This document shows positions 1-64,000 of a stretch of DNA of 64,000 nucleotides, one piece after another. The notes under the pieces were generated by a model. The model was not told the DNA's origin. It saw only the letters and a list, made by a program, of their open reading frames with translations, and did not search any database. A program made the translations under genes and the position numbers. Each line of letters begins with the position of its first letter. Position 1 is the stretch's first letter. The DNA is from Cristatella mucedo. Its lineage: Eukaryota > Bryozoa > Phylactolaemata > Cristatellidae. Location of the stretch: positions 804,501 to 868,500 of the forward strand of contig WPIO01000051.1 in assembly GCA_009760855.2 (NCBI GenBank). The letters are read 5' to 3'.

Positions 1-1720
1 TTTCTCAGTTGCTGCAGCAGATTCCGACGGTTTAAATGACAAATACAACTGAGTATCGTCAGCATAGAAGTGATATCCTAATCCACGGGCCTTAATCACT
101 TTTCCCAGAGGTTGTGTATAAATGGAGAACAGCAAGGGACCGAGTGCAGACCCTTGAGGGACTCCACAGGTGACCCTTCTCGCGTCTGAGACCTGATCCC
201 CACACGTCACGGATTGAACACGATCAGACAAGTAGGATTTAAGCCACGCCAGTGCTTCGTCTGCCAGACCGATCGTTGTTCTCAATCGTTCAAGCAGAAC
301 TTCGTGATCAATGGTGTCGAAGGCAGCAGACAGATCTAGCAGAGCTTAGGCAGTGACATTCCGTCGTCGTTGCCACGTAGAATGTCATTGTTAACACGTA
401 GGAGAGCAGTTTCAGTAAAGTGCTGCCTCTTGAACCCTGACTGAAATGTTTCTGACATTCCATTGTTTTCAATACGTTCAACTAGCTGCTTAGCGACAAT
501 TTTTTCAAGAATCTTTGATAAGAACGGAAGAAGGGAAACTGGACGATAGTTTGCTAGGACCTCTGTGCCCAATCCAGGCTTTTTAAGAATAGGTCTAACG
601 ATTGCCGATTTGAAGGACTTGAGGACGACCCCTTTTTCCAAAGAAGCATTACAAATCTTGGTTTTGGCAGGGCTAAGTTGGTCTGCTAGTGAAGACCACA
701 GAGATGAAGGTATAGGGTCTTTAGGAGACGAGCTCTTTTTGCTAGGCTTTATTAAGGCAGCCACATCACAGGCAGAAACATCGGAGAACCTATTAAGGAA
801 AGTCACAGGTTGAGGAACGGCGATTGCTTTGGTCGGATGGGGCTTAATGGAGGCACGACTGTGCACAATTTTTTCAGTAAAGAAGGCTGAAAACTTTTCG
901 GCTGAACCCTTAATACCTGGGGAGTCAGACCTCACAGCCTTGGCCAGTAAATGGTTTATTGTCTTATAAATCTGTTTAGTGTCTGTTTGGCAGGAATTCA
1001 GCTTTCTAATAAAAAATGAAGCCCTAGTTTGTTTAAGCTTTCGGGTGTAAACTCGAAGGAAGTCTTCAAAATTGACTAGATCTGCCTCAGACCCCAATTT
1101 CTTAGAACGACGTCCTAGCCTGAGCTTAACCCGGCGCATCTTAAGGAACTTTTTTGTAAATTTAAAGGAATCTTGATGACTTTGAACACGGACGGAGCGA
1201 ACGGGAGCATGCTTGTCAAGAGCACTCCTGAGTGTCATATTCATTGCATCAGTGAGGGTATCGAGGCTGCCGGTTGAGTCTGAATGCAGATTAAGAAGAC
1301 CTGCATTACAAACAGATTTCAAAAACTTTTCTACGTCAATTATTTGTAAGTTACGTCGTTTGGCAAATTCGACATTGCCCTGTACATACGAGGGAGCAGG
1401 AACAGTAAACGAGACCGAACAATGATCTGAGAGGGTCAGTGGGTACACCACAAAGTCAGTGAGGAGAACATCCTTAGTGATCACAAGATCTAGAATTTGG
1501 CCACCGACGTGGGTGCTATGACTAACGTGTTGGGCCAAACCAAAATTCTGCAGACAGTCAAGAAATGAGCGGACATGGCTGCTGCTAGGGTTGTCATCGT
1601 GAATACTGAAGTCTTCTACAATCAGTAACGGCCTGTCACACATAAATATTTTGTCGAGGAACTCTGAAAACTCCTCTATAAACAAGTTTAGACAGCCAGA
1701 AGGAGGCCGGTATATCTGAA
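1..1720 (-). mobile_element. L2-B non-LTR retrotransposon, 5'-truncated copy 1, runs off left edge
   Basis: Minus-strand LINE fragment holding the C-terminal half of an AP endonuclease and most of a reverse transcriptase. It matches the plus-strand copy at 43214-46370 closely: about 58 of 60 bases agree at the left edge of the window. The match stops at about 1716-1720, just upstream of the peptide YRPPSGC, which fits the 5' truncation usual for target-primed insertion. The 3' end lies outside the window. The catalytic box YADD is encoded near position 50-80, in a different frame from the long ORF because of a frame break near 310-340. The YADD box, the PQGSVLGP motif and the SDH endonuclease motif support the L2/CR1 group; the exact clade is inferred. 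Confidence 0.9.
336..1685 (-). pseudogene. L2-B endonuclease/reverse transcriptase, 449-codon open stretch ending at a frame break
   Basis: Open stretch beginning with TTG (no own ATG), because the 5' part of the element is missing. Residues 1-100 are the C-terminal part of an exonuclease-endonuclease-phosphatase domain. The conserved GDFN box reads EDFS here, so the catalytic Asn is lost, while the SDH box (LSDHCSVSF) remains. A linker rich in Lys and Arg follows, then RT from about residue 350 (SAIVRPILKKPG, YRPVSLLPFLSK, FQSGFKRQH). Translation ends at GMSLPKLC followed by TAG. The rest of the RT ([13 protein letters not shown] onward) continues in another frame. Copy 2 has the same break. 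A host gene is excluded by the RT motifs and the second copy. Confidence 0.85.
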
Positions 1721-2040
1721 GAATTGTGTAGTGTCGTAGAGACAGCAGGTACGGAGGTTAGTAAAACAATACCTAGGAGACGTTTTTGTTACTTGGGAAT
1801 GAAAGTATTGGCTTAGCAAACAATTTTTGGAATATGACATCAGGCACAGCTATAGTGGAACTACGCTACTTTTTTTGAGTATTTTTTGCATGTATTTCTG
1901 TTAGAAACTACAGCTTAGCAGGTTACTGTAATATTAGTAACCGCTAGAGTTCACTACCCTTGGACTCGCTTCGCTGGTTCGTAGTATTGTGTTGTATTTT
2001 ACACGTCACTCCTGAAAGTACTTGGCCCTATCTTCCGCAA
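1721..2040. other. Unassigned spacer
   Basis: Non-coding sequence between the truncated L2-B and the first L2-A. No ORF, repeat or RNA gene was recognised. Confidence 0.5.
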
Positions 2041-4285
2041 ATCAAGTTCTCTCAACTTCCTTGCTGCATGTTTAGATAACATCCGAACATGGATGGCAGA
2101 TCTTTTAATCGAACTGAAAAATGATAATACCAACGCACTAGCTATGGGCAAACCAAGTGTGATTCAAAAATTTGAAAGGCTAACATTCGACTTTGGCACA
2201 TCTCATGTCGAATCTGCACGAAATCCAGGTGTCTTGTTCCAAAGTAACCTTTCATTAGACGACCACATCAGCTCAAGAGTCAAGTCTGCACACTTTCAGC
2301 TACAAAACAATTCTGAAATTTGGGTTTGCTTAGACAGAGATACCTCGTTTAAGTTGGTCCATGCATTTGTGACATCTCGTCTTGACTTCTGTAACTCACT
2401 CCTGGCTGGTCTACCGACCTGTGCAATCAGGTACGGACAGCTGGTTCAAAACTGTGCAGCGGGGCCTGTCTATCGTGAGCATCGCCTTTGCCGATCTGCA
2501 CCGGTTATCAGTCAAGCAACGGATAGAGTTCAAGGTTTTGTCACTCAGTTTGAAATACCTTCATTCTTTGGCTACATATTAATCAGGTCTACTCCCCCAC
2601 CAGGCTAAGCATACTGTAACGCCGAAGGCTCGGCGGGGTAGGCTTGACCTGCCGCTTACCTAGCGGCGTAGCCTTGCGCCTACGGCCGTTCGGTGCGCGC
2701 CTACGCGCAATAAGCTGGCCGCCACGAAACGAGCGTTTCTGTCGCTGACCAGCTTACCGTTACTAAAGGGGGTCGTGAGTCCGCGGTGGGAATTGGAAAG
2801 CGAGACACACAAATTGGGGATTTTACTTAACTTTATTCGCAAGCGCACAAAGTCACTGCGCTTCTAGTTCAGTTTTATCTCCACACTCCTCGCACGTTCT
2901 CAACAGCACCAACACTCTTGCGGAGGGAATATTTCTCCACACTGAGGCGCGAACCAGAGCCAAAACCCTAACCGGAGAACTAGAACTCGGTTTCCACCAG
3001 TGCGGCAGGAATACTCCACACATGCCAACTCAAGCATTCCTGCGGAGGAAACACGTCTCCACACTTACGCTACTTACATCTATACTGGGAAACGACCCAA
3101 ATAGACAGAGCTCAAATTGGAGCCTAAACCCTAACCGGAGACCTAGAGCTCCTCACACGCCAACTACGCCTAGCTCGCACCGGCAAATCACTATGCCAAG
3201 ACCGCGTGCTAGCGCGCACACACAAAAAACAAGAGAAACACAAAATGCCAGCTCGGGCGCTATACGACCGTGTTCGGTGGAGTCCACCGGCACCCTCCCA
3301 GCGCTTTCTCGTCCTGTTCCGTCAATCGCCGGCGAACAGCCCGCCCTCCTCCCTCGCTTTCAGATAAACGAGTCCGACGGCGTCGAAGCGCAGTGCCGGA
3401 CAGAAGACCAGAAGGGACCAAAAACACCATGCAAAAGACCAAGAGCGAGCATCGCTCGACTCTTAAATACTTGGCTGATACAATGGGGCAAGAGCTTAGT
3501 GGCATTGGGCCCGACACCCCGGCCCATTACGGCAAGGAATCAATACCGTTAGTAGGCCACTGGAAGGGCACCTCTGTCCATCTTGAATGGCGAATGGGTT
3601 CCAGACGATTCTTTCTTGGAACGAGTGAAGGTGGAGGTTGACAGGCCAGCCAACATCAATCAGCAGCTTCCGGGCGTACCGGACCAATTCTTAAGGCCGA
3701 ATCGCCACCGCTCGTCTCAGAGCTTCCTGGCTTGCTCTTAAGCGCTTCCTCTCTGGCTCACTGCTTCAGGACAAAGGAGCTCTAGCCCGCCGCCTAACAG
3801 CTCTGGTTCGTACTAAAATTCAGCCAAGGCCAGCAGGGCATTACAATACTACCATCCGTTTTTCTAAATCTAACTGTTTACCTATACCACATACAAATCT
3901 CAAATCCTTTGGAGACCGTCAATTTAGTTCTTGTCTCCCAAAGATTAGAACTCACTCCCGAATTATGTTACAAAATCTCCTGAATTGACCGCATTTACCA
4001 AGATTATATTAACGCACGTATTTATTACAGTATTTAGTGGGTCTCGGTGATATGTCTTTTATTTGCCATTGGGTGCTGACACTGTGCAGGCTGCCACTAA
4101 CCACACTTGAATGCTGATGGTTACATGTCACATCTAATCATGTTATTCTCGTTGTATATAAAGCATGTCTGATCGTGTTTACTGAGCAGCAAATGTAAAG
4201 CGCATAGAAATAGATTGAGTTCCCAGAGGGCGCCTTATCAATTCTGTTCTTATTTTTATTGTTATTATTATCTTGCAGCTGCGGT
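2041..4285 (+). mobile_element. L2-A retrotransposon 3' half, split by an LTR-like insertion
   Basis: Plus-strand L2-A in two pieces, 2041-2614 and 3846-4285. The first encodes the post-RT C-terminal region (open frame 2093-2608, with motifs such as NLSLDDHISS and [17 protein letters not shown]). The second resumes at the next alignable base and carries the last codons, the 3' UTR (the words 'ctgccactaaccaca' and 'catgtcac' typical of the family) and the terminal stem-like sequence, then a TTATTATT-type tail at about 4250-4275. Frameshifts and stops make it non-functional. The interruption is precise. Confidence 0.85.
2615..3845. mobile_element. LTR-like insertion (probable solo LTR), about 1.23 kb, 4-bp target duplication
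   Basis: Seen: it begins TGTAACGCC and ends GGCATTACA, so the termini are an imperfect inverted repeat (TGTAAYGCC) with TG...CA ends. It is flanked by ATAC at 2611-2614 and ATAC at 3846-3849. It sits inside an L2-A copy whose sequence resumes without loss. It is much richer in CpG than its surroundings, with a dense block at 2615-2800. The interior has an imperfect duplication: two copies of a segment with 'gcggagg', 'ctccacact' and 'ccctaaccggaga' near 2920-3000 and 3040-3160. Known: TGTAA/TTACA ends and 4-6 bp duplications are common for Ty3/gypsy-type LTRs. Inference: solo LTR. A non-autonomous DNA transposon is possible. The open frames inside (for example 3022-3552) show no recognised domain. 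Confidence 0.6.
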
Positions 4286-4690
4286 GTGACGAAAAAATGG
4301 CCATCTTGCTGTGTGACGGATGGACATACTTGCTCGCTTTAATTAGTAAAGATATGTAGTTTTCATAACGTCATAACAAAACTCAATGTCTGTACTGCCG
4401 CTTTACAACTCGATGTAAAAGAATCAGCACCAAAAAGTTAGTTGCACGTACAAGATTAACCATGCAAAACCAAACATGCATAATGCTTAGGTCAGCACCA
4501 TAAAAGACATAAACACTCATGACCACCAGTTAGTAAGACATCTGGCTTGTAAAATGCACTGAGTCATGCATAGGTACACAAGTAGAGCATATAAGAAAAA
4601 GAAGAAGCAGAATGCTCAACACAGTGTCAACCGAAAGGTGAAGACCCAACCCTCAAGATTGGTTGTGCTAACTGGCTTTTGGTCGTGAGA
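4286..4690. other. Unassigned spacer
   Basis: AT-leaning sequence with no ORF, RNA gene or match to the array that I could see. Confidence 0.4.
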
Positions 4691-4990
4691 CAGCTCGTAT
4701 CTCTGAAAAACTCCTTGGTTCGCACGCTCATAAGTCAACGTCCGACTGTTCTTGCACGATTGTGCTCAGAGACATAGAATTTCCGCCATCTCCTTCGTTT
4801 TGATTTGTTTCATACTGATGTCCAGGATCCAATGTGCAGTGAGAAGACTGAGGTGTGATTTACGTCACCAAGCTGACGATTTCGGCTGGCCGTTCCACGT
4901 AAACCCGCGTCTACACAAAGTCTTACTTCCGTTTAGAACGTGTCATACTCTTTTGTACACACGTGACCACAGCTGCTGGAGCTGGCCGTG
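4690..4990 (+). repeat. Fragment of the 10-kb unit ('unit 0')
   Basis: 4690-4860 matches the end of the unit as at 31030-31215 ('tcataagtcaacgtcc', 'tgtgcagtgacaagactga'-like words). It then jumps directly to the segment shared with 10960-11040, 25010-25140 and 35380-35510 ('cggctggccgttccacgtaa', 'cacaaagtcttacttccg'). The jump and the abrupt switch into a minus-strand L2-A at about 4990 show this is a deleted remnant of a unit. Confidence 0.65.
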
Positions 4991-6245
4991 GACTGTTAGA
5001 TTCCGAAAAGCGGGTGGTACGATGCTTGCCCTGATGGGGGAGCATGTCGGGGAGATTGGCTGGAGCCATATAATGAAGGCACCTAAAAGTGAGCAAAAAA
5101 AAACCTTGAAGTCAATCCGTTGCTTGACTGGTAGCCAGTGCAGGTCGGCGAGAAGTGGAGTAATGTGGCAACTGCGACACTCACGACAGACAAGCCTAGC
5201 TGCTGAGTTTTGTACCAGCTGCAATCGCCTGATCACACATGCTGGTAGGCCAGTAAGCAGTGAGTTGCAGAAGTCGAGACGGGATGTCACGAATCCATGG
5301 ACCAACTTGGAAGTGGTATCCTTATCTAAACAAGCCCGAATTTTAGCAATGTTATGAAGTTGAAAATAGGCAGATTTGATTGTGGAGCTGATGTGGTCGT
5401 CTAAAGAGAGGTCGCTGTGGAATATGACACCTAGACTTCGAGCTGCTTCGACAGGAAATATGCTGGCAGAGCCAATTTTGAAAGTCAGCCTTTCCAATCT
5501 CTGAATCACACTGGGTTTGCCCATAAATAGTAAGTTAGTTTTGTCATCGAATAGTTTTAGAAAATTTTCAGCCATCCATGTGCGGATGTTATCAATGCAT
5601 TCAGCAAGTGAGTTTAGAGAATTTCAGGTACTTGAAGGCTGGGAGGGATCAAAGCAAAGGTACAACTGAGTGTCATCCGCATGGAAGTGAAAGCCTAGGT
5701 TGTGCTTGGCAATCACATCAGCAAGAGGCAGAGTATAAACCGTGAAAAGAACCGGACCTGGGACGGAGCCCTGAGGTACGCCATATTTCAAAAGTACCTC
5801 AGATGATCTTTGTCCATTCACGTCAATACTCTGGAGTCTCCCACTGAGAGAGGACCTGAACCACTGCAGAGCAGTGCCAGTGATTCCCAGGCGATATGAG
5901 AGGTGGTCTAGAAGAACTTTGCGATCGATGGTATCCATAGCTGCCGAAACATCGAGCAAAACAAGCAGAGACATTCTACCCATGTCTGCATTAGTAAGTA
6001 GGTCGTTGTATACCCTAAGCAATGCTGACTCCGTTGAGTGATTAGCTCTAAAGCCAGACTGGAACTTACTAGCCAGGTGTGAGGTTTCGATACATGAGTT
6101 CAGCTGGTCTGCCAACACCTGTTACAGTCTCTTTGATAGGAATGGTAGAAGGGAGACTGGGCGGTAGTTGCTCAAGTTCTCTTGGACTAGTGTTGCTTTA
6201 TTGAGTAGAGGCCTGACTACAGCTTTTTTGGAAGGTGCTGGGACA
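4990..6245 (-). mobile_element. L2-A retrotransposon fragment (RT and C-terminal region), minus strand
   Basis: Minus-strand L2-A lacking its 3' UTR and tail: it starts abruptly at 4990 inside the ORF. Two long open stretches cover most of it, 5624-6118 (RT) and 4943-5575 (post-RT region with SLDDHISSTIKSAYF and FVTSRLDFCNSLLTGLP). RT motif A is present (LDVSAAMDTID), as is PQGSVPGP. The catalytic YADD box reads HADD ([12 protein letters not shown]), and a frame break separates the two stretches near 5600. Further upstream ORF sequence, up to the FLSKRL-like region, continues to about 6245. Confidence 0.88.
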
Positions 6246-6335
6246 TGACCTGAGGCTAATGACATATTAAATAATAGATTATTTAAATAGTCATTTTAAA
6301 TAATAAATTATTTTAAATTAAATTAAATGCTGACC
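6246..6335. repeat. AT-rich low-complexity tract
   Basis: Runs of 'ttaaataat'-type sequence, almost pure A/T, between the L2-A copy and the first full 10-kb unit. Confidence 0.8.
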
Positions 6336-6517
6336 TATATAAACTAAAGCATCAGAACAGCAGTGAGCTTTAAATAAAACATAATTGTATTACCTGATAT
6401 AGTGAATAAATGTCTTTTCTTGTGAAGAACCCTCTGACAATGCACCTTATTAAGCGCGAATAAAACAAAGCTATTGTTATTATTATCGCTTAAATAGCAG
6501 CGAGCGACGTTAATATC

Positions 6518-6592
6518 ATCGTAATTACGAAGGGTGGCAAGGTGCTCACACTTCATGACCGAGGTCGTTTGTTGGAATTCTACAGTGGGCGA
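6518..6592 (+). other. tRNA-like (pol III box) block, unit 1
   Basis: Degenerate member of the tRNA-like block best seen at 31577-31652. The B box is mutated here ('gttggaattc'). Confidence 0.35.
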
Positions 6593-7139
6593 GGCTTTTT
6601 TGAAAACTCGTGTGATCATGATGGGCGTCAAGGCTCCTATGGAGCTACACACTCAAGTGTGTTGGATCAGCTAATATTTTTTTCTGAAAGCTTAAGCAAA
6701 TTGTTGCAACTTTAAGCTTTACCACATCGACGGATCATCCCGCCTGAAGACGATTGGTCAACTATGCCAATCCAGTTCTCCAAGAATATCGTCAATGGAT
6801 GTGCTCAATAGTTAAATTAGAAAGCGGTACAAAAAAGTATACTGTGAACACAATTTGTTTGAAGAGACGCCGTTCGATCTATGCATATGTTCACACAAAA
6901 CTCGACTATGGTAATGAAAATTCTCGTACAGAGATTTGCGTTTCTTCTTGCTTCCAAAACAAACATAAGAACCACTCGTAGGACGCAAGAGTAAGGCATT
7001 GTGTTTGATATCACGTCTTTAAAACGCATGACTGCTGTACGAATAACGTATGAACCGTCAGTATTGCCAATGTCATGAAATTAGCAGTTAAGGAGGGTCT
7101 TTCTTCAGTTACCCTTACTGCTACAGCTGATATTAACAC

Positions 7140-8050
7140 GTTTGTATTAAGCCCTCAGAGAAATTGATCTCTTACTAGGCAATTTATTTAAACTGTAGGA
7201 AGCTGGATGAGCTGATAAGCTGTACAATGGCCAATTTTATCAAGCAAAACGTGGTTATTAGATTTACAAGCATAGTATCAAAACGTAAATGTGCTTAGTG
7301 GCAACATACACAGTGTTGGCATTCATAGGCACGAAACAAAAGGTCACAAGAACCCTTTAAATGCTGACAAAATAGTTGCTTTTTAAGTTTCTACTTGAAT
7401 TTTTATTCGGGGGTTGTCGTGACGTCAGACTAGAATGTGATCGAGCATTCGGGAGCAAACAAACTAAAGGTAGGGTCTCTATAGAAATTGCCGATATGAT
7501 CCCACCTGACGAAGACAGAATTTTAACGAAGCATGGATTAATTTAGATGTGGTAACCTCTCTAAGGAAGACAGAATTTTACAATGCTGTGGATCTTCGAG
7601 TAGGCAGACTTGGCTGTTGAGCTTATCTGGAGTCTTCACCCCTAACATTTTATACTTGTTTCTAATTGAGAATGTCACCACTCATCATTCAACCGTGCTT
7701 CCTATCCAGTTAATGTAAAGTGATTAGAAAGAGTTTGATTTCTCCGAGGACGCTAGATTAATTGTAATATTATTATTGTTTTTATCTATCTTCTAGTGCC
7801 TGAACACTGTGGAACAAGACACCAAGATTTTGCGAGACTTTAAGTTTTCTGATTTTTTAATGACACTTCGTTTGTCCGTAACTAGCGAGTTACTTGAATC
7901 ATCCTTTAATTTGAGAAGACCTGCTACCTTTAACAAGTGGATGACAGCATTGCATGCTGCAAGGAAGCGGAATAAGCTCAGAGCCTTGAGACACACCTTA
8001 CTTCAGCTGAGCTCCCAGTGGATGGTGGCAGACGGGCTAATGTAGATCTC
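7140..8050 (-). mobile_element. Old minus-strand L2-A remnant with a nested plus-strand L2-A 3' end (unit 1)
   Basis: 7140-7625 is a reversed L2-A 3' UTR and C-terminal region ('gccctcagagaaattgatctctt' at the tail end). 7630-7797 is a plus-strand L2-A 3' end with a TATTATTATTG tail. 7800-8050 resumes the minus-strand copy up to 'gcattgcatgctgcaag'. The same arrangement occurs at 32210-33100 and 41925-43213, so it predates the unit duplications. Confidence 0.7.
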
Positions 8051-9517
8051 CGATGTTTTATCGGCACGTGTTTTCGTGCTTTCACTTGCTATCTCGCCGT
8101 CGATTCACATTGTACTAGTTTACTTGCACTGGTGGCATTGTTCTAATACCCATGTAATTGCCCAAAACCAAGCGTTGCAAATCATCTCGTAAAACGCATT
8201 GCTTGTGGTACCATTTACGGCACCAGGCTGCGAGATTTACACGAGCAATTTCATATCGGCATTTAGTCTTCGGTTCTACTAGAAATTAGAAAGGCACAGG
8301 GTGTGAGCATCGAGGTGGTATTATGCCAATTTTTGTAACTATTTTTAAAACATAATCGAAGATTACAAGATCCCAGTATGCCCGTGGGGTCATTCCCTAG
8401 GTGTGCACTGGCTGTGATATTGATGACTTTTGCTTTTTAAAGGGGGTCTTCCTATTTTTTTTTAATATCGAGCTAATATCAGTCGATTCCTAGATTGAGC
8501 GAGACTCTTTGCATTTCATGGTCTTTACTCTTGAATTTAAGTCTTGATTTTCGTAACTCTAGCTTTGAGTTCAGTGAAAAGTTAAAATAGTAGATTAGGT
8601 ATTACTTTCCGAAGCAGTAAAGTGGGCTAACCTTATTTCGAATGCAAAAAACAAGTAACAAAATCAAAAGGACTTTTTTTGCTTGCCGAACAAAGAATTG
8701 TTGATGCAATTGTTGGATGACATCATTATCCAAGAGAAACTTTGTGTCCTATTTTAGTCTACGATTGAGAAACATCCAGTCGTTTCATCCACTGCCAGGG
8801 CATGGAGCTCGAATGCATACTATGCACGGAGGTGGACGACAACTCAGTCGTTTCTCTTCATACGAAAATCCTGAAATGATACTTCAGCATCGACGTCTCC
8901 GTCTACCCCATGACTGCTGAGGAGCAGCATAGGCTTCCTAATGAACAATGTAGTCGCGTTTGCATATCTTACATTTGAAAAATCAAGATTTTAGCAAATT
9001 GATTGCTTGGACTTTAAGATTATCAAAAATAGAGACCTCCATCAATGGCCATCATTTTCACCGATGGAGTACTCATACACATTTAAATAAAAACAGTATC
9101 GGAATTCGAGCAATAGTGGCAATCTATGCCTTAGGAATGCTGCATGGATTTGGTACGAAGCCTTCAGTATTTCTCAGCGTCAGGTGGAGTGATTAAGCCC
9201 GGCCCACCTAGTGACTTGTTTGCTTTTTGAATACCATAAGACGCAACTATTATAAACGGAATAAATGCGACATTCCAAATTATGAAACAGCATTTACACA
9301 TCAACAGAAGAGTTCAAGTGGCTACGGCTCTGCATTCGTCGGAAAATACTGGATTTAGAGCTGCAAAAAAAGAATTCACTACGTGGGTTGTAGAAGGCCA
9401 TTACCTTAGGCACACGCTAACACCACGAAGACAGTAGCACATGTAAAGAAATGAGGGGCAGCTTGTGACTATGGTGTCACTGGTCACGGAACAATCGGTC
9501 ACAGATTTCCAAACCTG

Positions 9518-10340
9518 AATAATAATAATAATAATAATATTGCACTTGATAAAGCGCCCTCAGAGAACTTAATCTCTTTCTAGGCGCTTTACATTTGCTG
9601 CAAAGTGATACGCAATAGAATAGTAAGTAAAATCATGCTTGAAAAACAAACACAATGAATAACATGGTTAGGGGTTACATGCACTGGGTCAGCATGCAAA
9701 TGTGGTTAGTGGTAGCATGAACAGTGTCAGCACGCATAAGCACATCGAGGACGAATCACAAGGACCCACTAAATGCTGTCCTAAATAGGAATGTTTTTAA
9801 GTTTCTTTTAAATGTGGTCAGGTCAGGGGATGTTCTGATGCAGGTCGGGAGGGAGTTCCAGGCTGTGGGAGCATACGAGCTAAATGCACGGTCTCCAAAG
9901 GATTTAAGGTTTGTACGAGGTATTTCTAGACTGTTGGATTCCGAAAAGCGAGTGGTACGATGCTTTGCCTGATGGGGTAGTATCTCTGAAAGATAGGCTG
10001 GAGCCATAGAATGAAGAGACCTAAAAGTGAGCGACAAAACCTTGAAGTCAATCCGTTGCTTGACTGGTAACCAGTGCAGGTCGGCGAGAAGTGGAGTAAT
10101 GTGGCAACTGCGACGCTCACGGCAGACAAGCCTAGCTGCAGAGTTTTGCACCAGCTGCAATCGCCTGATCGCACATGCTGGTAGGCCAGTAAGCAGTGAG
10201 TTGCAGAAGTCGAGACGAGATGTCACGAATGCATGGACCAACTTGGACGTGGTATCCTTATCTAAACAAGCCCTAATTTTAGCAATGTTATGAAGCTGAA
10301 TCAGTTGATGAAATGTTATGATGCAATGTTATGAAGCTGA
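9518..10340 (-). mobile_element. L2-A 3' fragment, private to unit 1
   Basis: It starts with an (AAT)n tail at 9518 followed by the family 3' end ('gcgccctcagagaacttaat'), then the C-terminal ORF on the minus strand (9756-10241, FVTSRLDFCNSLLTGLPAC, LADLHWLPVKQRIDF, TAWNSLPTCI). Unit 2 (24345-24360) and unit 3 (34700-34715) show the uninterrupted site between 'ccaa.cctga' and 'gatgaatttc'. A 31-bp direct duplication lies at its right end (10282-10312 and 10323-10353). It is one of the better-preserved L2-A pieces. Confidence 0.88.
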
Positions 10341-11338
10341 ATCAGTTGATGAATTTGAAGCCCCGCATGCCGTCAGTTCAAGGTTTCACGTCCTACGGGT
10401 AGCCGATCATGCTCAGACGGCCGACTAGAAGTACCTAAATCATACCTCGGTAGCTAACCCTATAATAATAGCCTTAATTGGTAGATTTCCACAGACGGCT
10501 ACTTTTACAGAATTTAGTCCTCACTGAAAACCAGCTGATAATGGAGATTGCAGGAGGCGAGAGATTAGTATAACTTTACCCATTCGCTAGTGAATAAAAC
10601 TAGACATGGAGATGCTACTCAAGCAGAGGCTATACGTTCGACTATCTGGCAAACAAGCTGCAGATTAAGGCCGATTTCTACTTGCTACGTCATGCAGATG
10701 CCTGGGCGGAAGACAAAGCTATGGGCGGTATGGATTCGGATTAACTCACCGAGTACACCATGCTTCAATTAAATCGGGTCAAACGGGTGCAAGTAGAGAA
10801 GAATGTATGCTGCTCGTGAGATGTGGACTAGCATTTACATTAATGGCCGCAGACTATAGCAATAACAAAACTATGGACGCAGAAACGCACTTTCACAGGT
10901 TAAATTTGTTTTGCAACAGCGTTTACTCCGTTTGTTAAGCTTAAGAAAACTAAAAAGAAACGACGAGGTGTCACCGAGCCGATGATTTCGGCTGGCCGTT
11001 TCACGTAAACCAGTGTCTCCACAAAGTCTTACTTCCGTTTAGAACGTGTGGCCTGAAACGGTGATCGGTGTTCCCGGTCTATTAGTTATATCGATGAGAT
11101 TCACTGACGGAATAGCATCAGTTCGTCCCTCCTACGGGAAAAAATATGTCCTCTGGTTCGACAACAGGCAGTCCACGGTTCGACCCAAATGGGACCAGGT
11201 CGTTACCTCAAGCCTCAAGAGTCGGCCTCCAAAATTGGCTAATCGGCTGAGCTGTGGCCTCAGCCAATGCTAGCCATAAAGCACACCAGAGCCACCCTCT
11301 TTGTTATCTAATAAACACAAGCATGCGTACGCACAGAC

Positions 11339-11400
11339 TCACACAGGCACACACAGGCACACACACAGGCACACACACTGGCACACACACGCACACACAC

Positions 11401-11447
<47 letters not shown>
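11339..11447. repeat. (CA)n microsatellite, unit 1
   Basis: Interrupted then pure CA repeat of about 110 bp. The ORFs across it (His-Thr repeats) are artefacts. Shorter homologous tracts lie at 27320-27393 and 36347-36414. Confidence 0.97.
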
Positions 11448-11448
<1 letters not shown>

Positions 11449-11629
11449 CTGGTAGAAGGCTAATCTCTTTTAATTGTCACAAAAAAACAGCAAAAATTCT
11501 CTAGACATGGACCGCATGAAGACCACTTTTTTTGAAGACACATTTATAGCATCCAGTAAAGTTTTTGCTTCACGCCAAGTGAAGCAATATTTCGAAGTTG
11601 AAAAGAATAGGTCGCTTTATTGAGTGGAA

Positions 11630-11722
11630 AAATATGTGTACAATTCATTTACTGGGCAGGCAGGTGAACTTTATGTCTATGCAGGCTCGTCCAGTATCCC
11701 GCAGGGTATTACCGGAAGGCCT
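11630..11722 (-). mobile_element. Degraded SINE remnant, unit 1
   Basis: Reversed SINE tail ('acaattcattt', 'gaactttatgtctatgcagg') and part of its head ('ggcctcaatcatcg'). It is homologous to 27580-27680 and 36600-36711 and resembles the better copy at 62540-62682. Confidence 0.5.
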
Positions 11723-11734
11723 CAATCATCGAAT

Positions 11735-12490
11735 CAGTTTAGATAAGGATACCTCGTCTAAGTTTTTCGATGCATTTGAATCACACCATCTTGATTTCTG
11801 TCCGACTCTGCTCGCTGGCCTCCTGGCATCTGAAATTAGGCGATTACAGACTGTGCAAAACTCTGCAACTAGGCTTGTCTGTCGTGAGCATGGCAGTTGC
11901 CACGTCGCACCACTTCTCGCCAACCTGCAAAGGCTACTAGGTAAGTAACGGATCGGTTTCAAGGTCTTGTCGCTCACTTTTAGGTCACTTCATTCTTTGG
12001 CTCCAGCCTATCTCTCAGATCTACTCTCCCACCAGGCCAAGCATCGTACCACCTGCATTTCGGAATCCAACAGTTTACCAATACCTAGCACAAACCTCAA
12101 ATCATTCGGACAACTTGCATTTAATTCGTATGCTACCAAAGCCCGGAACTCCCCCCCCCGACTTGCGTCAGAACATCTCCTGACTTGACCACGTTTTAAA
12201 AAAAAAACTTAAAAGCACACCTATTTAGGACAGCATTTAGTAGGTCTCTGCGATTCGTCTTTCATGTGCTTATTCGTGCTGACACTGTGCAAGCTGCCAC
12301 TAACCACATTTTCATGCTGACCTTGTGCATGTCAACCCTAACCATGTTATTCCTGTTGTTTATAAAGCATAATATTACTTGCCATTCAATCGCGCTTCCC
12401 TTAACAAGAAATGTAAAGCACCTTGAAAGAGATTGAGTTCTCAGAGGACGCTTTATCAAGTGCATTATTATTATTGTTATTATTACTATT
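11735..12490 (+). mobile_element. L2-A 3' fragment shared by units 1 and 3
   Basis: Plus-strand L2-A C-terminal region (frames at 11598-11948 and 11967-12188) and 3' UTR, with a TTATTATTGTTATTATT tail ending just before 'gcagtcccctagacc'. Unit 3 has the same insertion with the same left end (36712-37465). Unit 2 has the empty site near 27680. Stops and frameshifts are present. Confidence 0.85.
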
Positions 12491-12931
12491 GCAGTCCCCT
12501 AGACCTCGGTCATCAAGGTGCCCAAGTAACCTTTTGGGTCAACTTAGGGATGCAGAATATTCAGTCTAAAAAGGTATTCAGACGATTGAAACGATAACAT
12601 TGAAATGATGATAAGACCATTAGGCCGTGTATTAGAATTGAGTTAATTCACCAACCATAAACTATCTCGGCTTTGCCACAGCATGAAACCTCGCTGACAG
12701 CTGACGACTGAAATAGGCTCCAGCTGATAATGTCAACTGAGTAAAAGCCAGCATTAATGCAAATTCTGAGGGACTCAAGTTAGGTTTCTGTCACATGTGT
12801 GCCTCAACGAGAATGACTGAATCTTACTTTGACCGCGATCGCTCATGTTTAGTCATTCATTTTTTTGACTTTTTTAGGCTTGGCGATTCTCTTGGCTCAA
12901 CCGTCGCAAAACGAAAACGAAACTCTTTGGC

Positions 12932-13057
12932 ATGGCTGCAAGTTACCAAAGCCCAAATCACGCCGCAGATGAGCAGGACGAAGCTGTAAGTCAATACTTT
13001 CGTTTTCAGGCTACTGATCACAATGTACAAGTAAACGTAGGCAGTTTGACGACTTAA
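12932..13057 (+). pseudogene. Short ORF conserved between units (unit 1 copy, early stop)
   Basis: 41 codons from ATG, ending early at TAA. The peptide (ADEQDEAVSQ, FQATDHNVQVNVG) corresponds to the unit 2 (28122-28313) and unit 3 (37907-38116) ORFs. No known family recognised. Confidence 0.25.
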
Positions 13058-13259
13058 TACCACGAGGGCGTCCGGAAAAGTATGCTGGAAGACGGGCATT
13101 TACCCAGAAGCTAAGCTCTGTGACAGCGTCAGAGTGGTAACTGAAAATTCTAGATGACTCTGTAGAGCTATACAGCTGTAGCTGTGTGCTGCTAAGTGAG
13201 CTTCGTGGATCTACGCAGCACGATTACTACAGCATGCTTACAGGAAACCATCACATTCC

Positions 13260-13605
13260 TGAGAGAGGCTTTAAATCATGCTGAACCCCATGATTCATTT
13301 TACAGTTCCTATGTTTGCGCAAAGCCCTAAAGCTCACATCCAACGTGCAACCTCAACGAGGAGCTGACCCGTGCTATTCGTTCTTTGTGTATTTATGCAT
13401 GCTTACAGTGTGCATGTGGCCACTAACCATATTTGCATTCTCAACGCATGCATGTCACCTCTAACCGTGTTAAGCTAGGTTACTCTCAAGCATGCTACTT
13501 CAATGCATTTTATCATGCTTCTTTTGCAGCACATGTAAAGGGACTAGAAAAGAATTGAGTTCTGAAAGGGCAAAATACAATTCGTATTATTATTATTATT
13601 ATTAA
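13260..13605 (+). mobile_element. L2-A 3' UTR remnant present in units 1-3
   Basis: L2-A 3' UTR ('gtgcatgtggccactaaccat', 'catgcatgtcacctctaacc') and terminal sequence, with a (TTA)n tail at about 13580-13605. Equivalent copies lie at 28450-28775 and 38280-38610, so the insertion is older than the array. Confidence 0.7.
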
Positions 13606-13929
13606 ATGCTGGTGCAAGTGCTCGTGCTCACTGCTCAGCCTTCACCCGAATTTAAGAAAAGCACAAAAATCTTCCAACAGCTGCTGTAAATGCCTGTACA
13701 CTACAAGGCTTTCCTTTGTAGCCAAGGCACCTGCAAGAGTCCGACTTCGGACAGCTCGAAGACACAGCTGTCACTTAAATTATGCAGGCATAGGAGCTAG
13801 TCTGCAGTTTGTAGAGAGCAGCGTTCCTCATTAGCCTGGCTTACTGCATCCTTGACCTAACTAGAGCTTGCAGCATATTCTGAAAAATGCCATTTCAATT
13901 TAGCCTCATATACTACCGTGTTACTGGTT

Positions 13930-14560
13930 TGCTCACCAAATATTTGCTGCAAATGTGCTGTGGCGATTGTCACCTTAGAAAGCTACACTTTAGCGGCCAC
14001 TTTTGAAGGGTGATCTGCCTTTCCATTTCTAAATAGGCTGTACGAATCAGCAGTCTCGATTCCCCATAGCTAACAGCGGTGTCCTGAGTTTACGCGTGAG
14101 TTTCGCACTTTTCCTCATGAGCATTCTTATGAAAATGACCTCCAGTAGTCCGCCTAGGCACTTTTGTACCCCAATCCACTTGCCAGTTTCAAATCAAGTG
14201 GCGAGACGCTACGATTTAGATTCTACTTAGTAGACTTTGTTGCTTTGTGTTCTTCCTCAAATTCAGACACTTGTGCATGTAAGTTTTCATGCAAATGGCC
14301 TGAGAGAGCATGGTCCGGCCCATTGGAATCACGATACACATGCTAATATAAAAAGAAGCCGTAACACACTTTGAGTTTTTGCCACAGACAAAACTGTGTC
14401 GGCCATTTACCGAAAAAAAACATCTTCACACTGCCAGGTCGCATTTTTATGCAAATTACATTCAACATGATGGCCCAGCCGGTGGGCCAGCACGTTAGTG
14501 GCTTAGAGACACTCCTGACCTGCGGCAAGGACTGAAGGCATATCCAGATATACTGTATAA
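13930..14560 (+). repeat. Satellite block, about 165-bp monomers, unit 1
   Basis: The recurring words 'atg[ac]aaatggcct' and 'gcacttttg' recur at about 13960, 14130, 14294 and 14454, a period of about 160-170 bp. Monomers are well diverged from one another. Homologous blocks lie in the other units and, reversed, at 49600-50240. Confidence 0.6.
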
Positions 14561-16779
14561 GAGCCGCCACAGCGCCTGCAGCTTCTTCCTTCTAACTTAC
14601 ACGATTAACCTTACGTGCCTCAACCCACATACTTATTTATTCGGTCTCACCATTTTGCAAAAGGCTAACTTAGTGAGCTTAATACTTATTTTCGAATAAG
14701 TGAAGTGGTCAGCCGATGCGGTGTCGCACGCCAGGGTTATGTGGCTGCTACAATCCTAATTCAATTCTTCCTCAATCAAGGGCTCACGATCTTTGAACAC
14801 CGGACTGTTTACAAATAAAGTGGTACCTTGGCTCACGAGTTTAATTTGTTGGGCGACGAGGTCTAACTCAATTTACTTGTAAGTCAAATTAGTGTTCACA
14901 TTTAAATGAAATCAAAGCCACTATTATGCTCCACACCACCAAAAACTATCGCGATTTTGTGTCACCTGTTTTAAATTAAAAGATCTACTTACATGCAACG
15001 GACATTGTTGTAAAGCAATTCAAGAGAACGTACCCGCAGTAATCGGGTTTTATGATTTCTTTAGTACGACGTGGAGATTAGGTGACCAGTAGATGTAGAT
15101 GAAACCCTATGACAAATTTGTCGGCGACGTGGAACGCTCGTTTATTGGCTGGGCATTTACGTGGACGTACCGATTGTTATCAGTTATGCGAAGAATTCTT
15201 ACACGAAGGTAGTGCCTAAGTAAAGTAGGGTACGTAATTAGCTGTACCTGCTGACTAGTCACATTTAAATTTTGAGTCTGGCGATCTTGTGCAACCATTA
15301 ACCAGGATGTATCTCTTGAGTCTATATAGGTGCGAACCTCGTTGCCTGAGCTTGACTCACGTTCGGGTCGTCAAGTAGCTTCTTGCAGCTCAACGTCTTT
15401 CGCTGCCCCACCCTGAATGGACCAATTAAATGCAAGCAGTCTTCCCTCGACCCTCCTGCTTGCATCGCTGACACACGCAGTCGCACACTTATACATGAAA
15501 GAAATTGCCGTTGCAACCGCTTCCTGTGAACGAGTGTGGCACGGGATGCTTGGGTGGACTTTGCAGGATTCACTGTGAAGTTCACTGTGTCAACCCACTG
15601 TGGGGTATTTTTACCGGATGGCAACTCAAACATTAGCTCCAAAATCTAACAAAGAGTCGGCCTAGAGACACTTCGTATATCTGAAAACTCGCAGGTTCGC
15701 ACACTCCAAAGTCAACGTACCACTGTGCACGCCTACATGTGCCCAGAGACAAGAATATTCTGTTGCGTGCTGAGTTTTCGGAAGGTTTCTGACTCGATCG
15801 CTGGACCTGACGTTCAGTGAGAACAATGTGCAGTGATAAGATGCATCAAAATCCTCTAACTGCCTGCCGCTAGCAAGCAAAAACCATTGCCACTAATTGT
15901 TGTTATTCGCCCTTTTAAAAGATGCTACTGTGAGTGGTGCCACTCTAAAGTGCTCATCAGCTTAACTACCAAAAGAAACAAATATGAATAAAATCTATTA
16001 AAATCCTCGTCTAAAAACTATTAAAATTCAGCTGTAAAACATCAACAGCTGTAGCCAAGAAACATATCTCAAGCTAACTGATAACAAATATCACAGAAAA
16101 CGCAATTGCAAATGAAGCGTGAAACCCAAGGATAAATGTTAGTGGTGTGATACAAGTTGCTTTAGTATCTGATCTTTCCAATTTCAGTGCTGAAGGCTCA
16201 CAGCTCGAATTTACAAACTGGCTGGTAACCGGAAGCGTGAATGTGATCACCCTTTTCTAAAAGAAATTGAAAACTGTCGAGGAAAACTCCGTGTAGCCAC
16301 TACAGAACCCTTCTAAGGCACGGGTCGGATTATTTACATTCTTTTAATGAAGAGTTTTCTCGTGGAAATCATGAAGTAAGGAATGCTAAGCCATACCGAG
16401 CAAGGCGATGTCATTAAGACTGTTAGGTCTTTTAGACCAATGATGCTAATTTTAATCTGAAACTGATCCTTTAAATTAAGTTACTAATTGTGCGTAAAGT
16501 CTCTTGTTTAATTGATAGATTCTGCTTGTGCCTGCATATGGCATTCTGTGGTGTGGCCAAAGTCAGTAACTACTTTGTGTCTTGCCAGCTCTTATGGACC
16601 TCACACAGACAACAGACCAATTTTGGCAAATCACAAGTTGACTATATGAACCATGGCAAATTAGTTGAAGGTTAAAAACAGCTTGCGATGAAGCCGCTGA
16701 AAATGCAGCTTATTAAGAACAAATCAAGCAGAGCTGTTGTTAATATTATTGCTTAAATGGCAGCGAGCTACGTTAATGT

Positions 16780-16855
16780 CATTGTACAAGCTAAGGGTGG
16801 TAATGTGCTCACAATTCACGACCGAAGTCACTGGTTTGAATTCTACAGTGGGCGA
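16780..16855 (+). other. tRNA-like (pol III box) block, unit 2
   Basis: A-box-like 'aagctaagggtgg' and B-box-like 'ggtttgaattc' about 45 nt apart. See 31577-31652. Confidence 0.35.
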
Positions 16856-17389
16856 GGCTTCGTTGGAAAATGCAAGCGATCGTGATAGCCATTTAGGGTC
16901 CTATGGCGCAATGCACAATTGCCTCTTAGATGAGCTAATATGTTTCCTAAAAGCTTAAGCAAATTGTTGAAACATTGAGCCGTACCAAATCAACGAATTG
17001 TCCTGCCTGGTGACCATCGGTCAACTATACCTATCCAGTTCTCAAAGAACATCGTGCAAGAATGTGCTCAATAGTTAAATTTGAAAGCGGCACAAAAAGG
17101 TTTACGTGAAGACACTTTGCTTAGAGACATGCCGTTTGATCCACACGTATGCTCACTCAAAACTCAACTATGACAACGGAAATTCCCTTACAGAGATTTA
17201 TGTCATCGTACTTCGAAAACAAACATATGAAACAATCGTGAGATGACACACAAATGCATAATGTTTAATATCACGCCATAAAAGCGCATGACTACAATAC
17301 GAATAACATACGAACCATAAATATTGCCACTGTCATTAAATTAGCACTTAAAGAGGGTCTTTCTTTAGTTACCCTAACAGCAGGAGCAG

Positions 17390-18250
17390 ATAATAATACA
17401 TTTGTAGTGAGCCCGATAAGAATTCGATCTCTTACTAAGCAATTCATATAAGCTGGAAGAAGCTGTATCAACTGATTGGCTGTAAAGTGGCAGATTTCAT
17501 CAAGCAGCACATGGCTATTAGAGTGACAGACACAGAATCAACATGTAAACGTTCTTAGTTGCAACATGCACAGTGTCGGCACTCAGAAGCACTTAAAAGA
17601 AATGTAACGATAATCATCTAAATGCTGACAGAACTACTGCTTTCTAAGCTTCTATCTAAATGTTTATTTGTGGCAGGTCGTGACGTCTGACTGGAATGTG
17701 ATTCAGGATTGGAGGGAGTGCAAACTAAAGGTAGCGTCTCTAAAGGACATGCGGTTCGTGCGAGATATAGCAAGCGATTCGTTTCAGAAAAGCGGGTGTC
17801 ACGATGCCTACAGCCTACTTGGGCCGTAGTTCTGACAGGTAGGCATGAGCGAAATAATGAAGGGACCTAAAAGTAAGTGACAGACCCTTCGAGTCGATGA
17901 GCTGCCGGAATGGGTAGCTAGTGCAGGTCGGACAGAAGTAGTGCGATTTATCAACTGTGCCGCTCACGGCAGACAAGAGTAGGTGCAGAGTTTTGCACCA
18001 ACTGTAAGTGCCTGATTGCACAAGCCGGTAGACGAGAAACAGTGGGATGCAACAGTAACGACAAAATGTTAACAACGCATTGACCAATTTAGATGTGGTA
18101 TCACTGTCTAAGGAATGGATCAAATCATAGGCACAGCTAAATTTCGCTTGCGTGAAAGTGAAAGCCTAGATTGTGCTTGGCGGTCATATCGGTGAGAGGG
18201 AGAGAGTATAAAGTGAGAATAGAACCGGACCGAGCAGGGAGCGTTGAGGT
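17390..18250 (-). mobile_element. Old minus-strand L2-A remnant, unit 2
   Basis: Equivalent of 7140-8050, but with more of the C-terminal region kept (17815-18130) and without the nested plus-strand 3' end. 18150-18250 jumps to an RT-proximal segment ('gtgaaagcctagattgtgcttgg'), so there is an internal deletion. Heavily decayed. Confidence 0.65.
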
Positions 18251-19158
18251 ACTCCGTTCTTCAGCTAAGCTGGCGGTGCTTGGTGGCAGACGGGCTAATG
18301 TAGATCTTCGATGTTTTATCGGCGCGTGCTTAGCGGTCTCGCCGTCGATTCACATAGTATTAGTTTACTTGCACTAGTGGCATTGTTCAATTACCCACGA
18401 TGAGTGCCCACAACCAAGTATTGCGTCATCTTGCAAAATGTATTGATTTTGATAGCATTTACGGCACCAGACTGTGATATTTTTACCTGAAATTTCTCGT
18501 CGGCATTTAGCCTTTGGTTCTAATAGAAATGAGAAAGGCATAGGAGAAAAGCGCCCGGTAGCCACCGCGATGGCCGGAACCGCCAGGTCAGATGCCGCTC
18601 GTTGGGCGGGGCAACCACGAGCTGAGTACCCGCTCGTTTTGTATTCCTAGCATTGTCTCGTACCGCTCAGCACGCTCCCCCACATGCGTCACTGTTAATC
18701 TCTCTAACTTAGTGGTCATCAGGTCTGTTGTAACTCCATCGGCTAGACTTAACGCTTGCCTTTGGAATCCTCGCTCACTGTGCAATAAGCCTCTGGTAAT
18801 AAGCAACCTTATTTCTGAAAATGGTATCGACCGGCTCGCCCTAACTTAAACTTGGCTGAAATCGATAAACTGCCCGACAATAAAAGATGCCACCCCATCT
18901 GGTTTCACGTTCTTTCACACCCCTAGATCGATCAAAACTGGATGTGAAGTTGCTATCATCGTGCGATCGAAATTCGTCTTCAAGCCATTGACAATACCAT
19001 CGCAGCAGTCTTTTAAATCAACTGTCTTGGTCTCATCCGAAAAAAAGCTACTGATAAAGGCAGTAGTCTATCGCCCACCAGGTACCAAATCCTTCTCTAT
19101 CTCAGATTTCTCCGATCTCATTTTGATTCTGCGTGTAAGAAATTGATCCTTCCTCGTA

Positions 19159-19626
19159 ATGGGTGATTTCAACGTTCACTTTGATAACTTATCTGACGCT
19201 TTTAGCACCGAATTTCGTGCATTGATTGACTCATTGTCTCTTGTGACTCATGTGCATGGCCCGACTTACATCAAGGGTCACACACTCGACGGGATTTTCT
19301 CATACGACTGCACTTTGTCATCACCAATTATCACCAAATCCTGCCTATCTGACAACATGCAGATCTCATTCAATCTACAGTGTGTGCCCACCTCCTCCTC
19401 TAAAATAGCCTGCGAATCGCGAAACATCAAGACCCTTGACATCGATGCTGTCCGTGCGAGAATATCTGCTTCACCTCTGCTGCTCAGTCCTCCCTCTGAT
19501 CTGTCGTCATTGGTAGATAGCTACAACACGACACTAGCTGACACGCTCAACGAGTTTGCACTTCTGACAAAGTGCACTGTGCACACCGCACAGACGGCCT
19601 ATGGTTTACCACAGACATTAAACTAG
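19159..19626 (+). pseudogene. L2-A endonuclease domain fragment
   Basis: Open stretch starting with the conserved catalytic box MGDFNVHFDN and continuing through the C-terminal half of an AP-type endonuclease. The usual SDH near the end reads SDN (CLSDNMQISF), a loss of the catalytic His. The preceding N-terminal half lies in other frames at 18750-19146, so the domain is broken. Confidence 0.75.
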
Positions 19627-19869
19627 CCAGGTCTACTAAGCGAAAGCTTGAAAAACATACAAAAGATCTGGACTGACTGTCCACCGACAGGCATATGAAG
19701 ACTACTGTACGTCGTACCAATCGATCCCAGCAAAGGCCAAATCTAGCTTCTATAGAAACATTGTTGAATCTGAGATGCACCATCCAAAAATGCTAATGTC
19801 GACGATAAAAAATCTCCTCAACCACTCCCTTGTTAACTCTCTACCTGATGATCCTTGTGATGATCTAAA

Positions 19870-21105
19870 AATAATATTAACAATATTATTAATGCACTTG
19901 ATAAAGCTCCCTCAGAGAACTTAATCTCTTTCTAGGCTTTTTACATTTGCTGCGAAGGGAAATGAAATTGAATTGTAAGTAAAATCATGCTTGAAAAACA
20001 AACAAAATGATTAACATGGTTAGGGGTGACATGCACAGGGTCAGCATGCAAATGCAGTTAGTGGCGGCATGCACAGTGTCGACATGCGTAAACACATGAA
20101 GGACGAATCACAGGGACCCACTAAATGCCGCCCTAAATAGGTGTGTTTTTAAGTTGATTTTAAATGTGGTCAGGTCAGGGGATGTTCTGACGTAGGTTGG
20201 GTGGGAGTTCCAGGCTTTGGGAGCATAGGAACTAAATACACGGTCTCCAAATGAGTTAAGGTTTGTACAAGGTGTTTGTAGACTGCTAGATTCCGAAAAG
20301 CAGATGGTACGATGCTTGGCCTGATGGGGGAGTATATCTGAGAGATAGGCTGGAGCCATAGAATGAAGGGACCTAAAAGTGAGCGACAAAACCTTGAAGT
20401 CAATCCGTTGCTTGACTGGTAGCCAGTGCAGGTCGGCGAGAAGTGGTGTAATTTGGCAGCTGCGATGCTCACGACAGACAAGCCTATCTGCTGAGTTTTG
20501 CACCAGCTGCAATCGCCTGATCGAACATGCTGGTAGGCCAGTAAGCCGTGAGTTGCAGAAGTCGAGACGGGATGTCACGAATGCATGGACCAACTTGGAC
20601 GTGGTATCCCCATCTAAACAAGCCCGAATTTTAGCAATGTTATAAAGCTGAAAATAGGCAGATTTGACTGTGGAGCTGATATGGTCGTCTAACGAGAGGT
20701 CGCTTTGGAATATACACCTAAATATCGATTTGATTCAACAGGAGGTATGCTGGCAGAGCCAATTTTGAGAGTCAGTCTTTCCAATCTCCGAATCACATTG
20801 GATTTGCCCATAACTAGTAAGTTAGTTATATTATTGTTTCGTTTTAGAAAATTTGCGGCTATCCATGTGTGGATGTCATCAATGCATGCTGCAAGTGAGT
20901 TGAGAGAATTTGAGGAAATCAAAAGCTGGGAGGGATCGAAGCAAAGGTACAACTGAGTGTCATCCGCATAGAAGTGAAAGCCTAGATTGTGCCTGGCAAT
21001 CACATCAGCAAGAGGGGGAGTATAAACCGTGAAATGAACCGGACCTAGCACGGAGCCGTTAAGTACTCCATATTTCAGAGGTACTTCAGATGAGCCGAGA
21101 GCTTC
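19870..21105 (-). mobile_element. Nested L2-A 3' fragment inside the larger L2-A
   Basis: A tail of AATAATATTAACAATATTATTAAT type at 19870, then the family 3' end ('gctccctcagagaacttaat') and C-terminal ORF on the minus strand (20108-20593), then RT-proximal sequence up to 'ggtacttcagatga' (20689-21111, with [12 protein letters not shown] intact). The host L2-A breaks at 'cttgtgatgatct' and resumes at 'gagcttctctcaatac'. A 'gatga' sequence is present at both ends (target duplication or microhomology). Confidence 0.85.
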
Positions 21106-21628
21106 TCTCAATACTTTGTGTAGAAGATAGACGAGATCAGGGAATCCATCCCTGCGATGACAACATCTCCACTAGAATGCTGTACCCCGATTCATGGCAG
21201 CACCTCAACGTCTATATTTAAGCAGGTCACTAGTGATCTAGTCCTGAAGCTCGTATCTCAATCAAATAAGATAACAAGTTTTCTGGACCCTATTCCCACT
21301 GTCCTGCTCATACGTGGCATTGATCTGCTGCTGCCATGTATAACTAACATGAATAATTTGTCATTAGCCTCAGATCATCCCAGCACCCTTCAAAAAAGCT
21401 GTAGTCAGGCCACTTCTCAAGAAATCAACACTAGAACAAGAAAACTTGAGCAACTACCGCCCAGTCTCCCTTCTACCATTGCTATCAAAGAGAGTGAAAT
21501 GGGTAGTGGCGGACCAGCTGAACTCATATATCGAAACCTCACACCTGGCTAATAAGTTCCAGTCTGGCTTGAGAGCTAATCACTCCACAGAGTCAGCATT
21601 GCTTAGGGTATAGAACGACCTACTTACT

Positions 21629-22315
21629 ATGGCAGACATGGGTAGAATGTCTCTGCTTGTTTTGCTCGATCTTTCGGCAGCTTTGGATACCATCGATCAC
21701 AAAGTTCTTCTAAAGCACCTCACCTATCGCCTGGGCATCACTGGCACTGCTCTGCAGTGGTTCAGGTCCTCTCTCAGTGGGAGACTCCAGAGTATTGACG
21801 TGAATGAACAAAGATCATCTGAAGTACCTCTGAAATATGGAGTACCTCAGGGCTCCGTCCTAGGACCGGTTCTGTTCACGGTTTATGCTCTCTCTCTTGC
21901 TGATGTGACTGCCAAGCACAATCTAGGCTTTCACTTCTATGCGGATGAGAGGCAGTTTTACTTTCGCTTTGATCCCTCCGAGCCTTCGAGCACCTCAAAT
22001 TCTCTAAACTCACTTACTGCATGCATTAATTACATCCGCACATGGATATCAGCAAATTTTCTAAAACGAAACGATGATAAAACTAACTTACTAGTTATGA
22101 GCAAACCCAGTTTGATTCAGAGATTTGAAAGGCTGTCTCTCAAAATTTGCTCTGCCAGCATATCTCAAATTGAATCAGCTCGAAATCTCGGTGTCATATT
22201 CCAAAGCGACCACTCGTTAGACGACCATATCAGCTCCACAGTCAAATCTGCCTATTTTCAGCTTCATAAAATTGCTAAAAATTCAGGCTTGTTTAGATAT
22301 GGATACCACGTCTAA
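21629..22315 (+). pseudogene. L2-A reverse transcriptase, 228-codon open stretch
   Basis: RT palm and thumb of the outer L2-A: DLSAALDTIDHKVLL (motif A), [28 protein letters not shown], then YADE in place of YADD, then RNLGVIFQSDHSLDDH. The lost second Asp of the catalytic box predicts a dead enzyme. The C-terminal part continues in another frame at 22272-22709. Upstream RT sequence (21380-21600, with NYRPVSLLPLLSK-like sequence) is in yet another frame. Confidence 0.85.
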
Positions 22316-25140
22316 GTTGGTCCATGCATTCTTGAAATCCCTTCTCGACTTCTGCAACTCACTGCTTACTGGCCTACCAGCATGTGCGATGAGGCGATCG
22401 CAGCTGGTGCAAAACTCTGTAGCTAGGCTTGTCTGTCGTGAGCGTCGCAGTTGCCACACTACACTTATCGCCGACCTGCACTGGCTACCAGTCAAGCAAC
22501 GGATTGACTTCAAGGTTTTGTCGCTCACTTTTAAGTCACTTCATTCTTTGGCTCCAGCCTATCTCTCAGATATATTCCCCCATCAGGCCACGCATCGTGC
22601 TACCAGCTTTTTGGAATCCGAATGTCTACAAAAACCCGTACAAACCTCAAATCCTTTGGAGACCGTGCATTTAGTTCGCATGCTCCCAAAGCCTATAACT
22701 CTCTCCTGACCTACGTCAGAACATCCCCCGACCTGACCACAATTAAAAAGAATTTAAAAACCTATTCAGGGCAGCATTTAGTGGGTCCCTGGGATTCGTC
22801 CTTCACCTGCTTATGCGTGCTGACATTGTGCATGCTGCCAGTAACCACATTTGCATGCTGACCCTGTGTATGTCACCTCTAATTATGTTATTCATTTTGA
22901 TTGTTTATCAAGCATTATATTGCTGACCATTCAATTGCATTTTCCTTTGCAGCAAATGTAAAGCGCCTAGAGAGAGAGATTAAATTTTTTGAAGGCGCTT
23001 TATCGAGCGTATAATATTAATTATTATTATTACGTGAGCATCGAGGTTGGTGTCATGCAATTTGTATCCCTGTTTTTGAAACATGATATTAAGCCGCAGC
23101 ATCCCAGTGTAAGTATAAGGTCGATTCCAAAGTGTGCACGGGCTGTGATATTGATGGCTTTTCCTTTTCAATTGGGGTCTTTCAATTTTGTTCTAGATAT
23201 AAAGCTTATATTAGTCAATTCATAGGTTAAGAGAAACTCTTTGCATTTCATGGTCTTGACTCTTTATATGAAGTCTTGCATTTCGCAACTCTAGCTTTCA
23301 GTTCGGTGAGTATTTAAAATATCAGATTGACTATTACTTAAATACCCAGTAAAGTGGGCTAACTTATTTTGGAATGCAAAAAACAAGTGACAAATTCATA
23401 ATAATATTTTTTATTTGCCTAGCACAATATTTTTGAAGCAATTGTTGATTGACATCGCTATCAAACAGAAATAGAGTGTCATCAACAATCTCGAAACTGC
23501 CAGCCATTTCATTTTAAGCCGGGGCATGGAGGTCGAGTGCACGTTAAGCATGGAGATTTGCGACATCCGGGGATAAAGGTTATAAAATTTCGTTCCTCTT
23601 TTTCAGACAATCCTGAAATGATAAAACGACGATCTGTATGATTGCCCTAAAATCGCAGATCACAGTGCTATCTTCCAGAATAAGGGCTTCTTACCCAGGG
23701 CTCGTCCTTCAGCATCGACGTCTCCGTCTGCCACATCGGCTGACTGCTGAGGAGCAGCATAGGCTTCCTAATGAACAATGTAGTTACATACTTACATTCA
23801 TTATTTTCACAAAGTCACAAGTTAGGCAAATTTGTGACGCGAACTTTAAGGTAGTGAAAATAGGCATGTCCATCAATGGCTGTCACTTGTTTCCAAGGGA
23901 GTACACGAACACATTTAAAGAAAATCAGTATCAGAATTGGAGCAATAAAAGCTATCGATTCCATAAGAATGCCACATGGATTTGAAACGGAGCCTTCGGT
24001 ATTTCTCAGCATTAGGTGGAGTAATTTAGCCTGGCCTACCTAGCGACTTGTTTGATTTTTGCATACCATAACACGCAAGCAGTAGAAAAAGAATAAATGT
24101 CTAATTCCAAGTAATTAAACAGCATTATTCACACATCGGTAAAGCTCAAGGGGCATCGTCCTGCTTGCGACGGACAATACTGGATTTTGAGCTGCCAAAA
24201 TGGAATCCACAACATGGGTTTGTAGAGGACCATTGCTCAACCACTAGGCTAAGATCACAGGGACAGTAGCAATTGTAAAGAAACGAGGGGCAGCACGTGA
24301 ATACGGTGTTAGTGGTCACTGGACAATCGCTCTTAGGTTTCCAAGCCTGAATGAGATTATGAATTTCGAGCTAAGCACGCCAGCACTACACCTGAAGCTC
24401 CACCATTGCAGACGAATGTATGCAATCGCTTTCGGGTTTTTAGGCTTCATGCTGAACGGTTAGCCAATCGTGCTGAGACGGCCGACTAGAGGTTACTAAC
24501 TACGTGATACCTCGGTACCTTACCCTTTAATAGTTGCCTTAGTTGGTCGTTCACCACGGACGGTTACTCTTACTGAGTATAATCGCCACTGGAAACTAGC
24601 TAATAAAATAGAGCTCAGGAAATGAGAGATTTGTATTACATTAGCCGTCAAAGAGTGAATAGAACCAGAGATGGAGATGTTTCTCAAGCAGAGGCTATGC
24701 GTTTGACTACCCGGCCAACAAGCTGCAGATTTGGGCTGATTCGTACTTGATACGCTATGCAGATGCCCGGGCAGAAGACAGATCTTTGGGCGGTAAACAA
24801 TGTTGCCAACTCACCAAGTACAGCATGCTTCTACTAAATCGGGCCAAATTGGTGCGACTGAAGAAGGATTTATGCGGCTCGTGAGATCAGGACGAGCATT
24901 TACATCAATGGCCACTGAGTACAGCATCAGCCAAATTATGGATGCAAAAATCCACTCTCAAACATCAAATTTATTTGACTTCAGCGTTGACTCCCTTTAT
25001 TAAGCTTATGAAACCTCAAAGAAACAATCAGGCGCCACGAAGCTGACATGTTCGGCTGGCCGTTCCACGTAAACTCGGGTCTAAACAAAGTCTTACTTCC
25101 GTTCTGGACATGTCCTGCTCATTTGTGCATACGCGACCAC

Positions 25141-25357
25141 TGTAGTCTGACATTCTCCAAGTGGCAGGTACACAATACCACACCGAAGACCGAAGCGGGC
25201 TGAAATACGTTTATTCATACGGACTCGGCAGCGGGCAAATACGAGACTGCACACCCGGTGTCCTCGAAATCCCTCTCGGGCCTTTGCGGCACGTTACTTG
25301 TATACCACTGTCGTAAAACTCAACAACCCATAATCCAAAGACAGTGTCGGAATCTCA
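25141..25357 (-). repeat. Terminal direct repeat (3' LTR on the minus strand)
   Basis: Pairs with 26272-26487. Starts TGTAG, ends AATCTCA. Reverse-strand AATAAA near 25210. Confidence 0.6.
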
Positions 25358-25453
25358 AAATAACCACGTTCCCCTTCGGTCTAAAGATCAAATAGGGCAG
25401 CAACCAAACAGGGCATTACAACACCTAAATAATAATACGTGCCGATCCGGCGG

Positions 25454-25651
25454 CTACCGCGCTTTTTTACTCTCTACCGATTCTTTCCGTGCCACCGCCA
25501 CCTCTCTGGCAGACACAGCCTCCTCTCTGGCACACAGAGCCTCCTCTCTGGCAGACACAACCACCTCTCCCGCAGACCAAGCCTCGTCTCTGGCAGACAC
25601 GGCGACCTCCCTGGCAGACACAGCCTCCTCTCTGGCAGACATTTTTCTCAA
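25454..25651 (-). pseudogene. Heptad-repeat (coiled-coil-like) reading frame in the LTR element
   Basis: 66 codons with about six copies of a 7-residue unit like VSAREEA. The underlying DNA is a 21-bp tandem repeat at about 25495-25645 ('ctctctggcagacacagcc' on the plus strand). All three minus-strand frames are open across much of it, as expected of a short repeat without stops, so coding is not proven. The preceding minus-strand frames 25648-25848 (basic, ARRRRGRNSCRKK) and 25877-26065 (LRATLVKVFASPEGEE, WWSDLQ) could be broken parts of a gag-like protein. No GAG motif is certain. Confidence 0.3.
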
Positions 25652-26271
25652 TGGCAGACAGAGACTTCTCTCTGCCGGTCGCTGCCGTCGCTCTGCCGGA
25701 CGCTGCCATCTCGCTTAAGGAGCTGCATTCGCTCTGCCGATTGCTTCTTCCTGCAGCTGTTTCTGCCGCGGCGTCTACGGGCTCCACCGGCGTCTTTGCT
25801 AGCTCTGACTTTGTCGCTCGGTACACTGTTGAAGATTGCTGCCACCACTTCCGGTGGCTCTTGTTGGCCTACTCAGTCAGAAAGCGTTACTAAAATCCGA
25901 GCACAGCAGCCGCGCTTTATCGGCGTGCACCTCCAGCCGCTTATGCACTATCGCCTCAGCTCTCCCGGCACTCTGCAAGTCCGACCACCAAAGCCTCTCC
26001 TCACCTTCAGGGCTTGCAAACACCTTAACAAGTGTTGCACGCAGCTGAGTGTAGTCCTCTCCCACCTAATCAGGAAGGGTTGCAGCGAGTGTTAATGCAC
26101 TGCCTGCCAGGAACATAAATACGAACATGTGCCACAAAGCTGGATCGACACCTCATTTGTTTAGCCTCCTCTCCGAGTCGAGCAGCCAGCTTACGAAGTC
26201 GTTCCCGACGTAGTAGTACTACAGCATCATTTCCTAGCGTGGGCTACTCTGCCACTTTTGCCGAAATAGCT

Positions 26272-26487
26272 TGTAGTTTGACATTTCTAAGCGGCTGGTA
26301 CGCGAAACCACAGATGACACTGAAGCAGGCTTAAAGACATTTATTCATACAGACGAAACAGTGGGCCAGTCCACGACTACCCGACCTGCATTCTAAAGCT
26401 CCCTCTCAGGCCTTTGCCATCCGTAACTAATCAACCACTATCATAAATCGCAACAGCTGATAATCCAACGACAGTGTAATAATCTCA
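26272..26487 (-). repeat. Terminal direct repeat (5' LTR on the minus strand)
   Basis: Pairs with 25141-25357. A possible primer-binding start 'tggcagagtag' lies about 17 nt inside it on the minus strand (near 26254), which is weak evidence. Confidence 0.55.
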
Positions 26488-26852
26488 AAGCCTTAAACAC
26501 AACTGGTGTGGGTGGCGAGGGATTTAGGATAAAGGAGGACTCAGAAAGTACACGGGTGATGCTTCCTGGGCAAGACAAAGGCGAGACTAAAATTGACCAG
26601 TTACAGTTATAGATACTTAAATGGGTAACCTTTTTTCTGTCCTTTAAAATACAAGGCAGATGACTCGACCGGGGCGATCATCGAAACGGTTCCTGCTGTC
26701 AGGAACGTAATTACTAGAGTCACTATTTACGTCATATAATAGTCCCTATACTGACGCGAGAGTCCCTGCTTACTGCAACCTACGAGCTCATCACATAAGA
26801 GCTAGACAACGAGGCGGTTTACGCTTAAAGCATCGGAAAATTTAAACTTCCG

Positions 26853-27300
26853 TTAGATCTGCACCTCTAAGAACCATTTCCGATCTCCCTGACACACTCT
26901 TTTCCGTGATAACATTCGCGATAAAGCAAGGCGAAAGCACAGCTTTGAAAAGATGACCGAGTAAACTTCCTCCGACAAAGACGCCGGAAGCAGGACAGAT
27001 TCATTTCCCAATAACAACTCAAGGTTGACAATCCAGCTATCGTGGCCTAAAACGGTAATGGGTCTTCCCGGCCCATAAATTATATCTATGAGATTCACCG
27101 ACTGACCAACATCTGTTCGTCCGTACTGGGGAAAAAATATGTCCCACGGTTCAACACCAGGCAGTGAGCGATTCGACGTGAATGGGAGCAAGTCGTTACC
27201 TGTAGCCACAAGAGTCGGCTGGCTAAATAGGCTAATCGGCTTTACTGCGGCTTTAGCTACTGCTAGCCATGAAGCACACCAGTGCGAACCCATTTGATAT
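26853..27300 (-). pseudogene. Unidentified minus-strand reading frame, partly conserved between units
   Basis: Open for about 150 codons in unit 2 once the microsatellite-coded Cys/Val start is set aside. The peptide has non-repetitive, protein-like stretches (SNRSLPGVEPWDIFFP, LIDIIYGPGRPITV, GHDSWIVNLE). In unit 3 (about 36050-36240) the same frame gives GLPGVEP, IDIIYRPGKPITVSGH with two stops. In unit 1 (11050-11220) it is frameshifted. I recognise no family. It could be a decayed exon or transposon gene carried in the unit. Confidence 0.25.
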
Positions 27301-27319
27301 CTAATAAACACAAACATGT

Positions 27320-27393
27320 ATATGCACAGGCACACACAGTCACACACAGAGACACACACACACTCACACACACACAGGCAAACACACACACCT
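27320..27393. repeat. (CA)n-type microsatellite, unit 2
   Basis: Short interrupted CA repeat at the position of the 11339-11447 tract. Confidence 0.9.
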
Positions 27394-27579
27394 CTGTTAA
27401 AAGACTAATCTCTTTTAATTATCAGAAGAAAAGCAGTAAACATTCTGTACCCATAGACCACATGAAATCCACTTTTTCACCGACACATCTAAAGCTTACG
27501 GTTTAGTATATGCTACATGCTAAGTGATTCCATGTGTCGAAGCTGAGAAGAGTAATTCGCAATGTTAAGTGGAAAAAAT

Positions 27580-27680
27580 ATATACAATTCATTTGCATAA
27601 GTTCCAAAGGGGAACTTAATCTATCCCCAGGCTCGTCCAGTATGCTGTAGGGCTCAATCGACGACCTCATTCATCGAATG
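27580..27680 (-). mobile_element. SINE remnant and empty L2-A site, unit 2
   Basis: Reversed SINE tail ('ggggaacttaatctatcccc') and B-box side ('gggctcaatcgacgacctc'), running straight into 'catcgaatgcagtcccctt'. At this junction units 1 and 3 carry an L2-A copy. Confidence 0.55.
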
Positions 27681-28121
27681 CAGTCCCCTTGACCTCGGTC
27701 AACAAAGATGGTCAAGTTAACATTTGAGCGAAATTAGGGAAGCAAATTATGCAGCTCAAAAAAGAATTAAGACGATTAAAACAAAAACACTGAAACATTT
27801 ATGAGATAATTGAGCAGTCTATTATAATTTAATTCATTCACCGAGCATAAACGATTTCAGCTTTGCCAGAGCATCGAGCCTCGCTGACAGCAGGCAGCTG
27901 TAATATACCACAGCAGATAATGTCGACTGAGAAAAAGCCAGCATTAAGGCAAGTTCTGAGGGAATCAAGTAAGGTTTCTGTCAAATGTGTCCATCAACAA
28001 GAATTGATAGACTTTAGAATTTTTGTTTTTGCTCATGTTCAGTCATTCAGTCTTTCGACTTTTTAAGGGTTGGCGATTCACTTGGCTCAACCGTCGCAAA
28101 ACAAAAACGAAACTCATTGCT

Positions 28122-28313
28122 ATGGCTGCACCTTACCTGAGCCCAAATGACGCAGCAGATGAGCAGGACGAAGCTGTAAGGCAAGACTTTCATTTTCAGG
28201 CTACAGATCACGTTCTACAAGTAAACGGAGGCATTCTGACGACTGAATACCACAGGGGCATCCGAAAAAGTATGCTGGAAGGCGGGCATTTACCCAGAAG
28301 CAAAGCGCCGTGA
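28122..28313 (+). CDS. Unknown 63-residue ORF conserved between units (unit 2 copy)
   Basis: ATG to TGA, acidic then mixed composition (AADEQDEAVRQDF, QATDHVLQVNG, TTEYHRGIRKSMLE). The frame and most residues match the unit 3 copy up to RK, where unit 3 has one extra A and shifts frame. The unit 1 copy has an early stop. No domain, signal peptide or family recognised. Nucleotide conservation extends outside the frame, so coding constraint is not shown. It may be a first exon: 'gctgtaagg' follows the acidic part and resembles a donor site. Confidence 0.2.
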   Translation: MAAPYLSPNDAADEQDEAVRQDFHFQATDHVLQVNGGILTTEYHRGIRKSMLEGGHLPRSKAP

Positions 28314-28449
28314 CAGTGTCCCAGCGGCCACTGAAAATTCTAGATGACTCGGTAGAGCTATATAGCTGTAGCTGTGTGCTGCTAAGTGAGCTTCATGGAT
28401 CTATGGAGAATGATTACTACAGCATGCTTACTGGAAGCCACCACATTCC

Positions 28450-28775
28450 CAAGAGCGGCTTGGAATCTTGGTGATGCCCAGGATTCATTTTACGGTTACT
28501 ACGTTTTTGCACAGCACTGAAGCTCACATCAAACGTACAACCTCAACGAGGAGTGGATTCATGATACTTGATATTTGTTTGCTTATGCGTTCTTACAGTG
28601 TAAATCCTGCCTCTAACCATATTTGCATTTTCATCGTATCTCGAATCGTGTTACGCCAGTTAACTATCAAGCATGCTCCTGCCATGAATTCTATTATGCT
28701 TTTTTGCAGCATTTTTATATTGCCTAGAAATGAATTGGGTTCTTAAAGGGCGCAACAAAAAAAGTATTATTATTA
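28450..28775 (+). mobile_element. L2-A 3' UTR remnant, unit 2
   Basis: Equivalent of 13260-13605, ending with a short TATTATTATT tail at about 28765-28775. Diverged. Confidence 0.65.
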
Positions 28776-29289
28776 TCAATACAATCTGGTGCAAGTGCTC
28801 ATACTCATTACTCAGCCTTCACCTGACTAACAAAAGCAGAAGCACCCTCCAACAGCAGTTGTATATACCTCTACACTACAAGGCTTTCCTTTGTAACCGA
28901 GGCACCTGCAGTGGTCCGACTTGGATCAGCTCAAAGGTACAGCTGTCATTTAAATTATGCAGGCATCAGAGCTAGTCTGCAGCATGTGGGGGAAGGCGTT
29001 CCTTCTTAGCCTGCCTTACAGCGTACTTGGCCCTGTAGCATCATGGTTGCAAGGCTGGTATATGCCGTTAGCAAGTATTCCTGTAACAAAAACACTACGG
29101 TCAAACACGACTTACTGGTTGATTTTCGCATAAAGATGCAGGATTCGTAGTGTTATAGGACCCATTGCTTGGTTCGGATTTGAGGCCTACAGCTGCAGCT
29201 CCTAGATCCGATCAATAGCTACGATAGACTGCCATCTTAACGAAAAGACGATCGAGGAAACGCAATTTTAACTCAGCCTCATAGACTAC

Positions 29290-29900
29290 TGTGTTACGGG
29301 TCTACTAACCAAAACAATTCGGTGAAAATGGCCTCCAACAATCGTACCCAGCGATTGGGTCGGTACGTTTGTACAGTGATATCCCTGACATTTCCAAACA
29401 AGCCATGCGAATCTGGAGACTTGACTCGTCATTATAGAAAACGGTGTCCTGAGTTTACACAGAAATTTCATGCAATTTCTTGTAAGCTCTCTTATGAAAA
29501 TGGCCTCCAGTAATCTGCCCCGGCACTTTTGAGTTCCAATCTTCTTGCCTGTTCCGAACCAAGTGGCGAGATGCTAAGATTTTAATTCTACACAGTGGAC
29601 GACATTTTTTCATGTTTTTTCACTAACTTCATGCACTCGTGCATGCGAGTTCTCATGCAAATGACCTCAGATATCATGGTCCAACCCTTTTGAATCGAGA
29701 TACACGTGCTCATATAAAAACAAGCCGTAAAAAGCTTTGAGTCCTTGCCACAGACTAACTTGTGTCGGCTTTGTGCAGAAACAAATTCTTGACACCGTGC
29801 GTTTGCATTGTTATGCAAATTACATTCAACATGATGGCCCAGCCTGTGGCCCAGCACGCTCGATGGTTAGGGCCACTCGCTGATCTGCGACAAAAACTGC
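29290..29900 (+). repeat. Satellite block, about 160-bp monomers, unit 2
   Basis: The 'atg[ac]aaatggcct'-type word recurs at about 29333, 29497, 29655 and 29813. Confidence 0.6.
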
Positions 29901-31576
29901 AAGCATATCCGGATATATTGTATATGAATCACCGTGGCTCGTACAGCTTCTTCCTGCCAACTTCAAAGCAATTAACCTTACGTGCCTTAACCTACCTACA
30001 CAACTATCGACTAACACAATTATGCGAAAGGTTAACTTAGTGAGCTTAAACCTGATTTACGAAGGAGAGAAGTGGTCAACCGAAGAGGTGTCACACGCTA
30101 TTGATCCGTGGCTGCTATGATACTAAAGTACACGACTTCCTGAATCAAAGGCTCACAATCTTTTCACCCCCGGACTGTGTGCAAATACAGTGGTACCTTG
30201 GCTAACGAGTTTAATCAGTTCCGTGACGGAGGTTGCAAGTCAATTTACTCGTACGTCTAATTAATTTTACTCATTTAAATGAATTCAAATGTCATTGTTC
30301 TGTTCCCGACCCGCAAAAAAGCGAGCATTTTTGTCACGTGTTTCAATTGAAAAAATGTACTTATACATAACTAATTTGGTTTTAAAACAAAGTAAAGAGA
30401 ACGTAATCCAATGAAAGGGTTTTAATATTTTTACTGTACAGCTTTAACTTTGAGACCAAACGATTAGTAGACGTTGACGGAACTGGAGGAGAAACGTGTA
30501 GACGCAGCCGAAAGCGTATTTATTGGCTGGGCTTTTACGTGGACGCTGCGATTGTTATCAGTTACGCGAAGTGTTTTCAACCGAAGGTACTGCATTGGTG
30601 AACTACATTACGTACTTAGCTGTTCCAGCCGTAGTCAGATTCATCTCAGAGTCTGACGATCTTATTAGTCCTTGCACTTAGATGTCTCTCTCTCTCGAGC
30701 CTGCCTCGGCGCAAACCGCCAGGACTTTGCTTGACGGCAACCACGGGCATCTGGCAGCGTCATGCTGCAGAACGTCTTTCGCTGCCCTACCCTTAATGGC
30801 GTGAGTAACCGCAGGCAGTTTGTCCGTCCACCCTCTTCGCTTGCCTAGGTGACACACCTACTCGCACTCATACAAATGAAAGAAATTCAGTTGAAAAGGC
30901 TTAAAGTAAACGAATGTGGCAGGCGATGCTGGGCAGTCGTTGCAACATTCCCTATTACGTTCGCTGCGGAAAATAGCTGTGAGGTACCTTAAGCTGGATC
31001 GTAACCGAAATTTAAGCTCTCAACTCAAAGCGAAAATTCGGCCGAGAGACGGCTTGTATCTCTGTAAACTCATTGGTTCGCAAGCTCATAAGTCAACGTC
31101 CAACTGTTCTTGCACGCTGGTGCTCAGAGATTAAGAAATTCCGCAACCTCCTTCGTTTTTGATAGGTTTCATACTGGTGTCCATTATCAGATGTGCAGTG
31201 ACAAGACTGACGTGGGATTTTATCTTTTACGAAACATTTTTTCGACCACTCACAAGTCTGCTCTCGAATGACAAATAAAGCATAGCCTATAATGAAAAAA
31301 CAAACATCCATGGATTCGTCACCAACAAGTCTATACACCAGTGTCCGCATAAATATTTTCAATGTACTACAGTGAATTTTATCAAATACTGCCCTATTTA
31401 AACTAAAGCATCAGAACAATAATGATTTTTAAATTAAACATAATGGTATTACCTTATATAGTAAATAAATGTCTTTTCTTGCGAAGAACCCCCTGACAAT
31501 GCAGCTTATTAAGAGCGAATAAAACAAAGCTGTTGCTATTATTATTGCTTAAATAGCAGCGAGCTACGTTAATGTC

Positions 31577-31652
31577 ATTGTGCAAGCTAAGGGTGGTAAG
31601 GTGCCGGCACTTCATGACCGAGGTCGTTGGTTCGAATTCTACAGTGGGCGAG
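31577..31652 (+). other. tRNA-like (pol III box) block, best copy (unit 3)
   Basis: A-box-like 'aagctaagggtgg' at 31584 and a good B box 'ggttcgaattc' at 31629-31639, 45 nt apart as in a tRNA. The region between has an anticodon-loop-like 'cttcatgac'. Acceptor and T stems do not pair well, so this is a tRNA-derived relic, not a functional tRNA. Its head resembles the SINE head at 62610-62682 (both have GTGG.AAGGTGC and GGTCGT). Confidence 0.4.
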
Positions 31653-32209
31653 GCTTCAATGAAAACTGCACGCGATCGTGATAGCCGTCATAGCTACTAT
31701 GGCACTACACACGAAGGTTTTTTAGATCGGCTAATATTTTTTTCTAAATGCTTAAGCAGATTGTTGCAACATTAAGCTGTACCACATCAACGGATCATCC
31801 CGCCAGGTGACCGTTGGTCAAATATGCCTATCCAGTTTTCCAAGAATATCGTGCAAGGATGCGCTCAGTAGTTAAATCAGAAAGCGGCAAAAAAAGGTAT
31901 ACTGTGAACACACTTTGTTTGAAGAGACGCCGTTTGATCTATGCATACGCTCACACAATACTCGACTGTGGTAACGAAAATTCTCGTACTGAGATTTGCG
32001 TGTCATCGTGCTTCCAAAACAAACATATGAACCACTTGTAGGACGCAAGAGTAGTGCATTGTGTTTAATATCACGTCTATAAAACGCATGACTATTATAC
32101 GAATAACGTAGGAACCGTCAGTATTGCCACTGTCATGAAATTAGCATTTAAAGAGGATCATTTCTTCAGTTACCTTTACAGCTGGAGCAGATAATAATAC
32201 GTTTGTATT

Positions 32210-33100
32210 TCGCCCTCTGAGAATTTTATCTCTTACTAGGCAATTTATTTAAACTGTAGGAAGCTGGATGAGCTGATAAGCTTTAAAATGGCCTATTTCA
32301 TCAAGCAGAACGTGGTTATTAGAGTGACAAGCACAGTATCAAAACGTAAATGTGCCTAGTGGCAACACACACAGTGTCGGCATGCATAAGCACGTAAGAG
32401 AAAAGTCACAAGAACCCTTTAAATGCTGACAAAACAGTTGCTTTTTAAGCTTCTATTTGAATGTTTATTAGGGGGATGTCGTGACGTCAGTCTAGAATGT
32501 GATCCAGCATTAGGGAGCATACAAACTAAAGGTAGGGTTTCTAAAGGAAGTGAGGAGATGATCCCACCTGACAAAGACGGAATTTTAACGAAGCATGGAT
32601 CAATTTAGATGTAGTACCCTGTCTCAGGAAGCCCAAATTCTCCAATGTTGTGGACCTTCAAGTACACAGACTTGTCTGTTAAGCTTATCTGGAGTCTTCA
32701 CCCCTAAACATGTTATACTTGTTTCTTATTGAGATTGTCACCACTCACCATTTCACCGTGCTTCCTATCCAGCGAATGTAAAGTGCCTAGAAAGAGTTTG
32801 ATTTCTCTGAGGGCGCTATATCAAATGTTTTATTATTATTATCTATCTTCTAGTGCAGGAACACTGTGGAATAAGACACCGATATTTTGTACAGGTGTAA
32901 TGGAAAATTTGATAACAAAGCCTATTTCAAGCTTTAAGTTTTCCGATTTTTATATCACACTTCGTTTGTCCGTAACTAGTAAATTGTTTGTATTGTCCTT
33001 TAATTTGAGAAGGCCTGCCACCGTCAACGAGTAAATGTGGATGACAGCATTGCATGCAGCAAGGGAGTGGATTAAGCTCAGAGCCTTGAGGCACACCCTA
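32210..33100 (-). mobile_element. Old minus-strand L2-A remnant with nested plus-strand L2-A 3' end, unit 3
   Basis: Same arrangement as 7140-8050. The nested plus-strand 3' end is at about 32690-32850 with a TATTATTATTATC tail. Confidence 0.7.
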
Positions 33101-36100
33101 CTTCGGCTGAGCTCACAGTGCATGGTTGCAGATGGGCTAATGTAGATCTTCGATGCTTTATCGGCACGTGCTTAGCTATCTTGCCGTCGATTCACATTAT
33201 ACTAGTTTACTTGCACTGGTGGCATTATTCAAATATCGATGTGATTGCCCAACACCAAGCGTTGCAAATCATAGCGTAAAACGCATTACTTTTGGAACCA
33301 ATTATGGCACCAGGCTGCGAGATTTAAAAGAGCAATTTCTTGTCGGCATTTAGTCTTTGGTTCTACTAGAAATGTGAAAGGCACAAGGTGTGAGCATCGA
33401 GGTTGGTATTATGCCAATTTATAAAACTATTTTTAAAACATAATCGAAAGTTACAAGATCCCAGTGTGCCCACGGGGTCGTTGCCTAGGTGTGCACTGGC
33501 TGTGATATTGATGACATTTGCTTTTTAAAGGGAGTCTTGAAATTTCTTTTTTTTTTAAATATCAAGCTTATATCCTTCAATTTATAGGTTGAGCAAAACT
33601 CTTTGCATTTCATGATCTCGACTCTTGAAGTGAAGTCTTGCATTTCGTTACACTAGCTTTGACTTCAGTAAATAACTAAAATAGTAGATTCGGTATTACT
33701 TTCCGAGGCGGAAGAGTGGGCTAACTTCATTTTGAATGCAAAAAACAAGTAATAAATTCAAAAGAACTTTTTTTACTTTTCGAACACAGAACGTATGAAG
33801 TAATTATTGGATGACATCAATATCAAACAGAAACTCTGTGTTCTTTTTTGCCTACGATTGAGAAACATCCAGTCATTTCATCTTCTGCCAGGGCATGGAG
33901 CTCGAATGCATACTATGCACGGAGGTACGCGACAACTCAGTCGTTTCTCTTTGTTTGCAAATCCTAAAATGATAGAACGACGGTCTTTATGGTTGCCCCA
34001 AGATCGCTGCACACAGTGCTATCTCCCAAAACAAGCGCTTCTTACCCACGGCTAGTCGTTCAGCATCGACGTCTCTGTCTGCCCCATCGGCTGACTGCTG
34101 AGGAGCAGCGTAGGCTTCCTACCAAACAATGTCATCACGTTTGCACATCTTACATTAAAAAAATCAAGATTTTAGCGAATTGATGGCGTGGACTTTAAGA
34201 TTATTAAAATTAGAGACCTACATCAATGGCCATCATTTTTCACCGATGGAGTACTCCTACGCATTTAAAGAAAATGAATATCAGAATGGGAGCAATAACG
34301 GCAATCTATGCCTTAAGAAAGCCGCATGGATTTGGTACGAAGCCTTCGGTGTTTCTCAGCATCAGGTGGAGTAATTTAGCCTGGCCCTCGTAGCGGCTTG
34401 TTTGCTTTATGTATACCATAACACGCAATTATTAGAAATAGAATAGATGTCTAAGTCCAGATGATTAAACAGCATTATTTACACATCGGCAGAAGAGCTC
34501 AAGGGGCTACCGTTCTGCATGCGACGAAAAATACTGGATTTAGAGCTGCAAAAATAGAATCCATTACGTGGTTGTAGAGGGCCATTGCCTAACGCTTAGG
34601 CTCAGACCACGAAGACAGTAGCACATGTAAAAAAATGAGGGGCAGCATGTGAATACGGTATCACAGGTCACTGAACAATCGCTCGTAGGTTTTCAATCCG
34701 GTATGAGGTGATGAATTTCAAGCCCGGTATGCCATCACTGCACCTGAAGCTCCACCTGAACAGACGAATGGATGCAATCGCTTTCGAATTTTCAGGTTTT
34801 CACGTCCAACGGGTAGCCGATCATGCTCAGACGGCCGACTATAAGTACCTACATGATACCTCGGTAGCTAGCCCTATAATAATTGCCTTAATTGGTAGAT
34901 TTCCACAGACGGCTACTCTTGCTGAGTAGAATCACTACTGGAAACGAGCTGATAAAGGAGAGCACGAGAGGTGAGAGATTAGTATAACTTTAGCCGTACG
35001 CAAGTTTATAGAACAAGACATAGAGATGCTACTCAAGCAGAAGCTATACGTTCGACTATATGGCAAACAAGCTACACATTAGGGCCGATTTATACTTGCT
35101 ACGTCATGCAGATGCCGTGATGAAGACAAATTTATGGGCGGTACGGAATCTGGTTAACTCACCGAGTACACCATGCTTCTACTAAATCGGGTCGAGGCGG
35201 TGCGACTAAAGAAGGATTTATGCTGCTCGTGAGATGGGGACTAGCATTTACATAAAGGGCCAATGACTGTAGCCTTAACAAAACTATGGATGCAGCAACG
35301 CACTGTCAAAGGTTAAATCTATTATCCTACAACTTTTACTCAGTTTGTTAAGCTTAAGAAAACTCAAAGAAACGACGAGGCTTCACCAAGCCGACGACCT
35401 CGGCTGGCCGTTCCGCGTAAACCCGCGTCTACACAAAGTCTTACTTCCGTTTAGAATGTGTCATGCTCTTTTGTACACACGTGACCACAGCTGCTGGGGC
35501 TGGCCGTGGACTCAGGGTAAACGAAGACTCTGAAGGTGAACGGGTTCTGCATCCTGGGCAAGATAAAGCAAGACTGAAAAAATGACCGATTATAGATACT
35601 AAAATGGGTCACCCTTTTTCTTTCCTTAAGAAAGCATAGCAGACGACTCGACCGGGGCAATCATTGAAGCGGCTCCTGTTTACAAGAACTTAGAGAGAGA
35701 ATCACTATTTGCATCATATAATCGTCCTAATTCCGAAGCGACAGTCCCTGCTCACTGGAAACTGCAACCTCATCACATAAGAGTCTGACGACGAGGCGGC
35801 TTGCGATTAAAGCATCGTGAAATATGAGAAAGGTTTTCAAACATAAATGCAACCTCGTGCTGTAAAATTGCTTCCTAAATACACGGGAATCATCAGCAAC
35901 CGCGAGCATAGGCTGAGGACAAAGAGAATATGGCGATCGCGACAACACATATGGCAAGAATTTCAGTTAGATATGCACGCCCAAGGGCTATTTCCTACCT
36001 CCTTAACACAATTTTTTCCCGTAATCACTATAGCCAAGAAAAACTCGAGGTTAACGATCCGGCCATCGTGGCCTGAAACGGTGATAGGTTTTCCCGGCCT

Positions 36101-36346
36101 ATAAATAATGTCGATGACACTCACCGACGGAATAACATCAGTTCGTCCCTCCTACGGAAAAAATATTTCCTATGGTTCGACACCAGGCAGTCCACGATTT
36201 GACCCAAATAGGAGCAGGTCGTTACCTGTAGCCTCCAGAGTCGGCCTCCACAATTGGCTAATCGGCAGTGCAGTGGCCTCACCTACTGCTAGCCATGTAG
36301 CATACCGGAGCCACCCTCTTAGTTATCTAATAAACACAGGCATATA

Positions 36347-36414
36347 TACGCTCAGACTCACACAGGCACACACAGGCACACACACATACCCAGATACACA
36401 CGCACACACACACC
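36347..36414. repeat. (CA)n-type microsatellite, unit 3
   Basis: Interrupted CA repeat at the conserved position within the unit. Confidence 0.9.
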
Positions 36415-36599
36415 TCTGGTAAAAGAATAATCTCTTTTAATAATCAGAAAAATAACAGCAAACATTCTATAGCCATGGACCAAAGGAAGACCACTTTTTT
36501 CGCCGCCACATTTATGGCTTAAAACTACAGTTTGTGCTTCACTCTAAGTGATTCAATATTTTAAAGTTGATAACAATAGGTCGCTTTGTTGAGCGGAAA

Positions 36600-36711
36600 T
36601 ATATATATATATATCCAATTCTTTTGTTGAGCAGGAAGGGGAACTTAATTTCTATCCAGGCTCGTCCATTATCCCTCAGGGCTCAACCGAAAGACCTCAA
36701 TCATCAAAGGC
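36600..36711 (-). mobile_element. Degraded SINE remnant, unit 3
   Basis: Preceded by an (AT)n run at about 36600-36612. Carries the reversed tail ('ggggaacttaatttctatcc') and 'gggctcaaccgaaagacctc'. Same position as 11630-11722. Confidence 0.5.
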
Positions 36712-37465
36712 TTTTTTTAGATAAGGATACGACATCTTAGTTGGTCCATGCGTTTGTAACACCCCGTCTTGATTTCTGTAACTCACGGCTCGCTGGCCCA
36801 CCGGCATGTGCAATCAGGCGATTAATGATGGTGCAAAACTCTGCAGCTAGGCTTGTCTGTCGTGAGCGTACAAGTTGCCACATCACACCACTTCTCACCG
36901 ACCTGCACTGGCTACCAGGCAAGCAACGGATCGGTTTCAAGGTCTTGTCGCTCACTTTTAAGTCACTTCATTCTTTTGCTCCAGCCTATCTGTCAGATCT
37001 ACTCTCCCACCAGGCGTATCGTACCATCGTACCACCCGCTTTTCGGAATCCAACAGTTTACCAATACTTCGTACACACCTCGAATAATTTGGAGATCTTG
37101 CATTTAGTTCGTATGCTACCAAAGCCTGGAACTCACTTTCGACTTGCATCAGAACATCCCCTGACTTGACCACGTTTAAAAAAAACTTAAAAACACACCT
37201 ATTTAGGACAGCATTTAGTAGGTCTCTGCGATTCGTCTTTCATGTGCTTATTCGTGCTGACACTGTGCATGCTGCCACTAACCACATTTGCATGCTGACC
37301 CTGTGCATGTCACCGCTGACCATGTTATTCATGTTTATCAAGCATTATATTACTTACCACTCAAACTCGTTTCCCTTTGCAACAAATATAAAGCAACTGG
37401 AAAGAGATTGAGTTCTCTGAGGACGCTGTCTCAAGTGCATTATTTTTATTATTATTATTATTGCA
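36712..37465 (+). mobile_element. L2-A 3' fragment shared with unit 1
   Basis: Same left end ('ttagataaggata') and same right junction ('attgcagtcccctagacc') as 11735-12490. Encodes the L2-A C-terminal region (36741-37169, LDFCNSRLAGPPAC, LTDLHWLPGKQRI) with a frameshift; the tail is TTATTATTATTATTATT. Confidence 0.88.
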
Positions 37466-37906
37466 GTCCCCTAGACCTCGGTCCTCAAAGGTGACCCAGT
37501 TAACTTTTGGGAAAAACTAGGGATGCAGATTATGCAGCCTAAAAAAGAATTCAGACGATTGAAACAGTTACATTGAAATGATAAAAAGATAATTGGGCAG
37601 TCTATTAGAATTTAGGTAATTCACCAACCATAAACCATCTCGGCTTTGCCGGAGCATCAAACCTCGGTGACAGCTGTCAGCTGAAATAGGCGCCAGCTGA
37701 TAATGTCATTTGAGTAAAAGCCAGTATTAATGCAAGTTCTGAGGGACTCAAGTTAGGTTTCTGTCATACGTGTCCCTCAACGACAACTGCTGAAGCTTAC
37801 TTTGATCGCGATCACTCACGTTCAGTCATTCAGACTTTTTCGACTTTTTAAGGCTTGGCGATTCACTTGGCTCAACCCATGCTAAAGGAAAACGAAACTC
37901 ATTGCT

Positions 37907-38116
37907 ATGGCTGCACCTTATCTGAGCAAAAATGACGCCGCAGATGAGCAGGACGAAGCTGTAAGGCAAGACTTTCATTTTCAGGCTACAGATCACGTTC
38001 TACAAGTAAACGTAGGCATTCTGACGACTGAATACCACGAGGGCGTCCGAAAAAAGTATGCTGGAAGACGGGCATTTACCCAGAAGCAGAGCTCTGTGAC
38101 AGCGTCCCAGTGGTAA
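37907..38116 (+). CDS. Unknown 69-residue ORF conserved between units (unit 3 copy)
   Basis: ATG to TAA. Residues 1-49 match the unit 2 ORF (28122-28313) at about 45 of 49 positions. After RK an extra A shifts the frame and gives a different C-terminus. Function unknown, and possibly not coding. Confidence 0.2.
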   Translation: MAAPYLSKNDAADEQDEAVRQDFHFQATDHVLQVNVGILTTEYHEGVRKKYAGRRAFTQKQSSVTASQW

Positions 38117-38157
38117 CTGCAAATGCTAGATGACTCGGTAGAGCTATATAGCTGTAG

Positions 38158-38197
38158 CTGTATATATGTATATATGTATATATGTATATATGTGTGT
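38158..38197. repeat. (GTATATAT)n microsatellite
   Basis: About five copies of 'gtatatat', then 'gtgtgtat'. Private to unit 3; the flanking 'agctgtagctgt...gctgcta' is shared with units 1 and 2. Confidence 0.9.
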
Positions 38198-38279
38198 ATG
38201 CTGCTATGTGAGCTTCGTGGATCTACGGAGAATGATTACTACAACATGCTTACAGGAAACTATCACATTCCCGAGAGAG

Positions 38280-38610
38280 GCTGCAAATCATGCTGGTGCC
38301 CATGATTCATTTTACAGTGCCTACGTTTGTGCAAAGCCCTAAAGCTCACATTCAACGTGTAACCTCAACGAGGGGCGGATCCGTGCTATTTCTTCTTTGT
38401 GTGTTTTTACGTGCCTACAGTGTGCATGCTTTCACTAAACACATTTGCATTCTCACCGTATGCATGTCACCTTTCACCGTATTAAGTTAGTTAACTATCA
38501 AGCAAGCTATTGCAATGCATTTGATCATGCTTCTTTTGCAGGATATGTAAGGGACTAGAAAAAATTGACTTCTTGAAGGGCACAATAAACAACAAATTAC
38601 TATTACTATT
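38280..38610 (+). mobile_element. L2-A 3' UTR remnant, unit 3
   Basis: Equivalent of 13260-13605 and 28450-28775. The tail is decayed ('attactattactattaaa'). Confidence 0.65.
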
Positions 38611-39109
38611 AAAAGCTGGTGCAAGTGCTCGTGCTCACTGGTCAGCCTTCACCCGAATCCAATAAATGCAGAAACATCGTCCAACAGCAACTGTAAATGC
38701 CTGTACACTGCGAGGCTTTCCTTTGTAACCGAGGCACCTCCAAGAGTCCGACTTCGAACAGCTCGAAGATACAGCTGCCACTTAAATTATGCAGGCATCA
38801 GGCTAGTCTGCAGTATGTGGAGAGCGGCGTTCTTCATTATCCTGACTTACAGCATACTTGGCCCTGTGGCACTATGGTCGTAAGACTGGTTTCTACCGTT
38901 AGCCAGTATTACTGTAACAGAAAGAGCATGGTTAAGCACGACTTACTGGTTGACTGTTGCATTAAGAAGCCGGACTTCAATGTTAAAGGACCCATAGCTT
39001 GGTTTGGATTTGAGGCCAGCAGCTGTATTTCCTATATCCGACTAATAGCTTCGATCCACTGTTATCGTAACGAAAAGACTATCGGACGAATGCGATTTCA
39101 ATTTAGCCT

Positions 39110-39760
39110 CATACACTACCGTGTTACATGTTTAGTCACCAAATATTTGCTGCAAATGTGCTGTGGCGATTGGATCCTTAGACTAGGCGGCCACTTTTGA
39201 AAGGTGATCTACCTTTCCATTTCTAAACAGGCTGTACGAATAAGCAGTCTCGATTCCCCATAGCTAATTACGGTGTCCTGAGTTTAGACGCGAGTTTCGC
39301 AATTTTCCTCGTGAGCATTCTTATTAAAATGACCTCCAGTAGTCCGCCTACGCACTTTTGAACTGCAATCCACTTGCCAGTTCCGAATCAAGTGGTGAGA
39401 TGCTACGACTCAATTCTACACAGTAGATTTTGTTGCTTCGTGTTCGTATACAAATGTCAGGCACTTGTGCATTGAAGTTCTCACGCAAATGGCCTCAGAT
39501 AGCATATTCCAGCCTTCTGGAATCGCGATACACATGCTAATATAAAAAGAAGCCGTAAAACCCTTCGAGTACTTGCAATAGAAAAAAATTGTGTCGGCTG
39601 TGTTCCGAAAAAAACATCTTCACAGTGTCAGTTTACATTTTTATGCAACTTATATTCAACACGATGGCCCAGCCAGTGGCCCACCACGTTCGCGGCTTAG
39701 GGCCACTCGTGTTCCTGCGACAAGGACTGCAAGCATATCCCGATATACTGTATAAGAGCG
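39110..39760 (+). repeat. Satellite block, about 160-bp monomers, unit 3
   Basis: Monomer words at about 39150, 39326, 39484 and 39645. Confidence 0.6.
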
Positions 39761-41281
39761 TATACTGTATAAGCCTGCAGCTTTTTCCTGCCATCTTACA
39801 CGATTAACCTTACGTGCGTCAACCCACGTACATAATTATTGGCTCAGACCATTTTGCAAAAGGCTAACTTAGTGAGCTTAATCCTTATTTTTGAATGAGA
39901 GAAGTGGTCAACCGAAGCGGTGTCGCACACTAGGGATCTGTGGCTGCTACAATCGTAATACACGTCTTCTTGAATCAAGGGCTCACAATCTTTTCACACC
40001 GGAATGTTTACAAATAAAGTGGTACCTTTGCTCACAAATTTAATTAGTTCCGCGAAGGAGGTCATAACTCAATGTACTCGTATGTCAAATTTGTGTTCCA
40101 CATTTAAATGAAATCAAATGCCACTATTTTGCTGCTGACCAGCAAAAAATAACGCAATTTTTTCAAGTGTTTTAAATTAAAAGAACTACTTACATGCAAC
40201 GGACATTGTTGTAAAGCAATTCAAGAGAACCTACCCGCAATTATTGGGTTTTAATGTTTTTAATGTTCAACGTGGAGATCAGGCGACTAGTAGATGTGTA
40301 CGATACTGTATGATAAATATGTAGGCGACGTGGAAAGCGCATCTATGGGCAGGGCTTTTATGTGGAAGCGCCGATTGTCATCAGTTATGCGAAGAATTTT
40401 TACACGAAGGTGGTACCTAAGTAAAGAACGGTAGGTACTTAGCTGTTCCTGCTGTAGTCAGATTTAAAACTGGACTCTGGCGATCTTTTGCAACCAAGAA
40501 CCAGGAGGTATCTCTTGAGTCTATATAGGCGCAAACCTCGTGGCCTGAGCTTGACGTCACATTCGGGTCGTCAAGTAGCTTCTTGCAGCTCAACGTCTTT
40601 CCCTGCCCTACCCATAATGACCCAATTAAAGGACAGCAATCCCTCCCTCCACCCTCTTGCTTGCGTCGCTGACACACGCACTCGCGCTTGTATAAATGAA
40701 AGAAATTCCGTTGCAACCGCTTGAGGTGAACGCGTGTGGCATGGGATTCTGGGTGGACGTTGCAGGGTTCACTGTGAAGTTCACTGTGGCAACTCTCGGT
40801 GGGATATTTTTACCGTATAGTAACCCAAACTTTAGCTCCCAACTCGAACGAAAAATTGGCCAGGAGACACTTCGTATATCTGAAAACTTGCAGGTTCACA
40901 CACTCCTTAGTCAACGTACTACTGTGCATGCCCACACGAGATCGGAGACAAGCAATTTCCGCTGCCTGCTGAGTTTTTGCCAGGTTTCTGACTGGATCGC
41001 TGGACCTGACGTTCAGTGAGAACAACGTGCAGTGATAAGATGCATCAAAATCCCTATACTGCCTGCCACAAGCAAGCAAAAAATTTTTGCCACTAATCGC
41101 TGTTATTCGCGCTTTAAAAAGATGCTACTGTGAGTGGTGCCACTCCAAAGTGCTCATCCGCTTAAATAACCATAAAAACAATTATGAATAACACCTATTA
41201 AAATCCTCTTGACTAATCACTAAGACTCGAGCAAGTCGAAGATCTACCCACGGACATGCCACACATGATTTTTTGTTGATT

Positions 41282-41492
41282 CATAATGATCTTTATGATG
41301 ATATAGCCGATCGCTTCTCTCTATTTTTTGTCCAGAAGATAGACAAGATCAAGGAGTCCATCCCTGCGATGACAACATCTCCCCTATAATGCTGTTCCCC
41401 GATTCCTGGCTGCTCCTCATTGTGTCCATTTAAGCAGGTTCCTAGTGATCTCGTCCTGAAGTTCATATCCCAATCAAAGAAGACAACGAGTG
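41282..41492 (+). mobile_element. L2-A internal fragment (pre-RT region)
   Basis: Matches 21110-21270 of the large L2-A ('gacaacatctcc', 'gtccatccctgcgatg'). It has no 3' tail and lies within unit sequence that is continuous at 48360-48420. Confidence 0.65.
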
Positions 41493-41924
41493 GAATGGCT
41501 CATCCTGCAATGACGGTAGCAGTTTTGTAATTTGATTTACGCTCTATCAGTGTTATTGCTCGTCCCAAAGTCAGGGATGTAATTCAATCGGCAGGCTGGC
41601 TCAATTCTACCAAATCTGAGCTGTATTATTTCAAGAAATAGCAAGCATTGTATCTCAAAAAATAATTTCTTCACCCTCTGTTTACTCTTGAGATCGCTTT
41701 GAGCCTTTAGCAGGCTCAAACTTTCGAATACAGTGTCCAGAACTACCTGCCTTTGGTGTGCTGGCATCCTTAATTTAACGGCTATATATCTGTGAATGTA
41801 ATTCTTGAGGTGTAGTACACGTAACGTACAGCATAAGTGAATGGCAGTGTGGACGCATTGCTCCGTAGAAGGATACCTAGTCTGTGCATCGCCTTAGTCA
41901 ATAACTAAGTCAGTTTGGTCGCAG

Positions 41925-43213
41925 TTAATAATAAAAAATAATGCACTTGATAAAGCTCCCTTGGAAAGCTCAATCTCTTTCTTGGCGCTTTACATTTGCC
42001 GCAAAGTGAAATGAGATTTAATGGTGAGTAATATCATGCTTGATAAACAACATGGATGACATGGTTAGGGGTGACATGCACAGGGTCAGCATTCACATGC
42101 GGTTAGTGGCAGCATGCACAGTGTCAGCACGCATAAGCACTTGAAGGACGAATCTCAGAGACTCACTAAATGCTGTCCTAAATGGGTGTGTTTTTAAGCT
42201 TTTTAAACGTGGTCAAGTCAGGGGACGTTCTGACGCAAGAAGGGAGAGAGTTCCAGGCTTTGGGAGCATACAAACTAAATGCACGGTCTCTAAAGGATTC
42301 GAGGTTTGTGCGAGGTATTGGTAAACTGTTGGATTCCGAAAAGCGGGTGGCACGATGCTTAGCCTGGTGGGGAGAAGATCTGAGAGACAGGCAGGAGCCA
42401 AAAATGAAGTGACCAAAAAGTGAGCGAGAAAACCTTAAATTCAATCCGTTGCTTGACTGGTTGCCACATCACACCACTTCTCGCCGACCTTTGCAGGTCG
42501 GCGAGAAGTGGTGTGATGTGGCAACTGCGACGCCCACGTCAGCCAAGCCTAGCTGGGGAGTTGTGCACCAGATGTAATCGCCTGATTGCACATGCTGGTA
42601 GGCCAGCTCGTAGTGAGTTAAATAAGTCAATAGGATGTTGACAACACATGGACCAATTTAGATGTGGTATCCCTGTCTTAAGTCTTTTGTTTCAAGGAAG
42701 AAAAGATTCTACCGATGCTGGGGGCTGCAAGTAGGCAAACTTGACTGTGGAGTTTATCTGGAGTCTTCACCCCTAAGCATGTTATGTTTGTTGCTTATCG
42801 AAATGCTGCCACTCACTATGTGACCGTGCTTCCTGTCCAGAGAATGTAAAGTTCTTAGAAGGAGATATAGTTCTCTGAGGGCGCTATATCAAATGTATTA
42901 TTATTATTATTATTATGGTTATCTGATCGTCACTTTGGAATAGGACTCTTTGATTGTGTGCAGTTGTAATAGGAAATTTATTGGCACAGCCTATTTTGAG
43001 AGTTAAGTTTTCCAATTTTTGAGTCACACTTGGTTTTTTCGTTGCTAATAAATTAGTTGTATCGTCATTTTTTTTAGAAGACCTGCCGAGTCAATGACAG
43101 CAATTCATGCAGCAAGTAAGTAGAAATAGTTCTCTGTGCTGGAGGCCTGGAATGGATCAAATCAAAGGCACAACTAAGTGTCGCCAGTATGAAAGTGAAA
43201 GCCTAGATTGTGC
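41925..43213 (-). mobile_element. Minus-strand L2-A with nested plus-strand 3' end and a 30-bp palindrome
   Basis: Tail and 3' end at 41925-42000, C-terminal region 42178-42690, plus-strand nested L2-A 3' end at about 42745-42920 with a (TTA)n tail, then the minus-strand element continues to 43213 ('gtgaaagcctagattgtgct'), where L2-B begins. It is better preserved than its counterparts in the other units. Confidence 0.8.
42461..42524. repeat. Perfect 30-bp inverted repeat with 4-base loop
   Basis: Left arm 42461-42490, loop TTGC, right arm 42495-42524, an exact reverse complement. The right arm is normal L2-A sequence, as in other copies. The left arm is a reversed copy that replaces the usual 'tagccagtg'. 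This is the mark of a snap-back template switch. Confidence 0.95.
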
Positions 43214-43641
43214 TGAAACGTCGTCCCACGGCCGATACCAAGGTCCAATTCAAATTCGAAGAGCCAGCGTCCGCCAGGCCGGACGTAATCGGTAGAGAAC
43301 ACGAGCCACTTCATCGCCGTCGCCCAGTTGATGGACAGCCTCTTAAATTCCGCCTACTAAATGTCCGCTCGCTAAAAACCAAGGGGTTACTTATCCGCGA
43401 TCAGGTGGTCCAGGAGAAGCTAGATGCATTTCTGCTTACCGAAACCTGGATGACGCCTTGTTCCAGTAGCTGTATTTCCGAGACCACCCCACCCGGGTTC
43501 TCATTCTATCAGTCCATTCGTTCTGACAAGGTTGTTGGCGGGGTTACAATTGTTGTTCGCGAATCGTTTGGCTATAAAATGTGCAGTTTCTCGCATGGGT
43601 CATCGTTTGAATAAGTTGCTATCAGGTCTTCATCAAAGACA

Positions 43642-44193
43642 ATGCCTCTCACCGGTGTGATATACCGGCCTCCTTCTGGCTGTCTAAACTTGTTTATAGA
43701 GGAGTTTTCAGAGTTCCTCGCGAAAATATTTGTGTGTGACAGGCCGCTACTGATTGTAGGAGACTTCAATATTCACGTTGACAACCCTAGCAACAGCCAG
43801 ATCTGCTCATTTCTTGACTGTCTGGAGAATTCTGGTTTGGCCCAACACGTTAATCATAGCACCCACGTCGGTGGCCCCATTCTAGATCTCGTGATCACTA
43901 AGGATGTCCTCCCCACTGACTTTGTGGTGTACCCACTGACCCTCTCAGATCATTGTTCGGTCTCGTTTACTGTTCCTACTCCCTCATACGTTCAGGGCAA
44001 TGTCGAATTTGCCAAACGACGTAACTTACAAAGCATTGACATGGACAAATTTTTGATATCTGTTTGTGATGCAGGCCTTCTTGATCTGCATTCAGACTCG
44101 ACCGGCAGCCTCTATACCCTCACTGATGCGATGAACATGACACTCAGAAGTGCTCTTGACAAGCATGCTCCCGTTCGCTCTATCCGTGTTTAA
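43642..44193 (+). pseudogene. L2-B endonuclease domain, C-terminal two thirds
   Basis: Open stretch of 183 codons with the catalytic boxes GDFNIH and SDHCSVSF both intact, unlike copy 1 (EDFS). The N-terminal part (43330-43614: LLNVRSLK, LTETWM) lies in another frame before a stop. Ends at TAA where copy 1 reads Gln. Confidence 0.85.
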
Positions 44194-44510
44194 AGTCATC
44201 GAGATTGCTTTAAATTTACAAAAAAACTCCTTAAGATGCGCCGTGTTGAGCGCAGGCTGGAACGTTGGTTCAAGAAATCGGGGTCAGAGGCAGACCTAGT
44301 CAATTTTAAAGACTTCCTTCGAGTTTACACCCGAAAGCTTAAAAAAAAGCCAGGGCTTCTTTTTTCATTAGAAGACTGAATTTCTGCCAGTCGGACACTA
44401 AACAGATTTATAAGACAGTAAACCATTTACTGGCCAATGCTGTCAGGTCTGACTTCCCAGATATTAAGGGCTCAGCCGAAAAGTTTTCAGCCTTCTTTAC
44501 TGAAAAAATT

Positions 44511-45041
44511 GTGCACATTCGTGCCTCCATTAAGCCCCCTCCGACCAAAGCAATCGCCGTTCCTCAACCTGTGACCTTTCTTAAAAGGTTCTCTGATGTT
44601 TCTGCCTGTGGTGTGGCTGCCTTAATAAGGTCTAGCAAAAAGAGCTCGTCTCCTGAAGACCCTATACCTTCATCTCTGTGGTCTTCACTAACAGACCAAC
44701 TTAGCCCTGCCATAACCAAGATTTTTAATGCTTCTTTGGGAAAAGGGGTCGTCCTCAAGTCCTTCAAATCGGCAATCGTTAGACCTATTCTTAAAAAGCC
44801 TGGATTGGGCACAGAGGTCCTAGCAAACTATCGTCCAGTTTCCCTTCTTCCGTTCTTATCAAAGATTCTTGAAAAAATTGTCGCTAAGCAGCTAGTTGAA
44901 CGTATTGAAAACAATGGAATGTCAGAAACATTTCAGTCAGGGTTCAAGAGGCAGCACTCTACTGAAACTGCTCTCCTACGTGTTAACAATGACATTCTAC
45001 GTGGCAACGACGACGGAATGTCACTGCCTAAGCTCTGCTAG
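44511..45041 (+). pseudogene. L2-B reverse transcriptase N-terminal part, ending at the shared frame break
   Basis: RT fingers region (SAIVRPILKKPG, YRPVSLLPFLSK, FQSGFKRQHSTETALL). It ends GMSLPKLC then TAG, exactly as in copy 1. The motif A sequence follows in a different frame. Confidence 0.85.
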
Positions 45042-45091
45042 ATCTGTCTGCTGCCTTCGACACCATTGATCACGAAGTTCTGCTTGAACGA

Positions 45092-46300
45092 TTGAGAACA
45101 ACGATCGGTCTGGCAGACGAAGCACTGGCGTGGTTTAAATCCTACTTGTCCGATCGTGTTCAATCCGTGTCGTGTGGGGGTCAGGTCTCAGACATAAGAA
45201 GGGTCACCTGTGGAGTCCCTCAAGGGTCTGTACTTGGTCCCTTGCTGTTCTCTATTTATACACAACCTCTGGGAAAAGTGATTAAGGCCCATGGATTAGG
45301 ATATCACTTCTATGCTGACGATACTCAGTTGTATTTGTCATTTAAACCGTCGGAATCTGCAGCAGCAACTGAAAAACTGAATGCTTGCCTTGCCGATATT
45401 CGATCCTGGATGTCGGAAAACATCCTGAAATTAAATGACGATAAAACCGAACTTCTTCTCATAGGACACCCTAAGCGTGTAGCTGGATTAAAAGGCTTTG
45501 CTATTCCAATAGGTGATGCTATTGTGCGACCTTCAACAAGTGCTCGTAATCTAGGTGTCGTGTTCGACAGCTGCCTCAATTTCAAAAGCTTCATTCAGAA
45601 GACTGCCTCTACAGCTAGCCATCACATCCGATCCCTATCCAAGGTTAGAAGCTGTCTCCCACAGTGGCTTGTAAAAAATTTAACTAGCTCTTTAGTTCTG
45701 TCTCGGCTTGATTATTGTAATTCCCTTTTGGCTGGGCTACCAAAGAAAGCTATTATGCCACTACAGAGGACTATGAATATGGCTGCAAGGCTGGTCTTCA
45801 AGTCCCAGTGGTTTGAACACGTGTCACCTTTGCTGGAAGAGCTAGGATGGTTGCCGGTTGAGCAAAGGATACAGAGCAAAGTTCTTACGCTGACCCACAA
45901 GGCCCGCCACGGCTTGGCTCCTTCATACCTAGCTGAACTGCTGCATCAGTTTAAGCCTGTTCGCGCCCTCAGGTCATGTGTGGACAATAAATTAGCTGTC
46001 CCATTCCTCCGCTTAAAGACAGTTGGCGACAGAAGCTTTAGCTCTGCAGGTCCCAGACTGTGGAACTCGCTTCCACAATTCTTACGCAACGACATCTACT
46101 CTCCAACTGCCGACTATGGCACATCTTTTTCAGCGGTCCTGAACTGCTACTTTTATGCTACTCACTACCTCAACTGCTCTCCTAACTCTGCTGTGCTTCC
46201 CACTTTCTCTTTGTTGCGTGAGACGAAGTCTGTTGGCTACCGAATGCGTACCGAAAGCCGCTTAGGCTGTGAGTGGGCTATACAAAACTCTCCTGCGTAA
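45092..46300 (+). pseudogene. L2-B reverse transcriptase, palm to C-terminus, 402-codon open stretch
   Basis: Longest uninterrupted RT piece in the window. Motifs in order: [46 protein letters not shown] (catalytic YADD intact), [23 protein letters not shown], then the L2-type C-terminal domain ([47 protein letters not shown]). Motif A ([13 protein letters not shown], about 45034-45072) lies just upstream in this frame, behind the shared break. The last 60 codons run past the conserved end. Confidence 0.9.
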
Positions 46301-46344
46301 CACCCACATGGTCTTTATGACTTTGTGGAGTTACTGACGGAGAT

Positions 46345-46370
46345 GCATTACATTACATTACATTACATTA
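46345..46370. repeat. (CATTA)n LINE tail
   Basis: Five copies of the pentamer at the 3' end of L2-B, followed at once by unit sequence. Confidence 0.95.
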
Positions 46371-46689
46371 GTCTGCAGCATGTGGAGGGAGGCGTTCCTT
46401 ATTAGCCTGGCTTGCAGCATATTGGCCCTGTAGCGCCGTTGTCCCATTGCTGGCATCTGGCGTAAGCGAGCACTGCTGCAACAGAAACAGATTTGTTAAA
46501 TACTACTTACTGGGTTGATTTTTGCATGAAGATGCAGGACTCGTAATGCTATAGAACCCATAGCTTGGTTTGGATTTGAAGCCACCAGATGTAGTTCATG
46601 GATCTCCCCGATAGCTATGATCCACTGTGATCTTAATGAGAAGATGATCGGACAAATGCGATTTTAATTCAGCCTCGTACACTACCCGG

Positions 46690-47310
46690 TTACAGGTTTT
46701 CTCACCAAACATTTTATACAAATGGCCTCTAGCTATCCTGGCCATCAACTGGACCGGTACTTTTGAACGGTGATCTAGCTACCATTTCCAAACTAGCTGT
46801 GCGAATCTGGAGGCTTCATTCCTCATTATAGATAACGGTGTCCCGAGTTTAAGCGCGAAATTCGTGCTATTTTTCATGCACGTTCTCATGAATATGGCCT
46901 TCAGTAGTCCACCACGGCAGTATCCCGGCACTTTTGAACTGCATTCCACTTGTGTGTTCCACATAAAGCAGCACGGGTCTGCAATTTTAATTCCACTCTA
47001 TATCCGACGTTTCTTTCATTCCTTTCACAAAATTCAAGCATTCGTGCTTTCGAATCGCCATGCAAATGGCCTTCAGATAGCATGGTCCGACCTTTTAGAA
47101 TTGCGATATGTATGCTAATAAGAAAGAAACTTGTAAACGCGTTTAATTTAAGTCCAAGCCACATAATAAATTGCATTGGCTTTGTGGAAAAAATTATCTT
47201 CAAGACACTGCACGTGTGCTATGTTATGCAAATTAAATTGAACGTAGTGGCCCAGCACTTTCGAGGCTTAGCTCAACTCACTGACACGTGTCAAGGACTG
47301 CAAGCATATC
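46690..47310 (+). repeat. Satellite block, about 172-bp monomers, unit 4
   Basis: Monomer words ('acaaatggcctct', 'gaatatggccttc', 'gcaaatggccttc', 'gcaaattaaattg') at about 46720, 46892, 47063 and 47230, a regular spacing of about 170 bp. Confidence 0.65.
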
Positions 47311-48830
47311 TGGATATATTGTATAAGCGCAGCCACAGTGCCTGCAGCTTCTTCCTGCCAAATTCAAAGCCATTAAGCTTGCGTGCATTAACACACATAG
47401 TTAAGTATTGGCTAACATAGCTACACGAATATTTGACTCGGTGAGCTGAAACCTAATTTTTAACGGAGAGCAGTCATCAACCGAAGCGGTGACGCACGCT
47501 AGGGATCCGCAGCCGTGAAAGCGCATTTATTGGCTGGGGTTTTACGTGGACGCGCCAATTGTTATCAGATATGGAAGGAATTCTCGCAGGAAGGTACTGC
47601 CTAAGTAAAGTACAGTGTAAACGTAGCTGTTCCTGTCGTAGTCAGACTCAAAACCGGAGTTTGGCAATCTTGGGCAACAAAGAAAGCACCATAAGGTCTC
47701 TCTCGGGTCTGACTGGGCGCCAACCACACGGCCTTCGCTTCACGTCATACCCGGGCGTCGGGTAGCGTCTTGCAGCAAAATATCTTTCGCTGCCATACCC
47801 TTAGTGGCACCTAGTAAATGCAAGCAGTACCTCCCTCCTCCGTCTTGCTTGCTTCGCTGACACATCCATTCGCACTCGTATATATGCAAAGAATTCTGCT
47901 GCAACCACATAAAGTGAACGAGTAGGGCACGAGATTATCGCAGGACGCTGCAGCGTTCACTGCGACTCGCTGCGACAACTAGCGGTGAGGTGTCTGAAGC
48001 TATTTCGTAACAAAAATTGTATCTCTCAACTAAAAGCAAAGAATCGGCCGAGAGACAGCTCGTGTCTAAGAAAACTCATAGGTTCGCACGTTTTAAAGTC
48101 AACGTGCCACTGTGCATGCACACTTGTGCTAAGAGATAAAGATTTTCCGCCGCCCGCTTCGTTTTCGGCAGGTTTCATACTGGTGTTCAGGATCAGACGT
48201 GCAGTGAGAGGACGCCTCAAAATCCGTATACTGCCTGCCGCGAGCGAGCAGAAACCATTGCCACTAATTGCTGCGATTCGCCATCTAAAAATGTTACTAC
48301 CATGTGTGATGTCGTGCAGAAATGCTCAAGTCCTTTCAACTTATCACTGAAACTCGAACAAGTCGAAGAACTTCCCAAGAATACGCCACCCAAGAATCTC
48401 TGGTAATTCGTGGAATGGCTCACCTTGTAATGGCGGCAGCAGTTCCGCAACTTGATTTAAGCTCTCAGAGTTATTTCGCGCCCCAAACTTAAGGATGTAA
48501 GTCAATCGGCAGGCTAGCTCAATCATACCAATGCTGAGATTTGGCATTTCAGGAAGTAATAAGCATTTAATCTCGTCAATTTATTTATTCTTCGTCTTTT
48601 CAAATTCAACGTTGTTGGAGCCTTAAGCAGGCTCATTTTTTCAAACATTTGATCTAGAACTACTTACCTTTGCTTTGGTGGCATTCTCACTTCATCGGCT
48701 AAATATGTACGGATGTGATTATTGAGGTGTAGTAAACGTAACGTACAGCTTACGTGACTGGCGGCGTGGCAGGTTTGCACTCGAGAAAAATACGCCTGTG
48801 CTGCGCCGAAGCTAATAACTAAAATAACCG

Positions 48831-49595
48831 TTTCCTAGTTGGGATCAACAGCAACTGTTAGCCCTGAGAGCAATTATGAGGAAAAATTCTCGAAACAACT
48901 TCATGCAAAGAATTGGTATAGAAACGTGGCATTGTTAAAACCCCATTCGCGTTGATGGCAAAATCGAAGCACTCAACAATTTCCTGCCGGCAAAGGAAGA
49001 TTAGGAATGTATTTACTTTATAAATTTTACTTAGTACATTTTTGCTGCATAGATCGCCTGCTCTTTATTATAATTAGAAATGCTGGCCCAGCTGGTTGCA
49101 GATGTCTCTCAAATGCCAAACCTGTCATCTGCGGCATTTGTAATCAGTCGGTGGTTGTCACCTGTAGGAAGGTGTTCATGTAAGCGAAAAACAAAGTGTG
49201 TTGGAGACTTTTAACGCGACAAAACGGTGCTCCACTCATTCTGTCGTGCTTTTCCAATAAACGTGAAACGCAGCTCATCTGAAGCTAGTTCAAGAAACAA
49301 AACACGAGGGGAAAGCTTTTGGTTTGAGCTCGTGGCTAGGTGTGCAACGCCGTTGTCTACAACGCGGAACTAACGCTGCCGCTTCTCGCAGCTTATCTCG
49401 GTAGTGGAAGGTACATCCCGTTTAAAAAAGCCAGACCACTGACTGGGCCGTGTCGGGCAACGCGATTTACATGAGACTGGTTGTTCGCAATTTTATAAAA
49501 CTTCTTGTGTTAACCAGAAGCAGCAGTGTCAACGACTTCAAATCCAAACTGCAGTAACCCTCCACTTCATTTAAAATGGCAGATTGATCACAGTC
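48831..49595. other. Unassigned spacer after the array
   Basis: No ORF of note, no match to the unit and no RNA gene recognised. Confidence 0.4.
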
Positions 49596-49599
49596 CTAA

Positions 49600-50240
49600 A
49601 GTCCGGGCAACTCTCTGGGCCAGACAATTGTAGCTATTTGCACAAGAACACATATGTGCAATTGCTTAGAATTTAGTGAGTAAACCCGAAGCATGATTTT
49701 CATACTGTCGAATTTAAACTGCATTTTGGCACCGCTTTTTCTGAAAATGGAATTTGTATCGAAGTATAAAAGTGCATGGCCACTATCTGAGTAAATAAAA
49801 TGGAGGTTATTCGCATGAGAGTGACCTTGTACATTTGCATGATATTTTAAGAGTAAAATAATAACACCGTTGCCAATAATGTGGAATTTAAACCGCGGCC
49901 GCTCTTTTTCAAACTGGCATGTCGATCGTAGCCTGAAAGTGGCGGGCAACTCGCTATATCAGAATATTAGAGGTTATTTATATGATAAGCCCGAATGCAT
50001 TTAATTTGGCGCGTAAACCCAAACCACCATTGTGTAAATGAAGAATTGAGGTCGCAGGTGAGCGCCGCTTCATTCTGAAATGACAGACCGATCTCATTTC
50101 GAAATGAACGTGCACTGGCGAGGCCGGATCATTGAAGACTATTTTCACAAGAGCTCGCATGAACAATTGCAAAAAATTCAGCGATTAAACTCGGAGTACT
50201 GTTATAAGCAACTCGAGTTGAATCCCAGTAGCAGGATGCC
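49600..50240 (-). repeat. Inverted satellite block outside the array
   Basis: Read on the minus strand, the satellite words ('cttgtgaaaatag', 'catataaataacctc', 'catgcgaataacctcca', 'cttgtgcaaatagc') occur at about 50150, 49985, 49815 and 49650, spacing 165-170 bp, each with 'gccacttt/gcacttt' about 45-50 nt further. More diverged than the blocks in the units, and opposite in orientation. Confidence 0.5.
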
Positions 50241-52015
50241 CGGTTTATAAATGACAAATGGATTTTTATTAGATCGCAGTTATTCGTGCAACTCGTTATT
50301 CGTTCGAGCCAGGAACAGTGCTTACTTGAACTTAAAAAAATGTCAGCTTAGAGATGAGTAAATTTGAGCGAAATAGTAAACAGTGCTTACCCCAAATATC
50401 TCCAAGGATGGCCATCGCAACTGGCAAGTATCTGGCTAAATTACATTTAATGACATACGTATTTCTCCGGTGCAGATGCTATATGTCAGCAAGCAAGGGT
50501 TTGCTGCAGCAATATTTGAACTTTAATATGCCGATAACCCACAGTCCAGAGTCAAGACAGGTAATCTAGATTGATGCAGAAATAACTAAGCAGCATAAAC
50601 TTACGTCCGGTAAAGCTTGAGACCGGAATGAACCTTGTACGGTTAATGCGGCAGACACCAAGAGCGATCGTGTGACCTATGAAGCGCAGTTGTTGGCCAT
50701 AATTAAAGGTCCATATTGTCAAATTAGGATATCCCAAATACTCCTCTGGAAGCTAGTTATTGGTTTTAAGCTAGAGTTTCGAAACGGCTGCAGGTAATAG
50801 TCTGGTTCGCTAGCCTTGACAAAATATGAGACTGAGAAAATGACTACTTTCCAAGCGACCGGTGCTGCCGATGTGTAGCCACTTGCTTGTGTAGTTAGGT
50901 ACAGGACTGCTACTCTACAAACAGCTGTATGAGGAACTGCTGCTGTAATATAGGCAAAGCTGCTTTGTTTAGCTGCGACCTTTAACGTGATGGTGCCCGG
51001 GCTGTAAGTTGTGAGACTATTGCTAACTCTAAGTAGATGCTCGATGAGGAAGCTAGTTTCAGCTAGCGACGATGTGGAATGCAATGATATGACTACGTAT
51101 AGTTTAACCATTTCTAATAATGACGGGTAAGAATGCTCGCCCGTTTTATCGCTTTCAGCACTCCCATGTTACGTAGATCGGATGAACTTGATGATTTTGA
51201 TGATCAGGATGTCTACCTGGCTCTTCTACGATCAATCCATTGAGATTAAAACTTTGATATTGCTAATATAGGGTCATCTAGCCCTAAAGGTCAATCAAAT
51301 CCGTGGAGCTACCGATATGCTATATTTTCGGAATCATCACGACTTAAATACAAATAGATTGGACTCTCCTTTCTAATTTATAGTAAGGTATTTGTTTCCG
51401 TTGCTTTAAAAGTCTGCGGTAGGATGCGCTCTCAGCCAAAAGATTGAAAGGACAATCCCAATCTAAGACCACACACTGTGTAATTTAATGCAAGGCTGGC
51501 ATGACTGGATTGGCGAGACGATAGCATACGGTAATGCTTGAGTAAATGTGCCGGAAGTTTGCTCCTGCTTGGGCTGTGTCGGCTAATCGCGTTCTAGTTT
51601 TGAAATCTTTTAGCGTATCTATTTCTTTAAGGCCGAAGCTAAAGTGTTTGTCCTTCACCTTTGCCACGTAAAGCATTGCTTTGCCAAGTGAAGTATTGAT
51701 GACCTGACCCCAAAGAATCCTGGAGTTCGGTAGATGCACTGTAGTCCGGCTCGCGATGCAGACGCGGCTGTCGGTTGCAAAAACTGATGCAGAGAAGGCG
51801 TCTGAAAATACTCTTGGCAGATCTGTAGCCTAGTTTCAGGGGTCAGAGGCTGTTTCCCGCCAAGCCCCGCCATGCTCAGGCCACGCCGCCGCTCGCCATG
51901 CCGTTGAGCTAGGGTAAGATGAACGGCCGCCAGGTTAGACCTCGTTATAATATTGCATGCGCCAACAGCAACACGGGAACTGAACTAGTCTAAAGGGGGA
52001 TCCTACACAAGGTAA
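50241..52015. other. Unassigned intergenic sequence
   Basis: Several short ORFs on the minus strand (for example 50719-51111 and 51485-51739), none with a recognisable domain. No repeat family identified. Confidence 0.4.
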
Positions 52016-52500
52016 ACTATAGGGGCGCGAGACGACGACGCAAGCGCAAACAAACATGTTAGCTGGTCAGTCGGCTTCTGCAGTCCCGCCGTTGTATCGA
52101 CTCCGCTCCAACAGTACGAGCGTACGCCGTATAAGATCCGGCTAGCTGAGTTATTGCTCGGTTAGTCGGAGTCGACGTCCACCACAGTCGAGAGCTTCCG
52201 CTGAAAGACACCAACTCTCGGGGGCCGCAAACACGCTACACGGTGAACGCGGAATATACAAGTCACAACAAAGGGCGTACTATCCAGCTCTGCTCGGGCC
52301 TTGGGTGCACGTGGTCTTGCGTGCCTGCACCCACCCGGCTGCATAACTCGGCGAGTTCGGGAGCCTCCAACACCACGACTTACTCGGCCAACTTCTCCGA
52401 CCCAAGGGCCCCGGCGACCTCTAGTCGCCGCACATCTGGTCATGCCATAGGTCAGACCTCGGCCTAGCTGGTGACCCTTACCACATTCCAGCCGTCCTGT
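52016..52500. promoter_or_regulatory. CpG-rich block upstream of MPHOSPH10
   Basis: Dense CpG compared with its flanks (for example 'gcgagacgacgacgcaagcgc' near 52026 and 'ggcgacctctagtcgccgc' near 52420). The minus-strand frame 52162-52509 (115 codons, Arg- and Gly-rich) is open but has no recognised domain. It may be a CpG island or promoter for the gene 1.5 kb downstream or a divergent gene, or a recent CpG-rich LTR. Confidence 0.35.
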
Positions 52501-52799
52501 CCCAGCCAATTGAACCTAGCCTGGGTACATATTTAATGCTAGAGCCTGGCGAGGAATCAAAGCCGAAAGTAAAAATTCAACCGTAGGTGGTCATGCTAAG
52601 TTTCTTTTATTAACCTGGCAGATGACGCCTTTAAGTTACAGAGGGGACGCGGAAAAACTCGGCACGTTGAATATTTCGGATTAGGTTATGCTAGAGACCG
52701 TTGTAAGTTCATGAATGTGACAATTAGGAATATCATATGCAACACGATGTAGTGTATACCTTATTAAAGCGATCTGGTTTAATTGTATCTCAATAATTA

Positions 52800-52905
52800 T
52801 TAATAAAACGTATATGCAGGGAGTTTACATATGCTACGGTACTCGAGCCCACGACCTTGGGCATGATGACTAAAGCCCTATCCCCTCAACCGTGTCGGTT
52901 TCGCT
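52800..52905 (-). mobile_element. tRNA-derived SINE, copy at 52.8 kb
   Basis: On the minus strand: D-arm-like 'ggttgaggggatagggc' (plus 52876-52893), then a B-box region 'gtcgtgggctcgagtacc' (plus 52839-52857), then a short tail related to 'catatgtgaagc'. Head and spacing match the copy at 62610-62682. Confidence 0.55.
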
Positions 52906-53390
52906 GCTGCTGTGCACTATTAACATCGCCAGCACTGCCTGCTCATAAAAATATGTGGAGGGATATAGTAATGAGTACATGTTTGCTGTTTAATGTATAC
53001 ATCACTGCGGCGGTGCTTTAGTAAGCCTGCGGTGTACTATAATGCTGTTACAGAAAAAAGGTATCGGCAGAGAGTGAAAACGTGATTGAGAGCGATTCAT
53101 CTAGCTACTATAAGTTTGGAGACTCAATCTGAAAGTAGAGTCTATAAAGTCATGGCGTTATTCAAGTGCATTCAGTCTTGTCAAATCCCTCGGCGGATTC
53201 TTGGTTAATACCTCGCTCTGTTTGTGCCCTCGCTTGCATACCACGCACCAACTCAAAAGCCTTGTCAGAATTAGCAACCCTGAATGCGTTGCCGCACACA
53301 TTCTAAAAATGCTGTATTTTGACATACGACCCCAATTGTGCTAGCTGAATCTCCACATTGGCGTTAATAATGTCGTGAGTATGCGTATAC
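52906..53390. other. Unassigned intergenic sequence
   Basis: No ORF, RNA or repeat identified. Confidence 0.4.
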
Positions 53391-53937
53391 AGTATTGACT
53401 TCAAGGTTTTGTCGCTCACTTTTAGGTCTCTTCATTCTATGGCTCCAGCCTATCTTTCAGATATACTCCCCCATCAGGCAAAGCATCGTACCACTCGCTT
53501 TTCGGAATCCAACAGTCTAGAAATACCTCGTACAAACCTTAAATCCTTTGGAGACCGTGCATTTAGCTCGTATGCTCCCACAGCCTGGAACTCCCTCCCG
53601 ACCTGCGTCAGAACATCCCCTGACCTGACCACATTTTAAAGAAACTTAAAAACATACCTATTTAGGACAGCATTTAGTGGGTCCTTGTGATTCGTCCTCG
53701 ATGTGCTTATGCGTGCTGACACTGTTCATGCTGCCACTAACCACATTTGTATGCTGACCCAGTGCATGTAACCCCTAACCATGTTATTCATTTTGTTTGT
53801 TTTTCAAGCATGATTTTACTTACTATTCTATTGCGTATCACTTTGCAGCAAATGCAAAGCGCCTAGAAAGAGATTAAGTTCTCTGAGGGCGCTTTATCAA
53901 GTGCAATATTATTATTATTATTATTATTATTACAGAC
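53391..53937 (+). mobile_element. L2-A 3' fragment just upstream of MPHOSPH10
   Basis: C-terminal end of the L2-A ORF (53409-53639, FRSLHSMAPAYLSDILPHQ, TAWNSLPTCVRTSPDL), 3' UTR and a (TTA)n tail at 53909-53931. The frame and sequence are very close to those at 9756-10241 and 61026-61307, so it is a fairly young insertion. Its end lies about 98 bp upstream of the gene's start codon. Confidence 0.9.
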
Positions 53938-54034
53938 GACGGTGTACCTGATGTCCAACGAGAGATCGCAGCCGCTCTGGAAGAGCATAACCGGATGCGC
54001 TCTTGGCTATGAAAAGGTAAAGAGTTATCAGTCC

Positions 54035-54114
54035 ATGGCGCCGCCGTATGCGGCGTTAAGCCGCGTGCTCGAAAGCTTGGAGTCGGTTCTTCAGGCGCCG
54101 GAGGTGTTTATATC
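54035..54114 (+). CDS. MPHOSPH10: MPP10, coding exon 1
   Basis: Starts at ATG 54035 (GTCCATGG; Kozak G at +4) and encodes MAPPYAALSRVLESLESVLQ plus APEVFI and two bases of the next codon, ending before a GTACGT donor at 54115. The MAP start and the position of the PE.F motif agree with the N-terminus of known MPP10 proteins (GRPECF in human). The two left-over bases (TC) join the single base (A) at the start of exon 2 to restore the frame. An in-frame ATG at 53951 would add 28 residues without family similarity, so I prefer 54035. This exon alone is too short to be diagnostic; phase and similarity make it likely. Confidence 0.7.
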
Positions 54115-55088
54115 GTACGTATACTCGCCTATCATTCGCAATCCGATGGTATTTCGCGTGGCCGCTAGCCTGTCTTTTTTCAGCTGATATTTGGCTGGCT
54201 ACCTACCCAATGTAGACCAGTCGTGCATGCTCACATTGCTACCTGCCTAGGTACTCATCGAATGAGGCGTCATCGCCTCGCGGCGAACGCCTTCATTATG
54301 TAGCACCTGGCTCCTTCGAATATTCTTGGCATATTGTTGTATCGTAGTAGCATTCGCGTACTTTGCATCAGCAATTTGGAGTACCGGCTTCTCCACTCTG
54401 TGTCAATAGCTGGGGCAAGCTGGTATCCCACCATTTCGTTTCTTGTGAAGCTATTCATATTGGCTTAGAAAGTAGATGTTAATTCGTAGCTGCGGTCCAG
54501 TGCTTACTCTTATGCGCTACTAGCAAGTTTTGTATCTTTCATAGGTCGGACATTTTAATTTCTTTAACTTGAGCATATGCCCTGAGAATATCTATTTACG
54601 CTTGTGTGTACAAGACTCTTACGTTGCAACGGTTTCTTGCTTGATGTAGCCAGACTTTCATTGTGTATTTACATGACTCTCAGCTTACCCAAGACCACCA
54701 CTGCTTCTGCACTACTGTAATAATTTGGCTAACCAACAAAGCTTATATCCTGTCTGGGTCCCTGGCTACAAATGAACAAGCTTCCGCTTTGATCAAGGTG
54801 AAATGAAGCCACATATCTGTGCGAGTTTATCAGCCAGCTTGGTTCATATGTCAGAATAGGCATAATCGAACTCGATAAATTGTTACAATACTTCATTCTG
54901 GTTGTGGTGTCGTGGGCCATTATCGTCTTAAAAAAAGATTACCGAATCCGCAAAATGTAATTGCATTTCGGATTCAGGCGTTTTGAAGATGTAAATAAAC
55001 GTATTGCGTCTTGATGCCTGGTATGCTACGAAGGACTCATGCACCATTTCTGCTGAGCACCCCTATACCATCACACCACCCCTAAATT

Positions 55089-55361
55089 TTAGTGTAGGCT
55101 TCGGGCATTGGGGTGAGTAGGTTTCGCAGGGCTGCAGACGCATGTAAAGCCTTCTCTTGCTTTTCGAAAGGAGCGTGAAATTGCCTTCGAAACTCCATTA
55201 AACTTGACCTCAATCATCAGCAGTCCAGTGGATCCGAGCCTCGGCCCAATGTAAACAGCCTCTATGTTCTTTTCGGGAAGAAGTAGGTTCCTTTTTGCTA
55301 TTTCAGAATGCAGAATAGCCTCGTCTAATCGCCTTCTGGTAGTATCACCACCAACTTGCAT
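55089..55361 (-). other. Unidentified 90-codon minus-strand ORF in intron 1
   Basis: Protein-like composition (AILHSEIAKRNLLLPEKN, IEAVYIGPRLGSTG, MIEVKFNGVSKA). The pattern RLG ... V.F resembles ORF1-type proteins of some LINEs, but this is only a weak impression. No paralogue in the window. Confidence 0.2.
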
Positions 55362-56825
55362 TATTATCTTTTCCTTTCCGGATTTGCAGAGGCAGAGCCA
55401 GGATTTTCAGCTAGGGGGCAAAATCCGAAATATTTTTGTGTAGGTGCAATAACCTCAAGCATAACGTAAACATCACTGATGTGTAGTCAATGTGCAAAGA
55501 ACCCAATTCCGATATCTTGTTATAATTTAATGCTAGTATCACCTGCTTTGCAATCATATCCTTGCAAGAGTGCTGCAATGGGTCCGGTGTTATGTTCAAT
55601 ATTGGCAGCTAAGTTCCAGTGACGGGAGTTATTCTAACCCCGTTGAGACAGGCAGACTGAATTGAACTGCATGTGAAAATAGCATATTCTTGAAACAGAA
55701 AGCAACAGTATGTACTACATGAATATCATGCATATATATTTCATTGTGCATGACTTATTAGTTGTTCTACCTCAGCTGATCCACAAGCTGATCGTTAACT
55801 TCCGATTTGTGACTAGGTGCTAATCATGTGCTGTGAGATAGAAAATAAGTATAACAGAGCACTGCTTCTCACTCTCGCCCCTTGTGGTGGAAGTGGCTAC
55901 CCATCGCTGAAGTCAATATTTGTGGATTTAGTGTATCATTTAGGTCTCTGCTCATGGTGGGTGGATTTTTCCTTCCAAAAGCAGTCCCGGTAGTCACTCT
56001 AAGGGTGCAGCTGCAAAGCTTCAAGACATAACCGTTGTAAGAACACAATACAGATAAAATATAACGATTTTAAAGCTGTAGTTGTTTTGCCGCTCTTCTG
56101 ACCTCCAGCTCCCACTCTGGTAGGGTTGTTTATCCTCTGCCATGACCAGTGGTTGGAGCACTGCTGAAATATGTAGTTGAAAATCACCGGAGGTGGGGCT
56201 ACCCGAGACACAAGCGTAGGTTACTGGAGGTGGGGGCTACCAAGTCACACAAACGTAGGTTTTGACAAGCTGTTTAATCAGAAGTGAAGCCAAATTTGTT
56301 GCATTCATAGATCACAGGGTCGCCCGCTGTCCCTACTGGTGCTACCTCTGTAATAACTCTAAGTAAACCCCCCAGATCTCCTTTAAAGTATGGTTTAGCT
56401 CTATCGCAGCCGTCCCATCAAACCTTCTCAAGATGCCTATTCTAGCTGTGGAGATCAACCTGAAGTTGGCAGTCGAGAATCTCGAGAATCTGATTGTAAT
56501 TAATATTGAAGAGCCAAACTCTGCCCATTGCTCTGGAGGGTCATGCAAGTCATACAGTGTCCCTCTTTACGAAAGTAGCTGTTAGTTGCAGGAGCATGTC
56601 TTCATGTGCGTCAACACTGCCGAAAGTTCAGAGTGGTGAAACCCTAGAACCTAAGGCTCTGTCGTCCGTTTTACTGGTAACAGGCAAAGGCTGGTGGTGG
56701 GTGTGAATGATCTGAGTCTTTCAGGCCGGGATTTAGGAATAAGCTGGGCTGTTACTTCTTGGCAGTCGATCTAAGACTTCTGAAGCAGCCGACCAATCAG
56801 GAACAGACCTAAAAAGCAACATGGA

Positions 56826-57275
56826 TTACACTCTGATAGAAGTTTTGCCTGGGGAGACCAGTCTGTGGCACTGCATGAGTTCAAAATATAGGACTTTATT
56901 GATGCAGAAACCTGCCTGTAGAAGGACGGTGGCTAAGCCTTCTATGAATGGTATATATAGGCAGCAGCAGCAGATACATGTCCACTGGTAGCTGTTGCTT
57001 CTTTTCCATTCACAGCCAAACAAGAAACTTTCAAGTCCTTCACACTTTCGTGTCTGAACTGCTACATGTAGTTTAATTGTATCACCATGAACTGAAGAGA
57101 TGAGCTGCCGATCACGAAGTGTGATCGTGGACTGAATAAGTAGAATCCCAACCCAAGTATGACTGATTTTACTGGTGTGTGCTAGCATGCCAGGACTTGG
57201 TACGTTATGAGGAGGAAACTGCGTTAGCATAGCGATTCTATTGGCATAAATACATACTAAAATATCACTGGCCAC
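56826..57275 (-). other. Unidentified 149-codon minus-strand ORF in intron 1
   Basis: Longest non-LINE ORF in the right part of the window. Contains stretches such as GILLIQSTITLRDRQLISSV and a Cys-rich hydrophobic patch (ICCCCLYIPFIEG). No family recognised; chance is possible in 64 kb. Confidence 0.2.
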
Positions 57276-57669
57276 TTAAAATCGAAAGATTGCTTAGGTA
57301 GGTTGAACCAGATTGGTGTCGTATAGGCTCGCTGACTATGCATAGGTGCTTAAGTAGTGCAATTTGCCATTTGCCAATACCTAGCTTCAACTTGTCCATA
57401 TCTGGGCAATCCAACTGTGCATTGGCAAAGTTGTTTGCCAACTTCATAATTCATTAGCATACTGCACTGTAGTACATAGTGCAGTGTACTGTACAGTACA
57501 TACTTTAGCACACTGCTAAATGCTGAGAGTGCAGAGCATGATGTTTGGCTCTTGGCTGCTAGCTGCCCGGAATACTCGGGCCAAGTACTAGATGCTTTAG
57601 TTTTTTTCTGTTTCAGCTGACCATTGTTTAAAATGCCATTTGAAATTAATCCATGTGGTTTTTTCTTAG

Positions 57670-58240
57670 ACCTGATGCCACATTGGCAGCTTCGATCTCG
57701 GCAAAGGTGAAGTACCTCTATGACTTCGTAAAGGCAAATGAGACCCCGACCGAAGCTTCTTCAGAAGCTTTGCCTGAGCTCATCGTCGACGGTTTTGATG
57801 ACGAGCAAGTTTGGCAAGAGTTGGAACTGCAAAACACCCATATTATTGACTTTTTGATTGCTGAAGCCAGTCGGTGCTTTATAAAAGGTAATCGGGGTTT
57901 TGAAACAGAGAGTGCGGGTACTGCCGATGGCACAGGCGATCAGCTTAAAGCCACCAATGACAGACTATTAGCTGACGATACAATATGTGACCTCAATGGT
58001 ACCGACAACAGTGAAGGATCAAGTGAAGATGATGAAAAAGACGATGCTGATGAAACTGGCGATCATGTAGACATTCCTGGCGCTGCTACCGATGTTAAAC
58101 CATCAGTTGTTGATGACCAGTTTTTTAAGCTTTCCGAAATGGAAACATTTTTGGAACAGGAGGATGCCCGATTTGAAAGGGAAGAGAAAGGAAAAGAAGA
58201 GGAGTCTGATGAAGAGGAAGATGAAGAAAGTGATGATGAG
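57670..58240 (+). CDS. MPHOSPH10: MPP10 (U3 small nucleolar ribonucleoprotein), coding exon 2
   Basis: MPP10 is a nucleolar scaffold of the U3 snoRNP/SSU processome; with IMP3 and IMP4 it acts in early cleavage of pre-18S rRNA. The exon begins after TTTTTTCTTAG (57669) with the third base of a split codon and ends on GAG before GTGAGT at 58241. Its 190 full codons carry the family hallmarks: AKVKYLYDFVK, then VDGFDDEQVWQELELQN (the conserved FDDEQ.W..LELQN block), a long acidic Ser/Asp/Glu region, then DDQFFKLSEMETFLEQ (conserved FFKL.EME.%L block), and a Glu/Asp-rich end. Order and spacing match animal MPP10. The acidic tracts are typical of nucleolar assembly factors. The frame is intact and composition differs from the decayed LINEs around it. 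Confidence 0.95.
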
Positions 58241-60553
58241 GTGAGTAGGCAGTGTCATAATTGTGCTTTATGGAAGCATAGTCGGTCTGCCTCTTGCTGT
58301 CACTGGTGCTGCGCCTGAAGCACAAGGATTTACCTTATGACCTGCTAATGGGCAGTGATTTCAATGTGGGTACCTGTCGTATCGTTGGACGTAATGGCTA
58401 GCACGGCAGGTAGCTTTCCTTAGCTTTTAGATGTTCAAAATTGTACCCTGTGTTTTGTAGCCGTACCTTCCTGACAGTTTCTCAAACCTTAACTTACCTT
58501 ATCCATTTTTATCCGAGTTCACTCTTTTTACAGTGCTGCTAATCTCTTCGTCAGAGAACACTCTTGATACCTGTGTGGGCCGAGGCAGAGCCATGTTTCT
58601 CATCTAGCGTGCAAGACCAAATTTTCATGTAGGGGCAAGACTAACTATTATAAAAGCTATAGCGCAAAATTGCTGTATTTAATTGACATGGACTCAGCTG
58701 TTGCTCATCGAGTGGAATTCCGTGCAATTTTGTCGTTGGACACGGTTGGCGGGCGTAGGAATGGGGCCAGCTCAAGCTGCTGCCCGTGTGTAGGGGAGCA
58801 ACCCCCACCCCCCCACTCATCTGCTGTGTATGGGGAAGACCCCCCTTCCTGCTTCCGTTGTAAACCAGATTTTTTGTTGAAAAAAACGTCCCATCAAGGC
58901 TTTTCGAGCTGCACTAGCAGTGTAACTTGGTCTCCCCAGGGGGATGTTTGACAGCCTACTAGTTTTCTTTACAGTCAGTTGATCTGGGTTTGGGTCCTAT
59001 AATCTTTTGTTATTTCTTAACTCTTTAGTAAGGCAAAGAGTTTATAAAAATTGCCAGTTACTACTTCCACAGCCATGGCTTTTCCTACTTTGGAAAGCCA
59101 CTTTTATTATTTTATTCATATCCTCTGCTTCTACTTGCATGGAGTGTGACGATAAACAAGATTGAGGGGATATATTTGTTAGCATTGCAACAACATTCCA
59201 TCGAAGGACAACAATAAAAATGCATGTATAGCACCGAAAGACAGAAATAAAGCACAGGTAAAGATACAAAACAGGTTTAAGCCTAATTAATAAAAATTAT
59301 GCAAGCAAACCGGAAAACAGTTTGCCAGCTCACCCTGCTTACACTCGTCTTGGTCTTTTTTTAGTGTGACGTTTTGTTTTCAGTGTCCCGACATAAGGTG
59401 GTACCCTTACACTTTGTTTGTTTTTAAACACTGCTGTTATACTTCAGCTCCACATTTGCCAATAGATAATTGTCTGTTTGCCTAAACTCACCCAGAAGCT
59501 TCTCAAATTGATTGGAGTTAAATTTACCAGTCAAAATATGCTTTAATCTGTGGATTGTGCTTGGTCTTGTCTTACCTTGTGCTTTAGCTGTGAGTTGTGA
59601 ATAAGAAAGAAGTGATAATGCATGCATCCAGTGACAGAATTAAGCTTTTTGAACCAAGCAGTGCAACTAATCTTTTCTTTTGCAAGACTTGCAGCATTGC
59701 ATGGTAACTAATTATCTAGTCTAGGGTAACAAAGTAGTGCTGTTGGGCAATTGATCGTCTCTGGTTGCAGTTGCCTCACTGCAAACTCTTGGCTTATCTG
59801 TATTTATAGAATGGGTGTCCGTGTAATAAAAATAAAAAAAAGTAAAAGTAAAGATTCGCTGATTTAGCAATCTCAAGAGCTCTTCATTTTTATTTCTGAA
59901 CAGCTAGCTAACCAGTGTGCCTCTGTATTATCAAGTAGGGTGGGAGCTGGTTGCCTTTGTAGTTAGCTGAGTATAGATTTCTTGTCTTCCTGCTCTTCCT
60001 CCTTATCGTTGATTATACCTGTAGTGTGTGGTTTATTAGCATGCAACTCATTCATTGCATGTAAGACATTTCTCGTATTCCAGTCTAGTTATTAAATCAC
60101 AAACATCGTATCTTGAGCTTTTGGTAGTATAATTTTTGTCTGAAGCATGTAAGTAATTTTGTTAGCGAACTCTGTATGACCTAGACATTAGTATCCAAAG
60201 GCTACTGAATTCCTTACTTGTCAGAATTTGAATAGCTTTATTTTTGTTTGCTGCAAGGATAATCAGTGTTTCACTTTTTACACATTGGTTGTATTCTTCT
60301 TTTGAGTATCACTTGATTTTTAACCCATATCCAGCAAGTCTTTGATTAGTGGGGTAGCCACTCGTTGAGAAACTTGGTAATTTAAATGGATATGATTCCA
60401 GAATAATGTACTTTGCATGATAGTGTATGCAAAGATGGTTGTTTAAAGCAGATTCTGGAGGTCGAATGAATAGTCTACAAGTTTCAGTTGCTTGAGGGTA
60501 CGTGATCACTGAAGTTAAACTTGCCAATCACTTAACTTTGGATGTCTTTGCAG
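58241..60553 (+). other. MPHOSPH10: MPHOSPH10 intron 2
   Basis: GTGAGT donor, TCTTTGCAG acceptor. No LINE or RNA gene recognised. A run of C and G near 58795-58855 and an 'aggcagagcca' motif at 58582 shared with 55389. A further small coding exon in here cannot be excluded. Confidence 0.6.
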
Positions 60554-60630
60554 ACTGCTAACTACATGTATGATGAATTTTTCACTTCCAAGCAAAGATC
60601 AGCAAAGTCAAGCAAGAAAGGTGTTCACTG
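60554..60630 (+). CDS. MPHOSPH10: MPP10, coding exon 3
   Basis: Follows TCTTTGCAG in phase 0, matching the end of exon 2. Encodes TANYMYDEFFTSKQRSAKSS plus KKGVH and two bases of a codon. YMYDEFF corresponds to the conserved YKDFFDP block of MPP10, followed by a basic stretch. The donor is taken as GTATGC at 60631, because its phase (two bases left) fits the one-base start of exon 4. An alternative donor GTGTTC at 60621 would break the frame. Confidence 0.75.
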
Positions 60631-60825
60631 GTATGCACAAATTTGGTGTCTGTCACTGTTTCCCCTTCTATATATCCCTTCTCAAAAGTCTTGTTCCTGT
60701 TATCATCGCATGCACTTTATGCCAACCGATGGCTGTTGCCTTAGCATTCAAAAGAATATGCCATAAATTGCTGCACACTATACATTGAGTGCACATTTAC
60801 CGTCTTGTGTCAGTAAAAATATTAT

Positions 60826-61545
60826 ATGCAACATTCGTGACATCCCGTCTCGACTTCTGCAACTCACTGCTTACTGGCCTACCAGCATGTGGGATCAGGC
60901 GATTGCAGCTGGTGCAAAACTCTGCAGCTAGGCTTGTCTGTCGTGAGCTTCACAGTTGCCACATTACTCCACTTCTCGCCGACCTGCACTGACTACCAGT
61001 CAAGCAACGGATTGACTTCAAGGTTTTGTCGCTCACTTTTAGGTCCCTTCATTCTTTGGCTCCAGCCTATCTCTCAGATATACTCCCCCATCAGGCCAAG
61101 CATCGTACCACCCGCTTCTCGGAATCCAACAGTCTAGAAATACCTCATACAAACCTTAAATCCTTTGGAGACCGTACATTTAGTTCATATGCTCCTAAAG
61201 CCTGGAACTCCCTCCCGACCTGCGTCAAAACATCCCCTGACCTGACCACATTTAAAAGGAACCTAAAAACACACCTATTTAGGACAGCATTTAGTGGGTC
61301 CCTGTGATGCGTCTTTGATGTGCTTATGCGTGCTGACACTGTGCATGCTGCCACTAACCACATTTGCATGCTGACCCTGTGCATGTCACCCCTAACCATA
61401 TTATTCATCTCGTTTGTTTTTCAAGCATGATTTTACTTACCATTCAATTGCATTTCACTTTACAGCAAATGTAAAGCGCCTAGAGAGAGATTGAGTTCTC
61501 TGAGGGGGCTTTATCAAGTGAATTATTATTAATATTATAAATAAT
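60826..61545 (+). mobile_element. L2-A 3' fragment in intron 3
   Basis: C-terminal ORF in two frames (60789-60992 with FVTSRLDFCNSLLTGLPACG, a TGA where other copies have TGG, then 61026-61307 with APAYLSDILPHQ and KAWNSLPTCVKTSPDL), 3' UTR, and a TTATTATTAATATTAT tail at 61520-61545. Close to the copies at 53391 and 9518. Confidence 0.9.
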
Positions 61546-62191
61546 TTGCTAAGAGATCGGGCCTCCGCGGTGTTTAATAATCTCTTTTATATGCCAAGGC
61601 ATTGAGTCCTTAAGCCATTTACACGTGTCTGAGGTGATAATACCATACTAGTAGTGCAGCTGGCTCATCAGCTCTTTTGGAGTCGTAGCCTGCGCATAGT
61701 TGGACCTCAGACAGCGCTGACCTATCTCAATATGCTCGATGGGATTTTTGTGAGGCGACTGACTCTGCCAACTCATGGCTCTTTTAGCTGCCTCAGCAAA
61801 CAAATTTTGGAAGCTTGGTTGTGTGCTTTGATTTATTGTCCTGGTATCAAATGTAATCGTTTAAGAGCTTTAGCACCTGTAATTCCAGCATTTTTGCAAT
61901 ATCTATGTACACATGCCGGTCCATAAGTCCGTCAATGCGATGCAGAATTTTGACATCGGAGGTGCAGAAACAGTTCCAAACGAAGACACTTCTGCAACCA
62001 AAGTTTACTGGAGCCAGTCAAGATGGTGTGTCTTATATTTTCAACAACTTATCGATATTCTTCGTGTGGTGTTAGCAAAAAGCATTTGACTAGTCGTGAA
62101 GTGGGTGTGGTCCCGGGCCCAACTGAAACGATCTCTTTTGTGTTGCTCGGTGAGCAAACGTTTGCATTTGGCGACCCTTCTTAATATGCCT

Positions 62192-63165
62192 TAATAATAA
62201 TAATGTGTTTGATATAGCGCCCTCAGCGAACACAATCTCTTACTAGGCACTTTACATTTGCTGCAAAGGAAGCACTATCGAATGGTAAGTGGTAGCATGC
62301 TCAATAAGTAACCAGAATAACGTGTTTAGGGCTGACATGCACAGGGTCATCATCAAAGTACGGTTAGTGGCAGTATGCAGTGTCAGCATGCACAAGCACA
62401 TAAAGGACAAAACACATGGACTAACTAAATGCTGTGATAAATAGGTGCATTTTTAGGTTCCTTTTAAATGTGGACAAATAAAGTGGTGTAGGGACAGAAG
62501 AAATTCGCATGATATGAGATTTTTATGATGTATGGGTAAAATATAAATATAATTCATTTGTATAGCCCCCCAAGAGAACTTAATCTCTATCCAGGTGCTT
62601 CACATATGCCTCAGGGCTCGAGCCCACGACCTCTGCCAGACCTTAGTCGGGGCGAGCACCTTAACCACTGGACCAACCCAACTCGGCAAGCAGTGAGATT
62701 CCGAAAAGCTGGTGGTACTATGCGTAGCCTGGAGAGGTAATAGATCTGATAGATTGGATGGGGCCAAATAAGGAAGAGATATAAAACTGGGTGACAAAAC
62801 CTTGAGGTTGATGCCTTACTTGACTGGGAGCCAGTGAAGTTCGGCAAGAAGTGGTGAGATGTGGCAACTGCGATGCTCACAACTGTCAAGCCTAGCTGCA
62901 GAGTTTTGCACTAGCTGTAAGCCCCTGAATGCACAGGCTGGTAGACCAGCAAGCAGTGAGTTAAGCAGTTAGCAGGAGTCAAGACGAGATGCCACAAATG
63001 CATGAACCAATTTTAGATGTGGCAGCCCTTTCTAAACGACCCTGAATTTTTGCACTATTATGTATCTGAAAGTATGCAGACTTTACTGGGAAGCTGATTT
63101 GGTCGTCTAATGAAAGGTCATTTGGAACAAGACTCCTAGATTTTGTGCAGATTCAAAAAGACTTT
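62192..63165 (-). mobile_element. L2-A 3' fragment in intron 3, interrupted by a SINE
   Basis: (AAT)n tail at 62192, family 3' end ('gcgccctcagcgaacacaat'), C-terminal region on the minus strand resuming at 62695 ('gattccgaaaagctggtgg') and running to about 63165. Frames are broken. The part between about 62480 and 62690 is the SINE and adjoining sequence. Confidence 0.8.
62540..62682 (-). mobile_element. tRNA-derived SINE with L2-A-like 3' end
   Basis: On the minus strand, positions 62682 to 62610 form a tRNA-like head of about 73 nt: A box 'tggtccagtggtta', B box 'gggctcgagccc', spacing as in a tRNA. It is followed by 'gcatatgtgaagcacctgg' and 'agagattaagttctct', clearly related to the L2-A terminal sequence ('gcaaatgtaaagcgcctag', 'agagattaagttctct'), and an A/T-rich tail. 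Best SINE copy in the window; others lie at 52800 and, degraded, in each unit. Confidence 0.75.
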
Positions 63166-63752
63166 GTCTTTCTTGGCCCGGTCTGAGCAGTGTCTACAAG
63201 CCATATTGCCATGCACTATAAGCTTTTTAACATTGTAGCTCACAGCTGCATGGCTGATTTTAAGAGTCCGTGCCACTTTCGCATTATCTTACGCCCATTT
63301 CATGCATGGCCTGCAGTCGTCCTTTCGCGATCGAGTGGTGACCTCCCAGGCATTTGCACTAGGTGCCAAAACAGGCCGGACGAAGCTGGCCCTCTGTCGA
63401 TTGCATATGGAAACCCTCCCCATGCCCACAGCGACTGTATAAGCATTTACACTTGTCGGTCCTTAAAACGCTATGTTTCAATATCCCAAATCCGTAGCAA
63501 AAGCATTGTTTTTTGCACTTTTAATTAACAGGGTGCATTAACATCTAGTGGTAGCTATTCGACTCTGGCTGATGCTATCGTGGTTTAGTGGATCCGGTAG
63601 CCGTGCTTAGATCTTCGATTCTGTTTGACCAGTGCATGCATTTTTAGTGTGTGGAGCAAGTCGGTCCTCTTCCCCCTCTCCTTTTTTGCAGGTCCTATGG
63701 CAGACTTGACTGATGTATCTTGACAATTGCATTCATTGTGTGCCCGTTGTAG

Positions 63753-63951
63753 GGAGGACCTGGAGACAAATGATAACGACAGTTTGGCTAGTGAGGAAGA
63801 GAGTGAACACGATGAGCTCGGTGATAGGAATGTAATGATGAAGAAAGTTCAAGATCTGCTTGCAGAAAGCGACGATGGGGACGATGATGACAGTGGAACT
63901 ATATTAAAGGAGGCAGATGCAAAATCCTCATTTGAAAAGAGAATGGAAAGG
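63753..63951 (+). CDS. MPHOSPH10: MPP10, coding exon 4 (gene continues past the window)
   Basis: Begins with one base (G) that completes the TG left by exon 3, then EDLETNDNDSLASEEESEHD, an acidic region, VQDLLAESDD and finally KSSFEKRMER before a GTAAAC donor at 63952. SSFEKR.E is a strongly conserved MPP10 block. With exons 1-3 this gives 309 codons, roughly the N-terminal 45% of a typical animal MPP10; the C-terminal part that binds the IMP proteins lies to the right. Exons 1-4 are in frame with one another. Confidence 0.85.
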
Positions 63952-64000
63952 GTAAACGCCTTTCGGTTACAGATGCCTGCCTAGCCTTAAAAGACCCATC

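Follow-up and report, generated by a model that had tools for sequence, protein, structure and literature searches.

A low-copy array of diverged units of about 10 kb in Cristatella mucedo, probably an old cluster of tandem and inverted segmental duplications

The usual identity threshold for segmental duplications is 90%. Macrosatellite units are kept nearly uniform by homogenisation, and gene families typically form local tandem clusters in both orientations. PMC3599962 describes macrosatellite arrays as highly polymorphic and their units as 100 bp or more in length, typically several kb. LINE-LINE non-allelic homologous recombination is treated in PMC4344489 for LINE pairs that are over 4 kb long and over 95% alike. 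The locus analysed here lies in a window of 64,000 nucleotides from the bryozoan Cristatella mucedo and holds a tandem array that extends beyond the window. With a probability of roughly 85%, the array is an old, low-copy set of segmental duplications, tandem and inverted and now decayed, by which a 9-10 kb block multiplied stepwise. The locus is a real but ordinary feature and not a new kind of system.

Self-BLAST of the window revealed same-strand collinear blocks among four units, all on the plus strand. Unit A (6316-16008) is full, is of A-type in the tree, shares eight collinear blocks with unit C at 84.6-86.9% identity and carries a private LINE fragment (9515-10300). Unit B (16682-18544 plus 23034-31201) is also full; its blocks match C at 75-84%, and it is interrupted by a private LINE block between 18544 and 23034. 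Unit C (31200-41926), the third full unit, served as the reference; A, B and copies beyond the window all align collinearly to it. Unit D is partial (42647-43124 plus 46369-48822), with LINE sequence standing in its middle in place of C 33071-38804. Its self-BLAST blocks with A, B or C are 72-78% identical, and those with C in a sensitive search 70.6-73.3%. The same self-BLAST search gave no non-self match in any of five first-order Markov shuffles of the window, and neither LINEs nor chance is the explanation for the collinearity.

These blocks bear out the sequence-only reading, which had proposed a collinear array of three full units and one partial unit with a period of about 10.3 kb. Its landmarks are genuine to within 1-2 bases of the positions given: cagtcccctagacctcggtc is exact at 12492 and 37464 and has one change at 27681, and cttgagtctatatagg lies at 15315 and 40514. 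The start-to-start distance is 10,263 from A to B and 14,796 from B to C, the latter falling to about 10.3 kb without the 4.5-kb LINE block at 18.5-23.0 kb; C to D is 10,053 with two LINE fragments included. The proposed span of 6336-48830 is too small, as the array reaches beyond it. A recurring "satellite block" proposed within the unit is without internal tandem structure: TRF on 38800-40200 returned no rows, no direct repeat families were found at 39000-40400, and a repeat search of 13850-15200 gave one two-copy family of 18 bases. The right-hand neighbour, outside the array, is the N-terminal part of an MPP10 homologue (57650-58318, plus strand; PF04006, E 8.6e-29). A putative C-terminal piece, which scores below the Pfam cut-off, probably lies about 15 kb further right. 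Elsewhere in the assembly, the mitochondrial contig fits the invertebrate code best, judged by conserved residues of cox1 and cox3. A search for MHC class I found none, but has little weight, since it also detected nothing in any of 14 control genomes.

Genome searches, in which the best 40 candidates per search were scored, place at least ten long copies across about 265 kb of one contig (C464), in both orientations, among the matches listed. A 1.5-kb unit segment gave 41 matches, of which all nine long ones are on C464 and the remaining 32 are short; further unit segments likewise have their long matches confined to C464, among the matches listed. For region 33390-34690, all nine first-look candidates were scored, and the matches are on C464 except for a 354-bp fragment on contig C674, a 98.6% copy of a piece of the unit. 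That fragment, and the fact that parts of the unit are dispersed repeats, would fit a unit that is itself a large transposable element. Full-length dispersed copies would then be expected; off C464 only the 354-bp fragment and short dispersed pieces appear among the matches listed. The large transposon was rejected because it has no long dispersed copies among those matches, and its probability is minimal. What was found instead are non-transposon blocks of at least 1 kb in few copies, with long copies only on C464 among the matches listed, as in segmental duplications.

A second question is whether alleles or misjoined copies were placed side by side in the assembly. Two 16.6-kb copies in the left set, at 587-604 and 627-644 kb of C464, could be alleles, being 99.1-99.2% identical. 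However, divergence between the units in the window is 15-29%, well beyond what such an error would produce, and the 194 kb retrieved around the cluster contain no Ns. An assembly artefact is accordingly extremely improbable.

In the half of the unit that is alignable together, A, B, C and D are 71.2-85.4% identical in pairwise comparisons. Identities are 74.9% for A-B, 76.8% for B-C, 85.4% for A-C and 83.0% for B-Z1, Z1 being another copy, and the tree groups A with C at a support of 0.97. Neighbouring units are not the most alike (75% for A-B against 85% for A-C), so the array has not been homogenised. Four identity classes can be distinguished among the copies, 99.1-99.2%, 90-95%, 85% and 71-77%; the copies were made at different times and comprise two main unit types and the distant unit D. 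The 90% threshold is missed in the window, hence the label "old", and is reached by the 99% left pair and by a 90-95% pair upstream. Divergence along the unit, judged by eye, is even and without a codon-position pattern.

These identities also bear on a macrosatellite, that is, a large-unit tandem array kept uniform by exchange, with variable copy number and perhaps a role in chromatin. Kilobase-size units do stand head to tail, both from A to D and in the upstream pair; exchange between units has occurred, and the upstream pair is a younger 10.1-kb tandem duplication at 90-95% identity. Yet the units in the window are only 71-85% identical with neighbours not closest, and there are some ten copies in both orientations with other DNA interspersed. 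A macrosatellite was rejected on divergence, orientation and order of similarity, and is very unlikely. The sequence-only reading had left the choice at "macrosatellite or old segmental duplication"; segmental duplication stands, and macrosatellite falls on divergence, the two orientations, the interruptions and neighbours that are not closest.

The relationships among the units are further documented by a LINE fragment with an ATT-type tail, present in C at 36709-37461 and as the same insertion in A at 11737-12489. Comparison of filled and uninterrupted sites showed that five copies are uninterrupted at this site, namely B (about 27678), l5, l6, lB and Z1. The family of this fragment is very abundant in the genome. 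The presence of the insertion in A and C, against its absence from the five others, supports descent of these two units from one ancestor.

Unit B is a recombinant of the two unit types with one sharp breakpoint. Its nearest relative changes along its length, and the best change point, at C 38445/38452, has a log-likelihood gain of 131.8, against a largest value of 9.6 in 300 permutations. The breakpoint lies at 28620-28790 (about C 38445-38620), in or beside a dispersed LINE-3'-like repeat (C 38377-38621). Of 280 sites that set B apart from C and l5, the left copy lB agrees with B at only 114; this counts against the favoured reading in its simple form and indicates a history more tangled than two unit types.

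The younger tandem duplication lies 10-30 kb upstream of the window. Most of it repeats at 10,129 and 10,427 bp and its end at 9,881 bp, and a third copy at -3473 agrees that its outer left end is the older state. The junction shares no bases, that is, it has no microhomology, and no LINE homology was found at the ends of the duplication beyond chance matches of 10-11 bases.

A rival is a tandem family of genes, most of them now pseudogenes, whose short exons escape recognition; the two-orientation tandem cluster seen at the locus is typical of such families. A gene family would also fit the low dN/dS of a 45-codon stretch in Z1 and related copies, but indels between copies break this stretch. 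No consistently conserved non-LINE reading frame was found among the rows listed, which comprise 30 rows of ORF conservation and at most the best 60 by dN/dS. No Pfam family scored above cut-off in any of the 12 unit or spacer proteins, among 20 proteins scanned in all. The earlier description of the unit as having no recognised gene was upheld in tests of codon position, ORF conservation, dN/dS, Pfam and Rfam, the last with no match in the window at gathering score. A hidden gene was likewise not found by the codon-position, ORF-conservation, dN/dS and Pfam tests among the ORFs listed. I found no gene in the unit, which may nevertheless hold short spliced exons or a non-coding RNA; a decayed gene family is very unlikely.

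Conservation along the unit is not fully even, a point against the favoured reading: the variance between windows is larger than with permuted columns at each of three window sizes, a value that none of 1000 permutations reached. In the 3' half, the 100 columns of highest conservation (38713-38813; permutation p 0.012) contain a motif of 33 bp, 32 bp in C, without a change in any of the seven copies that span it; its seven exact genome matches all lie on C464. The motif could form a 7-bp hairpin and is a weak hint of constraint, the sole one at the locus. Conceivably, though this is very unlikely, it is a small functional element that multiplied along with the unit and was held constant as its surroundings drifted by up to 30%, perhaps a binding site for a protein or a structured RNA. 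Rfam gave twelve matches below threshold in 37900-39100, and a TA-rich repeat near 38150 accounts for 11. A folding scan of 116 strand-windows gave several low z-scores, among them -7.0 (trivial energy), -6.9 (a TA-rich repeat) and -4.8 at 38662. An RNA structure in the conserved stretch was rejected, with both-side changes in one of 38 pairs and an unfavourable covariation term of +1.81.

What generates the array had not been evident from the window. Partial answers are now available in the staggered duplications, the common LINE insertion, the exchange in B and the microhomology-free junction. For an old cluster of segmental duplications, the following course can be proposed. Tandem duplications would arise by end-joining or replication-based copying. 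Similar units side by side would then undergo unequal exchange or conversion that mixes unit types, and the minus-strand copies would stem from inversion. Decay of the copies would follow by neutral substitution, LINE insertion and deletion. Maintenance is not apparent, and the array may persist simply as nothing removes it. The locus is a legible record of the growth and decay of a tandem cluster without a recognisable gene. Its age classes, LINE marker with undisturbed sites, recombinant unit and microhomology-free junction together make it a useful case for studies of array turnover.

The locus resembles the macrosatellites D4Z4, DXZ4 and RS447 in its kilobase units placed head to tail, but differs in having few diverged copies in both orientations and no homogenisation. 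With LINE-LINE non-allelic homologous recombination it shares an abundance of related LINE fragments, lying in either orientation, and an exchange point, in B, in or beside a LINE-3'-like repeat; the junction of the younger tandem duplication, however, lacks LINE homology. Unlike LINE-LINE recombination, the exchange in B connects corresponding sites of two units, and pairing may therefore have been guided by the unit as a whole. Degenerate segmental duplications, or low-copy repeats, are like the locus in their kilobase blocks, few copies, restriction to one region, tandem and inverted arrangement, several age classes and exchange mosaics, whereas the copies in the window, at 71-85% identity, are more diverged than the usual threshold for that class.

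The repeated units of the window are real. Same-strand collinear blocks in its self-comparison define unit A (6316-16008), unit B (16682-18544 and 23034-31201), unit C (31200-41926) and a partial unit D (42647-43124 and 46369-48822), all on the plus strand, and an identical self-search of five first-order Markov shuffles gave no matches in any of the five. The landmark positions of the sequence-only reading, which had proposed collinear units with a period of about 10.3 kb, are correct to within two bases. Unit starts are spaced by 10,263, 14,796 and 10,053 bp, and the second value falls to about 10.3 kb after removal of a 4.5-kb LINE block private to B. What had been described as a satellite block is ordinary unit sequence, in which no internal tandem repeats were found.

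LINE similarity does not account for the array. LINE fragments make up many of the other matches of the window, and the family of the LINE common to A and C is very abundant, with 18,459 first-look candidates across the genome, of which the best 40 were scored. However, the collinear blocks also extend over nearly unique sequence, such as window 33390-34690. In the assembly (572 Mb, 688 contigs; window at C464:804501-868500), this segment has nine first-look candidates, all scored, and 13 matches, 11 on contig C464 and two on C674. C674:442851-443204 is a 354-bp piece of a Z1-type unit, 98.6% identical to Z1, a copy upstream of the window; LINE-rich DNA lies on either flank. Other segments of the unit found cluster members on C464 and short dispersed pieces among the matches listed; these searches scored the best 40 candidates, and weak copies could be missed. 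The same assembly includes a mitochondrial contig, C688 (21,008 bases; cox3, atp6, cox1, nad3, nad1 and nad6 recognised by eye), in which 2.1 kb appear to be duplicated in tandem: the open frames at 2633 of one stretch recur at 4748.

By sequence comparison, the cluster extends well to the left of the window on C464. The minus-strand copies l5, l6 and lB and a cut-off relative of lB occupy 587-639 kb, Z3 lies on the minus strand at 769-773 kb, and Z2, Z1, a partial Z0, A, B, C and D follow in series on the plus strand at 781-853 kb. One 1.5-kb segment alone found nine copies (best 40 candidates scored), and D is the tenth. Genome searches with unit segments listed no match in about 639-769 kb; direct comparison covered the sequence up to 648 kb and from 754.5 kb onward. 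Right of the cluster, window 57650-58318 encodes the N-terminal part of an MPP10 homologue (PF04006, E 8.6e-29), and a probable C-terminal piece lies about 15 kb further right (E 8e-4, below the Pfam cut-off). A probable transposase remnant lies between the left copies at C464:604745-606326, where open frames match a Spin-doc-type zinc finger (PF18658, E 6e-8) and, weakly and short of the cut-off, DUF4371 (E 0.012). Oppositely oriented LINE copies at window 1-1716 and 43659-45376 are 94% identical over 1.7 kb and are younger than the surrounding units.

The sequence-only reading had left a choice between a macrosatellite and an old segmental duplication. In an alignment of ten copies across the 3' half of the unit (3941 columns), neighbouring window units are not the most alike, since A and C share 85.4% identity versus 74.9% for A-B and 76.8% for B-C. 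C-l5 (83.6%) and B-Z1 (83.0%) are also close, C-D (72.4%), A-D (71.2%) and A-Z1 (70.8%) are lower, and l5-l6 and Z2-Z3 reach 99.5% and 92.9%. These identities reveal no homogenisation among A-D, and the macrosatellite is rejected by the tests made, while the old segmental duplication stands. In the tree, A and C are set apart from the other copies with a support of 0.97. Both carry, at the same place, a LINE fragment whose tail is of the ATT type, the undisturbed site being present in B, l5, l6, lB and Z1, where the near-identical l5 and l6 count as one observation. No clear target-site duplication was seen at this insertion. A and C are 87.3% identical in the insert and 84.6 and 87.1% in its flanks, as would be expected had the LINE inserted before their separation.

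Unit B has a mixed affinity. Its 5' part is 79-88% identical to lB and 76-86% to C, and only 67-76% to Z1; past C coordinate 38,450 it is 84-89% identical to Z1 versus 70-81% to C. Of the sites at which A, C and l5 agree and Z1 departs from them, B carries one or the other state at 747; it agrees with Z1 at 11% of 400 left sites versus 67% of 347 right sites. The best change point lies between C 38445 and 38452 (log-likelihood gain 131.8 versus at most 9.6 in 300 permutations), the shift being somewhat gradual across the next 170 bases. The site pattern and change point show that B is a recombinant of two unit types, formed by crossover or conversion. The breakpoint falls inside a 245-bp dispersed LINE-3'-like repeat; this may be chance, as there is one event and the repeat makes up about 3% of the scanned length. 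Copy lB, on the left, is mixed as well: of 280 sites that distinguish B from C and l5, it follows B at 114.

Other duplications are more recent. Upstream of the window start, a head-to-tail pair (-30035 to -19907 and -19906 to -10027) is 90-95% identical. Apart from the copy itself, its middle junction has no bases in common with either outer end, and no LINE homology was found among the ends. To the left of a related copy at -3473 the sequence runs on as it does at the outer left end, which marks that end as the older arrangement and the middle junction as new. In the minus-strand set, a 16.6-kb pair 40 kb apart (C464:587179-603789 and 627052-643573) is 99.1-99.2% identical, and represents either a recent duplication or a pair of alleles that the assembly set next to each other. 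An assembly error of the allele type cannot yield units differing by 15-29%.

The absence of a recognised gene, also proposed from the sequence, holds in the searches made. Identity along the unit is broadly even with no codon-position pattern by eye, and the best 30 open reading frames of unit C include none, apart from those in the LINE, with protein identity consistently above DNA identity. In the wider region (2399 frames of at least 40 codons, at most the best 60 ranked), low dN/dS is seen in LINE reverse transcriptase and simple repeats; the one exception is a 45-codon frame in Z1, with its match in C near 38.8 kb, and small indels break this frame between copies. Several frames are kept open by a 21-bp minisatellite (window 25493-25641, 7.1 copies; left-set relatives at about 587.8-588.4 and 627.7-628.3 kb of C464), an artefact of its period. 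Rfam gave no matches in the window and ARAGORN no tRNAs. When conservation among five copies is set against permuted columns, the top 100-column stretch (C 38713-38813) stands out (p 0.012), the top 30-column stretch does so marginally (p 0.035) and the top 50-column stretch does not (p 0.59). Between-window variance exceeds permutation at all three window sizes (0 of 1000 as large), and the rate is thus not perfectly even along the unit. The core of C 38713-38813 is a 33-bp motif (32 bp in C), picked after the alignment had been inspected and unchanged outside four variable positions in seven of seven spanning copies. It has no further exact match in the genome, a search that would miss altered copies, and the predicted fold of the conserved stretch has next to no covariation. 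The motif is a hint of constraint only.

The best-supported reading of the cluster is one of old, neutral, stepwise segmental duplications, accompanied by exchange between units and transposon decay. As such, the cluster is not new in kind.
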